Of a DNA stretch of 64,000 nt, positions 1-64,000 are shown one piece after another. How positions within the stretch are numbered: position 1 is the first letter of the stretch; each line of letters opens with the position of its first letter. The stretch spans positions 248,001 through 312,000 of the forward strand of contig NC_015554.1 in assembly GCF_000213655.1 (NCBI RefSeq), in the 5' to 3' direction. The position numbers and the translations under genes were made by a program. This DNA is from Alteromonas naphthalenivorans. Its GTDB lineage: Bacteria; Pseudomonadota; Gammaproteobacteria; Enterobacterales; Alteromonadaceae. The notes beneath the pieces were generated by a model. That model searched no databases. It was not told the DNA's origin and saw only the letters and a program-made list of their open reading frames with translations.

Positions 1-870
1 GCAGACCAACTGGCCGCGTTAGAAGAAGAAAAGAAAAAGCAGCAAGCAACACTTGAGAAGCAAGAAGCTGAACGCAAAGCGGTGGAAGAAGAGCTTGAAA
101 AGTTAAAGAAGGAAGCGGAAGCAAAGAAAAAAGCGCTAGAAGTGGCTAAAGCTGATACGACCCGCCAAGATGCAGAGCGTCAAAAGGCCGAAGAGGCACT
201 AGAAGAAGCCAGGCAGCAAACTATTGAGCAACAGAAAAAGCTGGAAGATGCTGAAAAAGCGATTAAAGAACAAGAAGAAAAAGTAAAAGAAACCGAAGCG
301 AAGAGTAAACAAAAAGAGCAGGAATTCGAAGAAGAAAAGAAAAGTGAGCAACAAAAACTTATTTACTATGCAATTCCAATCATTCTAGTGCTGATTGTGG
401 TGCTTATTGTTTTAAGCCGCCGTAGAAAAAAACTGCTTGAAGTAGAGCAAGAGGCCTCGGAAAACAAGCAACAACTCTCGGCAGAGAAAGCCAAAGTGGC
501 ATCGGCACAAGAAGCGCTCAGTATGGCGTCGGCAACGTTCGACGACATTATTCTAGATGGCAAAGATGAAGCAGGTGGTGATCATCGTATTAAAGTTATT
601 GGGTCTACTTTAGCCAGAACCGAAGGCGGCATATTAATAGGCCGTTCAGCACAAAAAGCAAACTACGTTATTAATGTGCCGGGTGTTTCAAGAGAGCATT
701 TAAACGTTATCTTGATAGACAATAAGGTAATGATTGAAGATTTAAGCAGCGTAAATGGGACTGCCATAAATGATAAAGACTTAGCGCCAAACACGAAGGC
801 CGAACTAAAAAATGGCGATACCCTTCGAATAGGAACGGTGACTTTTTCTGTCCATTTTTTACCGTCTTAG
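1..870 (+). CDS. FHA-domain membrane protein, 5' end outside window
   Basis: The frame is open from base 1, so the true start lies upstream. In order there is a long Glu/Lys/Ala/Gln-rich coiled coil (to about nt 355), one membrane helix (about nt 358-415, IYYAIPIILVLIVVLIVL followed by SRRRKK), a second short coiled coil, and a C-terminal forkhead-associated domain (about nt 590-865). FHA hallmarks are visible: GRS, SREH and SVNGT, the residues that usually contact phosphothreonine. The basic residues after the helix suggest a cytoplasmic FHA domain. FHA modules read Ser/Thr kinase output; no kinase is in view. It is followed after 22 bases by two VWA membrane proteins, so the three probably form one operon. 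The missing N-terminus could hold a further domain. Confidence 0.85.
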   Translation, partial: ADQLAALEEEKKKQQATLEKQEAERKAVEEELEKLKKEAEAKKKALEVAKADTTRQDAERQKAEEALEEARQQTIEQQKKLEDAEKAIKEQEEKVKETEAKSKQKEQEFEEEKKSEQQKLIYYAIPIILVLIVVLIVLSRRRKKLLEVEQEASENKQQLSAEKAKVASAQEALSMASATFDDIILDGKDEAGGDHRIKVIGSTLARTEGGILIGRSAQKANYVINVPGVSREHLNVILIDNKVMIEDLSSVNGTAINDKDLAPNTKAELKNGDTLRIGTVTFSVHFLPS

Positions 871-892
871 CTGAAAGAACAGGTGAAACCAA

Positions 893-1750
893 ATGAAAGT
901 GCGTAGCAGGGAAGTAAACGTATTTAGTATGTCGGCATTAGACTTATTTGCGTCTGCCATGGGCGCTTTTATGTTTTTAGCCATCATCGCACTGCCGTTT
1001 TTCCCCAATACGGGAGATTCAGCTGAGCGAGTGGCCGACATTAAAAGCGAGCTTAAAAAAGCGGAAGCGCAAATTGCCGAAGAACAAAAACAAAAAGCGG
1101 AGATAGCAAAGCAAAGGGATGAAGTTCAAAAGAAACTAGACGAAGAGCAAAGCACATCTAAGATATCTTTTCCTACCATGGATATGGTAATTGCGCTTGA
1201 TACAACCGCTAGCATGGATAAACAAGTTAAGGGGCTGAGGGCTGAAATTGTCGACATCGCCAATTTGTTGATGAAGTTATCCCCTGATGCGGCACTTGGC
1301 GTCATTGATTTTAAAGACAGATGTGAGCCAAGAGGGGCAATAAAAAGTCACGATATCATTAAGCTAAATACGAGTTCAGTTAATCAGTTACAACGTTTTG
1401 TGAATACCATGCGCGCTGGTAGTCATAACTGTAACCAAGACGGCGAAGAAGCGATAAATCTTGCAATGAACAAAGCATTAGCTTTGAAGTGGCGCGCTTC
1501 GTCCAAATCAAAAACCATTATTTTTATTAGCGATAATGGTGCATACGCCAGCGTTTCTTCACAAGTACTAGGGCAGGCGAGTCGGTTTAATCAAAGTGGT
1601 GAGAAAAGCCAAGTTTCAACGGTTTTCGTGCCAACTCAGAATGCCCTCGGACGTGCCTACTTAAAACAATTAGCAGAGACTGGGGGCGGTAAGTTTGTCA
1701 CTGGTGGCGGATCTTTCGTAGGGACCGTGCTGTTGGCGCTAGCTGAATGA
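893..1750 (+). CDS. VWA-domain membrane protein, first of a pair
   Basis: A 285-residue protein with a single N-terminal membrane helix (about residues 15-36), a charged coiled coil (about 44-90) and a von Willebrand A domain from about residue 96 to the end. The metal site motif is D103-T-T105-A-S107, a DxTxS variant of the usual DxSxS. An AGGTGA ribosome site precedes the ATG. The first 41 residues match those of the next gene at 39 positions, with an Asp (D17) at the start of the helix, a placement reminiscent of MotB/ExbD stator proteins (inference only). The VWA domain would bind a partner through a metal ion. Partner and function are unknown; the FHA protein upstream is the best candidate. 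Confidence 0.85.
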   Translation: MKVRSREVNVFSMSALDLFASAMGAFMFLAIIALPFFPNTGDSAERVADIKSELKKAEAQIAEEQKQKAEIAKQRDEVQKKLDEEQSTSKISFPTMDMVIALDTTASMDKQVKGLRAEIVDIANLLMKLSPDAALGVIDFKDRCEPRGAIKSHDIIKLNTSSVNQLQRFVNTMRAGSHNCNQDGEEAINLAMNKALALKWRASSKSKTIIFISDNGAYASVSSQVLGQASRFNQSGEKSQVSTVFVPTQNALGRAYLKQLAETGGGKFVTGGGSFVGTVLLALAE

Positions 1751-1804
1751 TTGCCTTACTGTGTTGGCAAACGATTTTTAGCGCTCCATTAATGTCGAGG
1801 CTTT

Positions 1805-2770
1805 ATGAAATTACGTAACAGGGAAGTCAACGTATTCAGCATGTCTGCACTTGATCTCTTTGCCTCAGCAATGGGGGCATTCATGTTTTTAGCCATTATT
1901 GCACTGCCGTTTTTCCCCAATACGGGTTCTTCTCCCGAATCTATAAGTGAAATTAAAAAAGAACTTGATGCGGCTAAAGCCGAGTCCACGCAGACCAAAA
2001 AAGAGTTAGCTTCAGCGCAAAAAAGCTTAGAAGAAGCCAAGCAAGAACTTGCAGAAGGCATAAATAAATACCCGATAGAGTTAGTGATTACCATTGATAT
2101 CAGCGGCTCGATGGCAGTGCCTTTGCAGAGATTAAAAGATGCCATTAAACGGCTCACTATTGAAGTGCCCAAGGTTACTCGGGAATTTAAGATTGGTGTG
2201 GTGGCCTATGGTGGCGATGGCAAGTTTGTCACTGTGCCAAGTGTTGTTATTACAAAAGTATCTCGGGCAGGCTTCATTCAGCAGATAGATGCGCTTGAGC
2301 TTTTACCAGGTGAAACCGATGTACCAGAGGCGGTATCGAATGCCATGGCGATGTTCTCACCACCCAATGACAAAGTGCGCAAAGCTTACGTACTTATCGG
2401 TGATGTAGGTCCCTATGAAATGATTGGCTCTCGAAGCTTTGATATTTATGCAATATCTGAGGCTCAGGCAAACAGGTTAATTAATGCAGGAAGAGGCGTT
2501 CAGGTGAGTAAAAACTATGAGACTGAAATCTTAAATAGTGTTGGCAGTTTTATATCGAGCAATAAATTACGTAGTGTAATGGCCATGTACACAGGTAACG
2601 CAACCCGCCCAGGGGATGCGTCGTATAACGTTATCGCACTCACTAAACCCCATAGCACCCCGTTTTTCAAAGCTGTGGCAAATGAAGGTGGCGAAGACAA
2701 CGGGCATTATTCAGAAGAGCCTTCAGAGATGCTTTCTATGCTGCTTATTGCAGTATTAGCCGCGTCCTAA
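1805..2770 (+). CDS. VWA-domain membrane protein, second of a pair
   Basis: A 321-residue sister of the preceding gene: nearly identical N-terminal 41 residues with one membrane helix, a coiled coil (about 45-85), then a VWA domain with a canonical DxSxS metal site (D98-I-S100-G-S102). The VWA parts of the two proteins have diverged strongly while the membrane anchors are almost the same, suggesting that the anchors assemble together or with a common partner. The 54-base gap and shared strand suggest one operon. The VWA region contains an extra segment (about residues 200-260) that is absent from the shorter sister. The biological role is not recognisable. Confidence 0.85.
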   Translation: MKLRNREVNVFSMSALDLFASAMGAFMFLAIIALPFFPNTGSSPESISEIKKELDAAKAESTQTKKELASAQKSLEEAKQELAEGINKYPIELVITIDISGSMAVPLQRLKDAIKRLTIEVPKVTREFKIGVVAYGGDGKFVTVPSVVITKVSRAGFIQQIDALELLPGETDVPEAVSNAMAMFSPPNDKVRKAYVLIGDVGPYEMIGSRSFDIYAISEAQANRLINAGRGVQVSKNYETEILNSVGSFISSNKLRSVMAMYTGNATRPGDASYNVIALTKPHSTPFFKAVANEGGEDNGHYSEEPSEMLSMLLIAVLAAS

Positions 2771-2781
2771 TAACGCGGCTA
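2757..2781 (+). terminator. hairpin at end of VWA operon
   Basis: TAGCCGCGT and ACGCGGCTA form a perfect 9-bp stem around a 7-base loop that overlaps the stop codon of the second VWA gene. No T-run follows, so it is a stem-loop (possibly 3' end protection) rather than a clear intrinsic terminator. Confidence 0.45.
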
Positions 2782-2842
2782 GCACGCAATAACAAAATTG
2801 TAATAAGTAGCATTGAGAAATATGAATGAGCTGGCTGAAGAG

Positions 2843-5800
2843 TTAATTAGCCTCAAGCGTTAAGGCGACTCCGCTCTTTTTAAGCTGTAAATGTTGTCGA
2901 CTATTCAGTAAAAACAGACGATTCGCGTCTACCGCAAGTTCATTTGCCAAGAAGTTTTTCACCGTTTTGGCGCGGGCATCAGCTAAATGGGCAAGTTCCC
3001 GCTTCGGTATGTCCATGGCACTTCTTACTTGATTGTACATGGCGATATAGAGTGCTTGTTCGACTTGCGCGGCATCAGGTGCTACTTGAACAGGTGTTGT
3101 TTCGCTATCTGCAGTATCTTTACCTGTATCTTCACCGCTTTGCTGCAATTTAGCTATTACCACTACGCGTTCTTCTTCTACTGTTTTGCCGGTGCTGCTA
3201 ACGAATAACTCACTTAATGCGTCAGCGAGAGGGCCGCTTATCGGCATAGTACTTGGCGACAAGCTTTCTGGTAGCGCCTCTTGACCAGAAAGGGCCAACA
3301 GCTGTTGTTGCAGTTTCTGTTCTGCTAGTTCATAAGCGTCAGGTACTTCATCTACAGTGCCTTCAATATTCACGCGAAGTCCAGGGCGTTTTGTTAGCGC
3401 ATCGGCAAGGGTAGCGAGTTTACTTGATGCAGCATCAGTTAACTGCGATGAGCCATGCGTGAAGTCAATTTCATTAAGCTCATCGTCGTCGCTGCCGACT
3501 AAGTTCGCCAACAACGAAAAGGGCGCAGTCACCGCTTTCGTGATTAAGTTACCAATTGCTTTTAATATAATAGAGCCGAACCCAAAGGTTGGGCTATCTA
3601 AATCACCCGACACTTCAAGACCTAGATCGATAACACCGTTTGAGTCTTCTAATAAAGCTATGGCCAGCCCAAGCGGTAAGCTAAGCGCTTGGTCAGAGTC
3701 TGTTTTCCTACCTAAGGTAAGTTGGTCAATGACTACATGGTTATTGCCCGCTAATTGGTTATCCTCCAATAAATACTGAATATCGAGGGACAATAAACCT
3801 TTATCAATAAAGTGCCCCATATAAGTACCTGAATAAGGGTTTACTGACGTAAGTTCCGCGCCTTCTACGGTGAAAGTGAGGTCTAAAAAGATATCTTTTA
3901 TTAGCGGGTTAATCGCGCCGTACAAAGCAACTGGCGCGTAGCCATCTATTTTACCCTTTACGTCTACATTTGCGGCGGTGTCGGCATTTGATGAGAGTTT
4001 AGTAATGCTGCCGTTTAAGCTTTCAATTCCAGAAGCAAAGCGAGGGCGCAAAGAATTATCAGCAAAGTAGGCGCTACCATCATTAAAGACAATTTCACCA
4101 ATGCGAATAACAAGCTCAGAGACTTCTTCGTCAGCGCTGGGGTGAGCTCCCTGTTTAGATTCAGGTTGGGTTTTGGTTTCTGGTGTCGAAATAGAGGGGG
4201 AGGCAGTTTGTTCTACTACAATATTACTGAAGTTAGTTTGCTTGTCTTCAGCGATTAATAGCTTAGCGTAGGGTTTATCCAGCGTGATTTTTTCTAAAGA
4301 AAGGGTGCTGTCAGTAGAATTATACTTAATACCTTTAATTTGAAGGTCGGCCCATTGCAGCAAAGGCTCTTGCTTTAAATCATCGATAACCGTGAGTGAC
4401 GCTATGCTCGCCTGCCCATTAAATACTACTTTACTGTCACTATTGGCTTCAAAACTACCTGAAAGATCTGCACTGCCATCTTCAAGAGCAAGATTTAAAT
4501 ACTGCTCTACATAAGGCTGAAGTTGGGAAAGGCCGAATTGGCTGATATCAATAGTCCCCGACACGGCTTGAACATTTGCCAAAATAGCGCCTTTACTGCT
4601 TATCGATGAAGCGGGTGTGGCTATCGATAAAGTGTCGGGTAGGCTTGAAGCGGTAGACCGCGCTAGGCTGCCACCGAGCTTTATATCAATAGTGTAATCG
4701 ATTGGGGTTGTCAGGGTAGAATCTATCACGCCCGTGGTTAAATTTAGCGGAAATACTCGCCAATTAACCCCGTCAGAAACCATACTTTCTCGTACGAGTA
4801 CATCGCCCTCGTTTAACGCGAACGCTTGCAGTACTACCCGCCACGCCGCTTTATCACTTTGTGTGGCATCAACAGAAGCTGAGTTCCCTGTGTTTGGCGC
4901 TGCGCTGGCGCTATAATCTGATGACGTTGGCGCGGTTGCGGTTGTAGGAGGCGTCGCAGGTGAGGCTTTTGTCGCGGCTGTCGGGCCTGTGGACGAAGTG
5001 CTCGAGGCCGCTTGCGAAGCTTTTTCATAGAATCCTTTTGGGGTAAATATTGATACTAAATCTACACCCGATTTGTCGATTTGAGCACTTATCCAAGGCT
5101 GTTCTAGGCTAAAATTAGCAACATTAACCTGCTGCGTTTCGGTATCTAGGCTCATGTCACTGACACGTAATTCAGCAAGCTTAATTCTAGGGCTTTCTTT
5201 GTCTGAGATAACTAATTGAGACAAAGATAAGTCGGCATTATCTGCTTGAAAGCGAAAATCATTATTGTTTTCTGATAGATGATAATTCAGGGAAAAACTT
5301 AGGGCGCCGTTTGTTATTTTCGCATCAATCATGTCATCAGATAATGGCCAAAGCGGAGCTAACGCAATTTGGCTCACCTCAAAACTACCCGCTATATCTA
5401 TGGGAGACAGCTGAAACTGCCCATCGAATTGAACGCTGCCGCCTTCGGTGGTCGCGAGGGTAAAAGAATAGTGGTTGGCTGATTCTTCTTTGCTGCTATT
5501 TTCAGTGCTGTTCTTTGCACTTAGGGAGTTATTATCAGCGCCACTAACCTGACTTTGGTCTGCATCTACATTTAAGGAAGTGGCTAGGGTATCAAGATTG
5601 TTTAGCGTAAAAGACAACTCTGGATAATCAAGCTGTGTGTCAGTGACATAATCGGCCACTGAAATGTGGCCATTGCTCAGGCGAAATTTCCCCAAGCGAA
5701 TATGAGGTATTTCGCTTTGCTCTTGCGCTTCAGGCTCGGTTGTATCGTTATTAGCTTTAGCGAGCGTATCTATAATGTCAGAAAAATTAAATACGGTGGT

Positions 5801-6214
5801 ATCTTGATCAGACGCTAGTGAAGTATCACCTTCCGATACCCGAGCAAAGCGTGCATAAGGGGCATTTAGATAGATGTGCTCTAGGGTAGGGGTAAAGCTG
5901 AATAGGGTGTGCCAAAAGCCCACATCCACTTCCAGCAGTGTAAACGCAATGAATGGTTCATCGTTACTAGCTTCATCAATAGAAAATCCAGACACCCTAG
6001 CGCGCAGCAAGAAAGGGTTAATGCGAATATTGTCGATACTGACATTTCGGCCTAACTGTTCACTCAATATTCTTGGTGCTTTGGATTCAAGAACCATAGG
6101 CGCAACAAGACCCAGTATTAACGCGTAGAATAAGTATGCCAACAGAAAGTAGGTAGCAATACGCCGCCATTTAGGTTGCTGCTTAAATGAGGTGGATAAG
6201 TTTTTTATGGGCAT
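2843..6214 (-). CDS. DUF748 (AsmA-like) envelope protein
   Basis: A 1123-residue protein with an N-terminal membrane anchor (about residues 19-40, YFLLAYLFYALILGLVAPMV) followed by the SKAPRILSEQLGR start typical of DUF748 proteins, which are related to AsmA and the bridge-like lipid transport group. The long beta-rich periplasmic body is interrupted by a Ser/Thr/Ala/Pro linker near residues 395-445. The C-terminal part (about residue 930 on) resembles an OmpA-like peptidoglycan-binding segment. By family it should sit in the inner membrane and reach into the periplasm; lipid transport or envelope maintenance is an inference. It lies just downstream of the DUF2780 gene, separated by a terminator. 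Confidence 0.85.
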   Translation of the reverse strand: MPIKNLSTSFKQQPKWRRIATYFLLAYLFYALILGLVAPMVLESKAPRILSEQLGRNVSIDNIRINPFLLRARVSGFSIDEASNDEPFIAFTLLEVDVGFWHTLFSFTPTLEHIYLNAPYARFARVSEGDTSLASDQDTTVFNFSDIIDTLAKANNDTTEPEAQEQSEIPHIRLGKFRLSNGHISVADYVTDTQLDYPELSFTLNNLDTLATSLNVDADQSQVSGADNNSLSAKNSTENSSKEESANHYSFTLATTEGGSVQFDGQFQLSPIDIAGSFEVSQIALAPLWPLSDDMIDAKITNGALSFSLNYHLSENNNDFRFQADNADLSLSQLVISDKESPRIKLAELRVSDMSLDTETQQVNVANFSLEQPWISAQIDKSGVDLVSIFTPKGFYEKASQAASSTSSTGPTAATKASPATPPTTATAPTSSDYSASAAPNTGNSASVDATQSDKAAWRVVLQAFALNEGDVLVRESMVSDGVNWRVFPLNLTTGVIDSTLTTPIDYTIDIKLGGSLARSTASSLPDTLSIATPASSISSKGAILANVQAVSGTIDISQFGLSQLQPYVEQYLNLALEDGSADLSGSFEANSDSKVVFNGQASIASLTVIDDLKQEPLLQWADLQIKGIKYNSTDSTLSLEKITLDKPYAKLLIAEDKQTNFSNIVVEQTASPSISTPETKTQPESKQGAHPSADEEVSELVIRIGEIVFNDGSAYFADNSLRPRFASGIESLNGSITKLSSNADTAANVDVKGKIDGYAPVALYGAINPLIKDIFLDLTFTVEGAELTSVNPYSGTYMGHFIDKGLLSLDIQYLLEDNQLAGNNHVVIDQLTLGRKTDSDQALSLPLGLAIALLEDSNGVIDLGLEVSGDLDSPTFGFGSIILKAIGNLITKAVTAPFSLLANLVGSDDDELNEIDFTHGSSQLTDAASSKLATLADALTKRPGLRVNIEGTVDEVPDAYELAEQKLQQQLLALSGQEALPESLSPSTMPISGPLADALSELFVSSTGKTVEEERVVVIAKLQQSGEDTGKDTADSETTPVQVAPDAAQVEQALYIAMYNQVRSAMDIPKRELAHLADARAKTVKNFLANELAVDANRLFLLNSRQHLQLKKSGVALTLEAN

Positions 6215-6243
6215 AATTATTCTAGACGTATTAAATAGAAGAG

Positions 6244-6294
6244 AAAAAGGCGGCGAATAAGTGATGGCATAGGTCCATCACTAATACAGCCGCC
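6244..6294 (-). terminator. terminator after DUF2780 gene
   Basis: Read on the minus strand, GGCGGC and GCCGCC enclose an inner AGTGATGG/CCATCACT stem, followed by TTTTTCTC. It lies between the DUF2780 stop (6306) and the DUF748 start (6214), so it should separate or attenuate the two genes. Confidence 0.75.
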
Positions 6295-6305
6295 AAAAAT
6301 AAATA

Positions 6306-6869
6306 TTAAAGCATTGAGGCTAAATTACCTAAGCCAGACTGAAGTAAAGACTGTGTTTCTTCATTGCTGTTTAGGTAAGTGTTAATTTGTGTGATAAAGC
6401 TGCTTATCATATCGGCATCTAAGCCAAGCGCATCGAACTGTTGCTTTAATTCGTTAATAGAGCCTAGAGAGCTACTATATTCAGAAGCTTTGCTTAGTAA
6501 TCCAGACATAGTTGAGCCGCCATTTGTAGAATCTGCTGCTACTGAAGGTACGTTTTCTAATAAAGAATCTAAACCAGGGATGGCTCTGGCAAGTTCTGAA
6601 TAATCAGCAGTAGTCAGGTTGCCTTTAGCATAATCAAAAATAGAGGCTAAACCACCTTCAGATTGTGTTTCACTTACGCCTAAATTTTCTGACACCATAC
6701 TTACCAAACTAGACACATCTAACGAGCTAGCCTCAGCCGCTTCTGTGGTTTGTGAAGTGGATGTACTGGCATCACCCAACATACCTTTTAGTTTGTTAAG
6801 CGTGTCGTTGGCAGAAGCGTGTGCCGAAAATGATAATGTAGCGATAACGAATAAAGATAAGACTTTCAT
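6306..6869 (-). CDS. DUF2780 (VcgC/VcgE-like) secreted protein
   Basis: A 187-residue protein with a clear signal peptide (MKVLSLFVIATLSFSAHASA). The rest is predicted helical and resembles DUF2780 proteins: an NTLNKLKGML start, a Ser/Thr-rich linker, and a body with FDYAKGNLTTADYSELARAIPG. Function of the family is unknown; the protein should be periplasmic or secreted. An AAGGAAA ribosome site precedes the ATG. It has its own terminator before the downstream DUF748 gene. Confidence 0.8.
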   Translation of the reverse strand: MKVLSLFVIATLSFSAHASANDTLNKLKGMLGDASTSTSQTTEAAEASSLDVSSLVSMVSENLGVSETQSEGGLASIFDYAKGNLTTADYSELARAIPGLDSLLENVPSVAADSTNGGSTMSGLLSKASEYSSSLGSINELKQQFDALGLDADMISSFITQINTYLNSNEETQSLLQSGLGNLASML

Positions 6870-7403
6870 AAGATTTTCCTTTGAAGTAGAAATCTACCGG
6901 GCTGTAGCTAGTATGTCAGCAAACTAAGAAGCAAGGTTAGCGCTAGTCTAGCTCGATAGCGCAGTAGATAGTGTTTTACATAGTGAAATAGGTGAAATTT
7001 AGGCGGTATTCTGAAGCGCTATCCTAACGTAAATTTAGTGCTATTGCCTGAAATAAAGTGTAAAGCAGCTTTACATTCGTGTGGGGAAATACGAAGCGTG
7101 CAGTAAGTCATGTGGCCATTATCTTTTATAGAATGTGCGGATATTATTTTATATGAGACTAGGGCTTTCTATTAGGCTAAGGGCTTTGCGTCGACAGCAT
7201 CGAGTAAAAGCACTGGGGGAAATATCGTGTACACACATCGGGTAGGGAAGTACTGCTTTAGGTTGTTACTTCATAAAGTAAAATTTCACAATAAATGATA
7301 ACAAATCAAATAAAATGATAACAATGTTGAGGCTATGCAGTGGTTTTTGAATTAGTAGGAATCGGTCTTGGTGTGAGAATTTATCTTGTTGTCGGAGAAG
7401 AGC
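6870..7403. other. 534-base intergenic region
   Basis: I see no supported gene. It contains the promoter region of the DUF2780 gene and, at 7293-7304 and 7313-7324, two exact copies of AAATGATAACAA spaced 20 bases apart, just upstream of a small ORF. These direct repeats could be regulator sites, but nothing else supports this. Confidence 0.5.
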
Positions 7404-7562
7404 ATGACAGGCATCAGCGGTATCGAGTTCGTTTCATGGGCTCTACCTATAACAGGTTTTGTATTGGTTATCGGTGTGTTTGTCATCAATCATTTTGGGC
7501 CGAAAATAGAAAGATGGGGTGAAAAACATATCAAGAGGCAAGGTAATAATCATAAAATTTGA
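7404..7562 (+). CDS. small membrane protein, 52 residues
   Basis: A short ORF starting ATG-ACA-GGC, preceded by a strong GGAG ribosome site 6 bases upstream. It encodes one hydrophobic helix (about residues 10-29, WALPITGFVLVIGVFVINHF) followed by a basic tail ending KHIKRQGNNHKI. This layout is typical of small inner-membrane proteins. I do not recognise a family. A longer overlapping frame starting with GTG at 7340 has an unlikely composition and no ribosome site. Confidence 0.6.
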   Translation: MTGISGIEFVSWALPITGFVLVIGVFVINHFGPKIERWGEKHIKRQGNNHKI

Positions 7563-7763
7563 AGGATATACTTTTTAGATGCATGTGGGCTTGAAATCTT
7601 TATCACGAAAGTAACCGTTACGATTTTTGTAGATCCATAACGCTCTTCGCGCTAATTAATGCTCTATTCAACTCCTAAAGCAACTAATCTAATTTCAAAT
7701 TGCCAGTCAGACTCTAAAAATCCTCATTGTCAGACATGACATGTTCTTCTAGCAACGCCTCTT

Positions 7764-8369
7764 CTATTGCTGATAACAGTGAAGTTTCGTCATCGATTGA
7801 CTAGCTCTGATATGGTTGAGAATTCCAAAAGCCGCTCGTTTATGCTTAGTATGCAACGTCGAAAATAGCACTTTTTGTTCGCTAGCGTCCCTATCATTAA
7901 TAAACTTATCGGACTCTTCTTTTAACAGCTTAGCCTTTTCTGAACTGTTTGCTACAACATCAAAAATGTTATCAAATTCAAGATTACTTTCTGTCTCTGA
8001 CTGCCTTTCCCCTTCCACTCGCTCAGCATCTTCTTGTTCGATAGTATAGGAAATATGCTCATTGTATTCGCAATCCACTGAGCCAAACTCTCGACCTACT
8101 GGACCACCGAGCGCTCCATGAAGTCCACGTTTTTTGCACCACGCGATAGCCATCTTATCCATGCCATCTGATGGAATATCAACAGACAATTGAGAAAAAG
8201 ATTCATCATCAGTGTGCCCTTTGGTGATGTTAAATGAAGCCGGGTTATCAATAACAAGTTCTGCTGGATTTGAATTGTCAATTGTGTTGATAAGACTATC
8301 TTGAGCAGAAAATTCTTGGTGTAAACTGTGATCCGCTTCACTAAAAATCCGGTCAGTTTTCATCATCAT
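7764..8369 (-). CDS. hypothetical acidic protein
   Basis: A 201-residue protein with no signal peptide or membrane helix, rich in Asp, Glu and Ser. I do not recognise it. The middle part (about residues 72-100, with KRGLHGALGGPVGREFG) is faintly like an LGFP-type repeat, a weak impression only. The C-terminal third has a charged helix with LHTKHKRAAFGILNHIRAS. No operon partner is near. It stands between two long gene-poor stretches, suggesting an accessory location. Confidence 0.55.
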   Translation of the reverse strand: MMMKTDRIFSEADHSLHQEFSAQDSLINTIDNSNPAELVIDNPASFNITKGHTDDESFSQLSVDIPSDGMDKMAIAWCKKRGLHGALGGPVGREFGSVDCEYNEHISYTIEQEDAERVEGERQSETESNLEFDNIFDVVANSSEKAKLLKEESDKFINDRDASEQKVLFSTLHTKHKRAAFGILNHIRASQSMTKLHCYQQ

Positions 8370-8948
8370 AAATCCTATGTTTGCTTTAACACGGCCTGCG
8401 CTCTTTTTAACAATAAATCAGTTGAGAATTGTAAGATTTGGTTTAATTCAAAATCCGAACCGAACCTAGCAAATTATGTGTGAGTCAGTACAGTTAAAAG
8501 TGTACATTTTTAATAACACTACCACTCCTCATTTCATGTTGCAGCCATGAAATATTTCTGGCTTTTTGTATTCCTTGTTGAGGCCAACGTTCGCAACAGC
8601 CTGACCAAGCGGCGGCAGTGTGTCCGCTGAAGTCACAGCGATAGTTAATCATTCTAACGCCAAACTTGCTGCTTCTTAAATTTTAGACTTAATACTCTGG
8701 CACGAATCCAATACAGTAAGGTGGACCGCAATTTTAGCGCTCAAGCGTCTCCTGACTATCTTAGAAATATGAAATGACCAACTGCATATACGCGTCGTAG
8801 TTCAACAAAAAATAACGGTGTCCCACATAAATGGAATTAGTGGCGTGATTAATCTTAAACATGGTCCACGTAAGATGTAATTAGCAGTCAGACAGGAGAA
8901 GAAGTCAGGACGCTACAGTTATGAACTATCAAATCAAAGCGTAAACCT
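8370..8948. other. 579-base gene-poor region
   Basis: No supported gene on either strand. At 8543-8567 the + strand has an AGCCA..TGGCT stem followed by TTTTT, resembling an intrinsic terminator with no gene in front of it; this could be a relic of a lost gene. Confidence 0.45.
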
Positions 8949-9836
8949 TCACCACTGGAATTCAATTAGGCAATCTATTAAGTATTTAACTCTTAGTGGC
9001 TGATACCGAGCAGAGGGATAGATCACATTTAATGCGGACTCTTGGCCTACAAATTGATTTAGTGCTGTCACCAATCGACCTTTCTTAATATCCTCATGTA
9101 CGTCCACGCTAGATTTATATACTATTCCTTTTCCTCTTACGGCCCACTCTCTGGCAATGGAGCTGTTGTCAGTACAAAATTGGGAATTTACCTTCACTTG
9201 GATTCGTTGGCCCGACCGATTATAGAAAACCCATTCGTTATCTATCTTGTCTCGAACTTTATAACAGATGCAAGGTAGGTGAGATAGTTCTGAGGGGTGT
9301 TGTATATGGCCATGCTTGAGTATAAAGTCGGGAGAAACACATAAGACTCTTCTCTTATCGGATAGAGGACGCGCAACGAGTCTTGAATCACTGGGAATAC
9401 CATACCTTATTGCTATATCAATATCGCCGGAATATAGATCTTCCACGAAGTCAGATGTGTTTACCCGAAAACGAACCTCGGGATAGATGGACAAAAAGGA
9501 GTCAAGAACCCCGAGAAGTCTCGTCTTGGCTAAGTCAGTAGGTGCAGCAATTACTATTTCACCGGCGAGTATTTCCGATTTATCTTTGACTTCTTCAAAT
9601 GACTCTTCAAGCTTTGCAAACGCCAAACGACTTTGTTGATAAAAAGATCTACCCTCGTGGGTTTCTCTAACTACTCTCGTAGATCGTTCAAGAAGTCTCA
9701 CATTCAACCGAGCCTCAAGCTTTTTCACTGAGTTGCTCACAGCAGTACTGCTCACTCCTAGTTTTTTAGCAGCGCCTATGAAGCTCCCTTGCTCCACAAC
9801 AGCATGAAAAGCCCCTACTTCACTATAAATACTCAT
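8949..9836 (-). CDS. LysR-family transcriptional regulator
   Basis: A 295-residue LysR-type regulator of standard length. The N-terminal winged helix-turn-helix occupies about residues 1-60 (AFHAVVEQGSFIGAAKKL, then SSTAVSNSVKKLEARL), followed by the effector-binding domain to the end. It is transcribed divergently from the hydroxylase/porin operon 115 bases away, the usual arrangement when a LysR protein controls its neighbour. An interrupted palindrome in the shared interval is a candidate site. The effector is unknown. Confidence 0.92.
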   Translation of the reverse strand: MSIYSEVGAFHAVVEQGSFIGAAKKLGVSSTAVSNSVKKLEARLNVRLLERSTRVVRETHEGRSFYQQSRLAFAKLEESFEEVKDKSEILAGEIVIAAPTDLAKTRLLGVLDSFLSIYPEVRFRVNTSDFVEDLYSGDIDIAIRYGIPSDSRLVARPLSDKRRVLCVSPDFILKHGHIQHPSELSHLPCICYKVRDKIDNEWVFYNRSGQRIQVKVNSQFCTDNSSIAREWAVRGKGIVYKSSVDVHEDIKKGRLVTALNQFVGQESALNVIYPSARYQPLRVKYLIDCLIEFQW

Positions 9837-9900
9837 TTAACGCTTTAGATTATAAACCACAGGTTGATAGTAAAATAATAAATACACTGATTATTTTCAA

Positions 9901-9919
9901 TAGAATTCGACATATTCTA
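9901..9919. promoter_or_regulatory. candidate LysR operator
   Basis: TAGAAT and ATTCTA form a perfect 6-base inverted repeat with a 7-base spacer, in the interval shared by the LysR gene and the divergent operon. Spacing and AT-rich arms fit a LysR-type box; binding is inferred from position. Confidence 0.45.
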
Positions 9920-9951
9920 CAGCTCGGTCTAACAAAACAAGGAAAGTTGCT

Positions 9952-11130
9952 ATGTCTGAGCGAATCCTCAATAGTGCAAAAACCTTTAAATCAGGTAAAC
10001 AGCTGCTTAAAAAAATGTGGCACTACAATATCGAAGTACCGAGAACAAAGTTATTGTTTTTAATTACTATAGCAATAGGTGTAATAGGTTGGAGCATTTG
10101 GCAACCTCAGGTACTGCGAATGATAGACGTTTATCATTCTGGCACTGTTGAAGTATTTTATATGGTAGAAAGTATTCAGCAGGACTGGATTTCGCCAGAG
10201 CTATATTCTCTACTAATATGTATCGCAGTCGCAAAAATCGTTTGGGGTCTAGCTGTCGGACTAGCAGATTTGGTTTTCTTCAAACGCCTCACTGGCCGCT
10301 CTTTCGATTATGCGAATATGCTAAATATGGTTGTCGTTAACTCTCTTATTCTGTTTTTGGGTGTCTTCAGCTTTAGTCTTTTACCAGTAGAGAACTTAAT
10401 TGATAGTTACGATTCATTTATTGTTTCAATTCCTACACTCGTTCATCTTGACGGTGTATCTGCTTTTTTAATCGCCATGTTACTTGGAGATTTCTGTTTT
10501 TATTGGTCACATAGGATGATCCACAATGTTAGGGTATTCTGGAACTTAGGTCATATATACCATCACAGAAATGAAAATCTGACTCAGCTTACTCACGGTG
10601 TAGAGCCACGATTTTTTCTGTTAAATGCGCATGGTATCGCTTCGTTGATGTTGCTCCCTCTTGTTGCAAAATTATTTACCAATGATTTTTCTAATGCAGG
10701 TTACTTCCTAATACCAATGGCTTTAATCAATCTTTGGATTGATCCCTCTCATTCAGTTGCGCTTTATGCGCTTGAAAATCGTTACAGACCGCTTAAATGG
10801 TTGCGCTTATTTTTCATGACGACATGTGTGCACTATACGCATCACTCTCGAGATCCAATTCACAACAAAAGAACCGGGTGCAACTTTGGAGCACGTTTGA
10901 CGCTGTGGGATAGACTGTTTGGAACATATGTAGAGCCAGTAAATTATATTCCCGAGTCCGGATTATTTAGTAAACATACTGACTATTGCGTGAATCCAAT
11001 GAGGTATATTCTGCTGCCATATATCAGGTTTATAGACGAGTTCAAAAAAAATAAGCTTCGATATTGGCCGAAAATTCTATTCGGATCGGTATTCTGGTCT
11101 CCACCAAACAAGTCTAAACTTAGCCACTAA
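9952..11130 (+). CDS. sterol desaturase-like fatty acid hydroxylase
   Basis: A 392-residue membrane protein with several hydrophobic helices and the histidine clusters of the fatty acid hydroxylase/sterol desaturase superfamily: HRMIH (187-191), HIYHH (201-205) and HYTHH near residue 295. These bind a di-iron centre that hydroxylates or desaturates lipid-like substrates. An AAGGAAA ribosome site precedes the ATG. The porin gene starts 9 bases downstream and a DUF1993 gene after that, so they probably share a transcript controlled by the divergent LysR. The substrate cannot be told from sequence. Confidence 0.88.
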   Translation: MSERILNSAKTFKSGKQLLKKMWHYNIEVPRTKLLFLITIAIGVIGWSIWQPQVLRMIDVYHSGTVEVFYMVESIQQDWISPELYSLLICIAVAKIVWGLAVGLADLVFFKRLTGRSFDYANMLNMVVVNSLILFLGVFSFSLLPVENLIDSYDSFIVSIPTLVHLDGVSAFLIAMLLGDFCFYWSHRMIHNVRVFWNLGHIYHHRNENLTQLTHGVEPRFFLLNAHGIASLMLLPLVAKLFTNDFSNAGYFLIPMALINLWIDPSHSVALYALENRYRPLKWLRLFFMTTCVHYTHHSRDPIHNKRTGCNFGARLTLWDRLFGTYVEPVNYIPESGLFSKHTDYCVNPMRYILLPYIRFIDEFKKNKLRYWPKILFGSVFWSPPNKSKLSH

Positions 11131-11139
11131 CAGTGCTAC

Positions 11140-12294
11140 ATGGCTTTAAGCATGAAGAATAAAAGGTTTATTTTTGCTCTTTTCGTGGCGCTCACACTGA
11201 CTTGCAGTAGCTGGTCAGCCATTGCATCCTTTGAGCTTGATACAACAGGCTATTTTCGGCATGGATTTTTAATTGGAGTCGATAACGGGAATACAATGAA
11301 CTGCAACAGTATGTTGAACGCTTTCGCAAAATCCAGATACGGAAACGAATGCGAAGGCTTTTTGGAATTCCAATTACATCCCTCCTATGAAACTGACGAG
11401 TTCACACTGTTAGGTGTCATAGGCTGGGATTTCTTGGATTTGCCTGGACAAGATCCATACTTACTCAGCGCCGACGAGCAGTTCTTACAAGTTAGATTTG
11501 CTTCTGGGTGGGGACTTTGGACGGGAAAAAGAAGTTATCAACGCCGGGAAGCGCATATTTATGATTATAAATATTATCACTACAGGGGAGAAGGTGTCGG
11601 TGGCTACTATGATGTAACTGAGGATATTCGAGTTACAGGTTCACATTTTTTTAGTGATACTCAGGGATCGAAGATAAATTCGACAGATTTACGTGTGTTG
11701 ATTTCTGATCTTTTTGAGTATCTGGATAGCTCGTCATTAGAAATTATTACTACCTATGGAAACGATACTGATCATGGCATACATAGAGCATTTGGCATAG
11801 TCTTCACAACACGGGTGGATAGTGAACTGACTTACTTATTTGCAATAAAAAAAGCGAGCGGCCCGCTCGCACACCATGAATTTTCGCAACCTAGAGGAGT
11901 TAATCCCACTACTAATGGAATTCAAGTAGTAAATGAGTTGGTATACGACGCCAATTTATGGAGTCTGGGAGTGACCAATATATACGAAAAAAGAGAAAGC
12001 GGAACGCTGGTCTCAGAAACGCAACAGTGGTTTGGGACCGCATTAAGAATTATGAATTACCTGTCATCAGAAATTACGTTGGTTCAAGAGATCAGTTTTG
12101 ACACATTGGAGCTCAAAGACAAGTACACGGCAAGACATAGAAAGTATTCTTTAGGCTTACAATATTCAAAAAACAAGACTTTTTATGATCGACCAGTATA
12201 TCGGTTTTTCATCACGGTCTTTGATGTCGATGACCCATACGAGGTTTCCACCGCTGGCATGAATGTGGGATTTCAATATGAAACGTGGTGGTAA
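11140..12294 (+). CDS. LamB-type (maltoporin-like) outer-membrane porin
   Basis: A 384-residue protein with a signal peptide (KRFIFALFVALTLTCSSWS) and maltoporin-family landmarks: GYFRHGF at the mature start, RYGNECEGFLEFQL, and WTGKRSYQRREAHIYDYKYY, matching the LamB WAGKRFYQR region. It should form an outer-membrane beta barrel for carbohydrates or related solutes. It is somewhat shorter than E. coli LamB. The start may be M5 (11152). Pairing with a lipid hydroxylase is unusual. Confidence 0.82.
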   Translation: MALSMKNKRFIFALFVALTLTCSSWSAIASFELDTTGYFRHGFLIGVDNGNTMNCNSMLNAFAKSRYGNECEGFLEFQLHPSYETDEFTLLGVIGWDFLDLPGQDPYLLSADEQFLQVRFASGWGLWTGKRSYQRREAHIYDYKYYHYRGEGVGGYYDVTEDIRVTGSHFFSDTQGSKINSTDLRVLISDLFEYLDSSSLEIITTYGNDTDHGIHRAFGIVFTTRVDSELTYLFAIKKASGPLAHHEFSQPRGVNPTTNGIQVVNELVYDANLWSLGVTNIYEKRESGTLVSETQQWFGTALRIMNYLSSEITLVQEISFDTLELKDKYTARHRKYSLGLQYSKNKTFYDRPVYRFFITVFDVDDPYEVSTAGMNVGFQYETWW

Positions 12295-12316
12295 GTGAAA
12301 TAAGGAAACACTGTTT

Positions 12317-12808
12317 ATGAACAATCCAAAAAAAGTATTTCTATATTATTTATCAAATGTTAAAAGAATTCTTGAAGAAAATGACAATGTAGATTCTCAC
12401 TTAAAGCACCAACTCACAGATACCATGTTCCCGGCACATCAGCATATTAGCACCGCCGTGTCATTTACATTACGTTGTTGCTGTCAACTGGCCTCTAGAG
12501 AAATCCTCACGTTTTACAGAGGGACTGACCGAGCAGCACTAATTGATGAGCTGAAGAGTACGATGAGTTATCTTGATTCCATACCAGACAAGGAATTGGA
12601 GAGCCAAACGTCTATGCAGTTTGGAATCACAGCAGGGTTTGCTGAACGATCCTTTGAACGTGATACGTTTATTAATATCTATGCCATTCCAAATTTTTTG
12701 TTTCATATAAGTATGGCTTATGCCTCACTCAAGGTAAGTGGCCTCTCACTAGGTAAAGCTGATTTTGATCAAATACACCAGTATCCAGATGGATTTTGTT
12801 TTGAATAA
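12317..12808 (+). CDS. DUF1993-family protein
   Basis: A 163-residue soluble protein resembling DUF1993 throughout: an N-terminal YYLSNVKRILEE helix, DTMFPAHQHISTAVSFT, and the C-terminal FLFHISMAYASLKVSGLSLGKADF, which is the family's most conserved part. These proteins have a DinB-like four-helix fold with no assigned function. AAGGAAA precedes the ATG. It is last in the LysR-flanked operon. An IS3 element begins 11 bases after its stop codon. Confidence 0.8.
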   Translation: MNNPKKVFLYYLSNVKRILEENDNVDSHLKHQLTDTMFPAHQHISTAVSFTLRCCCQLASREILTFYRGTDRAALIDELKSTMSYLDSIPDKELESQTSMQFGITAGFAERSFERDTFINIYAIPNFLFHISMAYASLKVSGLSLGKADFDQIHQYPDGFCFE

Positions 12809-12818
12809 AACAAAGAAG

Positions 12819-12843
12819 TGAATCGACCAGACTTCTCTAGACA
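12819..12843 (+). repeat. IS3 left inverted repeat
   Basis: Begins TGAATCGACCAGACTT. It pairs with the right end at 23 of 25 positions. Confidence 0.9.
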
Positions 12844-12881
12844 CTTAATTGCTTTATAATTGTGTGTACTAAGGAGAAAAG

Positions 12882-13202
12882 ATGTCTCAGCGATTTACAG
12901 AAGAATTTAAAATACAAGCCGTCAAACAAGTTACCGACCAAGGTTATTCGGTGGCAAGCGTTTCTGAGAGACTGGGAGTGACTAGCAGTTCGCTGTATAA
13001 CTGGATAAAAGCCTACGGCCCAGAGAGTGAAGAACATAGGCAGTCTCAAGAACAATCCGACCGAATTAAGCAGCTAGAGAAAGAGCTTGAAATTCAAAAC
13101 TCCATCACACAAAATCGAAAAGAGCGTTGCAGTGATCACTTGAACTTACAACCGTATTTTTCGCGGGCGAGTCAAAGAAAAATACGCGTTCATAAAAGCT
13201 AG
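12882..13202 (+). pseudogene. IS3 transposase orfA, frameshifted
   Basis: The N-terminal helix-turn-helix (RFTEEFKIQAVKQVTDQGYS, then VSERLGVTSSSLYNWI) and leucine-zipper start (RIKQLEKELEIQ) are normal. Beyond about base 13130 the frame loses similarity to the family. The expected ending (VFFAGESKK) is found one frame away at 13154-13180, which fits a one-base loss near 13140. The intact OrfA C-terminus and the slippery site for the OrfAB fusion therefore appear to be missing. Confidence 0.75.
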
Positions 13203-14052
13203 GCTCAAGAATTACCCAATAAAACTCATGTGTGAAGCACTTTTAATACAACGAAGTGGCTTCTACGCATGGGTGGATAAACCGAAATCAAAGCGACAGT
13301 TAGAAGATGAGCGCCTGATGGGGTTAATTAAGCATTCTTGGCTAGAAAGTGGCTGTGTCTATGGGTATAGAAAAGTCACGAGTGACCTTAAGGATTTAGG
13401 CGAAGCTTGCAGCAAACATCGCGTAGCTAAATTGATGAAGCTAGAAGGTATAAAGGCACAAGTCGGTTATAAAAAGCATAAAGGACACTTCAGCGGCAAG
13501 CCTGCGGTTGTTGCCGATAATGTGCTTGATAGGCAATTCACGGTTGCCACACCGAACAGATACTGGGTCACTGATATTACCTACATCCGAACTCACGAAG
13601 GCTGGCTCTACCTTGCCGTCGTTTTAGACTTATACTCTCGCGCTGTTGTTGGCTGGTCGATGAGTTCTCGCATGGAGTCTGAGCTTGTTACTCAAGCCCT
13701 GCTAGCTGCGGTGTGACAACGAAAGCCTAAAAAGCAGGTACTTATACACTCAGATCAAGGGAGTCAATTTACAGGTTATGAATGGAGTGACTTCTTAACT
13801 GAACATAATCTCAAAGCCAGCATGAGCCGTCGAGGGAACTGCCATGATAATGCCGTCGCAGAGAGCTTCTTCCAACTACTTAAGCGAGAACGAATAAAGA
13901 GAAAAATTTATACAACACGTGAACATGCAAGAGCCGACATATTCGATTACATCGAAATGTTTTATAACTCTAGACGCAAGCATGGTGACGCGAATAATAT
14001 GCCTCCACTGGCTTATGAAAAGCTAGAAGAATTCAAAAGAAAATCTGTCTAG
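13144..14052 (+). pseudogene. IS3 transposase orfB with internal TGA
   Basis: The rve/DDE integrase frame runs from about 13144 to 14052 but is cut by TGA at 13714-13716, where related transposases have Trp (A-V-W-Q-R-K-P). The DDE residues are present on both sides: YWVTDITY before the stop, IHSDQGSQF and CHDNAVAESFF after it. A single TGG-to-TGA change explains it. Without readthrough no full transposase is made. Confidence 0.85.
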
Positions 14053-14070
14053 TAAAGTCTGGTCGATTCA
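14046..14070 (-). repeat. IS3 right inverted repeat
   Basis: The reverse complement begins TGAATCGACCAGACTT, matching the left end with 2 mismatches in 25 bases. Confidence 0.9.
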
Positions 14071-14251
14071 GGCAGCGCCCCCTTAATGTAAACGCAATGT
14101 AATTAATAATTTTCAAATATAAGGGCGTGGATAGTTTTATCCAACACTCATATCATACCAAAATTATTTATTATTCTTACACTTTGGTAAGTCTGTTGTG
14201 GTGGGAGTTTTCGTTGATGAGTATCTTCTAAAAATAGGGGTGTAGAGACAT

Positions 14252-14282
14252 AAAAAAACCGCTTAAGGTGAATTAAGCGGCT
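14252..14282 (-). terminator. terminator of the GntR-family gene
   Basis: On the minus strand CCGCTTAA and TTAAGCGG form an 8-bp stem with a 6-base loop followed by a run of T, directly after the regulator gene. Confidence 0.8.
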
Positions 14283-14313
14283 TAATATTAAGTGATAGGT
14301 TTGAGCTGTCGAC

Positions 14314-15048
14314 TTAACCGACTAAATGAGTAATAGAGTATCGGTCTCGGGTTTCGCTTGATTTCTTTTTAATTTCTTCCAAGGCTTTGGCCTCTGATGC
14401 TTCAAATAAAGCATTAATCAATCGATTAAAATGTCCATGCATGGCGGTTCGCGCGCTTTGTGAATCACGTGATTTTAACGCCATAAATATACGCTTGTGC
14501 TCTTCTAGCCGGTATTGACTACTGGTACCGCAAACGCTTTTGTACGACGATATGATTTGAGGTTGAGATTCTCTTAACTTCCAATAATGTTGAATAGATA
14601 ACAACAGCGCGTTATTACGAGTAGCCTTGGCGATAATAGAGTGGAATTCTCTATCGGCTTTTTCCGGCTCGTCGTCATTTTCCATTGCAATAAGGGTGTC
14701 GTTAAGACTATTAAGCTCTTCATCGGTTATCGAAAGCGCCGCCAGTGCTGCCGCTTCGCCTTCTACCAGCGCGCGGGCTTGAGTAAGCTCAAAAGCACTA
14801 ATGCGTTGTACTTCACTTTGTTGAGGCTGATTGTCTAGCACATACACACCAGAACTTACTTTAACTTCCACGCGGCCTCGCACCTCAAGTGCAATAATGG
14901 CTTCTCTGATGGTTGGTCTGCTGACGTCAAAATTTTCAGCAAGTTCTCTTTCGGGCGGCAAGCGACTTCCAGGGGGATATCGGCCAGCGTCAATTTGCGC
15001 TTCTATTTTTTCAACGATATGCCAGAACATGCGACGATTTTTCATCAA
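14314..15048 (-). CDS. GntR/FadR-family regulator (UxuR/ExuR-like)
   Basis: A 244-residue regulator with an N-terminal winged helix (about residues 8-75: PPGSRLPPERELAENFDVSR, then PTIREAIIALEVRGRVEV) and a C-terminal FCD domain containing the usual acidic/histidine metal ligands (DREFHSII, EEHKRIF, MHGHFNRL). Overall it is most like the hexuronate repressors UxuR/ExuR, but no uronate genes lie nearby. A strong palindrome upstream suggests autoregulation. The neighbour across the intergenic region is only a hydrolase remnant, so its targets may lie elsewhere. Confidence 0.88.
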   Translation of the reverse strand: MMKNRRMFWHIVEKIEAQIDAGRYPPGSRLPPERELAENFDVSRPTIREAIIALEVRGRVEVKVSSGVYVLDNQPQQSEVQRISAFELTQARALVEGEAAALAALSITDEELNSLNDTLIAMENDDEPEKADREFHSIIAKATRNNALLLSIQHYWKLRESQPQIISSYKSVCGTSSQYRLEEHKRIFMALKSRDSQSARTAMHGHFNRLINALFEASEAKALEEIKKKSSETRDRYSITHLVG

Positions 15049-15547
15049 CTAAACCTTATAACTGCAATAATTAGGTACAAACAGATACAACTTAATCGGT
15101 TAAATTGTACTTATTGTTCAACACAATTCAATTGCTTTAAAAGGTTCAAGCATACCGGTGCCTAGCTGCGTTTGTTCTGCTAAATCCGCTAACAAAACCT
15201 ACCATTTAAAACAATCAATTCAGGATATCTACGTCTTATTCTACAAATACAGAAGTATTTGTTAAAAGAGGCTTATCAAATCATATATTTATATGCACCA
15301 AAGAGATTAAAATTATGCTGTTTACAGTCGAAGGCGCTCAAAAACTAAGGGTTTGAAGGATTTTACTTATTATTAGTTATAGCATACAGGGGTTATTGGT
15401 CAACAATTTGAGGTGGATTTCTGCGCTTTTAATTGTCAATTGGTTAACATTTTGTGTTCGTTTTTTTACTGGTTTCATCTGTTCAGCATTAACATAATTG
15501 ATTACTCATAACAAAGTTTCGAAAACGGTTTCGAAGAAAGCACTAGT
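15049..15547. other. 499-base intergenic region
   Basis: No supported gene. It contains the palindrome listed separately next to the GntR-family gene, and the sequence just before the truncated hydrolase. The hydrolase frame is open only back to a TAA at 15509, and nothing upstream restores its missing N-terminus. Confidence 0.5.
15086..15109. promoter_or_regulatory. candidate operator of the GntR-family gene
   Basis: TACAACTTAA and TTAAATTGTA are inverted repeats (9 of 10 positions pair) around TCGG, 38 bases upstream of the regulator's start codon. Symmetry and location fit an autoregulatory GntR-type operator. Confidence 0.5.
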
Positions 15548-15919
15548 GTGGAAAAGTTTAGCGGTATTCTTGAAGATTTCATTCCTAACGGCGTATACGG
15601 AGACAAGGTGCCGGTTGAAGAGATGATAGATTTATATATTACCCCGTGGAGTAATGAAAAGGGGAAAGCTGCCTTCTTCCGCAATATGCGTAGACTGAAT
15701 AAAGAATACACCCAAGCCATTGCGGGAAGCCTTCCTACTCTTACTCATGAAACATTGATACTGTGGGGAGATAAAGACGAGTTCCAAAAGCCGAAATATG
15801 CACCAATGTTAGCGGATGCTATTCCCGATTCTTCTATCAAGTGGATAGAGGGCGCTGCACATTGGGTTACTGATGAGCAACCTGAATCTGTGTCGGAGTC
15901 ACTCGTAGCGTTTTTATAA
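15548..15919 (+). pseudogene. alpha/beta hydrolase, C-terminal remnant
   Basis: A 123-residue frame resembling only the last part of an alpha/beta hydrolase: LILWGDKDEF carries the acidic triad residue, and GAAHWVTDEQPESVSESLVAFL has the catalytic His and final helix. The nucleophile elbow and oxyanion region are absent. There is no convincing ribosome site at the GTG. It looks like the 3' part of a gene whose front was deleted. Confidence 0.7.
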
Positions 15920-15994
15920 TTTCACCAACGTACTTCTGGCGGCTGAACACGGGTAAAATTGACGACTGCCTTGCTAGCCGCCTCCATCTTCTTC

Positions 15995-16010
15995 TCCTCC
16001 TTTTGAATGA
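15995..16010. promoter_or_regulatory. weak PQQ-regulon box upstream of sensor kinase
   Basis: TCCTCC-TTTT-GAATGA matches the inverted-repeat consensus at 13 of 16 positions, with a good left arm and a degenerate right arm. It ends 83 bases before the kinase start, within the distance range of the stronger copies. Confidence 0.4.
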
Positions 16011-16093
16011 TTAAAACAGGGCTATTGCAGGATGTGTTTGTTAGCGAAGACTGTTTAGCATAAACACGTCTATTTTGTGTTTATGGTATTGCC

Positions 16094-17335
16094 ATGTCGG
16101 GGTTTAAGAAAATATCCAGTGCCATCGTGGCCGTCTTTATCGTGTGTTTTATTGTCTTTTCCTGCGCGGTCTATTTCCAAATTCGCCAAAATATAAACGA
16201 TGAAACATCCAGTGCGCTAAACCAAGTGCAAGAGATGCTTAAAGCGAATATGAATGCTAACGATATCAAGGCAGTTGCAGAGCAAAGCCCACACCTATCG
16301 GTATCAGGCTTTACTGGTCGGTTATCAATGCCTACTAATTATCATTCTGACAACCAACCTATCTATATTCCCATCCATGAAAATCAATATTTGGTAGTAA
16401 GAGCGCACAATACTGCCGAATTGGTGCAGAACATGAACCTTTTTTGGCTAGTGGTCGCGTTATTTTTTACAACCTTAAGCGTATTGCTATTTACGCTAAA
16501 AGTTGCCGTAGCGCAGCACTTGAAGCCTTTAAATCAATTGGGCTATGCTTTGCAACAACTTGTAGATGGCAAAGCAACGAATGATATTGAAGACAGTGAT
16601 ATTAAAGAAGTAAAGCGTGTTATTGGACAATTCCAACGCCTTCAAGACTCACTACAAAATAAAGAAAGGCAGTTGGTTAAAATAGATAAAAAACTCGCGC
16701 TGTTACAGGAGCAAGAAAGGAGCTATCTTGCTAGAGAGTTACACGATAATGTGGGGCAACTACTTACTACCATTAAAGCTCACGCCTATATTTTAGTGAA
16801 TTCAAATGAGCCCAGTGTGCTTGAGTTGTCTGCCCATAAAGTGCAGGCCATGAGCCAGCAAATTAGTGACGCCATTCGCCACTTAACGGTCCACCTCCAT
16901 CCGTTAGTGTTAGACCGGGTATCGTTACAGCAATCCCTTGAAAAACTGGTATTCGAACAAGAGCTAGCCCACCCTCAAATCGAATGGCAAGTTTCTATCA
17001 ATTTGAATAAATTTGCCCAAGAGCATGAGCGAGATATTCATATTTATCGCTTTGTTCAGGAAGCTATTAACAATGTGGTAAAACATGCTGATGCGTCAAA
17101 AGTATGGGTGCACATAGCCGGTAACAAGCAAGGGCTTACTATCAAAATTCGAGATGACGGCAAAGGGTTTGACGGAAATGCTGTTGAAAGTATTGGTATG
17201 TCATCTATGCACAGTAGAGCCAGGTGTATTGGCGCTAGCTGCGTCGTAAAATCACACAAAGAGGGCGGTGTAAGGGTTCAGTTGTCGCTCAGATTACAGG
17301 GCACTGAAGATTTGCGCCAGGTTAACGTTGCATGA
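16094..17335 (+). CDS. NarL-class sensor histidine kinase
   Basis: A 413-residue kinase with two membrane helices (about residues 9-30 and 114-138) framing a short periplasmic domain, a HAMP-like linker, a HisKA_3 dimerisation domain with the phosphorylated His in RELHDNVGQ (H217), and a HATPase domain (EAINNVVKHADA, then RDDGKGF and GMSSMHSRA). It overlaps the response regulator gene by 4 bases, so the two are a cognate pair. Position before the aldehyde dehydrogenase suggests control of alcohol oxidation, as EraS/EraR-type systems do in Pseudomonas; that link is inferred from location. Confidence 0.9.
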   Translation: MSGFKKISSAIVAVFIVCFIVFSCAVYFQIRQNINDETSSALNQVQEMLKANMNANDIKAVAEQSPHLSVSGFTGRLSMPTNYHSDNQPIYIPIHENQYLVVRAHNTAELVQNMNLFWLVVALFFTTLSVLLFTLKVAVAQHLKPLNQLGYALQQLVDGKATNDIEDSDIKEVKRVIGQFQRLQDSLQNKERQLVKIDKKLALLQEQERSYLARELHDNVGQLLTTIKAHAYILVNSNEPSVLELSAHKVQAMSQQISDAIRHLTVHLHPLVLDRVSLQQSLEKLVFEQELAHPQIEWQVSINLNKFAQEHERDIHIYRFVQEAINNVVKHADASKVWVHIAGNKQGLTIKIRDDGKGFDGNAVESIGMSSMHSRARCIGASCVVKSHKEGGVRVQLSLRLQGTEDLRQVNVA

Positions 17336-17961
17336 ATATCTTACTAGTAGATGACCATGCTGTAGTAAGAGAAGGTTATAAAGCTCTACTAAATGCCATG
17401 ATGCCTGAATGTACGGTTTTAGAAGCGGCTGATGGGCAGCAAACTCATCGTCTACTTAAAACGCACAATATCAACACCTTGGTTCTGGATATTAATCTTG
17501 CGAAAGAGAGTGGCTTATTGCTCGCCGCTGACTTTTTAGCCACGCAGCCTAATTTGAAAATCATATTTTTTAGTATGTTTGAGGATTGCGCCATATTACA
17601 GCGGGCAATGCAAACCGGCGCTATGGGGTATATCAGTAAAAGTAGCCCGCCAGATACACTTATATCAGCCATAAAAGTGGTGGCCAAAGGGCAAAAATAC
17701 ATAGAACGTTCATTGGCGGTTAATTTGGCTAATCAGCTGTTAAACGCTGATGTCGATATTGCTGCAAAATTAACGAAGCGTGAATTTGAAATCTTCATCG
17801 CAACGGCGATGGGTAAAACCCGATTTGATATTGCCAATGAATTAGCCCTGTCTGCGAAAACAGTGTCAAACGCGCTAACAGTGATAAAGCGAAAGTTAAA
17901 TACCATTCCTGCAGAATTTACCGAGCTGGCAACAAAACATGGTTATATTGGCAAGGCATAA
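17332..17961 (+). CDS. NarL/FixJ-type response regulator
   Basis: A 209-residue regulator: receiver domain (acidic pocket DD at 7-8, phosphorylated Asp D53 in LVLDINL, Lys in YISKSSP) and a C-terminal LuxR-type helix-turn-helix (LTKREFEIFIATAMGKTRFD, then IANELALSAKTVSNALTVI). It starts with ATGA overlapping the kinase stop, so translation is coupled. It is one of two candidate binders of the shared promoter boxes, the other being the regulator at 25549-26208. Confidence 0.92.
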   Translation: MNILLVDDHAVVREGYKALLNAMMPECTVLEAADGQQTHRLLKTHNINTLVLDINLAKESGLLLAADFLATQPNLKIIFFSMFEDCAILQRAMQTGAMGYISKSSPPDTLISAIKVVAKGQKYIERSLAVNLANQLLNADVDIAAKLTKREFEIFIATAMGKTRFDIANELALSAKTVSNALTVIKRKLNTIPAEFTELATKHGYIGKA

Positions 17962-17971
17962 ACTTCTTTTC

Positions 17972-17987
17972 CCCTCCTAAAGTAGGA
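17972..17987. promoter_or_regulatory. PQQ-regulon box upstream of aldehyde dehydrogenase
   Basis: CCCTCC-TAAA-GTAGGA matches the consensus inverted repeat at 14 of 16 positions and ends 117 bases before the start codon. Confidence 0.55.
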
Positions 17988-18104
17988 GCCAAATCGGCCT
18001 ATCGCATTATGGTGGATTGGCTGCAAAAGTACGATTATCAAATGACACAGTAAGCGATAACTAGCAGCGTGTTGACGCGCTAAGCATTCAAAAAAGGTGT
18101 CATT

Positions 18105-19622
18105 ATGATTTACGCAAATCCAGGAAGTGAAGGTTCAGTACTCAGTTTCAAAGAAAGTTATGGTAATTTTATCGGTGGTGAGTGGGTTGCGCCAGTTAAG
18201 GGCGAATACTTTATTACTACGTCTCCTGTCGATGGTAGTGATATAGCCAAAATTCCACGCTCTACTGCAGAAGATATTGAGCTAGCCATTGATGCTGCTC
18301 ATGCTGCCAAAAAAGGGTGGGCGGATACGTCAGTCGCTGAACGCTCGAACATTCTGTTAAAAATAGCCGATCGTATTGAAGCTAATCTTGAAATGCTCGC
18401 GGTTGCAGAAACATGGGATAACGGTAAGGCCGTGCGTGAAACACTTAACGCTGACGTCCCATTAGCCGCTGACCACTTCCGTTATTATGCTGGCTGTATA
18501 CGTAGCCAAGAAGGTACTATCGGCGAAATTGATAAGAACACAGTGGCTTATCACTTCCACGAACCATACGGTGTAGTAGGGCAAATCATTCCATGGAACT
18601 TCCCACTACTTATGGCGGCATGGAAACTCGCACCGGCTATCGTGACCGGTAACGTAGTGGTGTTAAAACCTGCAGAACAAACGCCAGTGTCTATTTTGGT
18701 TTTTGCTGAGCTTATTCAAGACTTGCTGCCGCCAGGCGTGCTCAATATTGTTAATGGTTTTGGTGCAGAAGCGGGGCAAGCGCTTGCTACAAGCACCCGA
18801 ATTGCGAAAATCGCCTTTACTGGCTCTACACCAGTAGGTGAACATATTCTTCGTTGCGCGGCTGAAAATCTTATTCCATCTACGGTTGAACTAGGCGGTA
18901 AGTCGCCGAACCTTTTCTTTCCCGATATTATGGATCACGAGCCGGAATTTATTGATAAATGTGCCGAAGGTTTAGTACTTGGTTACTTTAACCAAGGTGA
19001 AGTATGTACTTGCCCATCTCGTGCGGTTATTCATGAAGATATCTACGATGCCTTCATGGATAAAGTGATTGAAAAAATTCACAAAATTAAGCGTGGCAAC
19101 CCGCTTGATACCGAGACCATGGTAGGTGCGCAAGCGTCTAGTGAACAATTTGATAAAATCCTTAAGTACATTGATATCGGCAAATCAGAAGGCGCTGAAG
19201 TTGTCACCGGTGGTGAAAAAGAACAGTTACCAGGTTTAGATAAAGGCTATTACATTCAGCCCACCATATTGAAAGGGCACAACCAAATGCGTGTGTTCCA
19301 AGAAGAAATTTTTGGCCCAGTAATCGCGGTGCAAACCTTTAAAACCGAAGAAGAAGCGATTGAAATTGCAAACAACACCAGCTTTGGTTTAGGCGCAGGG
19401 TTATGGAGCAGAGATGCAAATATCGCCTTTAGAGTAGGCCGAGCTATTGAAGCTGGACGCGTGTGGACTAACTGTTATCACCTATATCCTGCCCATGCTG
19501 CATTTGGTGGTTATAAAAAATCGGGCATAGGCCGCGAAACTCATAAAATGATGATGGACCACTATCAGCAGACTAAAAACTTGCTGGTAAGTTACGACAT
19601 CAATCCACTTGGTTTCTTTTAA
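18105..19622 (+). CDS. exaC: NAD-dependent aldehyde dehydrogenase (ExaC/AcoD type)
   Basis: A 505-residue class of normal family length, closely resembling acetaldehyde dehydrogenases of the ExaC/AcoD group: [19 protein letters not shown], the GSTPVGE cofactor loop, VELGGKSPN with the catalytic Glu, and [11 protein letters not shown] with catalytic C301. It oxidises the aldehyde made by the quinoprotein alcohol dehydrogenase to the acid, with NAD in the cytoplasm. AAAGGTG precedes the ATG. A promoter box lies upstream and a hairpin directly after. The symbol is assigned by similarity and context. Confidence 0.9.
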
Positions 19623-19633
19623 TTAAGTGGGAA

Positions 19634-19658
19634 GGCAGCACTTGTGTGCTGCCTATTT
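19634..19658 (+). terminator. terminator after aldehyde dehydrogenase
   Basis: GGCAGCAC and GTGCTGCC pair perfectly around TTGT, followed by TATTTCTTT. It lies between the dehydrogenase stop and the probable ATG of the next gene. It argues against the GTG at 19627 as the downstream start and may only attenuate, as the next ATG is 10 bases away. Confidence 0.65.
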
Positions 19659-19662
19659 CTTT

Positions 19663-21753
19663 ATGTTTAAAGCGCTTTTATTCCTTTTTGCTACGATAAT
19701 CTCCATATCATTAGCTCATGCGCAATCAGATGCCACTGAGATCCCCGAAGACGTACATCAATTATTCCCTACCGCTACCCGTGTAGGCACTGCGCACACT
19801 GACATTAACGTAATACCGGTTTATCAATTGCAACAATTACTGGGCTACGTGTTTGAATCAAAAGACTTTGTCGACTTTATCGGTTTCTCCGGTAAACCAG
19901 TCAATGTGTTAATTGGACTGGACACCCAAGGTAATTTTGCCGATCTGGCCATAAAAAAACACAGCGAACCCATTTTTTTGCATGGATTAGGTGAGCAGTC
20001 GTTAAGAGATTTTATCGCGCAATACAAAAGCCACAATGTGAAAGAACGTTTCGTGGTGGGTGGAAAAAGCCATGTGGGCAAAAATGCGACCTACTTTGAT
20101 GGGGTGACAAAAGCCACGGTGTCGGTACTGGTAATAAACGATACTATTGTTACCTCTGCATTGGCGGTAGCGCGGGCCAAATTAGATGGTTTTGTATTGC
20201 CCAGCACACGCATTATTAATCCTGATTATTTTGAAACTCTCACCTTTGAGCAACTAGTTACGGCCGGTTATATCCAAAAACAAACCATTTACCGTAGTGA
20301 AATAGATGACCTTCCTACTGAAGTTATCGACGCGGCAAATGCTTTTACCGACCCTCAAAAGTCAATATTTTCCGAGCACTTTTTCGGCTTTCTCAGTTTA
20401 CCTATTGTGGGGAAAAACCTATTACGGGAAGAGGAATATCTTAGGCTTCAAGAAAGCTTAAAACCTGGCGAAGTGGCCTTGCTAGTCTTGAATACTCAAG
20501 GATTTAGTTTCGTTAGTGATGAGTTTATTCCTCAAACCGCGCCAGAGTTTTTTCGCCTCTCGCAATCCGCATTTACGATTGATGCTAGAGACTTAGATTT
20601 TTATAGCTTTTACGATCCTAGTTTTAAGCAATCGATGCCAGAATTTGAAACCATAAAAGTACTTAGGATTAAATCACAAGGTGGGCTGTCCCTCGACCAA
20701 GAAATGACGGTCTCGATTAGTTTGCCCTTTAGCCCTCGGTTTATGGAGCAAGATGAGCACCTGTTTAACCACACGTTTTTATTACCTGACGCACTATTCA
20801 TGGAAAACCCAGAAGCGCAACAAAGTGCTAGTGTGCCGCTTTGGCAGCAGTTGTGGCAAAGCAGGTGGTTGGAACTCAGTATTACGCTTGTTTACTTAGT
20901 TGCGCTGTCGTTGTTCTTTGGTTTCCAACGCAAGCTAATGAAATATACGCGCATGGTGCATGTTGTTAGAGGGGCATCATTGCTCTTTGTCTTGTTTTTT
21001 ATCGGCTTCTACGCGCAAGGGCAATTGTCGGTCGTTAATATTTATACATTGCTACTAGATTTAGCCGATGGTTTTTCTATTGAAGTCTATTTGCTCGACC
21101 CTGTTATTTTTGTGTTGTGGTGCTTTGTGTTTGTGTCGCTATTTATTGTAGGGCGAGGGCTTTATTGCGGCTGGTTATGCCCATTTGGAGCGCTTCAGGA
21201 AATTATGGCAATTGTTGCACAAAAGTTAAAAATAAGGCAGATTCGAATAAAGCCAAAGCATCATAAATATGCGCAAAAACTTAAGTATGTCGTGCTGGTT
21301 GGTTTAGTTGCAACATCGTTTTACTCATTAACATTGGCCGAGAAATTAGCAGAAGTTGAGCCATTTAAAACCTCGATCACGCTCCATTTTGCACGCTATT
21401 GGCCGTTCGTACTCTATGCGCTTTTACTATTAGGATTAAGTTTAAAAATTCACAAAGTATATTGTCGCTACCTTTGCCCGTTGGGTGCTGGATTAGCTGT
21501 TTTAGGCCGCTTCCCTTTAGTTAAGCTTTTAGAGCGTCGTAAAGAATGTGGTAGTCCATGCCAACTCTGTAAGCAGAAAAAATGCGGTATAGATGCCATC
21601 GAACAAGATGGCAGTATTGATTATGCTGAATGTGTGCAGTGCTTTGAATGTGTAGTGACGTTAGATAATCCTAACCTATGCAAAATTGATAAATATAAGA
21701 AAAATAAGGTGCAAACACGTGTCAAAAACTTCCATCCTGTCCGCGCTGAGTAA
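19663..21753 (+). CDS. NosR/NapH-like iron-sulfur membrane protein
   Basis: About 696 residues from the ATG chosen because a signal peptide (FKALLFLFATIISISLAHA) follows at once. The periplasmic part resembles the FMN-binding region of NosR (GKPVNVLIGLDTQGNFADL). Then come several membrane helices, CGWLCP and CRYLCP motifs (near residues 500 and 600) and C-terminal 4Fe-4S cysteine sets (CQLCKQKKCGIDAI, then CVQCFEC). NosR-type proteins carry electrons between the quinone pool and periplasmic proteins. Here, between an aldehyde dehydrogenase and a FIST sensor protein, it may link alcohol oxidation to redox sensing (inference). Confidence 0.85.
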   Translation: MFKALLFLFATIISISLAHAQSDATEIPEDVHQLFPTATRVGTAHTDINVIPVYQLQQLLGYVFESKDFVDFIGFSGKPVNVLIGLDTQGNFADLAIKKHSEPIFLHGLGEQSLRDFIAQYKSHNVKERFVVGGKSHVGKNATYFDGVTKATVSVLVINDTIVTSALAVARAKLDGFVLPSTRIINPDYFETLTFEQLVTAGYIQKQTIYRSEIDDLPTEVIDAANAFTDPQKSIFSEHFFGFLSLPIVGKNLLREEEYLRLQESLKPGEVALLVLNTQGFSFVSDEFIPQTAPEFFRLSQSAFTIDARDLDFYSFYDPSFKQSMPEFETIKVLRIKSQGGLSLDQEMTVSISLPFSPRFMEQDEHLFNHTFLLPDALFMENPEAQQSASVPLWQQLWQSRWLELSITLVYLVALSLFFGFQRKLMKYTRMVHVVRGASLLFVLFFIGFYAQGQLSVVNIYTLLLDLADGFSIEVYLLDPVIFVLWCFVFVSLFIVGRGLYCGWLCPFGALQEIMAIVAQKLKIRQIRIKPKHHKYAQKLKYVVLVGLVATSFYSLTLAEKLAEVEPFKTSITLHFARYWPFVLYALLLLGLSLKIHKVYCRYLCPLGAGLAVLGRFPLVKLLERRKECGSPCQLCKQKKCGIDAIEQDGSIDYAECVQCFECVVTLDNPNLCKIDKYKKNKVQTRVKNFHPVRAE

Positions 21754-22894
21754 GCCTGCCAGTCAGTCAGCGTCCGCTGTATATGCGGCGGCAGACGCGT
21801 GTCATGACGTTGCCAGTGAAATTCTATCTAAAACGACTTTAGATGAAATAGAACTGGTACTTTTTCATACTTCAACGTCGTTCGATTTAGATGAAGTCGC
21901 GCATAATATGACATCGCTGTTTGTCAATGTGCCCACGGTCGGTTGCACTAGTGCCGGAGAGTTCAATAAAAACGGGTATTGTACCGAAAGCTTAGTTGTT
22001 GTTGCTTTCTTAAAGCATGATTTTTCCATAGCTACCGCGTTAGTTTCAAACGTAGATAAAATTAATTTTGACGAAGCCCATGACATTGCAAGTGGATTGC
22101 GCCATACCTTGCAGGCAAGAGATAAACGGTACGATACCAATCAGCACTTTGTCATTTCTGTGCTAGACGGGCTAACCCGACACGAAGAACATTTTTTAGA
22201 GACCTTTGCCACAGCGTTCGGCAATATTCCTCATTTAGGCGGCAGTGCTGGTGACGATTTAAAACTTGAAGCCACCTATGTTTTTTATCAGGGGAAATTT
22301 CATCAAAACGCAGCAGTGTTAATGTTGATAGGAACCGGTAAAGCGTTCTCTGTTTTTTCTGTCGATCATATCGACTCGCCAGTGTCTAAGTTGGTGGTAA
22401 CCAAAGCTGATCCAGAGTCTCGTACGGTTTACGAGATTAACGGCGAACCCGCTGCGCAATACTATGCAAGTTTGCTTGGGTTAAAGGCTTCTGATCTAAC
22501 CCCAGATGTGTTTTCAGTATTCCCATTGGCGGTACTAGTAGGGGATAGGTATTTTATCCGCTCAATACAAAAAGTAGATTTGGCCACCAACGCTATAACG
22601 TTTTACTGTGCGGTTGATATCGGCATTATTCTTACCTTTGTGCAACTTGGTGATTGTATCGATGTTCTAGAGAACAAGTTAGAAACGCTAACTCAGGAGT
22701 TAGGAGAGGCCGAATTTGTGTATACCTGTGATTGCTTTTTGCGGCGTTTAGAAATTGAACAAAACAAAAAAGAATCTGAAATTCAGCGATTGCAGCAAAA
22801 ATATCATGTAGGCGGGTTTAATGCTTATGGCGAACATATTCATTCGGTGCATTTAAACCAGACCTTCACGGGGGTGTACTTTGCTAAAAACTGA
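21719..22894 (+). CDS. FIST N/C domain signalling protein
   Basis: About 391 residues. The GTG at 21719 is chosen because AAGGT lies 8 bases upstream; the gene then overlaps the NosR-like gene by 35 bases. FIST_N covers about residues 30-215 (VPTVGCTSAGEF, then LGGSAGDDL) and FIST_C about 230-385 (FPLAVLVGDRYFIRS, then GGFNAYGEH). FIST domains are thought to bind small ligands, perhaps amino acids, and feed kinases or cyclases. It overlaps the hybrid kinase gene by 14 bases, so the FIST protein is probably that kinase's sensory partner. Confidence 0.88.
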   Translation: MSKTSILSALSKPASQSASAVYAAADACHDVASEILSKTTLDEIELVLFHTSTSFDLDEVAHNMTSLFVNVPTVGCTSAGEFNKNGYCTESLVVVAFLKHDFSIATALVSNVDKINFDEAHDIASGLRHTLQARDKRYDTNQHFVISVLDGLTRHEEHFLETFATAFGNIPHLGGSAGDDLKLEATYVFYQGKFHQNAAVLMLIGTGKAFSVFSVDHIDSPVSKLVVTKADPESRTVYEINGEPAAQYYASLLGLKASDLTPDVFSVFPLAVLVGDRYFIRSIQKVDLATNAITFYCAVDIGIILTFVQLGDCIDVLENKLETLTQELGEAEFVYTCDCFLRRLEIEQNKKESEIQRLQQKYHVGGFNAYGEHIHSVHLNQTFTGVYFAKN

Positions 22895-25484
22895 GCAGCA
22901 CCAAACCATTGACTCTCAAAGTAATGAAGAGAACCTAGCGCGTAATAAGAATGAAGCGTTCCCAGAGATTGAAGAGGATAAAACGCACGAGGAAACTGAA
23001 CTAGAGAAGCTACGTCGCGAACTCACACGCCAAATCGATGAAAATGAAAAGCTTGAAAAGATTAACGCTGCGCTTATGTATCGTATCGAAGAAGGTGGAT
23101 TCAATCACCATAGTTACCGGGCCTTTGAACATGCCGTGCAGTTATCTGAAAAAGTAAACGAGAAAACCGAAGCATTGCAAATCGTGCTGCAGAAGTTAGA
23201 AAAGTCGAATACTGAAATTGCACGCGCTAATCAAGAAACTAATCAACTCAAGCTGCGCCTAAATGACGCTATCGAAAGTATCAACCAAGCGATGGTATTG
23301 CTCGATAGTAGAGGGGCAGTGGTTTATTTCAATCGGCATTTTGTAACTGTTTGGGACAACTATTCAGTTACGCCAAAGATTGGTGATCATTATTATGATA
23401 TTACTCAACTTGCCAAGCATTTAGGGATTATCCGCCGTGTGCTTCCCCCTGACTCCGAAGGCCGAGTTATCTATCAACTGTCTAATAGCCGGTGGTATCA
23501 ACTGACTATTCGCCGTACTCAAGAAGGCGGGAAAGTTATCTTGTTTAACGATATCACTGAAGTGAAGTTAAATGAGTCAAATCGGTATGAGCAAGTAATA
23601 AAAGAGAAAAACAAACTGCTACAAAGTCTTATTGATAATGTTGATGTTGGTATCTTGCTTATTAACCAAGAGGGTGGCGTTGCCTTTTGGAACAATACGT
23701 TTATAACCCAATCTAATTTGTCGAAGCAGGCAATGTTTGATTGTAAGAATATTTATTCTCTGCAAATGCATGCTGACTGGAGCGGTTTAAACCTTGAGAA
23801 AGGTGGTGACACCACTCAAATTATTAACGAAAACTTGGTAGTCGATAGGCGAATTACTCTGCTTCCTGAAGGAAACACCCTGTGTACTTTTACCAATGTG
23901 ACGTCTCAGCATCAGTATGCGGAAACCTTGAAGCAGAACGAAAGTTGGATCCGCATGATTACCGATAATGTGCCCGCACTTATCGCCTATATCGGCACAG
24001 ATAAAAACTTCTTATACACCAACAAGGGTTATCGAGATTGGTATGGGCTAGGAGAAGAACCCTTGTACGGCGTAGCGATGGAACAAAGCCACCTTAAACA
24101 CGTCTATCCTCGTCTTATTCATTATGTAGAGCGAGTAAATAAAGGAGAGGTGGTTAGTTTTCAAAGTGAAGAAACTAACGCAAAAGGTGAAATCGGATTC
24201 TTACAAAAAGTCTATCTACCCCATTTCAACGATAAGAATGAAATAGAAGGGCATTTTGTTCTTGCTACTGATGTGTCACACCAAGTAAGAAGTAAACAAC
24301 AGCTACAAGCAGCGAAAGACCAGCTAGAGTCAAATGTAGAAAAGCGTACTCGAGAACTCAATCACGCAAATATTGCGCTGCAAGAAGCGATGAATTCAAA
24401 GAGCAAATTCTTAGCGGCCATTAGTCATGACTTAATGCAGCCTTTAAGTGCGGCTATTTTATTTAATGAGTCTTTAAGAGACCAAGTACAAGCATCTGCT
24501 GAACCAATAGTAAGTGCCTTAGATAACTCACTATCCGACTTAAACAGCCTAATCCGTACTCTGATTGAGACATCGAAATTAGACGCGGGTGTGGTGCAAC
24601 CTGACAAAAAGCGAGAGGATGCACTCCCATTGCTAACGCAGTTAGCTGAGGAGTTCAGCCACATCAGTCACGACTATGAAGTAAATTTTCGTTATAAATT
24701 CCAAGACGCTATTGTGCATACCGATTTAAGTTTGCTGTCACGAATTCTTCGTAATTTACTAAGTAATGCCATGAAATACGGTGCAAAAGGGAAAGTGCTT
24801 TTTGTGGCAAGGACGAAAGGCAACCATCTTCGCATCAGTATATTCGACCAAGGGGTTGGAATAAGCCAAGCCGATCAAGCTGTAATCTTCAAAGAATTTA
24901 GTCGATTGGAAAATGACTTTAACTATTCTTACAGTTTAGGACTTGGGCTTTATATCGTTGATAAAATGAGTCGTCTACTAGAGCATGATATCAACGTTAT
25001 ATCTACGCAAGGGGTAGGATCTTGTTTTACTTTAACGGTGCCCCTTGCATCTATTCAAGACATTGAGCACGAGGCTTCGTTTGATGCGGTACCTCAAGAT
25101 AGCTTGCCTGATAACCTTTTAGATAAACAAATTTGGCATATCGACAATGACACCAATATGCGGATAGCCATGCAGACGCTATTCGAAAATTGGGGTGTGG
25201 AAGTGGTTACGTTTTCAGGTTTTGCACAATGCATGGCGGTGATGGACCATTGCTTTGACGAGTGTGATTTGCTTATTGTCGATTATCATTTAGATGACGG
25301 AGAGAACGGGTTAGAAATTGCGAAGCATATTAAGCAAACCATGCCGGCTATGCCCATTATGCTGTGTACGGCCAATCATTCTAAAGCGCTAGAAAATGAA
25401 TTAGAAGGGACAAATATACAGCTGTTGCACAAGCCGATTAATTCACTACGCTTGAAACAAGCACTTAAATCGGCTGTTTCTTAA
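22881..25484 (+). CDS. PAS hybrid histidine kinase (ErcS-like)
   Basis: 867 residues, TTG start with GGGGGTG upstream, overlapping the FIST gene. No membrane helices are seen. In order: N-terminal coiled coil (to about 130), two or three PAS-like modules (about 130-470), another coiled coil, HisKA with H516 in AAISHDLMQPL, HATPase (NLLSNAMKYGAKG, FDQGVGIS, SLGLGLYIV), and a C-terminal receiver (D801 in LLIVDYHLDDGENG). It resembles the cytoplasmic ErcS-type kinases of Pseudomonas ethanol oxidation regulation. The convergent LuxR-type regulator may be its output. Confidence 0.88.
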   Translation: MLKTEQHQTIDSQSNEENLARNKNEAFPEIEEDKTHEETELEKLRRELTRQIDENEKLEKINAALMYRIEEGGFNHHSYRAFEHAVQLSEKVNEKTEALQIVLQKLEKSNTEIARANQETNQLKLRLNDAIESINQAMVLLDSRGAVVYFNRHFVTVWDNYSVTPKIGDHYYDITQLAKHLGIIRRVLPPDSEGRVIYQLSNSRWYQLTIRRTQEGGKVILFNDITEVKLNESNRYEQVIKEKNKLLQSLIDNVDVGILLINQEGGVAFWNNTFITQSNLSKQAMFDCKNIYSLQMHADWSGLNLEKGGDTTQIINENLVVDRRITLLPEGNTLCTFTNVTSQHQYAETLKQNESWIRMITDNVPALIAYIGTDKNFLYTNKGYRDWYGLGEEPLYGVAMEQSHLKHVYPRLIHYVERVNKGEVVSFQSEETNAKGEIGFLQKVYLPHFNDKNEIEGHFVLATDVSHQVRSKQQLQAAKDQLESNVEKRTRELNHANIALQEAMNSKSKFLAAISHDLMQPLSAAILFNESLRDQVQASAEPIVSALDNSLSDLNSLIRTLIETSKLDAGVVQPDKKREDALPLLTQLAEEFSHISHDYEVNFRYKFQDAIVHTDLSLLSRILRNLLSNAMKYGAKGKVLFVARTKGNHLRISIFDQGVGISQADQAVIFKEFSRLENDFNYSYSLGLGLYIVDKMSRLLEHDINVISTQGVGSCFTLTVPLASIQDIEHEASFDAVPQDSLPDNLLDKQIWHIDNDTNMRIAMQTLFENWGVEVVTFSGFAQCMAVMDHCFDECDLLIVDYHLDDGENGLEIAKHIKQTMPAMPIMLCTANHSKALENELEGTNIQLLHKPINSLRLKQALKSAVS

Positions 25485-25548
25485 GTACTATTCGCATAAA
25501 CCCATAGGGGGAGGACACTAGGCACAACACATATATGCTGTGTACGTA

Positions 25549-26208
25549 TTAGTTAAATACGTACTGATTAAAATCGATATTGGCAGCGCTAGCTACCACT
25601 TTAACTCGATTGCTTGCCCCTAATTTCTTCAAAATAGATGAGACGTGTGATTTCACGGTTGTTTCTGAAATATTGAGCTCATAAGCGATAACTTTATTAG
25701 CTAAACCCTGGGTTAAATATTTCAAAACCGCTAATTCTTTTCTGGTTAACGAGCGAATTTGATCAAGAGAAATAGCGTCTTCTTTTTTCACTCGGTTTCT
25801 TGTCGATGATGTACGTAAAATTTCAGAAGGAAGGCATACATTACCCTCAAAAATAGACTCCACTGACGTGGCAATTTCTTCTATTTTACTACTCTTTGAT
25901 ATGAATCCTACTGCACCATAAGAAATGGTTTGCAGAATGTTGTGCTTTTCCGTTTCCGCCGAGATGATAACGACAGGAAGGTTAGGGTGCTGATTCCGAA
26001 TTTCAAGTAAGCCATTGAGCCCGCAGGTTTCTGGCATATTTAAATCTAGCATCACAAGATCGAAAGCAGCATCAGCTTCGAGTACCTCAAGCGCTTCAGA
26101 GAGTGAATTAGCTTCAATGGTTTGAGAGTCGGGAAATTTTTTGCCTAATATCGTCACCATGGCGTGACGAAAAATAGGGTGATCGTCAATGATAAGAATT
26201 CTTTGCAT
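25549..26208 (-). CDS. LuxR-type response regulator (ErbR/ErdR-like)
   Basis: 219 residues: receiver with DD at 8-9 and phosphorylated D55 (LVMLDLNMPE), Lys in GFISKSSK, then a LuxR helix-turn-helix (LTRKELAVLKYLTQGLANKV, then IAYELNISETTVKSHVSSIL). It is convergent with the hybrid kinase gene 64 bases away. By domain and neighbourhood it resembles regulators of the Pseudomonas quinoprotein ethanol system (AgmR/ErbR, ErdR). It is a candidate binder of the promoter boxes. No box precedes its own gene. Confidence 0.9.
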   Translation of the reverse strand: MQRILIIDDHPIFRHAMVTILGKKFPDSQTIEANSLSEALEVLEADAAFDLVMLDLNMPETCGLNGLLEIRNQHPNLPVVIISAETEKHNILQTISYGAVGFISKSSKIEEIATSVESIFEGNVCLPSEILRTSSTRNRVKKEDAISLDQIRSLTRKELAVLKYLTQGLANKVIAYELNISETTVKSHVSSILKKLGASNRVKVVASAANIDFNQYVFN

Positions 26209-26360
26209 ACTATTACTACCCTCGGCTTAGTAAGTACCCAAATGCACTCACACAATACGTAATCTACCGCTATGTTTGTTAAATTTATTTTAACAAAATA
26301 GTTACAATGTGGGCAAGCAAATACGACCGAAGTCTTATAACAAAAAAGCCTTAAAATTCA

Positions 26361-27191
26361 TCATAAATTGCTTAAAAGCGCTTTACGCTTTTGTTCGTAT
26401 TCTTCTTCAGTAATTAACCCCTCTTTTCTAAGCTTTTCAAGGGTTTTGAATCTTTCTATTAGCGGATCTTCATTCGGTTTTAATGCTTCCTTAACAATGT
26501 CGGGCGACAGTGGCGTTTTATGTAACTCTGCTACGTTTACAGTGACCCAATCAGTTCTAGTAGGCTTCATGGTTACACCCGATAAAGTGAACGCTAGCTT
26601 TTCATTGAAAGGGAATTTTGATACTACTCTTTCACCATAATTAAAGTCGTATTCAACAAGCCCTTGGTTAGTGGGGTCGTAGGCCATTTCGTAGGCGCTG
26701 TTTGCTACTCGATTGTGTTCACCAATGATGAGATTAAGTAGGCCTTCGTTGAAAAATGCTCTACCTGCTATAAAGTAAGTTTGTTTTTTTAGTCCTCCTA
26801 GGGTTCTTTTTTCTTTCGCCAAGGAAAATAATATATCTTGATGAGGCTTTGCTTTTTTTAGGCCTATGCTTAAATACTTCGCGAGGTTGTTTTGTTGTTT
26901 CTCTGTAAATAGAGGTTCAGTTGTACTTTTATTTTTTATTATTTTTATACTAGATAAAAATTTTAATATGTCTTGTTCATCTATCTCGACTGGTTGAGAA
27001 GTTAGATTTTCGGTTAATTCACTCTCTGCGATGTCGCCATTTTTTAATTTTTTCCCATCAATATTGTTGTCTTGTATTTTAATAAGAGAATTTTCACTTT
27101 CACGCCATAAAATAGTATCTGATGAAAATGATGGCGTGGAGAAAAATACCATGATAATAATCACTTGAATTCTTAACATTAATCTCATCAT
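26361..27191 (-). CDS. exported protein with C-terminal SHOCT-like segment
   Basis: 276 residues with a signal peptide (LMLRIQVIIIMVFFSTPSFS). The last 34 residues (ERFKTLEKLRKEGLITEEEY, then EQKRKALLSNL) match the SHOCT short C-terminal motif, which often mediates oligomerisation. The body is unrecognised; it contains an LSIGLKKAKPHQDILFSLAK helix and a beta-rich part ending TRTDWVTVNVAEL. Base composition at its 5' end is more AT-rich than its neighbours. It may be a lipid- or membrane-associated periplasmic protein; the function is unknown. Confidence 0.65.
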   Translation of the reverse strand: MMRLMLRIQVIIIMVFFSTPSFSSDTILWRESENSLIKIQDNNIDGKKLKNGDIAESELTENLTSQPVEIDEQDILKFLSSIKIIKNKSTTEPLFTEKQQNNLAKYLSIGLKKAKPHQDILFSLAKEKRTLGGLKKQTYFIAGRAFFNEGLLNLIIGEHNRVANSAYEMAYDPTNQGLVEYDFNYGERVVSKFPFNEKLAFTLSGVTMKPTRTDWVTVNVAELHKTPLSPDIVKEALKPNEDPLIERFKTLEKLRKEGLITEEEYEQKRKALLSNL

Positions 27192-27249
27192 AATTTAGTA
27201 CCAAGTAAATATAAGCTTCGTTTAAAATTACTTACTCTTAAAAAACATC

Positions 27250-27277
27250 TAAATAAGGAGCAGAATTGCTCCCTATT
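27250..27277. terminator. bidirectional hairpin after porin gene
   Basis: AGGAGCA and TGCTCCC-type arms with flanking AAATA/TATTT form a stem with loop GAAT. It lies 12 bases downstream of the minus-strand porin stop, with T-rich sequence on either strand. Confidence 0.65.
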
Positions 27278-27288
27278 TGAGTCGAGAG

Positions 27289-28518
27289 TTAGAAGAAAAT
27301 GGTGCCACCTAACTGAATAAGCGTGAGATCTTCTGCATTATCATAAAGTGACTGTGCTGCTTCAGAGCCACTGACGCTGAGACTTAAATTTTCATACTTT
27401 GCATAAATGAGAAAACGAGAGCCAAAATACTGCTCTGCCGCAATCCCCCATTGATTAAGTTCAGAGCCTACTACACCGTCTAGATGGGCCATACCGTATT
27501 GGTCGTTATAGCTTGCGTATTCTGCGTAAAAAGCGGAGTCGCCAAAGGCGTTATATTGCTTGCGAATACCGGCTTTAAAGTAATAGGCATCTGTGTCGTC
27601 CCCTGAGCCGATGATCGCATCATCAGTTTCTTCCATTTGATAGGTGGCCACACCGAAAATACCAGATTCAAGGTGCATTACGCCGGTTTGAAATTGTAAG
27701 GTTGATGAGCCGTCGCCGCCTACATTAGTGCCGCCGTCTTTATTCACTGAATAGCCACCATGTAGGTTTGTTTTAAACCCGCCATGTTCGGCTGAGTACT
27801 TAACCGCGATGTCGTATATTTCATCATTGGCATAGCCAACTGCCACGCTAAAATTACCCATTTTAGGCAAGTCATAACGTACGCCGTTCCGGTAAATCCC
27901 ATTACAGTCAAGGCCGATACCGAGCCCAGGTGTGGCTAAACATTGTGCAAATTGCCCCCAAGCCACATTGGTTGTGCCTTCGTCTATCCCCCGGATAAAG
28001 AAACCGTTGGCGCGGAATAATGGCGAAATGCCAGACCAAATAGTGCCTGATGGATCTGCAAGAACAGCAATGTTATCGGTCGGTAAGCTTTGTAAGCCGA
28101 TGGTGACTTTCCCCCAATCCCCACCAATGTGAAGGCTACTACCTAGAAGCCCAATATCGCCGCCATTGAAGGTATCTAAATTATCTTGGTTTGCGAACAA
28201 AAGGGGAGTTTGGTGGCCGCCGCCTGAATAGTTAGGTGTACCTGAAAGCGGCTCAATAATGACTTCGAAACCCACATCTAATCTGTGCTCTTCTAATTTG
28301 TAATCACCAGAAAGGGTAATGCGGCTGCCAAGTGTGGTGCCATTATCTGAAAGTTGAGCGACATCACTTCCAATGCCATCATCGTAATACGTTAATCCTT
28401 CATTAATCCAGCCAGAGATATTCCAAGAGTAGTTTTCTTCTTCTGCGTAGCTGTTCAAACTTAACGTACTTAAAATAGCGATAGATAAATATGATTTAAC
28501 AAGCAATTTATTTTTCAT
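27289..28518 (-). CDS. outer-membrane porin
   Basis: 409 residues with a signal peptide ending LSLNSYAEE, alternating beta-strand pattern, and a final Phe (LIQLGGTIFF), the outer-membrane barrel signature. GWINEGLTYYDDG and GSRITLSGDYKLEEHRLDVG near the start, and many Gly/Asp-rich loops, resemble the general porins of Alteromonadales. A single Cys pair (CLATPGLGIGLDC) may form a loop disulfide. It lies between the regulators and the TonB receptor with its own terminator. The substrate is unknown; uptake of alcohols or small acids would fit the locus. Confidence 0.8.
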   Translation of the reverse strand: MKNKLLVKSYLSIAILSTLSLNSYAEEENYSWNISGWINEGLTYYDDGIGSDVAQLSDNGTTLGSRITLSGDYKLEEHRLDVGFEVIIEPLSGTPNYSGGGHQTPLLFANQDNLDTFNGGDIGLLGSSLHIGGDWGKVTIGLQSLPTDNIAVLADPSGTIWSGISPLFRANGFFIRGIDEGTTNVAWGQFAQCLATPGLGIGLDCNGIYRNGVRYDLPKMGNFSVAVGYANDEIYDIAVKYSAEHGGFKTNLHGGYSVNKDGGTNVGGDGSSTLQFQTGVMHLESGIFGVATYQMEETDDAIIGSGDDTDAYYFKAGIRKQYNAFGDSAFYAEYASYNDQYGMAHLDGVVGSELNQWGIAAEQYFGSRFLIYAKYENLSLSVSGSEAAQSLYDNAEDLTLIQLGGTIFF

Positions 28519-28675
28519 TTTACTGTCCCAGTGTGAGTGGTGTTTTTTAATAATGAGAATTTATTTTTCTCATGTGCCCTAATTTAAGTTTCGGGTGTCA
28601 GTAAAATTGATAATAGATTTATATAGCTTTTGAACCATTGGACGTAAGGCTTGTTAGCCTCGTTCTTTAGGACTA

Positions 28676-28704
28676 AGAAAAATTAGGCGCATGGCGCCTA
28701 ATTT
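28676..28704 (-). terminator. terminator after TonB receptor
   Basis: AAATTAGGCGC and GCGCCTAATTT pair perfectly (11 bp) around a 3-base loop. On the minus strand the arm runs into T residues. It lies 40 bases after the receptor stop. Confidence 0.8.
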
Positions 28705-28744
28705 ATATTTTTGGTTTATATTTTTAATTTAAAGCTGGGCCAAA

Positions 28745-31190
28745 TTAAAATTTAGCTTTCACATTTAAACTTACCATTCTAGGTTGCGCTGGACCTACAA
28801 ATAGGGGGCTTTCCACATCGGGGTAGATGTCTTCTAATACTTCATCAGCTTCGCCGTAAGTGCCGAAGGTTTCATACTCTTTATCGAATACATTGTTCAC
28901 CCGTAATTGGGCACTAAATGTGTGATTAAACTGATGGTTCAAATAAAGATTAGTAACAACATAGCTATCTAAGGTGTCATTTTCATTGGCTTCATCACCA
29001 CGGAAGTATTGGCTAGAGGCTGAAATGATTTCTGCACCCAAGGCGGTTTGTTGGCTAAACGCGTAGTCTAGGTAAAATTTGATATTGTGCTTTGGTTGCC
29101 CAGGAATGGTATCACCTGCCTCAACTTGTCTATTTGCTCCTAACGGATTGAATGGGCTGAAAGAAGTAAAGGAAGACTCAAAAGTCGCGTCTAAATAATT
29201 ATAATTAAACCGATAAATCAGCTTTTTCCAAAATGAGCTAATGCTGAACTCAACGCCCTGTCTACGGGTGGCATCAATGTTAATAAAGTAGCCTCTGGAT
29301 GCCACCGAGCCTGCCTGCTGAAAAATGATGTCATCTTCACTCTCACTACGGTAAACATTTAGCATCATGTCGATGTTGTTAAAGGTCGCGGCATAGTTTG
29401 CTTCAATGGTTTGTGTGACGACTTGATCTAACGGCGGGTCTGCAACAAAACCATTAGGTAAGCGGCAAGGATCATCTTCGTCTGCACAGCTTAATTCCGC
29501 AGGGCTTGGTGTTCTAGATGACTGGCTAAACGCTAGGTTTAACTGCGACGTATCACTAAGCGCAATATCTAGCCCTATGGCAGGGTTGAACTGGGTAAAT
29601 CTATGATCGCCATCAAGAGAGTCATCACCGTCTTCGCTTAAATCTTCCATTAGTACATGGTCGCGATTGAACCGGCCCCCTATGTTGAGTGATACTTTGT
29701 CAGTAAGCTGGGTAGTATTAACAAAGAGTAAAGACCACGCTGAGGTGTCTACATCAAGCCTAACTCGTGCTTCAGCAGATTGGAGCCCTTGAAGTGGAAT
29801 GACAGTTCGGGAGTCGCTTGCCGTGTCATTTTCCAATATGCCAAAGGTGGTATCGGCAGAGTAATTGATATCTCCTTTATTGTAGGTAGCGCCAATTACC
29901 AGTACCGATGGTTTGCCTAATAATTCATAATTGCTGGCAAGCTGGGAAGAAACCCCAAAGGCTTCTGAACTTGATAATCCAGTGTTGTAAGTGCCGTCTA
30001 TCTCATCAGGAGATACATCTGAAATGTCAGATAGCGCAGTATTTTCATCGTATCCAATGAAAGCAACGGCTTCTACATCATCGCCAACGGTGGCTAGTTC
30101 GTCATCATCCTCTTCAAAATCGTCGTCATCGTCATCAAGGCCATCGTCATCGTCATCATCTTCCAGTTCACACAAGGTGATGCGGCCATCTGTAAATTGA
30201 CAGGCGCCAAAGTCGCTGTCATCTCCGTTTATGGTGGTGGTTTCATTGTCGCGATAAAAAGCATTGAACGAGAGTAGGTGATTGTCACTTAGCTGCAAAT
30301 CGCCTGAAAGGCTAAAGTGATGTAGCTCATTATTGGTTTGATCCGGGTGGGTATAAACCGCTTCACGACCTTCAATTTCTAACAACTCAATTGGTGAAGC
30401 CCCATTGCCCAATAGCTCACTATCGGCATACAAGTAGTTAAAATCTATTCGTCGTTTACTGTCTTGATAAGACACTGCACTGAATACTTGGTTTACCTCT
30501 GAAGGCGAGTAATCACGCCATCCATCTTCTTCATAATGATTGGCATTAATGTAATAGCCCCAGTTACCATTGTTTCCACCTGATTCTATCGACAGCGCAG
30601 ACTGGCCATATTGCCCTACGGTGGCATCTACCTCGTTGGCATCGAAGGAAAAGCCTGTTTTCGTATTTAATGCCAGTGCGCCCCCAAGTGTATTTTGACC
30701 GAATAACGGGTTCGAGCCGGAATAAAGTGACACTGTATCGATAGCATCAAGGGGCATTAGATCCCAATTTACAGTATCGCCAAACGCCTCGTTAATTCTG
30801 CCACCATTTTAGGTATACCGAAATTCCCTGAGGCAAGCCTAGCAATGGCGACGCGGTGAAACCTCGGTATTGTAAATCGGGTTGAAAGGGGTTGTTTTGT
30901 GCATCATTTAAATTCACGCTGGCAAGTTGTGCTTTCAAGAGTTCTGGCAAAGAGCGACTTACACTTGCTTCTATCTCCTCTTGAGACAGCGATTGAACGG
31001 TTCCAAAAATTGGCGCTGCATCACTCCCGGTTTGTAGTGTGGTTGCTCCATGGATTTCTATTACTTCTACATCGTTGTTTGCTAGCAGACTGTCTGTTTT
31101 AGTATTGGCGGAGGCGTTACTGCAAAGCGCTAGAGACACGCTTGAAGCGATGAGTGCGTAAGCTAAAGGCGTTGTGTGTTTTATTAGCAT
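28745..31190 (-). pseudogene. TonB-dependent receptor with one-base frameshift
   Basis: Two frames together encode one receptor of about 810 residues. The first part (31190 to 30792) has a signal peptide and the start of the plug (QSLSQEEIEASVSRSLPELL, then LQYRGFTASPLLGLPQGISVY). The second continues the plug (NPLFGQNTLGGALALNTKTG) and the 22-strand barrel, ending in Phe. The break is at the A4 run at 30807-30810: removing one A restores VYLNGGRINEAFGD. An extracellular loop holds a run of about 20 Asp/Glu residues (30105-30168). It follows pqqF on the same strand and has its own promoter box. Phase variation, decay or a sequencing error could explain the frameshift. Confidence 0.85.
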
Positions 31191-31252
31191 GTTCCTGATT
31201 CTTCTATGAACGAGTATGCAATCAGTATCGTGTAGGTGGGTCCCGAAAAATA

Positions 31253-31271
31253 TCCTCCTAAAGAGGGAGGA
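31253..31271. promoter_or_regulatory. PQQ-regulon box upstream of TonB receptor
   Basis: TCCTCC-TAAAGAG-GGAGGA has both perfect arms of the consensus but a spacer three bases longer. It lies 62 bases upstream of the receptor start. Confidence 0.55.
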
Positions 31272-31319
31272 AAGCTCGTAAATTGGTACTACATGAAAAT
31301 CCCAAGTAACGAATTTTTA

Positions 31320-33083
31320 TTAAGTAGGGCTTTTACTTATACCAGTATTAAGGTCATTTTGGGTGAGCGTGTTTTTACACCAAACTTCGCGGAGCGACGC
31401 CTGCCTATCTTGCGCCCCATAAATAAAGGTATGCTCATGAAAACGCGCTACCCCTAGTGCATAACATTCTCCGGTAGTACGAGGTTGCCAAAACGAGGCG
31501 CTAGTCATGATAACTATAAGATGGCGATGGAATTGGGCATCAACCCTGTATACCCAGTTATTGCCAATACACTGAAACCGTTCCTCAGAATTTTGTGCCG
31601 CCTTAACAGACGGTTCGGCGAGCTTATGCAGTAATTTAGGTAATGCTGGTAAGTTTTCTAGTGATAATAGCGAGGGAAAGTCGGCCGCGAGTTGCGCGCT
31701 TTTTTTGTCTTTTAACTCAACGGCAACCTCTGTTGTAGAAACCCAATTATTTTTTTTGGGTCTGTCTGCGCGCTCACTTTTGTCATACGTTTCATGCTTA
31801 CCTGTTCGGCAAACATGCACATTATTAAGGTGCTCGGTAAACGGTTTTGTTTTTAAAGACGAGTGTGGTTCGCTATACCGAGAATTCGCTTGCTGGTGAT
31901 AATCTCGAATAAGTTGCTGTACTGCTTGGGGTAATTTATTGTCTGTAAATAAACGAGGTTTGGCTTCTACGTTGAACTCAGTTAATACCGACACCACTTT
32001 TTTATGCGCATCTGTACGCGCTTGAGTACTGGTCTTGGTATTATGCACAAATCGAAGAGCAATCATGCCTGCATGGTTTACTTCATCATCGATAAATAAG
32101 TGGCCTAAAGCAATAAACCTGCTTTTAATCTGGTGTTCGACATCAAGTAAGTCGTAAGTAAATTCCTGTGGCACCCACCACGTAGACACATCGTTTTCGA
32201 TAGGCTTCACTTGATGATTATTCGTAAGGTGACGTCTCATGTGGCAAACAGGAACTGAGGTATTTCGTTTCAAAGTACTTGCGGGCACTTCAGCGGCCTC
32301 ATTAAGAGGCATAGCATCACATAACTTTGTATTACAGCCTTTGGCATTAATTTCTGCTATAGCCTGTCTACTTAATGAGATGATTTCATCGCCGTCAGTA
32401 TCTGCACCACTGACTAAAAGGGTGATGTGTTCACCGTCATACCATCTCTTCTTATAATCAATGAGGTCGTCAAAACCAATTTTTAATACCGAATCAGAAA
32501 ACCCTCCGGCATGTTTGTAAGCCATGGTACTGGTATCACATCGGCGTATGGCCATGTTATTCAAATAATCGATATTGCGTTCAAGCAGCGTGAGTTCATT
32601 AACGAGAACGCCACTTCGCTCTGCTTCAAATTTACTCTTTTCGTAATGGGTATTCACTAGGCCGCTATACAGGTATTGAATCGCACTGATAAAAAGCGCT
32701 TGATTATAAGATTGCACATAAAAATACGTACAGCCTGAGTAGGTCGTCGCGTTTATCGACAAGGGTAGCAAAGCATTTGCTACAAAAAGCTCATGGTCGG
32801 CAGGGTAGTAAGGCGACCCACGAAAACACATGTGTTCAGCCAGATGAGATACGCCTGAGTGATCATGTGCTGGCGTATTGACAACAAATACACCCGTGAA
32901 TGGTGATTTTCTGCATTCTAGATTGCCCATCTTATTTGGATTCGCCGCAATGCCTGTATTAGTGCCATTGCCAGAACTGTCATGAAACCGAGTACTACCT
33001 GCGCTGATTATGTGACTTGAGCTACTTGAGCCACCTTCAGGCCTTTTAGCATTGCGTGACACATACCGGATGTTAATCATCAA
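31320..33083 (-). CDS. pqqF: PqqF-like M16 zinc peptidase
   Basis: 587 residues with the inverted zinc motif HLAEH (80-84) and the distal Glu in VNELT (E163), as in pitrilysin/insulinase M16 peptidases. It follows pqqE by 7 bases in the pqqABCDE order, so it is the PqqF-type protease expected to cut the cross-linked PqqA. It is shorter than the roughly 760-residue Pseudomonas PqqF, and its C-terminal half matches the family less well, containing a low-complexity stretch (about 385-460). It could act with a partner subunit. No signal peptide, so cytoplasmic. Confidence 0.82.
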   Translation of the reverse strand: MMINIRYVSRNAKRPEGGSSSSSHIISAGSTRFHDSSGNGTNTGIAANPNKMGNLECRKSPFTGVFVVNTPAHDHSGVSHLAEHMCFRGSPYYPADHELFVANALLPLSINATTYSGCTYFYVQSYNQALFISAIQYLYSGLVNTHYEKSKFEAERSGVLVNELTLLERNIDYLNNMAIRRCDTSTMAYKHAGGFSDSVLKIGFDDLIDYKKRWYDGEHITLLVSGADTDGDEIISLSRQAIAEINAKGCNTKLCDAMPLNEAAEVPASTLKRNTSVPVCHMRRHLTNNHQVKPIENDVSTWWVPQEFTYDLLDVEHQIKSRFIALGHLFIDDEVNHAGMIALRFVHNTKTSTQARTDAHKKVVSVLTEFNVEAKPRLFTDNKLPQAVQQLIRDYHQQANSRYSEPHSSLKTKPFTEHLNNVHVCRTGKHETYDKSERADRPKKNNWVSTTEVAVELKDKKSAQLAADFPSLLSLENLPALPKLLHKLAEPSVKAAQNSEERFQCIGNNWVYRVDAQFHRHLIVIMTSASFWQPRTTGECYALGVARFHEHTFIYGAQDRQASLREVWCKNTLTQNDLNTGISKSPT

Positions 33084-33090
33084 AAAGCGC

Positions 33091-34254
33091 TCAAGCGGTC
33101 ACGTCTTGTATCATCTTTACAGGGATAGCATTTTTCACTGTGCGAAATTTTAAAGTAGAGCTTGCCGGTTGCCCGGCTTTATCGGTAATAGTTTTCATCA
33201 AATGGTGATCGGGTGACTTATCGCAAACCGGATCGGTTTTGTGCATATCCCCGGTCAGCAAAAAGGCTTGGCAACGACAACCGCCAAAATCCTTGTCTTT
33301 TTCATCACAGGTCTTGCATGGCGAGGGCATCCAGTCATCGCCTCTAAAGTGATTAAAACTAAAATCATGTTCCCAGATATGCTGTACCGATGAGTCTTTC
33401 ACGTTAGGAAAGGTAAGAGGTAGAATTTTGGCACTGTGACAAGGAAGCGCACTGCCATCTGGGGTTACCGTTAAAAAAGTAGTTCCCCATCCATTCATAC
33501 ACGCCTTTGGCCTATTCTCGTAGTAATCGGGTGTGACAAACATAAATTTAGGGCCGCCACATTGCTGGTCTCTATACCGGTTAATGGCCTGCTCAGCTTC
33601 TTCTAGCTGGCTTTGTGTAGGTAGTAAGTGCTCACGGTTTTCATACGCCCAACCATAATATTGAACCGTCGCAAGTTCTACAAAATCGGCCTTAAGTTCA
33701 GTGCTAAGCGCCATGACTTCTTCAATTTCATGAATGTTTTGGGCGGTAATACAAAAATTCAGCACCATAGGGTAGTTGTAGGCTTTAACTAACTTGGCAA
33801 TATTCAGTTTTTGTTTGAACGAGTGGCGCTTATGACCAATAAGGTCGTTAACTTCAGCATTGGCTGATTGAAAGCTAAGCTGTATATGATCAAGCCCCGA
33901 ATCTTTTAATCTGGCAATGCGCTTTTCCGTCATGCCAATGCCGGAGGTGATCAAGTTGGTGTAAAAGCCAAGTTCGCGGGCATAGGCGACTAACTCTTCT
34001 AAATCTTTGCGCAACAAGGGTTCACCACCGGAAAAGCCTAACTGAACCGCACCCATTTCCCTGGCTTCCTTAAACACCTTCTTCCACTGAGACGTAGTGA
34101 GCTCGTTAAAGGTTTCTTCCATATTCACGGGGTTAGAACAATAGGGGCAATGGAGCGGGCATTGGTAGGTTAACTCAGCGAGTAGCCATAAAGGTGGAGT
34201 AGTGGTTTTGGTAGGTTGTGAAGCCTTGGTAGCGTGCGTTGCGTGGTTAGTCAT
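33091..34254 (-). CDS. pqqE: PqqA peptide cyclase, radical SAM
   Basis: 387 residues with the radical SAM cluster C32-x3-C36-x2-C39 (TYQCPLHCPYCSNP), the GGEPLLR motif, and a C-terminal SPASM region with further cysteines (CHSAKIL, CKTCDEKDKDFGGCRCQAF). PqqE forms the Glu-Tyr carbon-carbon bond in PqqA with PqqD as peptide chaperone. It overlaps pqqD by 8 bases. The N-terminus has about 20 Thr/Ala-rich residues before the family core, so a start nearer the core is possible. Confidence 0.96.
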   Translation of the reverse strand: MTNHATHATKASQPTKTTTPPLWLLAELTYQCPLHCPYCSNPVNMEETFNELTTSQWKKVFKEAREMGAVQLGFSGGEPLLRKDLEELVAYARELGFYTNLITSGIGMTEKRIARLKDSGLDHIQLSFQSANAEVNDLIGHKRHSFKQKLNIAKLVKAYNYPMVLNFCITAQNIHEIEEVMALSTELKADFVELATVQYYGWAYENREHLLPTQSQLEEAEQAINRYRDQQCGGPKFMFVTPDYYENRPKACMNGWGTTFLTVTPDGSALPCHSAKILPLTFPNVKDSSVQHIWEHDFSFNHFRGDDWMPSPCKTCDEKDKDFGGCRCQAFLLTGDMHKTDPVCDKSPDHHLMKTITDKAGQPASSTLKFRTVKNAIPVKMIQDVTA

Positions 34255-34522
34255 ACACCACCCACTTTTTTTCTTCAGCGTGTTGCAAAAATACGGTTAC
34301 GTCTTCTTCTAAATCCTCAGGTGCATCGGGAAAGGCCTTTCTAAGCGCTACTGCAATGTCATCTGTAGAGCGCACACCATCAACAAGGGTTAAGATTTCT
34401 GACGCCGAAGGGTTTAGCTTAATCATGCCCTCAGGAAATAGAAGCACATACCCATCTTGTACTTTTTCGTATTGTAAGCGAAACAAAGGGTTCATAGACG
34501 GCGTGTTAGATTTGTTTGTCAT
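34247..34522 (-). CDS. pqqD: PqqA-binding chaperone PqqD
   Basis: 91 residues from the ATG at 34522, chosen because GGGAG lies 8 bases upstream and the ATG overlaps the pqqC stop as TAATG. The family core is clear: FRLQYEKVQDGYVLLFPEG, KLNPSASEILTLVDG and DVTVFLQHAEEKKWV. PqqD binds PqqA and presents it to PqqE. Confidence 0.95.
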   Translation of the reverse strand: MTNKSNTPSMNPLFRLQYEKVQDGYVLLFPEGMIKLNPSASEILTLVDGVRSTDDIAVALRKAFPDAPEDLEEDVTVFLQHAEEKKWVVYD

Positions 34523-35277
34523 TAGAATCTCCCTGTATGGCAAACCTGTTGATTGGCAATGCCATCGAAAGGTTTTCTGCCATATTCATAAGCGAAACAA
34601 ATAGCATCGGCAATGCTCCACAGAATATCTATTTTAAATTGAAGAATGTTCAAAGCACGCTCTTGTTGATTGCGGGTAACAAAGTGGTCGAGCGTTATTT
34701 GAAGGCCGTGTTCTACATCGCGCCTTGCTTGCCCTAAACGCATTTGAAAATAGGTAAACCCTTCTTGGTTTATCCACGTGTAGTGAGTGGGCCAGGTATC
34801 AAGACGGCTTTGGTGTATTTCAGGCGCAAACATTTCGGTAAGTGATGAACAAGCGGCTTCTTGCCACGATGCGCGGCGTGCAAAATTTACATAGGCATTT
34901 ACCGCGAATTTTACGCCGGGCAATATGTGAAATTCATTAAGTAATTCATCGCGGTTAAGCCCTACCGCTTCCCCTAGACGGAGCCATGCTTCAATACCGC
35001 CTAAACTGGTATCACCTTCCCGGCCATCATGGTCGATAAGCCTCTGAATCCAGGTGCGTCTTACTTCTTGATCTTCACAGTTTGCTAATATGGCGGCATC
35101 TTTAACTGGAATAGCCATTTGATAATACAGCCTGTTTGCCACCCAGCCTTGTATTTCTTCTTTACTGCAATGCCCTGCATTCATACGTTTATGGAAGGGA
35201 TGATGGATATGGTAATACGCACCTTTTGCGCGTAATTGCTGTTCGAATTCTTCTTTTGTCCATGCAGGTTTCAACAT
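34522..35277 (-). CDS. pqqC: pyrroloquinoline-quinone synthase PqqC
   Basis: 251 residues, the standard length. Family blocks include [45 protein letters not shown] and [18 protein letters not shown]. PqqC is a cofactor-free oxidase that carries out the final ring closure and oxidation to PQQ. One base separates it from pqqB, and it shares one base with pqqD, so the cluster is tightly coupled. Confidence 0.97.
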
Positions 35278-35278
35278 G

Positions 35279-36199
35279 TTACACCTCTATTTGCATGCCA
35301 TCGTAAGCCAGCTCAATATTCTGCTCTTGCAATGCATGAAAGGCTGATGAATCTTCATTCAGCACGGGGTTAGTGTTATTAATGTGAATAAGGACTTTGC
35401 GCTTAACATTAAAGCGGTTAAGCAGCGCAATGGCACCATTTTCGCCATTTACTGGCATGTGCCCCATCTGCGTACCGAGCTTTTGGCTAAAGCCATGGTC
35501 AATCATTTCTTCATTCACCCATAAGGTGCCATCGAAAAGCACGCATTCAGCGTCGGCCATAACCTGCTTCACTGTGTCGTTGGCTTGCATACACCCTGGC
35601 GCATAAAAAAGCACGTGACCTGTTTGAGTATCGGTAATTTTAAGGCCAATATTATTGCCCGGAACAATGTTGTCGCGATAAGTAGAATAGGGCGGCGCAT
35701 TCGACTCTAATACTACAGGTTGGAATAAAAGCCCATCTGCGCCTTCGGGCACAAACGTATGGTGAAAGTCAGTACTAATGGAACGTTGCTGAAGGCCGCC
35801 GTGCCAGTGTTTAAGCACGGTAAATAAGGGAAAGCTGGTGGTTAAATCTTCGTTTACTACATCGGTACAGTACACAGGAAGTGGTAACCCTTCTCTTAGT
35901 GTAAGTAAGCCGGTGGTATGATCTATTTGGCTATCGGTGAGCACTATAGATGAAATACGTGTGCCACGGGCAACGTGCTCTTCAGGCCAAAGCTGAGGAT
36001 GGCTATTTATTTGTTCCCGTAAATCGGGAGAGGCATTAATTAATACCCATTTACTCCCGTCGACACTTACCGCAATGCTCGATTGGGTGCGGGGGGTTGT
36101 TTTAATGGTGTGCTGACGTGCGCCTTTGCAATTTTCGCAATGACAATTCCATTGAGGGAACCCGCCGCCTGCGCCTGCGCCAAGAATCAATACCTGCAT
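35279..36199 (-). CDS. pqqB: PqqB metallo-hydrolase
   Basis: 306 residues from the ATG at 36199, preferred over an in-frame ATG at 36232 because AAGGAG lies just upstream and the protein then begins [19 protein letters not shown], the typical PqqB start. It has the metallo-beta-lactamase-like fold with [15 protein letters not shown] and [12 protein letters not shown], plus the CHCENCKGA zinc cysteines. PqqB is proposed to hydroxylate the cross-linked Glu-Tyr intermediate. Confidence 0.95.
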
Positions 36200-36269
36200 A
36201 ACTACTCCTTGGGTATTTGAAAAAGGCTGCAATAGCAGCCTTTTGATTACTTATCACGATGGCTTAGGT

Positions 36270-36341
36270 CTAACGGTTGCTGATATATAGCGTTACTTCA
36301 AAACCTAGGCGCATTTCAGTGTATTGAGGTTTAGTCCACAT
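36270..36341 (-). CDS. pqqA: PQQ precursor peptide PqqA
   Basis: A 23-residue ORF starting [16 protein letters not shown], with the invariant Glu15 and Tyr19 (E-V-T-L-Y) that become the PQQ skeleton. A GAGGAAA ribosome site lies upstream, and it is the first gene of the pqqABCDEF order. The stop is TAG. It is preceded by a promoter box. Confidence 0.96.
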
Positions 36342-36407
36342 CGTCATTTCCTCTGTCTTTTTGGGTGAGTTCAATATGAGTATATGTTGATTATCTGTTA
36401 ACAGATA

Positions 36408-36423
36408 TCCTTCTAAAGGAGGA
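36408..36423. promoter_or_regulatory. PQQ-regulon box upstream of pqqA
   Basis: TCCTTC-TAAA-GGAGGA differs from the consensus inverted repeat at one base. It is 66 bases upstream of the pqqA start and just downstream of the aminopeptidase stop. Confidence 0.6.
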
Positions 36424-36436
36424 GAATTACCATGAA

Positions 36437-38131
36437 TCATGATGATTTTTGGACAGTGGCTAGGCGTTGCAAATAGGCCACCAGTAAGGGAATAGGGCGG
36501 CCGGTAGCCGAATTGGCAGTACCATATTTAAATGCGGTACCAGCCACATCCATATGAGCCCAAGAAAAATTTTTAGCGAAGCGGGACAAAAAGCAGCCTG
36601 CGGTAATCATACCTGGTGAGTTTTTCCCTGCGTTTGTCATATCGGCATGAGAAGAGGCTATAGCGTCTTGATATTCGGGCCATAATGGAAATGGCCAAAT
36701 TGGATCTTGGGCGTGTTCACCAGCCTTAATTAGTGCTTGTTCTAGTGGGCGGGAATTACTCATTACACTGCTGCATTGGTACCCCAAAGCAGTAATAGCA
36801 GCGCCGGTTAGCGTTGCTATATCTATGACTGAGTGGGGGGCGAAACGCTCACTGTAACTTAGTGCATCGCACATTAGCATGCGCCCTTCAGCATCTGTGC
36901 TTATCACTTCAACGGTTTGTTTTGAGTGGGTAGTAATAATATCGCCGGGCCGGTATGCATTACCGCCAATACTGTTTTCAGCGGTAGCCAATATTCCAAT
37001 AATGTTAATGTTTAAGCCGAGTTCTGCAACCGCTTTTATTACTCCAAGTACGCACGCTGCACCTGCCATGTCGTAAATCATGTGGTGCATATCTCCTCCT
37101 CTTTTTAAGGTGATGCCGCCCGAATCAAATGTTACACCTTTCCCTATTAAGACTACCGGCTTGGTATTTTTGGCGTCATTGCTTTGCGTAGCGCCATTTC
37201 CTGAATAACGAATCACCGGCATAGAAGCAGGAAATGCCGATGCGCGATTTACTGCCAAATAGGCATTCATACCTAGCGATTCCAATGTATCTTGATCGAT
37301 AATCTCGGTAGTAATTTTAGAATACGCATCCGCGAGTATTGTCGCCTGGTCGGCCAAATAAACTGGGGTACATAAATTCGCTGGCATGTGAGACAAATCT
37401 CGCGCTAAGCCCATACCATTTGCTAGTGCGGCCTCATAATTAACGCAGGCCAGTAGTGCATCTGAGGTATTGTCCGATGCTAGCGCAGAGTCTCCATTAA
37501 GTGCTTCGACTGAAGCTTCATTTAACGCCTTATCTAAAACTAGGTTAGCTGCCACGTCTGTTGACGATACTTGTATGTTTAAGCTAGGCATTACGTTAGA
37601 TAACAAGTGAGGGGAAGATTTATATCCTTTAAATTGATAGCAACAAAAATGAATAGCTCGCAATAACTGGCGAACCAGCGATATACCTAGCTCTCTCTGT
37701 TTGCTTGCGCTGTGCATAGTGAGGGAAGTAGTGTGGCTGATAGCACTGTAAGTCGTTCCCCAAGGCAGTACCAAAGTGATTGTTGCCGCCTTTAACGAAA
37801 GCGCGTACTTAAACATATCAACAAATAGCTTACGTGTGCCGTGAGAAGCTGAAGGATGATCAAAACTAAGGCTGATATTCTCTTCTAAATTACCCGCTCC
37901 CCATATAAGCCATCGTTTTGCCGCGGTCTCTACAGGCCGGTGAAGTAACACCTTTTGGCCTTGCGAGCCTACAAATTCTTCATCATTAAATATCTGCTGA
38001 ATAAATGCTTGAGTGCTATGTGGCATGTTTTCAATGGTGGGTTGTATATCGGTGGGTGAGCAAAGCCATATTACGCAATCGGCGACTACTTCGTGTAAGT
38101 TGCGGTGAGGTGCTAATGTTACGTTTGTCAT
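36437..38131 (-). CDS. M17 leucyl aminopeptidase-like protein
   Basis: 564 residues. The C-terminal catalytic domain has M17 metal motifs: [28 protein letters not shown] and [14 protein letters not shown], with the bicarbonate-site Arg in EGR. The N-terminal 200 residues are divergent. It overlaps the ABC permease gene by 4 bases and ends just before the pqqA promoter. M17 peptidases remove N-terminal residues in the cytoplasm. Placement between a PQQ-associated exporter and pqqA suggests a role in trimming or recycling PqqA-derived peptides, though this is inference. Confidence 0.88.
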
Positions 38132-39033
38132 GGGCGCCCTTGTTGGTTTGCTTTTATGCGCTGTTTTTTCCCATCGCTCTTATTTCCAATCCCTTTATTT
38201 CCAGCCCCCTTATTTCCAGCTCCACTGTTTCCAGAGTTTCCAGAGCTGGAAGTTGAAAAGCTAGCAGCAGGTTTTGGCCTAAAGCTTCTTACGGCGAAGG
38301 TAAAGGTAATTAGAGTGAGCACAAGTACAATCACTAGCTCTTTTGCTGCAAGCTTTTCATACAAGCCAAAGCGCAGTAGCTCAACACCACTGGTAAAAGG
38401 ATTAAAGGCGCACACTTTATACAGCCATTCGCTTGCTTCTTGCATTTTCCACAATGGATAAAGCGCACTTGAAAGGAAAAACATTGGAAAGATAACGAAG
38501 TTCATCACACCAGCAAAGTTCTCTAATTGCTTAATGGAATTCGCCAGCAATAAGCCCAGCGAGCCAAGAAAAATAGACAGTAATGCAATGATAGGAAGCG
38601 CGTAGACATAACCCATTAAGGGCAACTGCACATCAACAAGTAAGGCAAAGCAAAAGAATAAATAAACCTGTATTGCTGAAACCAGTGTGTTGGCCACCAA
38701 TTTACTACAAAGCAGAAATGAACGGGGTACTGGGCTCATTAACAGTACCTTCATGCTGCCCATTTCTCGGTCGTAAACCATAGACAGCGAGCTTTGCATA
38801 CTGTTAAACAACACAATCATGGCGGCTAACCCTGGTACAATGTATTCCTCATACAGAATGTAAGTCTCGTAGGGCGGTATCATAGAAAGCCCTAGCGCTG
38901 AACGAAATCCCGCGGCAAACACAAATAGCCATAGCAAGGGGCGAACCAGCGCACTTAACAGCCGAGAACGTTGCTGCCAAAATTTCAGCATTTCTCGGTT
39001 TAATACGCCTACAAAACAGCGCCAGTACATCAT
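38128..39033 (-). CDS. PQQ-associated ABC-2 type permease (PedC-like)
   Basis: 301 residues with about six membrane helices and the ABC-2 permease pattern (YIVPGLAAMIVLFNSMQSSL, then EMGSMKVLLMSPVPRSFLL). It is the membrane partner of the ATPase gene upstream. The C-terminal tail (about 255-301) is low complexity, with repeats of A-G-N-K-G encoded by repeated CCTTATTTCCAG-type units on the + strand. Such ABC sets accompany quinoprotein alcohol oxidation loci in many proteobacteria; the substrate is not known. Confidence 0.88.
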   Translation of the reverse strand: MMYWRCFVGVLNREMLKFWQQRSRLLSALVRPLLWLFVFAAGFRSALGLSMIPPYETYILYEEYIVPGLAAMIVLFNSMQSSLSMVYDREMGSMKVLLMSPVPRSFLLCSKLVANTLVSAIQVYLFFCFALLVDVQLPLMGYVYALPIIALLSIFLGSLGLLLANSIKQLENFAGVMNFVIFPMFFLSSALYPLWKMQEASEWLYKVCAFNPFTSGVELLRFGLYEKLAAKELVIVLVLTLITFTFAVRSFRPKPAASFSTSSSGNSGNSGAGNKGAGNKGIGNKSDGKKQRIKANQQGRP

Positions 39034-39084
39034 GCCGGAACCTTAGTCTGTGTAATTTGCTTGCACTTATAGAGGGTATTGATA

Positions 39085-39804
39085 TTAGTTTGCACGAGTT
39101 AATACATCCCAAAGCTGATGAATATCCGAGACCTGATGTTTAGTAAGCAGCGCCGAGCAAATATCTCGTTCTACTAATTGCCCATTTAGTAATATGGCGA
39201 GGGGATCCGTCGGCGATACTTCTTCAAATAGGTGAGTAGCCCACAGCACAGTCACGCCTTGTTTCACTGCTAAGTCATGAACCACCGAATGAATTAACCG
39301 CCGAGAAGCAATATCTAACCCTACGGTGGGTTCATCGAGTAATAAGGTACTAGGTTGGTGAATAAGGCATCTTGCCAGCTCAACACGACGGCGGTGGCCA
39401 CCATTTAAATAACGGATTTTAGTGTTCAGGCGGTCGCTAAGATCAAGTTTCGTCAATAAATCAGTAATACGTGAAATTGATTTGTCTGGGGCGAGTCCGT
39501 GAAGCGAGGCAAAATAGGCTAAGTTTTGCTTTACGGTAAGGTCGATATCTAGCGTACTTTGCTGAAACACCACGCCGAGATTTTTCATAATCGAAGCGCG
39601 GTTTTTTGTTATCGGCTTGCCATTAAATAAAATATTTCCTTGGCCAATTCGTTGTAACCCTGTGAGCAACCCAAATAGGCTACTTTTACCTGCGCCATTA
39701 GGGCCAAGTAAAATATTAAAGCCCGGTTTAAGGGTCAGTGAAATTTCATCAAGGGCTGCTACTTTGCCGTAAGTGTGGGTAACCCCTTGGATATCTATTT
39801 CCAT
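39085..39804 (-). CDS. PQQ-associated ABC transporter ATPase
   Basis: 239 residues with Walker A LLGPNGAGKSS, Q-loop (VVFQQS), a signature in the variant form LNGGHRRRVELARC, Walker B TLLLDEPTVGLD and the switch His (WATHLFEE). It overlaps the beta-propeller gene by 10 bases and is followed by the permease. It belongs to the ABC-2 exporter ATPases found beside quinoprotein dehydrogenase genes. Confidence 0.92.
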   Translation of the reverse strand: MEIDIQGVTHTYGKVAALDEISLTLKPGFNILLGPNGAGKSSLFGLLTGLQRIGQGNILFNGKPITKNRASIMKNLGVVFQQSTLDIDLTVKQNLAYFASLHGLAPDKSISRITDLLTKLDLSDRLNTKIRYLNGGHRRRVELARCLIHQPSTLLLDEPTVGLDIASRRLIHSVVHDLAVKQGVTVLWATHLFEEVSPTDPLAILLNGQLVERDICSALLTKHQVSDIHQLWDVLTRAN

Positions 39805-40775
39805 TTAACGGCAATTCCCCATGGGTAACGTCCCACCTTAATCGTTTTTTCAACATCGAGAGTTTCAGTATTAATAACCGACACGTCGCCGCTTACCCCG
39901 TTTGTGGTGAGTAATAGTGACTGGTCTTGGTTAAAGGCTAATTGCCACACGCGCCGTCCTACAACTATGTATTTCTCTATTTCAAACGTACTAGTGTTTA
40001 CCACAGCAACGCGATTTGCGGGGCCTAGGGCGACAAACGCGTAAGGGGAGTCTTTCATCAGCAATATACCAACGGGTTGTATTTTGTCGCGGTACACGCC
40101 TTTAACTGCAAAAGATAAGGTATGCGCTTTTTGTTTGGTTTGAGTATCAAATATGGTGACTGTGCCGCCAAGTTCAGAGCTTACCCAAAGGTACTTATCG
40201 TCAGCAGTAAAGTGAGCGTCTCGCGGGCGAGCATCTACTAAGCTGTTAGCAATGTTCTCGTGGGTGTTGGTGTCTATCCAGTGCACCATGTTTGTTGTTT
40301 CTGAAGTAACCACCATCATGCGGCCGTCATGGCTTACCGCTAACCCTTCAGGTTCAACCCCTACATCTATTTGTGCAATTACCTGGCTGGTGGGAATATC
40401 AATAACGGTGAGCAGAGCATCATCTTCATTGGCGGTGTAAATAGTAGTGCCATTTGGGTGCAGGGCTATGGTTTCAGGATCTTCACCTGACGGTAAATCA
40501 CCGACAATAGTATGGGTGTCTAAATCGATAATTTGAATGCGATCGGAATCCGAGGCGCAAATGTAAGCATGGGCTTGGTCAGCGCTTAGTATAAAGCCCC
40601 TTGGTCGCTCACCAATGTCTAATGTGTCGGTGACTTCAAACGTATTCATATCAATGACTGATAGGGTATTGTCTTTTTCATTGGTTACATATGCCTGTGG
40701 CATAGCACTTACACTTAGGCTAGTAGCCCACAAACTTAGTAACCAAATACTAGTAACTACAAATTGCGTTCTCAT
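39795..40775 (-). CDS. PQQ-associated YVTN beta-propeller protein
   Basis: 326 residues with a signal peptide (VVTSIWLLSLWATSLSVSA) and about seven YVTN-type blades (AYVTNEKDNTLSVID, TIYTANEDDALLTVID, LLLTTNGVSGDVSVINTETL). It matches the beta-propeller group linked to PQQ-dependent catabolism. The protein should be periplasmic and overlaps its neighbours on both sides (4 and 10 bases), so it is part of the ABC operon. Its role is unknown; PQQ or protein binding is possible. Confidence 0.9.
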   Translation of the reverse strand: MRTQFVVTSIWLLSLWATSLSVSAMPQAYVTNEKDNTLSVIDMNTFEVTDTLDIGERPRGFILSADQAHAYICASDSDRIQIIDLDTHTIVGDLPSGEDPETIALHPNGTTIYTANEDDALLTVIDIPTSQVIAQIDVGVEPEGLAVSHDGRMMVVTSETTNMVHWIDTNTHENIANSLVDARPRDAHFTADDKYLWVSSELGGTVTIFDTQTKQKAHTLSFAVKGVYRDKIQPVGILLMKDSPYAFVALGPANRVAVVNTSTFEIEKYIVVGRRVWQLAFNQDQSLLLTTNGVSGDVSVINTETLDVEKTIKVGRYPWGIAVKWK

Positions 40776-42013
40776 AGGGCGTCCTTACAAGTAGTGGTGG
40801 CATCACCTAGGGTGTCTAGTTCATCGCGTTGGTGTAAAAAGCCAGGCAGGGGGGCGTGGATCACTAGCGCTTCTTCGTGTGCTAGAGACACAGGCTGGCG
40901 AAGTTGGCGGGTGCCTTTTCTAAAGGTGAGTTGCCTACCTTGATACGCTGCAATACTGAGTTGGTCATCTACTAATGCGTTAAATAATTTTGTACCTGTA
41001 ACAGGCTCATGGGTATCAGAATCATTGTTTTCACTTCGCTGCAATGCGGTCGATATGGCGATAATGGCTGCATAAGCAGCAAAGTCTACGTCATTCATAT
41101 TGCGCGAAAACTTTTCCTTAAAACGATTTTGCAGCTGCCTTGCGCCCCATTGCTCATGAGTAAAATGCCACCCTAATGGTTTCAAACCTGCCGACCCTAT
41201 AATGGGCACAATAAGGTGGGTATTAAAGGGTAAGCTGTAGGCATACTGACCTTGGGTGTCGGCAGCAAAAATAGCGTCGTAAGGTTTCTTAGTCCGAGTA
41301 AAAAGGGGAATTTCAGAAAATGCAGAGCGTCGTAAATCAAAACTTGCCTGCCATATTTTCTCTTCAACAATATTTAACTTAAATTTCTTCGCGGTACGTA
41401 AAAACGCGTCTAAGTAAGCCTGATCACTTTCATGGGAGCCGCGCAAGGTAAGCACAGAGCTCAAACGCTTAGTTCTAAGCCACTGACCAAGCGCATCGGT
41501 TTTCATTTGGTAGCTAGGGTAGGTGTGCAGTACGTTAAGTTCGCAGTGCTGTTGACGAAAAGCATCCTTGCCACTGGCTACATTCACCACTAATGCGCTG
41601 GGGTTAATAGACACTACCGAACGAACGGCTTTTTCATATTGAGCGTCTGGGCTATCGATAAGCACCACAGAGGTATTGGCAATCACATCGGTAGCCGCTG
41701 AGTCAAAAGCGTCAAGGCGGGCAAGCGACAGCGAATAGCCCAAAAATTTTCCTGTAATATTGGCATCTTCAATGCCAATTTCGGCACCCGCAATTCCTTC
41801 GTCATTAGGACGGGTTAAATACGAAGGCGTTCCTGCGGGGGGAGGGCGCTCCACGTTAATATAGACAATGTTCGTAGTGCTAGGTTGGGCTTCAGCTTGC
41901 CCTACATATTTATTTTCTGGCTGACTCCCCGATTGGGCATGAACATTGGCATGCAAGGCCGATACGCTTATCAATAGGATTGATACTCCTATCCATATTT
42001 TTACTTTTTCCAT
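40772..42013 (-). CDS. PQQ-associated ABC substrate-binding protein
   Basis: 413 residues from the ATG at 42013, chosen because a signal peptide follows (KIWIGVSILLISVSALHANV), while the upstream in-frame ATG (42121) would place charged residues before it and overlap the promoter box. It has the branched-chain amino acid receptor-like fold (GAEIGIEDANITGKFLGY, then YDAIFAADTQGQYAYSLPF) seen in binding proteins of quinoprotein loci. First gene of the minus-strand ABC operon. Confidence 0.85.
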   Translation of the reverse strand: MEKVKIWIGVSILLISVSALHANVHAQSGSQPENKYVGQAEAQPSTTNIVYINVERPPPAGTPSYLTRPNDEGIAGAEIGIEDANITGKFLGYSLSLARLDAFDSAATDVIANTSVVLIDSPDAQYEKAVRSVVSINPSALVVNVASGKDAFRQQHCELNVLHTYPSYQMKTDALGQWLRTKRLSSVLTLRGSHESDQAYLDAFLRTAKKFKLNIVEEKIWQASFDLRRSAFSEIPLFTRTKKPYDAIFAADTQGQYAYSLPFNTHLIVPIIGSAGLKPLGWHFTHEQWGARQLQNRFKEKFSRNMNDVDFAAYAAIIAISTALQRSENNDSDTHEPVTGTKLFNALVDDQLSIAAYQGRQLTFRKGTRQLRQPVSLAHEEALVIHAPLPGFLHQRDELDTLGDATTTCKDAL

Positions 42014-42120
42014 GAACCAGCGAAGGGCTTTTCTCACACTTCTTTTCACACTTTTTTTAAAAGTGTGCCTTTTGTCAGTCGCGATACAAAAAGGGTATAT
42101 GGCATTATTCCCGAATAACA

Positions 42121-42136
42121 TCCCCCTAAAGGAGGA
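42121..42136. promoter_or_regulatory. PQQ-regulon box between divergent binding-protein genes
   Basis: TCCCCC-TAAA-GGAGGA differs from the consensus at one base. It lies 107 bases from the start of the minus-strand ABC operon and 84 bases from the start of the plus-strand XoxJ-like gene, so it could serve both. Confidence 0.6.
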
Positions 42137-42220
42137 ATGCTATGGCGCTAAAGTAGCATTCGTGAATGCCTGTCTGCGCATTAGTATTGAAAGTACTTAG
42201 CGTCAAGAGAGTTTCTTGTA

Positions 42221-43120
42221 GTGACTTGTTTGCGAACCTTTTATTTTATTCCTTTCATACTTTTAAGTTTTTTAAGCTTGAATGTATTAAGCACCAGTGT
42301 TTTTGCTCGGTCTTTTGATGACATTATCGAAAGTAAGAAGATTAATATCGCGGTTTATAATGACTACCCACCTTACTCATACATGGAAGCGGGTTCAGCG
42401 AAAGGAATAGATGTTGATATAGCTAAAGAAATTGCTGCTAAATTCAATGTGGAATTAGTGTTAACTTGGATGACCCCCGGGGAAACAACGGAAGACGATT
42501 TTCGTAATTTTTTATGGAAGGGGCACATTATTCACAAAGTAAAAGCTGACTTAATGATGCGTGCTCCCTACGACCGTTCTTTTTCCCAAAAACGTGATGA
42601 TATTGGCTTATTAGCGAATGAGTTAGTTCATATGTTCGCACCGTATCAACAAGAAAGCTGGCAGATAATTCACAACACAGAACAGTTGCCAGAGGTAGAG
42701 ACCATGGCAATGTTTCAATACCATACCATTGGTGCTGAAATAGACAGTATTCCTCATTTTTACCTCACCTCGGCCTTTGGCGGAAGGTTACGAGATAACA
42801 CCTCTCAGTATGCTAGCAATGAACTTGCCATCGATGCCATGAAAAAAGGTGATGTTGATGCGGTAATGGGCCTTCGAACACAAATTAGCTATTTGTCTCA
42901 GTTTCTTGATAACACAAAATTCAAACTCGCTAGCAACGCGTTTCCTCTTATAGGAAAACAGAAGTGGGATTTAGGTATAGCCGCGCACAACGACTACCGA
43001 ACCCTAGCGTATGAAGTTGGCGATGTAATTACCGAGATGGTACTGACCGAAAAAATGGCGCACATTTTTAGTCAGTATCATGCCGCCTATGAAATGCCAG
43101 ATTATTATGCTGTTGAGTAA
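42221..43120 (+). CDS. XoxJ/MoxJ-like substrate-binding protein
   Basis: 299 residues, GTG start, signal peptide ending LSTSVFARS, then a family 3 solute-binding fold (INIAVYNDYPPYSYMEAGSA, then KGIDVDIAKEIAAKF) with the MMRAPYDRSFSQKRDDIGLL block typical of quinoprotein dehydrogenase-associated binding proteins. XoxJ/MoxJ proteins help activate or assemble periplasmic quinoprotein dehydrogenases. It sits directly upstream of the alcohol dehydrogenase gene, as xoxJ sits near xoxF. Confidence 0.87.
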   Translation: MTCLRTFYFIPFILLSFLSLNVLSTSVFARSFDDIIESKKINIAVYNDYPPYSYMEAGSAKGIDVDIAKEIAAKFNVELVLTWMTPGETTEDDFRNFLWKGHIIHKVKADLMMRAPYDRSFSQKRDDIGLLANELVHMFAPYQQESWQIIHNTEQLPEVETMAMFQYHTIGAEIDSIPHFYLTSAFGGRLRDNTSQYASNELAIDAMKKGDVDAVMGLRTQISYLSQFLDNTKFKLASNAFPLIGKQKWDLGIAAHNDYRTLAYEVGDVITEMVLTEKMAHIFSQYHAAYEMPDYYAVE

Positions 43121-43182
43121 TGCCGGCGAGCAATGCTATTGCAATAGCTCCACTTTTATTAGGCACATTTCCTGTTAATTCC

Positions 43183-43198
43183 TCCTCCTAAAGGAGGG
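43183..43198. promoter_or_regulatory. PQQ-regulon box upstream of alcohol dehydrogenase
   Basis: TCCTCC-TAAA-GGAGGG, nearly the perfect inverted repeat (15 of 16), ends 112 bases before the start codon. Confidence 0.65.
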
Positions 43199-43310
43199 GA
43201 CAATTCACTCAGCCGTTCCATAGGCACGCCCATCGGGCACCGCTATTCTAATTCTATCGAATAGTCTGAAAATCAGACACATTCATGGCCAATACGCATT
43301 AGGAAACGTT

Positions 43311-45098
43311 ATGAATAAACAACTACCACTAAAAAGAATTGCCTTAGCTTTATTGGTTTGTGCGGGGGCAATTTCCCCCGTTCAAGCTAACGTGACCGAC
43401 AAAGATATACAAAACGACCAAGCCACTACTGACGATATCGTATCGTATGGCATGGGATTACGCGCGCAGCGCTATAGCCCACTATCTGCAATTAACAAAG
43501 ACACCATTGAAGAAATTCGCCCAGTTTGGGCATTTTCGCTTGGTGGCGAAAAACAGCGGGGCCAAGAGTCTCAGCCTATGGTAAAAGATGGCGTTATGTA
43601 TGTGACGGGTTCTTACTCTCGCGTATGGGCCATTAATGCGATGACTGGCGAAGAACTCTGGCAGTACGAAGCTCGTTTGCCCGATGGTATTATGCCTTGT
43701 TGTGATGTGATTAATCGCGGCGTAGCCTTGTACGATAATTTGGTCATATTCGGCACCCTTGATGCCAAACTGGTAGCCCTTGATAAAGATACGGGCAAAA
43801 CCGTATGGAAGAAAAAAGTAGAAGACTACAAGGCTGGTTACTCCATTACTGCCGCGCCTATTATTATTGATGGTATGGTGATAACGGGTAACTCGGGTGG
43901 TGAATTTGGTGTAGTAGGAAAGGTATACGCCTTTGATGCTAAAACTGGCAAACAGATTTGGGTTAGACCTACTGTTGAAGGCCACATGGGTTATATGTGG
44001 AAAGACGGTGAAAAAACCGAGAATGGTATTTCTGGCGGCGGGGCGGGTAAAACTTGGCCTGCAGATTTATGGAAAACTGGCGGTGCTGCAACCTGGCTAG
44101 GCGGCACTTATGATGCTGATACAGGGCTGTTATTCTTTGGTACAGGTAACCCATCACCTTGGAACTCTCACCTTCGCCCTGGCGATAACTACTTCTCTTC
44201 ATCTCGTTTAGCGATTAACCCTAAAACGGGAAAAATTGTATGGCACTTTCAAACTACGCCACACGATGGCTGGGATTTCGATGGTGTAAACGAGCTTATA
44301 TCGTTTGATTATGAAGAGGCAGGTAAAACGGTGAAGGCCGCTGCCACTGCAGATAGAAACGGCTTCTTTTATGTATTGAACCGTGAAGATGGTGATTTCA
44401 TTCGAGGCTTCCCGTTTGTAGATAAGCTAACGTGGGCCAAAGGCCTAGATGAGAATGGCCGCCCACTTTACATTGACGAAACGCGTCCTGGTAATCCGTC
44501 ACTTTCAGACGATGGTAAAAAAGGCGCACAGGTTGTCGCTCGTCCTGCTTTCTTAGGTGGAAAAAACTGGATGCCTATGGCGTATTCACCTGATACGGGT
44601 TTGTTCTATGTACCTTCCAACGAATGGGAAATGGATATTTGGAACGAAACCACCTCATATAAAAAGGGCGCTGCTTACTTAGGTGCTGGCTTTACTATCA
44701 AATCTGTCAATGAAGACTTTATAGGTGTACTTCGCGCCATTGACCCTAAAACCGGTAAAGAAGTATGGCGTTATAACAACTATGCGCCACTATGGGGTGG
44801 GGTAATGACTACAGGCGGCGGTCTAGTATGGACAGGCAACCCAGAAGGTTACCTAATGGCCTTTGACGATAAAACCGGAAAGATGGTTTATAAGTTCCAA
44901 ACCGGCTCAGGCATTGTAGGGTCGCCAGTAACTTGGGAGATGGAAGGCGAGCAATATGTGTCTGTGTTGTCTGGCTGGGGCGGTGCAGTGCCTTTATGGG
45001 GCGGCGAAGTTGCTAAGCGGGTTAAGCACCTAAACCAAGGTGGTACGGTGTGGACGTTTAAATTACCAAAGCGTTATGAACAAGTGGCTAAGAACTAA
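43311..45098 (+). CDS. PQQ-dependent alcohol dehydrogenase, lanthanide-type signature
   Basis: 595 residues with a signal peptide ending SPVQA and the eight-bladed quinoprotein propeller. Seen: vicinal cysteines C130-C131 (IMPCCDV) forming the ring over PQQ, the metal ligands Glu in NSGGEFG and Asn in GTGNPSPWN, and D322-F-D324 in [11 protein letters not shown]. In calcium enzymes the second Asp is Ala (MxaF) or Ser (ExaA); Asp there marks lanthanide-dependent XoxF and PedH/ExaF. It should oxidise alcohols in the periplasm and pass electrons to the PedF-type cytochrome downstream. AGGAAA precedes the ATG and a strong terminator follows. Confidence 0.93.
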
Positions 45099-45118
45099 TT
45101 TGTTTTAAATACGATAGA

Positions 45119-45149
45119 AGCCGATACCTTTGTAGGTATCGGCTTTTTT
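45119..45149 (+). terminator. terminator after alcohol dehydrogenase
   Basis: AGCCGATACC and GGTATCGGCT form a perfect 10-bp stem around TTTGTA, followed by TTTTT. A textbook intrinsic terminator. Confidence 0.92.
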
Positions 45150-45168
45150 ATATCTGAAATAGCCTTTA

Positions 45169-45184
45169 TCCTCCCAAAGGAGGA
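45169..45184. promoter_or_regulatory. PQQ-regulon box upstream of cytochrome c
   Basis: TCCTCC-CAAA-GGAGGA has perfect 6-base arms and ends 78 bases before the cytochrome start. Confidence 0.65.
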
Positions 45185-45262
45185 GCCTTTCAAAACCAAA
45201 GTAGAGTTACCCCAATTATCACATTCAGTATAATTTTTTCATCAGCTTGAGAGGATGTATGA

Positions 45263-45763
45263 ATGATGAAAGTAAAAGTATCTCTTTTAATTACAACGCT
45301 TTTTCTGGCCTTAACGGCGCACAAGTTAGCAGCACATGGCAACGTGACGCCACAAGGCGCTGACAGCTCTGAAATGCAAAAAATTACCGATGGTGATGAG
45401 TCTGAAGATGGCTGGGTGTTTGAAAACCCTTATCGTAATTTAGATGAAGAAACTCACAAGAAGGTGTATGAATTTGGCGAGTCAGCCTACTCAAATAACT
45501 GTGCCGTTTGTCATGGTCTTCATGCGCAGTCAGGTGGCATAAACCCAGATTTACGTTTGCTCGACCCCGAAAGTATGGAAGACGATGAATGGTATGTAGA
45601 GCGCCTTCGTTTTGGATCATCAAAAGGCATGCCTGCGTTAGGCGGAATTCCAGAAGGGCAGTCTGAACCCATTTTAGATCAAGAGACACTATGGGCCATA
45701 AAAACCTATGTAGAGGCTCGTAGAATAGTAGCAATTGAAGAAGGTGAAATTGAAGTAGACTAA
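45263..45763 (+). CDS. pedF: cytochrome c-550, PedF type
   Basis: 166 residues with a signal peptide (VSLLITTLFLALTAHKLAA), the HGNVTPQG mature start typical of PedF, a single haem site CAVCH (C80-C83-H84) and a likely Met ligand in KGMPALGG (M123). It should accept electrons from the quinoprotein dehydrogenase in the periplasm and feed a terminal oxidase. It has its own promoter box and terminator. GAGAGG precedes the ATG. The symbol is assigned by family resemblance. Confidence 0.88.
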   Translation: MMKVKVSLLITTLFLALTAHKLAAHGNVTPQGADSSEMQKITDGDESEDGWVFENPYRNLDEETHKKVYEFGESAYSNNCAVCHGLHAQSGGINPDLRLLDPESMEDDEWYVERLRFGSSKGMPALGGIPEGQSEPILDQETLWAIKTYVEARRIVAIEEGEIEVD

Positions 45764-45781
45764 CTATATTCCCGTTTTGTC

Positions 45782-45811
45782 GGCCGGGTCGAGAAATCGC
45801 CCGGCTTTTTT
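45782..45811 (+). terminator. terminator after cytochrome c
   Basis: GCCGGG and CCCGGC stem with a loop of about 11 bases followed by TTTTTTA, directly downstream of the cytochrome gene. Confidence 0.85.
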
Positions 45812-45970
45812 ATAGGCCAACTATTTTTCAAAAAGTGAAAGTAGACAAATCACACCCACTTATCAAAATAAACGCCTTACATTATTTCAAATAAATCTGT
45901 GCAGAATTAGGTGTTTGCAGCTATTCTTTGGGTAGTTCATTGGACGAAACGACTTATTTTTAGGCCCTAA

Positions 45971-48097
45971 ATGCACATCCTGCGATTCCTTTTCTTTTTA
46001 GTTTTTATCACGAGTATGCATGTTGAGGCCCAGCACGCTGACGCCCAACATACTGGTACCGGCAAGAAAGGGGATGTCGATGCGTTAAAAGCATCTATTC
46101 GTAATGAAAGGGAATTAGGAGACATTGAGAAAGCAGAGTTGTTAACGCAAGATCTGCAACGCATAGTAGACCATTCACAAACGCCCGAATTACAAGCTGA
46201 TCTAGCCACTATTACAGCCGAGAATGAGATCAGCCGAACTCGATACTCACACGCTATCGAATTATTGAAGTCAGCTGAGTTAATGTATTCTCGTTTGTCT
46301 AACGATTTTGCATTAGCTCATGTCTATACCATGCTTGGTTACGCCTACTACAGCATGTCTGAATATCCCTTGTCCCTTGATTATTACCATCGCGCGTAGC
46401 GGATTTACAAGGCCTTAGATGATAAAAAAAGCCTAAGTATTGTCGGCAGTTATATGGGCATGGCGTTGGGCGCTATCGGTGATTATGAAGGGGCTATTAT
46501 GGCGTACCAAACCGCGCTCGCTCATGCTGTAGAACAAGGCAGTGATGCTGAAAAGTCACAGGTGCTGTATAGCTTAGGGGGTCTAAATGCCAAGATGGGG
46601 GCTCACCGCAGTGCATTAGCGTATTTCTATAGCTCTCTGGAGATAAATACCAAGCGTGGCATGATTCAAAATATTGCATTCAACAATGCCTTAATTGCTG
46701 AGTCATTATTAGCGCTGTCAGATTTTGAAGCTGCCGAATCACATGCTAGTGAAGCCATTCGTCTTTTTAATGAAGTTAAGTCGACTGAATATGCTGATAT
46801 GTATAAGTTAACGCTGGCTAAAATATATATCGCTAGAGGTGGTTACGACAAAGCCAACGAGGTTATCCAAAACGTATTACGTACCGCCAATGGTCGATTC
46901 CCAGCACTTACATTGAATGCTCTGGTAGTTGCTGCGCAGCATGCATTTATTACCAATAAATATGAAATTTCTATCGACTATGCTAATCAGGGAATAGAAA
47001 AAGCGAAGCAGGCAGAGCGGCTACCCATTGAAGTCCAGTTCCATGAGGCCAAAGTAAATTCACTAGAAGCAATGAGTCGCTACGATGCTGCTTTTCTTGC
47101 GCTTAAAACACTGATGCGAGTCAAAGAACAACTTAACGATGAAAATAAAGTGGAAGCGATAGCAAATGTGCAAGCGCAAACTGAGTCTGTACGTAAAGAG
47201 CTAGAGCTAAATTTGAAAGTAAAAGAGCAGGCTCTTGAGCAAGCCGCGCTAAACGAAAAGTTGCTTTTGAAAAACGTGTTTATTGGGCTCATTGTCATCC
47301 TATTTTCTCTTCTGTTTGTATTATACCGGCGTTACACATTGCGCAAAGCAAACGAACGCCTAGAGTGGAAAGTTAGAATTCAAACCCGAGAGCTAAGCGA
47401 AAAGAATGAACAGCTCATTCAGTCACTTAAGCTAATAGAGTCTGAAAGTATCACCGATACACTAACAGGTTTGAAGAATCGCCGTTATTTACAAAAATTT
47501 ATTAAAACAGATATCGCACTGTGCAACCGAGAGTTTTCCGACTGGCATCAAGGCAAAGGCCGTAAACCCATTGGCTCAGATTTGCTGGTTTTCATTCTAG
47601 ATATTGATGACTTCAAACAAGTGAATGACAGATTTGGTCACCAAATAGGTGATGAAGTCTTAATAGAGTTTTCTAAGCGATTAGAACATGTATTCAGGCA
47701 ATCTGATTATATTGTTCGGTGGGGCGGGGAAGAGTTTGTTGCGGTAGCAAGGTTTGTTGATCGTAAAAGTGCCATGGTGTTAGCGCAGCGCCTAGTAAAA
47801 GCGATTAATGACACAAAATTTGAAATGCACGACAACACGGCCCTACCGATAACTTGCTCGGTAGGTTACGTATGTTATCCACTTATTCCAACCAAGGTTA
47901 TTTCATGTCATTTGGAAAAATTGATTGAGATGTCAGACGCGTGTTTATATCTCGCCAAAGCATCGGGTAAAAATACCTGGGTAGGCTTAGAGTCAGTTCA
48001 TGATGAAGAAGCATTTGTTGGAGATTTCAATAAGACTTCGTTAGAGACGCTCATTCAACAAAAAAGGGTGACGATAAGGCGAGAACCAGGGTCGTAA
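45971..48097 (+). pseudogene. TPR-GGDEF diguanylate cyclase, amber-interrupted
   Basis: One frame of 709 codons is cut by TAG at 46397-46399 (codon 143), between YYHRA and RIYKALDDKKSL, in the middle of a TPR repeat where Gln (CAG) would fit. Layout: signal peptide (FLFFLVFITSMHVEA), TPR repeats to about residue 410, one membrane helix (VFIGLIVILFSLLFVLY), coiled coil, then GGDEF with RWGGEEF. Cyclic di-GMP synthesis would be expected from the intact protein. The part after the stop has an ATG (46454) but would lack the signal peptide. Confidence 0.8.
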
Positions 48098-48328
48098 GTT
48101 TGGCGGTAACTTTAGGATTAGATGATGCTGTTTTTTGTACCTTCTATTACGATCATACATTTCAATGTGTGAAATCAACGTTTGAAAACAAACCGTTAGT
48201 GATATACTTTTAATGACTCAGAAATAGATGCATTTCATGACGAATGTGATGATTATTGATGTACCTGAGGTATTAAACACACCTATATTATTATTTTAAA
48301 GTGTGTGTTGTTTGTATAAGGATCTTAC

Positions 48329-50077
48329 ATGGTTAGGCTTCTGCCTATGCTTTTCGCACTGTTTTTTATTGTGCAAAGTACAGCTTGCTATAGCACGGCT
48401 TTATTTGAAGATAAGGCATTAGAGTACGATTTAACTGGTCACATGGAATTTGCAGTTGCTGATGGTAATACCCTAGTAGGAGACGAATTATGGGTAGATG
48501 ATCAGAGTAAAATAAGCCGCGCACCCCACCAATATTTGCATTTTCGGGTGACCATTGAAAATGCACGTAATGAGCCTGTTCCCCTTTGGTTTTCTATCAC
48601 TTTTCCTTCGATTGAGCATCTGTACGTGTCAGATGGCACCCACACGTGGATAACCGGCGATGCGCTGCCATTTTCAAGCCGAGAAGTACTAGTACCTAAC
48701 TACCATTTCCCGTTCATTCTTCCCGCCCAAGATAAAATGCAAATCTATGGTCACATGGAAGGAAAAATACTGCGCTACAACTTTTTTGTTGCCACCCCTG
48801 AAAAGGTGAACAAAATGTATGTCGATTCGCTGCAGCGTGATATGACATTTTTCGGGGCTATGTCGATACTAACCATTCTTAGTTTGGTTGTTTTTACTAT
48901 CACAAGAAAGATGGCGTTTTTGAGTTTCGCCGCTTTTATCTTTGCCACATCATTCTGGTTTTTTAGGGTATTTGGTTACGCCTTTGAAATTTTATGGCCA
49001 ACCATCCCTCAGTTAAATGACATCACTTACGCCGCTAGTATTTACGCCGTATTGCTCACGGCAGGATGGACCGTGTTTTCTAGTTTGAAGCGCCCCAATA
49101 GGACTGTTTATGGATTGAAATTTGCTATATTTTGCGGATCAATCTTGCCTTTTCTCGGCTTGCTGGTATGGCGTTACGTAGGGTTAGATGAAGCGTTACG
49201 TTTGCCCGTTATTCTACTGTTTCCCTTTGTTATTTTCGCAAGCATTGTGATTTACAAAGAACACAAAAATGGCTCTGACAGGGCAAAGTGGCTGGCGGTG
49301 ACGATTTTCCCTGTAGTGTTAAGTACCCTTTCGCTCGTGCTTATTGCTCTTTTTGGTATTGACCTTCAATTAGATCCTATCACCATGTTCATGGTTGGCG
49401 TATTGATTACATGTATGTTCATGGTGATATTAGCGTCTCGGCTTTTCGTCAAAATAGTCCAAAAAGAGCGTGATACCGAGAAGGCCAATGCCGTATTAAA
49501 AAGCGAGCAAGCGTCGAAGCTTGAGGCGCTAATTCAAGAGCGTACAAAAGCATTACGCGCATCAAATGAAATGCTCAAAAAGCTAGCTGCTAACGATGGG
49601 TTAACGAACTTACCGAATCGAAGAAGTATCGATTTATTCGTAGACGCTAGCTTTTCATCAGAGGCGGATAATCATCATCACATTGCAGTGGCGTTGATAG
49701 ACCTAGATCATTTTAAGAATATTAACGACACTTTCGGGCATGAAGCAGGCGATACGGTGTTGATTGAAATTGCCAAAATACTGCAGCCCTTAAATAGCAA
49801 GGAATGTATGGCGGGAAGATTTGGTGGTGAAGAGTTTGCTATTATTCAACAAAACGTAAGTGAACAGCATTTTAGCGATACGCTAGCCGATATTCACAAG
49901 CAAATTAATACACTGAGCCTTCAGCAGCTTAGCGGTTTAAAAATTGGCGCGTGTATAGGTTGGACAATATGTACAGACGCTGCTGATATCGTTTATGCAT
50001 TTAGACGTGCAGATAAAGCCTTATACAAAGCAAAAGATGCGGGGCGCAATAGAATTATTGCGGCAGTTCCACGTTGA
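48329..50077 (+). CDS. 7TMR-DISM diguanylate cyclase
   Basis: 582 residues: signal peptide, an extracellular all-beta sensing domain (about 30-150; LWFSITFPSIEHLYVSDG), seven membrane helices (about 170-385), a coiled coil, and a GGDEF domain (about 415-582) with DLDHFKNINDTFGHEAGD and the active-site GRFGGEEF. It should make cyclic di-GMP in response to a periplasmic ligand. ATAAGGAT precedes the ATG. It stands alone, between the interrupted cyclase and a large intergenic region. Confidence 0.92.
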   Translation: MVRLLPMLFALFFIVQSTACYSTALFEDKALEYDLTGHMEFAVADGNTLVGDELWVDDQSKISRAPHQYLHFRVTIENARNEPVPLWFSITFPSIEHLYVSDGTHTWITGDALPFSSREVLVPNYHFPFILPAQDKMQIYGHMEGKILRYNFFVATPEKVNKMYVDSLQRDMTFFGAMSILTILSLVVFTITRKMAFLSFAAFIFATSFWFFRVFGYAFEILWPTIPQLNDITYAASIYAVLLTAGWTVFSSLKRPNRTVYGLKFAIFCGSILPFLGLLVWRYVGLDEALRLPVILLFPFVIFASIVIYKEHKNGSDRAKWLAVTIFPVVLSTLSLVLIALFGIDLQLDPITMFMVGVLITCMFMVILASRLFVKIVQKERDTEKANAVLKSEQASKLEALIQERTKALRASNEMLKKLAANDGLTNLPNRRSIDLFVDASFSSEADNHHHIAVALIDLDHFKNINDTFGHEAGDTVLIEIAKILQPLNSKECMAGRFGGEEFAIIQQNVSEQHFSDTLADIHKQINTLSLQQLSGLKIGACIGWTICTDAADIVYAFRRADKALYKAKDAGRNRIIAAVPR

Positions 50078-50667
50078 TTCGAGTAGTTGTCACATAGGCA
50101 GGAGCCAAACAGAACGCCTGCCGGAAAGCCCGTTACAAAACCTAGTTCAATTTCAAAATAGCATGGTGTCGTTCATGGTCTAAATCATGATGTCGTTCTT
50201 CACCCTAGTTCTACCATAATATTATGCGCCTAAAAAACCTTTCGAAAATACACTCTATTTCGGTCAAAAGTTTAAGAACTGGTGTGGTTTATTGCCATGG
50301 TTGTTATCTTTTGCTCTTTGCTTTCCTTTCTCGAGTTGCACTTCCAATAACAAAGTTTAATCGTTTTTCATTCTGGATTAATTGTTATCGTTTACATTAA
50401 AATGTAAATGTAATCTTGATGTTATTTTGTTATGTAATTGAATTTATTTGGTTAATTTTAATTTGAAATATAAATGAAAACTATTTGTTAAAAAAGTTGT
50501 TGACGTTAAAATATAAAAATGGTCATATGCCCCAATTTTGAGCATGTGACCGATTTGGTTTATCCCAAAGGTTTTGCTCATAGCGAACAGAGAATATGCG
50601 CAGACACGAGTCTGACGAAAATTCCAATCACTTTATAAAACCGAACATAGAAACTTGAGGGTTCACC
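50078..50667. other. 590-base intergenic region upstream of sugar uptake locus
   Basis: No supported gene. It is AT-rich, holds a perfect 18-bp palindrome (listed separately), and presumably the promoter of the barrel/ABC operon. A long leader (more than 250 bases) lies between that palindrome and the barrel start. Confidence 0.5.
50393..50410. promoter_or_regulatory. candidate operator of sugar uptake locus
   Basis: TTTACATT-AA-AATGTAAA is a perfect inverted repeat of 18 bp. It fits a dimeric repressor site (LacI- or GntR-like), but no such regulator is adjacent. Confidence 0.45.
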
Positions 50668-52083
50668 ATGTTAGAAAATAACCAGCTTCAACAAGCGACT
50701 TCTCGATCTAATTTTAAAACTGCAGGGTTAAGCGTACTGGCATCAGCGATTATGGCTGCTATGGCGCCGTCACTCGTAGTGGCTCAGGAACTAAGCGAAA
50801 CCTAGCCAATGTATGTGCCGCCGAGTGAACCTAATGAGTTTCTAGATGGTCGTGTTCAAGTTAATTTTCTAGCTATGCAGAACTATCAGGCTATTCAAGC
50901 AAAAGACGGCGCGTTTCGCCCTGAAGATGAAACACAATCAGATGGTTTTGGCCGTTTGCGCGTTAACTTGATGTTCAAGTTTAAAATTACCGACAACATC
51001 ACAGCCGATATCGATATTGCTGAAGAACCTAATGACTTTGGTAATAATGGCGACAGAGACTTCTCATTCCACCAAGATTTCGCTGGCATCGAGTTTGATA
51101 TGTTTGGCCTTACTGGTTATGAAAAAGAGAATTCAAGCCTTATCTTGCGTGTAGGTAACATTGGCGCATCTCCTTTTCAGTTTAAAGGATTCCAAGATGG
51201 CGCTGACAACCAAGGTAACGCGTTAATTGGTAATGGAATTAACGACTACGCCACAGCTGAGAACGGTATCCAACTAAGCTACACCGAGACCTTCGATAGC
51301 GGCATTCTTCGTTCATATAACGTTGCGGGCCACATGACTACGTCTAGCTTCGGCGAAGCGTTCCAAGAAGACCGAAGTTACAACTACAGATTGCAAGGTA
51401 CCCTTGAGTTTAAAGGTGGTTTCAAAGCAGGCTTAAACGTTTTTCAAGCTAATCAAGGCGACCAGCTTGTATTCGCTGATGGTGTAGCAAGCCTTGATGG
51501 CGTTACGACCACTAACTATGGTTTCGGCGATGGCGAAAACTATAACTTTTCAGCCTCTGCATCTAGTGAGCGTGATACCCATGTTGGCGCACTGCCAGGC
51601 TTGAACCAGTTAATTATGCAATTGAACTTGGCTTACCAACCATCTGATCAAACGAGTGTTATTGTGATGTTAGGTAAAGCGTCTGACGACTACACCTTTG
51701 CCGATTCCGATGGAAACGCGGTGGCGGGTATTACTTACTTTGGTACAGATGGCGTGTTAGACCCAGCGGGTACAACCTTTGATTCAAACCAAGTGATTGA
51801 AGGCGATTCATCGGTGCAGTACTGGGCGCTAGAAGCCCAACAATATATTCTTCCTGAGAAGCTTTACGTAGCGGCACGTTACGCAGAGTCAGAAAATACC
51901 TCTGACCTAATTGAACAAACTGACAACGAAGTCACGCGTTTACAAGTATCTGCAGGTTACTGGATAAACGACAGAGCCTTGTGGAAAGTGGAATACGTTA
52001 ACCAAGACGAAGGCGTGAACTCTGGTGGCCAGATTGGTACAGGTTTCGATGGCATCACGTCTGAAATTTCAGTGAAGTTCTAA
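50668..52083 (+). pseudogene. outer-membrane barrel protein, amber codon after signal peptide
   Basis: The frame starts at ATG 50668 with a signal peptide (LSVLASAIMAAMAPSLVVAQ) and is cut by TAG at 50803-50805 (codon 46), then continues without further stops to 52083, ending in Phe (EISVKF) as outer-membrane barrels do. CAG (Gln) would fit at the stop. The ATG at 50809 would give a barrel with no export signal. The barrel (FGRLRVNLMFKFKITDNI, and many Gly/Asp loops) probably feeds the ABC importer that follows. The barrel family is not further recognised. Confidence 0.75.
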
Positions 52084-52100
52084 TTCAATAAACATTCAGC

Positions 52101-52136
52101 AGCGTCAGCGGTTTTATCTAAAACGCTGACGCTTTC
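52101..52136 (+). terminator. stem-loop between barrel and binding-protein genes
   Basis: AGCGTCAGCG and CGCTGACGCT form a 10-bp stem extended by TTTT/AAAA pairing, followed by TTTC only. Either a weak terminator or an mRNA-stabilising element. Confidence 0.6.
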
Positions 52137-52243
52137 AAACCAACCAAAACATTAAGTAATGAAACGAGTATGACTTTTATCCCCATCGAAAATGAAGGGG
52201 AGGGGGAAGTCATACCCTTCAAAACCTAAAGGGGAACTACCCG

Positions 52244-53551
52244 ATGTTGAAAAAATTATCTTTAGTGATTGCCAGTGCATTGGCGATAACCACGGCGGCG
52301 CAAGCTGAAACCATTACCATCGCAACAGTAAACAATGGCGACATGATTGCCATGAAAGAACTGAGTAGCGACTTTGAAGAGAAAAACCCAGGTATTGATT
52401 TAAAGTGGGTAACGCTTGAAGAAAACATTCTACGCCAACGTGTCACTACCGACGTAGCCACTGGCGGCGGCCAGTACGATGTGATGACAATTGGTACTTA
52501 TGAAGTGCCAATTTGGGGTAACCAAGGCTGGTTGGAAGAGCTTGATGGCCTTGGCGCTGATTATGACGTAGAAGATTTACTGCCTGCTATTCGTAGCGGC
52601 CTGTCAGTAGATAACAAACTCTATGCTGCACCGTTTTACGGCGAAAGTTCAATGGTGATGTACCGCACTGACTTAATGGTCAAAGCCGGTCTTGAAATGC
52701 CAAAAGCACCTACATGGAAATTTATCCGTGAAGCAGCCGAAGCAATGACAGACAAAGAAGCAGGTGTTTACGGTATTTGTCTTCGTGGTAAAGCGGGCTG
52801 GGGCGAAAATATTGCATTGCTAACGTCTATGTCTAACTCGTTTGGCGCACGCTGGTTCGATGAAAACTGGAAGCCTCAGTTTGACTCCAAAGCATGGAAA
52901 GACACCTTAGAATACTATGTTGATGTAATGGACAAGTATGGCCCTCCAGGTTCATCAGCGAACGGCTTTAATGAAAACTTAGCGCTGTTTCAAACCGGTA
53001 AATGCGGTATTTGGATTGATGCAACGGTTGCAGGCGGTTTTGTGACAAACGAGAAAGATTCTGAAGTTGCAGACAAAGTAGGTTTCGCTCTAGCGCCAGA
53101 TAACGGCCTAGGTAAACGCGGAAACTGGTTGTGGGCATGGACATTAGCTATTCCTTCCAGCAGTAAGAAAAGCGATGCAGCGATGAAGTTCATCAGCTGG
53201 GCTACCTCAAAAGAATACTCTGTATTAGTGGCTGAAAAGAAAGGCTGGGCAAATGTACCTCCTGGTACGCGAGCTTCGCTTTACGAAAACCCTGAGTACA
53301 TGAATGCGGCACCTTTTGCGCAAATTACTCTTGATTCTATCAACTCTGCAGACCCTAAAAATCCAACGGTAGAACCAGTGCCTTATGTGGGTGTCCAGTT
53401 TGTTGCTATTCCTGAGTTTCAAGGCATAGGAACAGCAGTTGGTCAGCAGTTTAGTGCAGCACTAACGGGCCGCATGACGGTAGACCAAGCACTTCAAAGC
53501 TCTCAGCGACTAGTTGAAAGAGCCATGCGCAAAGCGCGTTACCCAAAATAA
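52244..53551 (+). CDS. polyol/sugar ABC substrate-binding protein (SmoE/MtlE-like)
   Basis: 435 residues with a signal peptide ending TTAAQA and the family 1 solute-binding fold: FEEKNPGIDLKWVTLEENIL, TDVATGGGQYDVMTIGTYE, YAAPFYGESSMVMYRTDLM, FAQITLDSINSADP. It resembles the sorbitol/mannitol binding proteins SmoE/MtlE. Two permeases and an ATPase follow, completing a binding-protein-dependent importer. A stem-loop after the gene may raise its level over the permeases. Confidence 0.88.
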   Translation: MLKKLSLVIASALAITTAAQAETITIATVNNGDMIAMKELSSDFEEKNPGIDLKWVTLEENILRQRVTTDVATGGGQYDVMTIGTYEVPIWGNQGWLEELDGLGADYDVEDLLPAIRSGLSVDNKLYAAPFYGESSMVMYRTDLMVKAGLEMPKAPTWKFIREAAEAMTDKEAGVYGICLRGKAGWGENIALLTSMSNSFGARWFDENWKPQFDSKAWKDTLEYYVDVMDKYGPPGSSANGFNENLALFQTGKCGIWIDATVAGGFVTNEKDSEVADKVGFALAPDNGLGKRGNWLWAWTLAIPSSSKKSDAAMKFISWATSKEYSVLVAEKKGWANVPPGTRASLYENPEYMNAAPFAQITLDSINSADPKNPTVEPVPYVGVQFVAIPEFQGIGTAVGQQFSAALTGRMTVDQALQSSQRLVERAMRKARYPK

Positions 53552-53566
53552 TAAAACGTTAACCAC

Positions 53567-53600
53567 GGGTAGGTGCAAGGTGCACTTACCCACTTTTTTC
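53567..53600 (+). terminator. attenuating stem-loop after binding-protein gene
   Basis: GGGTAGGTGCA and TGCACTTACCC pair with one G-T around AGG, followed by ACTTTTTTC. The permease gene starts 20 bases later, so partial termination is likely, the common pattern for excess binding protein. Confidence 0.7.
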
Positions 53601-53619
53601 ACTTGTAAGGGGCTTAGCA

Positions 53620-54492
53620 ATGGCGACTACCCAATCTCGTACCTTAGCCAAAATGATGCTGTTTCCTTCGGTCACCTTGCTGTTAGCTTGGATGATTGTT
53701 CCGCTTTGCATGACGTTATATTTCTCGTTTTTAGATTATAACTTGCTCATGCCTGGCGATAATGAATACATAGGCTTTTTGAACTACGAGTTTTTTCTCA
53801 CCGATCCTGCTTTTATAGAGTCATTTTTTAATACCTTATTGCTAGTTGGCGGTGTGCTGTTTATTACCATCTGCGGCGGTATTGGTTTAGCCATATTGCT
53901 CGACCAAGCCATATGGGGCAGAAACTATGTCCGCATCATGGTATTGGCACCGTTTTTTGTTATGCCAACGGTTTCCGCATTGGTGTGGAAAAACATGTTC
54001 ATGAACCCGGTAAACGGGCTGTTTGCTCATCTTGCCGAATTCTTTGGTGCAACCCCTATCGATTTCTTTGCAGAAATTCCGTTGCTATCCATTATCATTA
54101 TTGTGTCGTGGCAGTGGCTGCCGTTTGCGGCGCTAATTTTACTTACCGCTATTCAATCGTTAGATAGAGAGCAACTAGAAGCGGCGGATTTAGATGGTGC
54201 AGGCCCGTTCAGTAAATTTATTTACATTGTGTTGCCGCATTTATCCCGAGCAGTCACCGCAGTTATTCTTATTGAGACCATTTTCTTGCTGTCTATTTTT
54301 GCAGAAATATTGGTAACTACGAGTGGTGGCCCAGGTTATTCCTCTACCAACATTACGTACTTAATTTACACCCAATCGCTACTTCAGTTTGATGTGGGCG
54401 GCGGTTCAGCAGGTGGAATTGTAGCAGTCATTATTGCCAACATTGTTGCCATCTTCTTAATGCGCCTTATCGGCAAGAATTTGGAGGGCTAG
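53620..54492 (+). CDS. polyol/sugar ABC permease (SmoF-like)
   Basis: 290 residues with six membrane helices and the EAA loop (EAADLDGAGPFSKFIYIVLPHL) that contacts the ATPase. It pairs with the permease 4 bases downstream. The GLAILLDQAIWGRNYVRIMV region is typical of MalF/SmoF-class proteins. Confidence 0.9.
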   Translation: MATTQSRTLAKMMLFPSVTLLLAWMIVPLCMTLYFSFLDYNLLMPGDNEYIGFLNYEFFLTDPAFIESFFNTLLLVGGVLFITICGGIGLAILLDQAIWGRNYVRIMVLAPFFVMPTVSALVWKNMFMNPVNGLFAHLAEFFGATPIDFFAEIPLLSIIIIVSWQWLPFAALILLTAIQSLDREQLEAADLDGAGPFSKFIYIVLPHLSRAVTAVILIETIFLLSIFAEILVTTSGGPGYSSTNITYLIYTQSLLQFDVGGGSAGGIVAVIIANIVAIFLMRLIGKNLEG

Positions 54493-54495
54493 GTA

Positions 54496-55320
54496 ATGAA
54501 CAGCACGAATAAATCAAAAGTCATTTACACCATTTTAGCGTGGACCATCAGTGGGATGATTTTCTTTCCTATTCTTTGGACCATGATCACCAGCTTTAAA
54601 ACGGAATCTGAAGCGATTTCAGCCACACCAAGCTTATTTATGTTTGAGTGGACGCTAGAGAACTACAAAGATGTGTTAGCTCGCTCACCTTATTTCGAAC
54701 ACTTTATGAACTCTGTGATCATCTCATTAGGGGCAAGTTTACTTGGACTGCTTATTGCTATTCCGGCTGCATGGTCGATGGCCTTTGTGCAAACTAAGCG
54801 AACTAAAAACCTATTGATGTGGATGCTATCAACCAAAATGCTTCCACCGGTTGGGGTGCTAATTCCTATCTATCTGTTGTTCCGTGATTTCGGTCTGCTA
54901 GATACACGCTTAGGTTTGGTGATTGTAATGACACTCATTAACTTACCTATCATGGTGTGGATGCTTTACACCTATTTCAGAGAAATCCCTCATGAAATTC
55001 TTGAAGCGACACGAATGGACGGCGCTGGCATCAAAGAAGAAATTTTTCACGTGTTACTACCAATCGCCTTACCCGGGATTGCGTCAACCTTGCTGCTAAA
55101 CGTTATATTGGCGTGGAATGAAGCCTTTTGGACACTCATTCTTACCGCCGCGAATGCAGCACCGTTAACTGCCTTTATTGCCAGTTATTCAAGCCCAGAA
55201 GGCTTATTTTACGCGAAATTATCAGCAGCCTCTGTGATGGCTGTGGTGCCAATCCTTATTCTTGGTTGGTTCAGTCAAAAACAATTAGTGCGCGGATTAA
55301 GTTTCGGCGCGGTTAAGTAG
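54496..55320 (+). CDS. polyol/sugar ABC permease (SmoG-like)
   Basis: 274 residues, six membrane helices, and the EAA loop ([20 protein letters not shown]). MalG/SmoG class: [17 protein letters not shown] near the start and [16 protein letters not shown] at the end. It is separated by 4 bases from the first permease and by 10 bases from the ATPase gene. Confidence 0.9.
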
Positions 55321-55330
55321 GAGTATTCCA

Positions 55331-56362
55331 ATGGGAAGCATTACTTTAAAACAAGTGACAAAAAGCTTTGGCGACGTAAATGTTATTAAACCGCTAGATT
55401 TACATATCCGTGACGGTGAATTCATTGTGTTTGTTGGGCCATCGGGCTGCGGTAAATCTACCTTACTTCGCATGATTGCAGGACTTGAAGATACGACTAG
55501 CGGCAACATTGATATTGACGGTGAAGACGCCACAAATATGCCGCCAGCCAAACGTGGTTTAGCCATGGTATTTCAGTCTTACGCGTTATACCCGCATATG
55601 TCTGTTCGCAGTAATATTGCGTTTCCGCTTAAGCGCGCAAAAGTAGCGCCTGCTGTGATTGACGAAAAAATTGAAAAAGCGGCTAAAATGCTGAACCTAA
55701 CCGATTATCTTGATCGCAAGCCGGGTCAATTATCAGGTGGTCAGCGTCAGCGTGTGGCAATTGGCCGTGCTATTGTGCGCCAACCTTCGGCATTTTTGTT
55801 CGATGAGCCATTGTCTAACCTGGATGCTTCACTTCGAGTGAACATGCGCCTAGAAATATCAGAACTTCATAAAAGTTTAGATACCACCATGATTTATGTA
55901 ACGCACGATCAGGTGGAGGCCATGACCATGGCCGATCGTATAGCGGTATTCAATGGCGGTATTATCGCACAAGTCGGCACGCCGCTAGAGCTATATCAAA
56001 AGCCAGTTAACCGCTTTGTAGCTGGGTTTATTGGCTCGCCTAAAATGAATTTCATTGATGTGATGCCTAAAGCCGGCGACGACACACATGCCATTGGCGT
56101 GCGACCAGAACACTTAAAAATTACCCAAGAGCGAGGGTTGTGGTCAGGCAAGGTAGGCGTAGTGGAGCATCTTGGCTCAGAAACCTTTTTACATGTGCAT
56201 GTAGAAGGTGCTGGTACGCTCACGGTTAAAGCTGACGGTGATTGTCCGGTGAGCTATGGCGATGTGGTCAACCTAACTGCCGCAGAAAGTAAAATTATGC
56301 ATTTTGACAAAGATGGCGTAACCATTCCCTCACTTTCTTGGGGCGAAGAGCGTGTAGCATAA
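55331..56362 (+). CDS. sugar ABC importer ATPase (SmoK/MalK-like)
   Basis: 343 residues: Walker [12 protein letters not shown]-loop ([11 protein letters not shown]), signature [15 protein letters not shown], Walker [15 protein letters not shown], switch His ([10 protein letters not shown]), and a C-terminal TOBE domain (about 240-340). This is the MalK/UgpC group that energises family 1 sugar importers. It completes the importer with the three genes before it. A terminator-like hairpin follows. Confidence 0.93.
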
Positions 56363-56378
56363 TTCGTTTTTAGTTAAT

Positions 56379-56416
56379 GTGCGGGTTATTGCATTCAACA
56401 ATAGCCTGCACGTTTT
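56379..56416 (+). terminator. terminator/attenuator before HAD gene
   Basis: GTGCGGGTTATTG and CAATAGCCTGCAC pair almost completely (G-T and one mismatch) with a 7-base loop, followed by GTTTTT. The HAD gene begins 30 bases later. Confidence 0.7.
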
Positions 56417-56445
56417 TAAAGGACGAAAGATACAAGGATTATTAA

Positions 56446-57147
56446 ATGGGTAGCAGTAAAACCTCCCTCGACAGTACAGACATTGAACTTGTGATCTTCG
56501 ACTGTTATGGCGTATTAGTCGATAGTGAAGTGCTGTGTAAACGGGTCATTATCGCCATGCTAGGCGACTTAGGTGTAGAGGTTACAAGCAACTACTTCGA
56601 TACGTATTTTCTAGGACAAAGTTACGAGTCTGCACAAAAGCAGATTTTAACTGATTTCAATGTCATGCTTCCGGCTGAGTTTCGAGATAACTACCTAACT
56701 GCGCTGTTAAAAGTGTTTGCTGAAGAGTTAGATACAACTCCCCAGTTAAATGATGTATTAGCGCATTTGAACGTGAAAAATTGTATTGCGACCAGCAGCA
56801 GTCCAGAGCGTGTGGCGTTTGCGCTAGAAACAACAGGTCTTCTTTCTTTTTTTGAAGGGCGCATTACCACAAGTACAGAAGTTGTAAATGGGAAGCCAGC
56901 CCCTGATATATTTTTACTTGCTGCATCAAAAGTAGGTGTTAAGCCTAAGCATTGTTTAGTTATTGAAGACTCAGAAGCGGGTATTCAAGGTGCACTAGCT
57001 GCCGATATGCAGGTGGTGAAATATACCGGCGCGAGTCATTTTAAAGGTGTATTGCCAATTAGCGCAGATAAGAAAAAAGAGATACCGTCGATTTCTCATT
57101 GGTGTGAGTTTTTCAATCTTTACCCCAGCTTAAAAATAAGTGTTTAG
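56446..57147 (+). CDS. HAD-superfamily protein with altered motif I
   Basis: 233 residues, HAD subfamily IA: motif I FDCYGVLVDSE, motif II ATSSSPERV, the Lys motif NGKPAPDIF and motif IV VIEDSEAGIQG. The layout is that of beta-phosphoglucomutase/sugar-phosphate phosphatases acting on what the importer brings in. However, the second motif I Asp, normally the general acid (DxDGV), is Tyr21 (TAT instead of GAT). DxY occurs in haloacid dehalogenases but the rest looks phosphatase-like. Activity is therefore doubtful. Confidence 0.82.
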   Translation: MGSSKTSLDSTDIELVIFDCYGVLVDSEVLCKRVIIAMLGDLGVEVTSNYFDTYFLGQSYESAQKQILTDFNVMLPAEFRDNYLTALLKVFAEELDTTPQLNDVLAHLNVKNCIATSSSPERVAFALETTGLLSFFEGRITTSTEVVNGKPAPDIFLLAASKVGVKPKHCLVIEDSEAGIQGALAADMQVVKYTGASHFKGVLPISADKKKEIPSISHWCEFFNLYPSLKISV

Positions 57148-57310
57148 GCAGGGCGTTTTTTAAGAATCGAGCGACCTAGACACCACATTTACGCTTAAAT
57201 TACCCAAGCAGGCAGGGGATTAATGATCCTTTAACTGGCTTCTCGACTTTTCACTTCAGTGTTGTACAGTGCACCTGCTTTATCGACTAATAACATTATA
57301 AGGGCAGGTT

Positions 57311-58519
57311 ATGACAACACTGATTGGCGGGAAAACAAAGGAAGAAGCACTGGGTAGTCTTTCAAATATGACTAGCGATGTAGCGCCTATTCAAAAAAGT
57401 GAATACTTATCTCGCATAGATAAAGCTCAGCAATATATGCAGCAAAATGGTATTGCTGCGCTGTACCTTAATGCCGGCACTAACTTAACTTATTTTACGG
57501 GTATGCAGTGGTATGCCAGTGAGCGTTTAGTGGGCGCTATTCTTCCTGCCTCTGGCGATATTATCTACGTGGCACCTTATTTTGAAATTGACTCCCTTGA
57601 AGAGCGTAAACTCATCGAGGGTGACATTATTGGGTGGCAAGAGCATGAAAGCCCTTATGCACTGGTTGCTCGTTTAGTGGGTGAAATTGATACTGCTGGT
57701 GGCAAGAAAATCGCGGTAGATGAATCGACTCAATTTTTCGTTGTTGACGGGTTTAATAAGGCCCTTCCTGAAGGCGCCAGCATTATTAATGGCGCAGAGA
57801 TTACTGCCCACTGCCGAATGCACAAATCGGTTAATGAGCTTGCGCTTATACAGCGTGCTATGGATATGACTCTCGCAGTGCATAAGGCTACAGCCAGTAT
57901 GCTCTATACAGGGATTACTACCACAGAAGTAGAAGCCTTTATCAATGATGCTCACAAAAAAGTGGGTGCCAGTGGCAACTACTTTTGCATTGTACTTTTT
58001 GGTACAGCAACGTCATTTCCACATGGGGTAAAAGACCCGCAAGTATTGAAAGAAAACGATTTAGTACTTATTGATACCGGCTGCAAAGTTCATGGGTATC
58101 TATCTGATATTACGCGAACCTACTGCTTTGGTAAGCCAACAGCGAAACAAAAGGCGATGTGGGAAAGTGAAAAACGCGCGCAGTACGCAGCCTTTAATGC
58201 AGTAAAGCCAGGCCTACCCTGTGGAGATGTTGATAAGGCCGCGCGAGACAGCTTAGCGTCCGATGGCTTAGGCCCAGATTATAATCTACCAGGTTTACCC
58301 CATAGAACAGGGCATGGCATTGGTATGGATATTCACGAGTGGCCATACTTGGTGAAAGATAATCCCCACCCATTAGCACCAGGAATGTGCTTTAGCAATG
58401 AGCCTATGATAGTGGTTCCTAATGAGTTTGGTATTCGTTTAGAAGATCACTTCTATGTATCTGACACTGGCGCAGTGTGGTTCACTGAACCAAGCAAAGC
58501 TATCGATGAGCCTTTTTAA
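57311..58519 (+). CDS. M24 family Xaa-Pro dipeptidase-like protein
   Basis: 402 residues with an N-terminal creatinase-like domain (about 20-170; YLNAGTNLTYFTGMQWYASE) and a C-terminal pita-bread domain (about 175-395). Metal ligands are visible: LIDTG and LSDITRT (two Asp), HRTGHGIG (His), SNEPMI and RLEDHF (two Glu). It probably cleaves Xaa-Pro dipeptides in the cytoplasm. It stands 163 bases after the HAD gene and probably has its own promoter. Confidence 0.9.
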   Translation: MTTLIGGKTKEEALGSLSNMTSDVAPIQKSEYLSRIDKAQQYMQQNGIAALYLNAGTNLTYFTGMQWYASERLVGAILPASGDIIYVAPYFEIDSLEERKLIEGDIIGWQEHESPYALVARLVGEIDTAGGKKIAVDESTQFFVVDGFNKALPEGASIINGAEITAHCRMHKSVNELALIQRAMDMTLAVHKATASMLYTGITTTEVEAFINDAHKKVGASGNYFCIVLFGTATSFPHGVKDPQVLKENDLVLIDTGCKVHGYLSDITRTYCFGKPTAKQKAMWESEKRAQYAAFNAVKPGLPCGDVDKAARDSLASDGLGPDYNLPGLPHRTGHGIGMDIHEWPYLVKDNPHPLAPGMCFSNEPMIVVPNEFGIRLEDHFYVSDTGAVWFTEPSKAIDEPF

Positions 58520-58758
58520 AAGCCATGTTTGCAGTGATTCGCTATGACAAGAATATTAGGTTCTGAATGTATTTGATATTGCAGGCTTATACGAGAATGA
58601 TCTCCACTAGTACTCGTTTAGAGGCGTATTGCAGTTCGTTAGAGGAAAAAAGAAAAATCCAAGGCCAGGTAAATAAGGCCTGCTGGTATGAGGCGACTTG
58701 AGTGTTCAAATAAATTAGTGTATTTTTTGAACGATACTTTGGTGGCGTAAAAGCATGT

Positions 58759-61700
58759 ATGGAAACTCCAAGCGTCTCTATTATCAAAAGGTCACTAGCT
58801 TTGCTATGTGGTTTCCCTTTCTTTATTTCTATGCTTTATGTATTTTCTTTTTCTGGATGGGCGGAAGAAAATACATTGATTCCCACCGTGACAGTATCGG
58901 ACGCTACCACGGCGAATTTCCAAGTAAGCCTTGATGAAAAAACAACGTTCAGAGTTATTCCTACAACGGGGGTAACAGTGCTTATTAAAGCGACGCAATC
59001 AGTAGCAAATGTTCGCTTAGCGCTTTATGGCGATGAATATGAAACCAGCAAGCCCTTACTCACTCTTGATATTCCAGCCGCCTATAGACAACCTGAATAT
59101 CTACACTTCGATGCGAACGACTGCGACATTTGTTACGTTGAAATTGATACTTCGGCATCATCGCCAACGCAAGGTCGCAGCGATATCTTATTTAGTGCAA
59201 TCGGTACCGGATTGGATGCTTACATAGGTTTCTACAATGCCATTCAATTCGCTTCGTTAACGTGGTCTGCGGCAGAAAATCAGCTTGCAGAGATGGAGTA
59301 TAAAGAAGCCTTACTTGATGTGCGTTCGCAATATGAAAAAGCAGAGAATATTGCAACATCGTTAGATGAACACTCTCTCATTATTTTCAGTGCCTATATG
59401 CAATCCATAGTGAGCCACTACCTTGGAGAATACGACAATCAAGCTGATTTACTGAAACGTATTTTACAGCAGACCTCTATTCCCCAATCCTACCTTATTA
59501 AAATTAACATGGATTTAGCGAGTTACTATATTTATGAAAAAGGTGAATTTGATACCGCGGTGGCGTACTTAAGCATTGTGTTCGGCCATCTAAATTCTGG
59601 GCACTATCCCTTGTTGTATGCAGAGGCGAAAGAGTTAGAAGCGTCAATAGAAATTGAAAAAGGAAGCTATTTGAATGCTGTAGCGGCCTTTGAAGAAACC
59701 AGCAAAATTTTCTTGGAACAAGGTGATGTGTCAAAAGCTATTAAAAGCATGACCTCTTTAGGATGGTTGTTTTATCACACGGGCGATTTCAACAACGCCA
59801 TGCAGCAATACGTTCTTGCCAAGAAATTAGCAACCCAAGTTTCAGATAACTACGCAATCACGAACTTGCATATCAAACTCTCGGGTGTGTATCGACAACT
59901 AGGCAATATCGAGCAAGCCAATCATCATGTTACACAGGCGCTAAAGCTAAGCGGCAGGTTTAAGCATGCATATTTAGATGCGTGGGCTAATGTAGAAAAA
60001 GCGAAGCTTTTGCAGGCAACGGGGCAGTATATCTATTCGAAGGATACGTTTGATATAGCAAAGCGCAAATTTTTTAAATTGAATGCCTCAAAGGGGGCGA
60101 GTGAAATCGACTTTTTTGTTGGTGTACTCAACATGCAACTTGGAGAGCATCAACAGGCGAAAGAGCGAATAGAGGGTTACTTGTTTAACACTGACGGTAT
60201 TGCCACGGATTATGAGCATGCTATTGCTGCTTCAAATCTAGCGCATGCCCTTACGTTACTTGGTAGCAAAGATGAGGCAATGAAATATCAGCAAAATGCG
60301 TTAAATGTTCTGATGCAAACGCAAGATATTCGGTCAATCGGCTTAGCACAAATACAAATGGCCACACTGCATGCATCCATGGGTAACGTTAAAAGTGCTG
60401 AGACCTATTTTAACAAAGGAACGAGCAAACTTATTCAAACGCGCTCCACGTTGTCACAGTTAGAAAGTACCTATGCCTATGCCAATGAAGTAGCCCATCT
60501 CGACCCAGTACTTGCACTACAAATAGGCCGTGATATTAGCAAGCAGATCAATGACATTTTTTCAAAAATAAAGCGAACCGATTTACGTAGGGGGTATTTC
60601 TCTACCTACCAGAAGGTGGTCAGTTTGCTGGTTCGTGTTGATAACTCACTTTCTGTAGAGCAGAGCTTATTACTTGCTGAGGGGGCGCGATCACGCACCA
60701 TAGGGTATGGGCTTTATCGTGACAACAATACTAATAACGACATTCAACGTGAACAAAAAAAGCTCAATCAAAAACAGCAGGTGAAATTGATTGAGCTTAG
60801 TACACAAATTGAAACACAGCAGCGAAAGCAGACCATCAGAGAGATACGGGTATTGTCAGAAGCGTTATATCAGCTTGAGAGTGACAATTATGTTGTTCCG
60901 CCGTCTACCGCTAAATTTTCTGCCAAATCATTGGCCCAACTTCAGCAGTCTTTAACAGAGCATGACGTGGTGTTATTTATTGATACCGCAGAAGTGGAGT
61001 CTAGGTTGTGGTTTATTGATCAGCAGCAGATTGTAAGCTTTAAGAGTGAACATGAGCGTTTTTTTAGTGAACGAGTGGGCGCTGTACTGAATGTAATATC
61101 GCAAAAACTGCCTTTGCGTAAAATGCGTAAAGAGGTGGCAGAGCTACGCAATACACTTTTTCCTAGCAATGCAGAGTATCTATTCAAAGGCAAAACGAAC
61201 TTAATTGTAATACCGGATGGCGCGTTAACCCGTTTACCATTTTCATTACTGTCAGCATCTTCCCCCGCGCAGAGCGGGTGGTCAGTAAGCTATCAACATT
61301 CTTTACAAAACATAGTAGATTCGAGAAGAGGTAATTACGCTACGGCTGTGGATGAAGGCAGTATTCTTGTTGTGGCAGACCCTTTAATGAAGACTATGCC
61401 AAAAGACCAAAGCAGCCCGCTACTCTATGGTTTTCAGTCTTCCTCATTGCCTTATACAGCAAAAGAGGCAAGTTACATAAACGAGTTCTCTGCTCAACCG
61501 ATAACCCTTCTAAATAAAGGTAAAGCCAGTAAACAAGCGTTAGCAGAATTAGATTTATCTACCTTTAATATCTTACATATGGCGACACATGGGCTAGCAA
61601 ATAATCAAGTGCCTGAATTGGGTGGACTCGTTCTATCAAACGCTTCAAGTGCCGACAATTTGCTGTTTGCCTCGGAAATCAGGCGGCTTAGGCTAAAGGC

Positions 61701-62019
61701 TCAACTTGTTGTGTTAAGTGGTTGCGAAACTACCCAAGGACACTTGATTGAGGGCGAAGGTATGCTTGGCTTAACCCGCGCCTTCATCGAAGCTGGAGCA
61801 CATAGTGTTATAGGCAGTTTGTGGCAAGTACAAGACGATGCAACCGCGATGCTGATGAAGGAGTTTTATCGTTATTTACTACAACACGAATTACCTATCT
61901 CTGAAGCATTAGAAAAAGCGAAAGTGGCGGTGAAAAATCACAAAAGAAAAAATGGAACACACCCGTGGCGATCGCCCTATTACTGGGCGGGATTTGTTTT
62001 ACATGGTAACGCGGCATGA
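58759..62019 (+). CDS. exported TPR-CHAT protein
   Basis: 1086 residues. A hydrophobic N-terminal segment (ALLCGFPFFISMLYVFSFSG then WAEEN) looks like a signal peptide or anchor. A beta-rich domain (about 40-150) precedes TPR repeats (about 160-640), a coiled coil with many Gln (about 650-710), and a C-terminal CHAT caspase-like peptidase domain (about 730-1086). The catalytic pair is in HMATHG (H944) and LSGCET (C989). CHAT domains are cysteine peptidases or degenerate scaffolds. It overlaps the sigma factor gene by 4 bases, so it is the first gene of a four-gene unit. Export of such a protein is unusual. Confidence 0.88.
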   Translation: METPSVSIIKRSLALLCGFPFFISMLYVFSFSGWAEENTLIPTVTVSDATTANFQVSLDEKTTFRVIPTTGVTVLIKATQSVANVRLALYGDEYETSKPLLTLDIPAAYRQPEYLHFDANDCDICYVEIDTSASSPTQGRSDILFSAIGTGLDAYIGFYNAIQFASLTWSAAENQLAEMEYKEALLDVRSQYEKAENIATSLDEHSLIIFSAYMQSIVSHYLGEYDNQADLLKRILQQTSIPQSYLIKINMDLASYYIYEKGEFDTAVAYLSIVFGHLNSGHYPLLYAEAKELEASIEIEKGSYLNAVAAFEETSKIFLEQGDVSKAIKSMTSLGWLFYHTGDFNNAMQQYVLAKKLATQVSDNYAITNLHIKLSGVYRQLGNIEQANHHVTQALKLSGRFKHAYLDAWANVEKAKLLQATGQYIYSKDTFDIAKRKFFKLNASKGASEIDFFVGVLNMQLGEHQQAKERIEGYLFNTDGIATDYEHAIAASNLAHALTLLGSKDEAMKYQQNALNVLMQTQDIRSIGLAQIQMATLHASMGNVKSAETYFNKGTSKLIQTRSTLSQLESTYAYANEVAHLDPVLALQIGRDISKQINDIFSKIKRTDLRRGYFSTYQKVVSLLVRVDNSLSVEQSLLLAEGARSRTIGYGLYRDNNTNNDIQREQKKLNQKQQVKLIELSTQIETQQRKQTIREIRVLSEALYQLESDNYVVPPSTAKFSAKSLAQLQQSLTEHDVVLFIDTAEVESRLWFIDQQQIVSFKSEHERFFSERVGAVLNVISQKLPLRKMRKEVAELRNTLFPSNAEYLFKGKTNLIVIPDGALTRLPFSLLSASSPAQSGWSVSYQHSLQNIVDSRRGNYATAVDEGSILVVADPLMKTMPKDQSSPLLYGFQSSSLPYTAKEASYINEFSAQPITLLNKGKASKQALAELDLSTFNILHMATHGLANNQVPELGGLVLSNASSADNLLFASEIRRLRLKAQLVVLSGCETTQGHLIEGEGMLGLTRAFIEAGAHSVIGSLWQVQDDATAMLMKEFYRYLLQHELPISEALEKAKVAVKNHKRKNGTHPWRSPYYWAGFVLHGNAA

Positions 62020-62600
62020 CTGAATCTGAGAGCGATATTGCAGCCACTATTGTGAAAGGAATTTTAGCGGGAGATGCTGCCGCTGAATTACAAATGATAG
62101 AGCGTTATAAAAGGGGGTTACGCTTTGTGCTTAGGCGAAAATGTCACGACCCTGATTTGGCTGAAGATATTAGCCAAGAAACGTGGCGCATTGTCATTGA
62201 ACGTATTAGGAATAATGAACTACGAGATGCCACAAAGTTGTCAGCGTTTATTCTTCAGACGGCGAAAAATCAGCTACTGATGCATTTTAGAAAAAGTGAC
62301 GTTAAGCGCCAACAAACGGGTATGGGGGAAGCGTTGGAGTCTGAGTATTCCGGCCCGTCAACACAATCGCCCGAGGATGCGCTAGAACGGCATAATTTGG
62401 GCTTGCTTGTTCAAACGGTTATTAAAGAGTTGAATACACCGAGAGATAGAGAATTACTCCATCGTTACTATATACATGAACAAGATAAAAGTCTGATTTG
62501 TAATGAACTAAGTGTTAACGCTAAAAACTTCGACAATGTGCTATATCGCTGTAAACAGCGGTTTAAAACGCTGTGGTTAGCGGTAATGGAAGATAACTGA
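62016..62600 (+). CDS. ECF-type RNA polymerase sigma factor
   Basis: 194 residues, ATG overlapping the CHAT stop as ATGA. Region 2 is clear (LRFVLRRKCHDPDLAEDISQ, then ETWRIVIERI) with FILQTAKNQLLMHFRKSD; region 4 (about 130-190) is weaker: TPRDRELLHRYYIHEQDKSL, then ICNELSVNAKNFDNVLYRCK. It should direct polymerase to a small set of promoters, perhaps including its own operon. The anti-sigma-like protein follows 113 bases later. Confidence 0.88.
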   Translation: MTESESDIAATIVKGILAGDAAAELQMIERYKRGLRFVLRRKCHDPDLAEDISQETWRIVIERIRNNELRDATKLSAFILQTAKNQLLMHFRKSDVKRQQTGMGEALESEYSGPSTQSPEDALERHNLGLLVQTVIKELNTPRDRELLHRYYIHEQDKSLICNELSVNAKNFDNVLYRCKQRFKTLWLAVMEDN

Positions 62601-62713
62601 TATGAATTTCACTGAGAGGTTTGGCCTAGTTAGTGCACAAGAAGTTAGTACGCAAGAGCATAGGCATTTCACAAACAATAGACCCAGAGTATTCATGGTT
62701 AGGAGTTTGCGTA

Positions 62714-63340
62714 GTGAAGCAAGATGAAAGAATAGAACGGTATGTGCTAGGTAGAATGACACCGAGTGAAGAAGCGGAGTTTGAAGCTTATTTTTTGTCT
62801 AACCAAGCGTGTTTAGATCAACTAGAGCTTACAGAGCGTTTGTACAAGGGAATGCAAGCAAACAGCGTAAATAAGATAACGCCTATTCAAAGCAAACCTC
62901 GCGTGTGGAAACAGCCAATTCCGCTTTGGGCAGCCGCCGCTGCATTGATACTCGTTTTATTAATGCCAACGCCGTTCAATACCTCTGAGCGCTTAGCACC
63001 AAATTCCGATTTAAATGTTTATCGCTTGGAAATGTCGAATGTTCGAGCTTCAGAATTTGATGCGGTTAAGGTGACTCAATCGGACAGCCAGCTCGTGTTT
63101 GCAATTTACGTTGATACTGAAATACCTGAATTTGATTATCCCAAATATGGGTTCACGTTAACCAATCAAAAAGGAGAGCAAGTGTTCACGACAAGCGCTT
63201 TACATTTAACTTCTACAAGCGAAATTTTCATAAACATGGGATTACAGCACTTTGAATCAGGAGTATACGATTTTGAAGTGTCGGGTTACAACAATACAAC
63301 AAGAACACCACTACACAGTGGGTTAATACAATTTAATTAG
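62714..63340 (+). CDS. anti-sigma-like membrane protein
   Basis: About 208 residues from the GTG at 62714, chosen because AGGAG lies 8 bases upstream and the protein then begins VKQDERIERYVLGRMTPSEE, the form of anti-sigma factor N-termini. One membrane helix (PIPLWAAAAALILVLLM) splits a cytoplasmic N-terminal helical part from a periplasmic beta-rich part. An earlier in-frame start at 62633 is less likely. It probably holds the ECF sigma factor; no zinc His-Cys motif is seen. Confidence 0.75.
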   Translation: MKQDERIERYVLGRMTPSEEAEFEAYFLSNQACLDQLELTERLYKGMQANSVNKITPIQSKPRVWKQPIPLWAAAAALILVLLMPTPFNTSERLAPNSDLNVYRLEMSNVRASEFDAVKVTQSDSQLVFAIYVDTEIPEFDYPKYGFTLTNQKGEQVFTTSALHLTSTSEIFINMGLQHFESGVYDFEVSGYNNTTRTPLHSGLIQFN

Positions 63341-63363
63341 TCAACAACTAGGAGCGGACCCTA

Positions 63364-64000
63364 ATGACTTTATTCAATAAAATGGTATCAACCGTAGGAC
63401 TAACATTATTACTTTTAACATTACTTGGCTGTTCACATGAAAATAAAAAGTGCGAAGATGACGATGCAGAGTGCATGCTATCGAAAGTTACAGATAGCTA
63501 TGAGGTCGAATTTTTAGGCGATGATAAAACTACACCTGAGGCGGATAGCGTCTCCCAATCACAACGAAAAAGCTCGTTTGGAGCTTTAGTTCTCAATAAA
63601 AATAGTAGTGCTTTAGCGCTCGAAGATGCTTGTAGTTTCGAGTCAGAGAGACACAATACTCCTAGACCCAAAATCAGTATAGGATTTACAGACGCTAATG
63701 GAATTGACAAAGATAGCATTGATGACATCAGCTATAACGGAAATTGCTATCAGGTTTATGAAACGGATAATTTCACGGTTCTTTATATACCGACATTAGA
63801 TAACCCGAAACACCAACAAAATAATAGTCAATTTGTGGTAGACCATCCCCATTCTATGCAGATATACGTTTATCACGGTGATAAAAATTCAATGACTTAC
63901 CGTGTCTTTCACAGAGATAAGCAATTTAGTAACAACGGAGCCCATAATCACGATGGCGATGGTTCACACTCGCATGATAAAGGAAAAAATCAAGTTATGA
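63364..64000 (+). CDS. His/Asp-rich lipoprotein, 3' end outside window
   Basis: The frame is open to the end of the window. AGGAG lies 10 bases before the ATG. A signal peptide with lipobox LLGC (TLLLLTLLGCSHEN) predicts a lipoprotein. The mature part has acidic stretches (CEDDDAECM) and, near the cut end, a His/Asp/Gly-rich segment (HNHDGDGSHSHDKGK) that could bind metal ions. It is 23 bases after the anti-sigma gene and probably belongs to the same operon. No family is recognised. Confidence 0.75.
   Translation, partial: MTLFNKMVSTVGLTLLLLTLLGCSHENKKCEDDDAECMLSKVTDSYEVEFLGDDKTTPEADSVSQSQRKSSFGALVLNKNSSALALEDACSFESERHNTPRPKISIGFTDANGIDKDSIDDISYNGNCYQVYETDNFTVLYIPTLDNPKHQQNNSQFVVDHPHSMQIYVYHGDKNSMTYRVFHRDKQFSNNGAHNHDGDGSHSHDKGKNQVM

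Follow-up and report, generated by a model that had tools for sequence, protein, structure and literature searches.

A conserved palindrome at the promoters of an Alteromonas alcohol-oxidation gene cluster is a putative operator of an AgmR-type response regulator

The AgmR (ErbR, PedR1) regulon of Pseudomonas is reportedly the subject of Gliese 2004, and the regulator is known genetically as an activator of PQQ-dependent alcohol oxidation. Trouillon et al. are said to have surveyed the response regulators of P. aeruginosa by DAP-seq in 2021, and that survey may contain an ErbR motif. Otherwise, and as far as searched, the AgmR operator is not in print: none was found in the accessible parts of the literature, which included the sources in which AgmR is described as an activator of ped and pqq genes (PMC12997753) and a predicted ErbR (AgmR) regulon is mentioned (PMC5487730), as well as PMC13390443, PMC8402216, PMC8546858, PMC9765439, and PMC9927353. 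The accessible text of the first of these, a 2026 review of the ped cluster, makes no mention of a palindrome, inverted repeat, or consensus, and the names of the regulator do not occur in PMC13086498. Among described operators, the ACTU motif, which belongs to the sister regulator CrbR/ErdR (CrbS/R or MxtR/ErdR system), comes nearest; according to the available part of its source, CrbR requires an inverted repeat that occupies -52 to -36, ahead of a sigma-70 promoter (PMC5715377).

The window analyzed here, a 64-kb stretch of the Alteromonas naphthalenivorans genome, contains an alcohol-oxidation gene cluster (Table 1), the main promoters of which are marked by a short palindrome of 16 bp with arms arranged 7-2-7 (TCCTCCT-AA-AGGAGGA). 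An earlier note on this DNA, according to which no operator of this form is known to be described for this regulon, had divided the palindrome 6-4-6 (TCCTCC-TAAA-GGAGGA), a division that we drop. A motif scan recovers all seven copies at the positions given there, and adds an eighth that had been missed, upstream of the porin gene; the seven copies were described as intergenic and 62–117 bases before a start codon, and the measured gaps span 60–117 bases. The longer spacer once proposed for the copy at 31253 is not needed, as the ordinary 16-bp register accommodates several orthologs with 1 mismatch. If each of the eight sites serves a promoter, they would control nine transcription units, because the one at 42121 is flanked by two divergent units. 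The models for pedC and pedA2 score above their cut-offs, and those for pedB (296.3 of 302.25) and pedA1 (339.6 of 413.6) just below; the listed start of the pedA1 ORF (42121) overlaps the site, and the true start is probably downstream. The name XoxJ-like for the gene at 42221..43120 is carried over from the earlier note. An apparently unusual active-site Asn in the dehydrogenase was dropped from consideration, since relatives alternate Asn and Asp there.

Table 1. Genes and putative AgmR-type sites of the alcohol-oxidation locus (window coordinates; gaps in bases, from site to start codon).
Feature	Position	Strand	Details
HK1, UhpB-like sensor kinase	16094..17335	+	Proposed target operon; UhpB model 129.6 bits, below cut-off
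RR1, second LuxR-type response regulator	17332..17961	+	Proposed target, not favoured binder
exaC, acetaldehyde dehydrogenase	18105..19622	+	NF050026 931.6, cut-off 900
NosP-like nitric-oxide-sensing protein	21776..22894	+	NF041558 475.9 bits, cut-off 450; listed ORF from 21686
Hybrid kinase, NahK/ErcS'/PedS1-like	22881..25484	+	Possible RR2 partner; NF041831 596 bits, cut-off 1500 not reached
RR2, NarL/FixJ-type response regulator, AgmR/ErbR/PedR1 type	25549..26208	-	Proposed binder
Porin	27289..28518	-	PF13609 62.3, cut-off 27
TonB-dependent receptor	28745..31190	-	Split, two ORFs in this assembly
pqqA, pqqB, pqqC, pqqE	33091..36347	-	Gap before pqqE would fit pqqD
pedC, pedB, pedA2, pedA1, ABC transporter operon	38128..42121	-	
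XoxJ-like periplasmic substrate-binding protein (SBP)	42221..43120	+	Weak matches to binding-protein models only
PQQ-dependent alcohol dehydrogenase (ADH)	43311..45098	+	TIGR03075 771.7, cut-off 480
Cytochrome c550 PedF	45263..45763	+	TIGR04494 127.1, cut-off 122
Site, HK1/RR1 operon	15995..16010	+	TCCTCCTTTTGAATGA; gap 83 to ATG; 3 mismatches
Site, exaC	17972..17987	+	CCCTCCTAAAGTAGGA; gap 117; identical in 17/17 genomes
Site, porin gene	28660..28675	-	TAGTCCTAAAGAACGA; gap 141
Site, TonB receptor (tonB)	31253..31268	-	TCCCTCTTTAGGAGGA; gap 62
Site, pqqA	36408..36423	-	TCCTCCTTTAGAAGGA; gap 60; 17/17, 1-2 mismatches
Site, divergent pedA1A2BC (-) and SBP/XoxJ-like gene (+)	42121..42136	+	TCCCCCTAAAGGAGGA
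Site, PQQ alcohol dehydrogenase	43183..43198	+	TCCTCCTAAAGGAGGG; gap 112; 17/17, 0-3 mismatches
Site, cytochrome c550 pedF	45169..45184	+	TCCTCCCAAAGGAGGA; gap 78; 17/17, 1-2 mismatches

The window holds 12 strand-matches at up to 3 mismatches, vs. 0.30 expected in shuffles, and none of 100 shuffles attains that number. With up to 2 mismatches allowed, the palindrome occurs at six places in the 4.97-Mb genome, all inside the alcohol-oxidation locus, which bears out the earlier observation that upstream regions elsewhere lack it, and a reversed control pattern gives no places genome-wide at the same threshold; none of the six copies precedes the acetate genes acs or actP. A strict pattern, which recovers only one of the eight locus sites, occurs at four places in this genome (one in the locus, three outside) vs. 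six for its control and thus adds nothing to the regulon, its place count being no higher than that of the control. A weak match at 22228 (-) falls within the nosP coding sequence, where the coding strand reads Pro-His-Leu-Gly-Gly (read by hand), and is for that reason not counted as a further site.

The sites are conserved in part of the genus. Seventeen of 59 genomes carry at least four copies at one locus, and the same 17 carry a close RR2 ortholog (about 87% identity or more), while the remaining 42 hold 0–2 scattered matches; the association of RR2 ortholog with clustered sites has a Fisher p of 3.6e-15, if the genomes were independent. The orthologous promoters of exaC, porin, pqqA, SBP, ADH, and pedF have the site in 17/17 genomes each, and those of HK1 and tonB in 16/16 evaluable genomes. 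On this test, as on that for copies elsewhere in the genome, the outcome favors the reading of the earlier note. The copy at 15995, described there as weak, stands at -99 in all 16 evaluable genomes (2–5 mismatches), and is a perfect palindrome (TCCTACCTTGGTAGGA) in most members of one subclade. The porin site lies at -146 to -180 with 3–5 mismatches, and with 2 in a further two family members (L175, L176); relative to the projected start, the TonB receptor site lies at -78 to -174, with 1–4 mismatches; and the 42121 site has 0–1 mismatch (distance taken from SBP). A class-wide scan for RR2 at E ≤ 1e-55 returns only 3 of 369 genomes, one of them that of the window itself, which is too sparse for use. 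Sixteen short pqqB regions of other class members (L079–L094) have no site at up to 2 mismatches of the pattern applied to them, except one in L089, a weak control in which absence is what a lack of AgmR would predict.

GGAGG is present in the arms, and these could base-pair as RNA, which would suit a 5′ UTR hairpin that hides this element. It is exceedingly improbable, however, that the palindrome acts as RNA or represents a dispersed repeat rather than a protein site. Several promoters have a conserved -10-like hexamer after the site (for pqqA, TATACT 23 bases downstream in 17/17 genomes), which would place the site upstream of transcription, and one site is situated between two divergent units; furthermore, the sites exceed their flanks in conservation and hold their position, unlike a mobile repeat. 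As an idea only, the distance to the -10 element pairs with the center letters of the palindrome, with AA at +18 and TT at +22 to +24, HK1 being the exception.

Very probably, the palindrome is the putative DNA-binding site of RR2, by which this regulator would activate the alcohol-oxidation regulon. RR2 contains both a receiver domain (Response_reg PF00072, 85.4 bits) and a DNA-binding domain (GerE PF00196, 73.7 bits), and its neighbors nosP, the nahK/pedS1-like kinase gene, and the porin gene match the PP_2662–2665 arrangement, as far as the available description of the latter goes. An alcohol-linked signal would lead a sensor kinase, perhaps the adjoining NahK/PedS1-like one, to phosphorylate RR2, which would dimerize on the pair of 7-bp arms, at a place that overlaps the -35 region or lies just upstream of it, and recruit RNA polymerase. 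In this way RR2 would turn on PQQ synthesis, the PQQ alcohol dehydrogenase, cytochrome c550, and aldehyde dehydrogenase, and also the Ped ABC transporter, porin, TonB receptor, and the HK1–RR1 pair.

Both LuxR-type regulators of the locus had been put forward in the earlier note as candidate binders; sequence comparisons favor RR2 over RR1. RR1 might act as a local regulator of the ExaE/PedR2 kind, binding the palindrome and controlling the operon to which it belongs: its gene lies between two sites, one of the sites precedes that operon, and RR1 is present at all 17 window-clade loci (the G049 copy is cut by a contig end, an artefact left out of the conservation analysis). Presence within the window clade does not speak against RR1, because it is always there too. 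Seven other family members (L177–L183), however, have no RR1 at the locus and retain RR2 and TCC-type sites, two of them (L181, L182) also having, upstream of tonB, a site whose half-sites are of the TAC type. A search of these seven genomes for RR1 at E ≤ 1e-30 gives no match in five; the other two have a 43–44% homolog elsewhere in the genome only, which leaves the argument against RR1 incomplete for these two. Moreover, the DNA-binding helix of RR1 (TVSNALTVI) does not have the VKxH pattern, of the five genus genomes with a 50% RR1 homolog the four whose cluster was compared have TAC-type sites, and it is the helix region of RR2 that is nearly invariant across the 17 genomes. We therefore regard binding by RR1 as very unlikely.

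Binding of the palindrome by a paralogous regulator from elsewhere in the genome, for example an ErdR/CrbR ortholog, is highly improbable. In the ACTU motif of CrbR the inverted repeat is of the same kind and similarly placed (PMC5715377, available part), and most of the ethanol-oxidation cluster is expressed at a lower level in a P. aeruginosa erdR mutant, according to the accessible text of PMC8546858. However, 38 of the 42 genus genomes that lack clustered sites still have RR2-like proteins (37–48% identity), the sites at up to 2 mismatches are confined to this locus, and ercS and agmR are not among the 15 promoters mapped for ErdR in P. aeruginosa in the available part of PMC9927353. RR2 itself scores 164 bits with the NCBIfam ErdR model (cut-off 390), and is separate from ErdR/CrbR in a tree in which the VKSH rows (RR2 proteins with VKSH in the helix) and the rows that we label ErdR-like each form one clade (100/99), with a long-branch warning on the order in which these clades branch.

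RR2 as the binder is also consistent with a related 7-2-7 box at AgmR-type loci elsewhere. In 43 named loci, mostly from Pseudomonas, scanned at up to 2 mismatches with a pattern chosen once the sites had been seen, the box precedes pedF (23/24), nosP (20/33), ADH (15/22), and pedA1 (8/17), vs. 7–9% in shuffles, and is rare at the operon-internal controls pedB (0/26), pedA2 (0/25), and nahK (1/33). The rates are less clean for the internal control pedC (5/26) and upstream of RR2-type matches (12/54), and the pqqA count (3/4, two at comparable distance) is weak. Promoters of known AgmR targets (pqq, pedF) carry the box in both lineages, and the window palindrome looks like a local spelling of the box that AgmR-type loci have in Pseudomonas and elsewhere. 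At up to 1 mismatch, 10 of 27 Pseudomonas-type loci lack a site. Among g307/g277 loci with a VKSH-type RR2, one of six has such a site near known genes, a count in which most ped genes fall outside the 20 kb examined, and from which L188–L191 were left out (three of these four have sites, only at 2 mismatches).

The spelling of the half-site varies with the RR2 recognition helix. Position 2 is C in 75–100% of half-sites where RR2 reads VKSHVSS, and in 0–20% where it reads VKAHVSA, being mostly A, G, or T there. The A/S residue aligns with Asn183 of DosR, a base-contacting residue according to the accessible part of PMC4082495, and a few helix residues, above all this one, may set specificity. 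Many other residues of the domain differ too, and the covariation amounts to one event, because the helix change and the TCC operator go back to one and the same origin (the VKSH rows being one clade, 100/99). It is conceivable, if not quite probable, that in one Alteromonadaceae clade the regulon changed its operator together with its regulator, from VKAHVSA to VKSHVSS, with the second base of the half-site passing from A/G/T to C in about eight promoters and the downstream promoter sequence remaining as in Pseudomonas. Before pedF, for example, ACCAAAG stands at +11 after the site in 17/17 genomes of the window clade, where 12/13 Pseudomonas-type rows have CCAAAGCAG.

A defined box would turn the genetic knowledge of AgmR into a testable list of direct targets, and could tell these from targets of ExaE/PedR2; the diverged operator spellings and diverged regulators form a natural pair for the study of regulon rewiring.

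Compared with the described systems, the window site resembles ACTU, as far as the available source describes it, as an inverted repeat: ACTU is an imperfect one, on which a sister LuxR-type response regulator depends for activation, and one ACTU example, TACGACTAAAGTCTAAA, has the CTAAAG core in common with the window site. The layout is alike, but ACTU has another half-site (TAC..AC-type vs. TCCTCC here), and serves acs/actP via CrbR/ErdR, whereas the window sites precede PQQ and alcohol-oxidation genes. ExaDE/PedS2–PedR2 resembles HK1–RR1 as a second two-component system of an alcohol cluster, and RR1 matches 41–42% identical regulators at 8 of 27 Pseudomonas-type AgmR loci; the putative ExaE/PedR2 counterpart here would be a target rather than the favored binder. 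RR2 resembles AgmR/ErbR/PedR1 of Pseudomonas, which is 46–51% identical and likewise adjoins nosP and nahK (in 16 of 27 Pseudomonas-type loci, pedC, nahK, and nosP are all next to the regulator). The AgmR regulon, as given in the accessible sources, overlaps the window set in pqq, pedF, ADH, and the Ped ABC genes, and its loci likewise have a 7-2-7 box before pedF and others. Position 2 of the half-site is mostly A or G in Pseudomonas and C in the window sites, which, unlike those of the Pseudomonas regulon, also precede the TonB receptor, porin, and HK1–RR1 genes.

The 16-bp palindrome (arms of seven bases around two), with consensus TCCTCCTAAAGGAGGA, gives 12 strand-matches with at most 3 mismatches in the window vs. 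0.30 expected, and 0/100 shuffles reached 12. Inspection of the window confirmed all seven copies claimed in an earlier note (beginning at 15995, 17972, 31253, 36408, 42121, 43183, and 45169), as well as the weakness of the copy at 15995 (3 mismatches); of the claimed distance of 62–117 bases to start codons, the upper bound stands and the lower is 60. In the whole genome, there are 6 places with at most 2 mismatches, 6/6 of them inside the alcohol-oxidation locus, in line with the earlier note's claim that upstream regions outside the locus lack the motif, and 0 places at this threshold for the reversed control pattern. On the + strand, all six copies with at most 2 mismatches (17972–45184) show TAAA or CAAA, and they serve genes of either orientation. 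The match inside nosP, where several relatives are closer to the consensus, is probably a coding coincidence, and fits codons for Pro-His-Leu-Gly-Gly.

Coordinates of features discussed (window positions)
Feature	Position	Strand
LuxR-type response regulator RR1	17332–17961	
Palindrome match inside nosP	22228–22243	-
Response regulator RR2	25549–26208	
TonB-dependent receptor, two ORFs	28745–31190	
PedA1A2BC transporter genes	38128–42121	
XoxJ-like substrate-binding protein gene (SBP)	42221–43120	
Dehydrogenase (alcohol-oxidation system)	43311–45098	
Small ORF	45971–46399	
GGDEF-protein ORF	46454–48097	

Model searches of the window proteins identify the neighbourhood of the sites as a PQQ/alcohol-oxidation cluster, including ExaC, NosP, a NahK-like kinase, PqqB, PqqC, PqqE, Ped ABC transporter genes, a PQQ alcohol dehydrogenase (ADH), cytochrome c550 PedF, and two LuxR-type response regulators: RR1, in one operon with the UhpB-like sensor kinase HK1, and RR2 (AgmR/ErbR/PedR1 type), the predicted binder of the palindrome. 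RR2 resembles ErdR, scoring 164 bits against that model, far under the cut-off of 390. The dehydrogenase has 69–72% identity to one Pseudomonas-locus ADH type vs. 48–51% to another; with genes present for PedA1A2BC, a lanthanide transporter according to the available part of PMC12997753, the alcohol-oxidation system may be lanthanide-dependent. The TonB-dependent receptor is a single open frame in 9/9 orthologs compared, and its split in the window is a frameshift or assembly error. The small ORF and the following GGDEF-protein ORF, which has weak TPR-like N-terminal matches, are possibly one broken gene.

Within the genus, 34/59 genomes have any match with at most 2 mismatches. At this threshold, 17/59 (the window clade) carry four or more at a single locus (4–7 each, counts that include the match inside the nosP coding sequence in six genomes), and the remaining 42/59 have 0–2 places each. 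Exactly the same 17/59 genomes that carry the clustered sites also encode a close ortholog of RR2, at about 87% identity or above (Fisher p 3.6e-15, with genomes treated as independent though they are not). The locus was fetched from the 16 other window-clade genomes, orthologous genes were located, and the best site was sought in the 300 bases upstream (for pqqA, measured from pqqB). The promoters assigned to the regulon in the earlier note retain their sites: exaC, pqqA, SBP, ADH, and pedF in 17/17 each, and HK1 and tonB in 16/16 evaluable genomes each. The porin gene has a site in 17/17 (3–5 mismatches, at −146 to −180), and the version in two other family members has 2 mismatches. In one subclade the HK1 site is mostly TCCTACCTTGGTAGGA, with both arms changed together relative to the consensus and the palindrome retained. 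Upstream of RR1, nosR, nosP, nahK, RR2, SHOCT, tonB, M16, pqqE, lap, and pedC in the same comparison, best matches have 4–8 mismatches, not counting the RR1 row of G049, which is an artefact. Certain of these matches keep their position among relatives, such as that of nosR near −131, within the exaC coding sequence.

Half-site spelling covaries with the recognition helix of RR2-type proteins. With half-site position 2 unconstrained in the search pattern, and L188–L191 (KSHVSS) left out of the count, position 2 is C in 100% of half-sites for the VKSHVSS helix in the window clade (103 sites, 22 distinct), and in 100% (4 sites), 83% (6), 75% (4), and 100% (1) in four other groups. For VKAHVSA, C accounts for 12% in the Pseudomonas-type loci listed (25 sites), and 20% (5 sites) and 0% (14 sites) in two other groups. 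The RR2 residue following VK aligns with DosR Asn183, one of three residues said to contact bases in the available part of PMC4082495. Proteins with the VKSH helix form one clade (100/99; tree of 52 proteins, with a long-branch warning), and therefore the covariation represents a single historical change; covariation alone is no proof of which residue matters.

RR1 is present throughout the window clade, which weighs against RR2 as the predicted binder. Beyond this clade, a second RR2-type group in the genus (46–48% identity, 14 genomes) has the cluster without adjoining RR1 and with TAC-type sites (7/14 loci fetched), for example TTTACTACCTAAGTACAA before pedF. RR2-type matches (E ≤ 1e-55) were found in 52/395 family genomes, and RR1 (E ≤ 1e-50) in 16/395. 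Seven of 20 loci fetched from the family scan (L177–L183) have TCC-type sites with RR1 absent from the locus, two of them also a TACTACT-type site before tonB. A direct RR1 search of these seven genomes gave no match at E ≤ 1e-30 in 5/7, and a homolog of 43–44% away from the locus in 2/7 (G512 and G430); the positive controls, G652 and G663, gave 61–64%. The case for RR2 is weakened by RR2-carrying loci that lack clear sites: a site with at most 1 mismatch occurs at 1/6 g307/g277 loci and 17/27 Pseudomonas-type loci listed, and the remainder are without a clear one.

The class-wide scan with RR2 found few relatives, and therefore an alignment of six RR2-type proteins served as query, from which the best 80 named loci among the matches listed were fetched. 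These include 27 Pseudomonas-type loci (24 labelled Pseudomonas and three MAGs of Pseudomonadaceae or Paucimonas); in 16/27, pedC, nahK, and nosP all adjoin the RR2-type regulator, in agreement with the published order PP_2663–PP_2667, in which agmR is PP_2665 (PMC12997753, available part). A box pattern picked after sites had been seen, TNCTMCYNNRGKAGNA (at most 2 mismatches), was counted in 43 named loci among the matches listed (L095–L138 without L136). It lies upstream of pedF in 23/24, nosP 20/33, ADH 15/22, pedA1 8/17, exaC 3/8, and pqqA 3/4, with 7–9% in shuffled controls for these regions. Before operon-internal and other control genes in these loci it is absent or rare (pedB 0/26, pedA2 0/25, nahK 1/33, SBP 0/16, HK1 0/3), with some boxes before pedC (5/26), pqqB (2/4), and RR2-type matches (12/54). 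A typical Pseudomonas pedF site is TACTACC-AA-GGGAGTA. Pseudomonas nosP promoters (L098–L137) have the box near −110 and a TACACT-like hexamer at +24 in 11/13 rows, an arrangement that would tie a nitric-oxide sensor to AgmR.

Nine aligned promoters, two with a common site, were compared among the rows listed: mean column identity of site minus flank is at least 0.13 in six (HK1, exaC, tonB, pedA1, ADH, and pedF) and 0.08–0.11 in three (porin, SBP, and pqqA). Several promoters have a −10-like hexamer at a fixed distance past the site: TATACT at +24 for pqqA (17/17), AATACT or GATACT at +24 for tonB (15/16), TAGAGT at +18 for pedF (16/17), and TATACC at +22 for pedA1 (15/17); those of HK1 and ADH are poor. 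The two distances, +18 and +22 to +24, are about half a helical turn apart. Eleven bases past the pedF site, ACCAAAG occurs in 17/17 window-clade genomes; at the corresponding place, CCAAAGCAG occurs in 12/13 Pseudomonas-type rows (sites with at most 1 mismatch), and three other rows compared (L132, L133, and L134) are without it.

AgmR is the activator of ped and pqq genes according to a ped-cluster review (PMC12997753), in the available part of which the terms "palindrom", "inverted repeat", and "consensus" do not occur, and no AgmR operator was found in the partly available literature searched. If the hexamers are −10 boxes, the sites would span roughly −51 to −36 or −45 to −30, near the position of −52 to −36 given for the ACTU motif of CrbR/ErdR, which, from the available part of PMC5715377, is the closest described operator.
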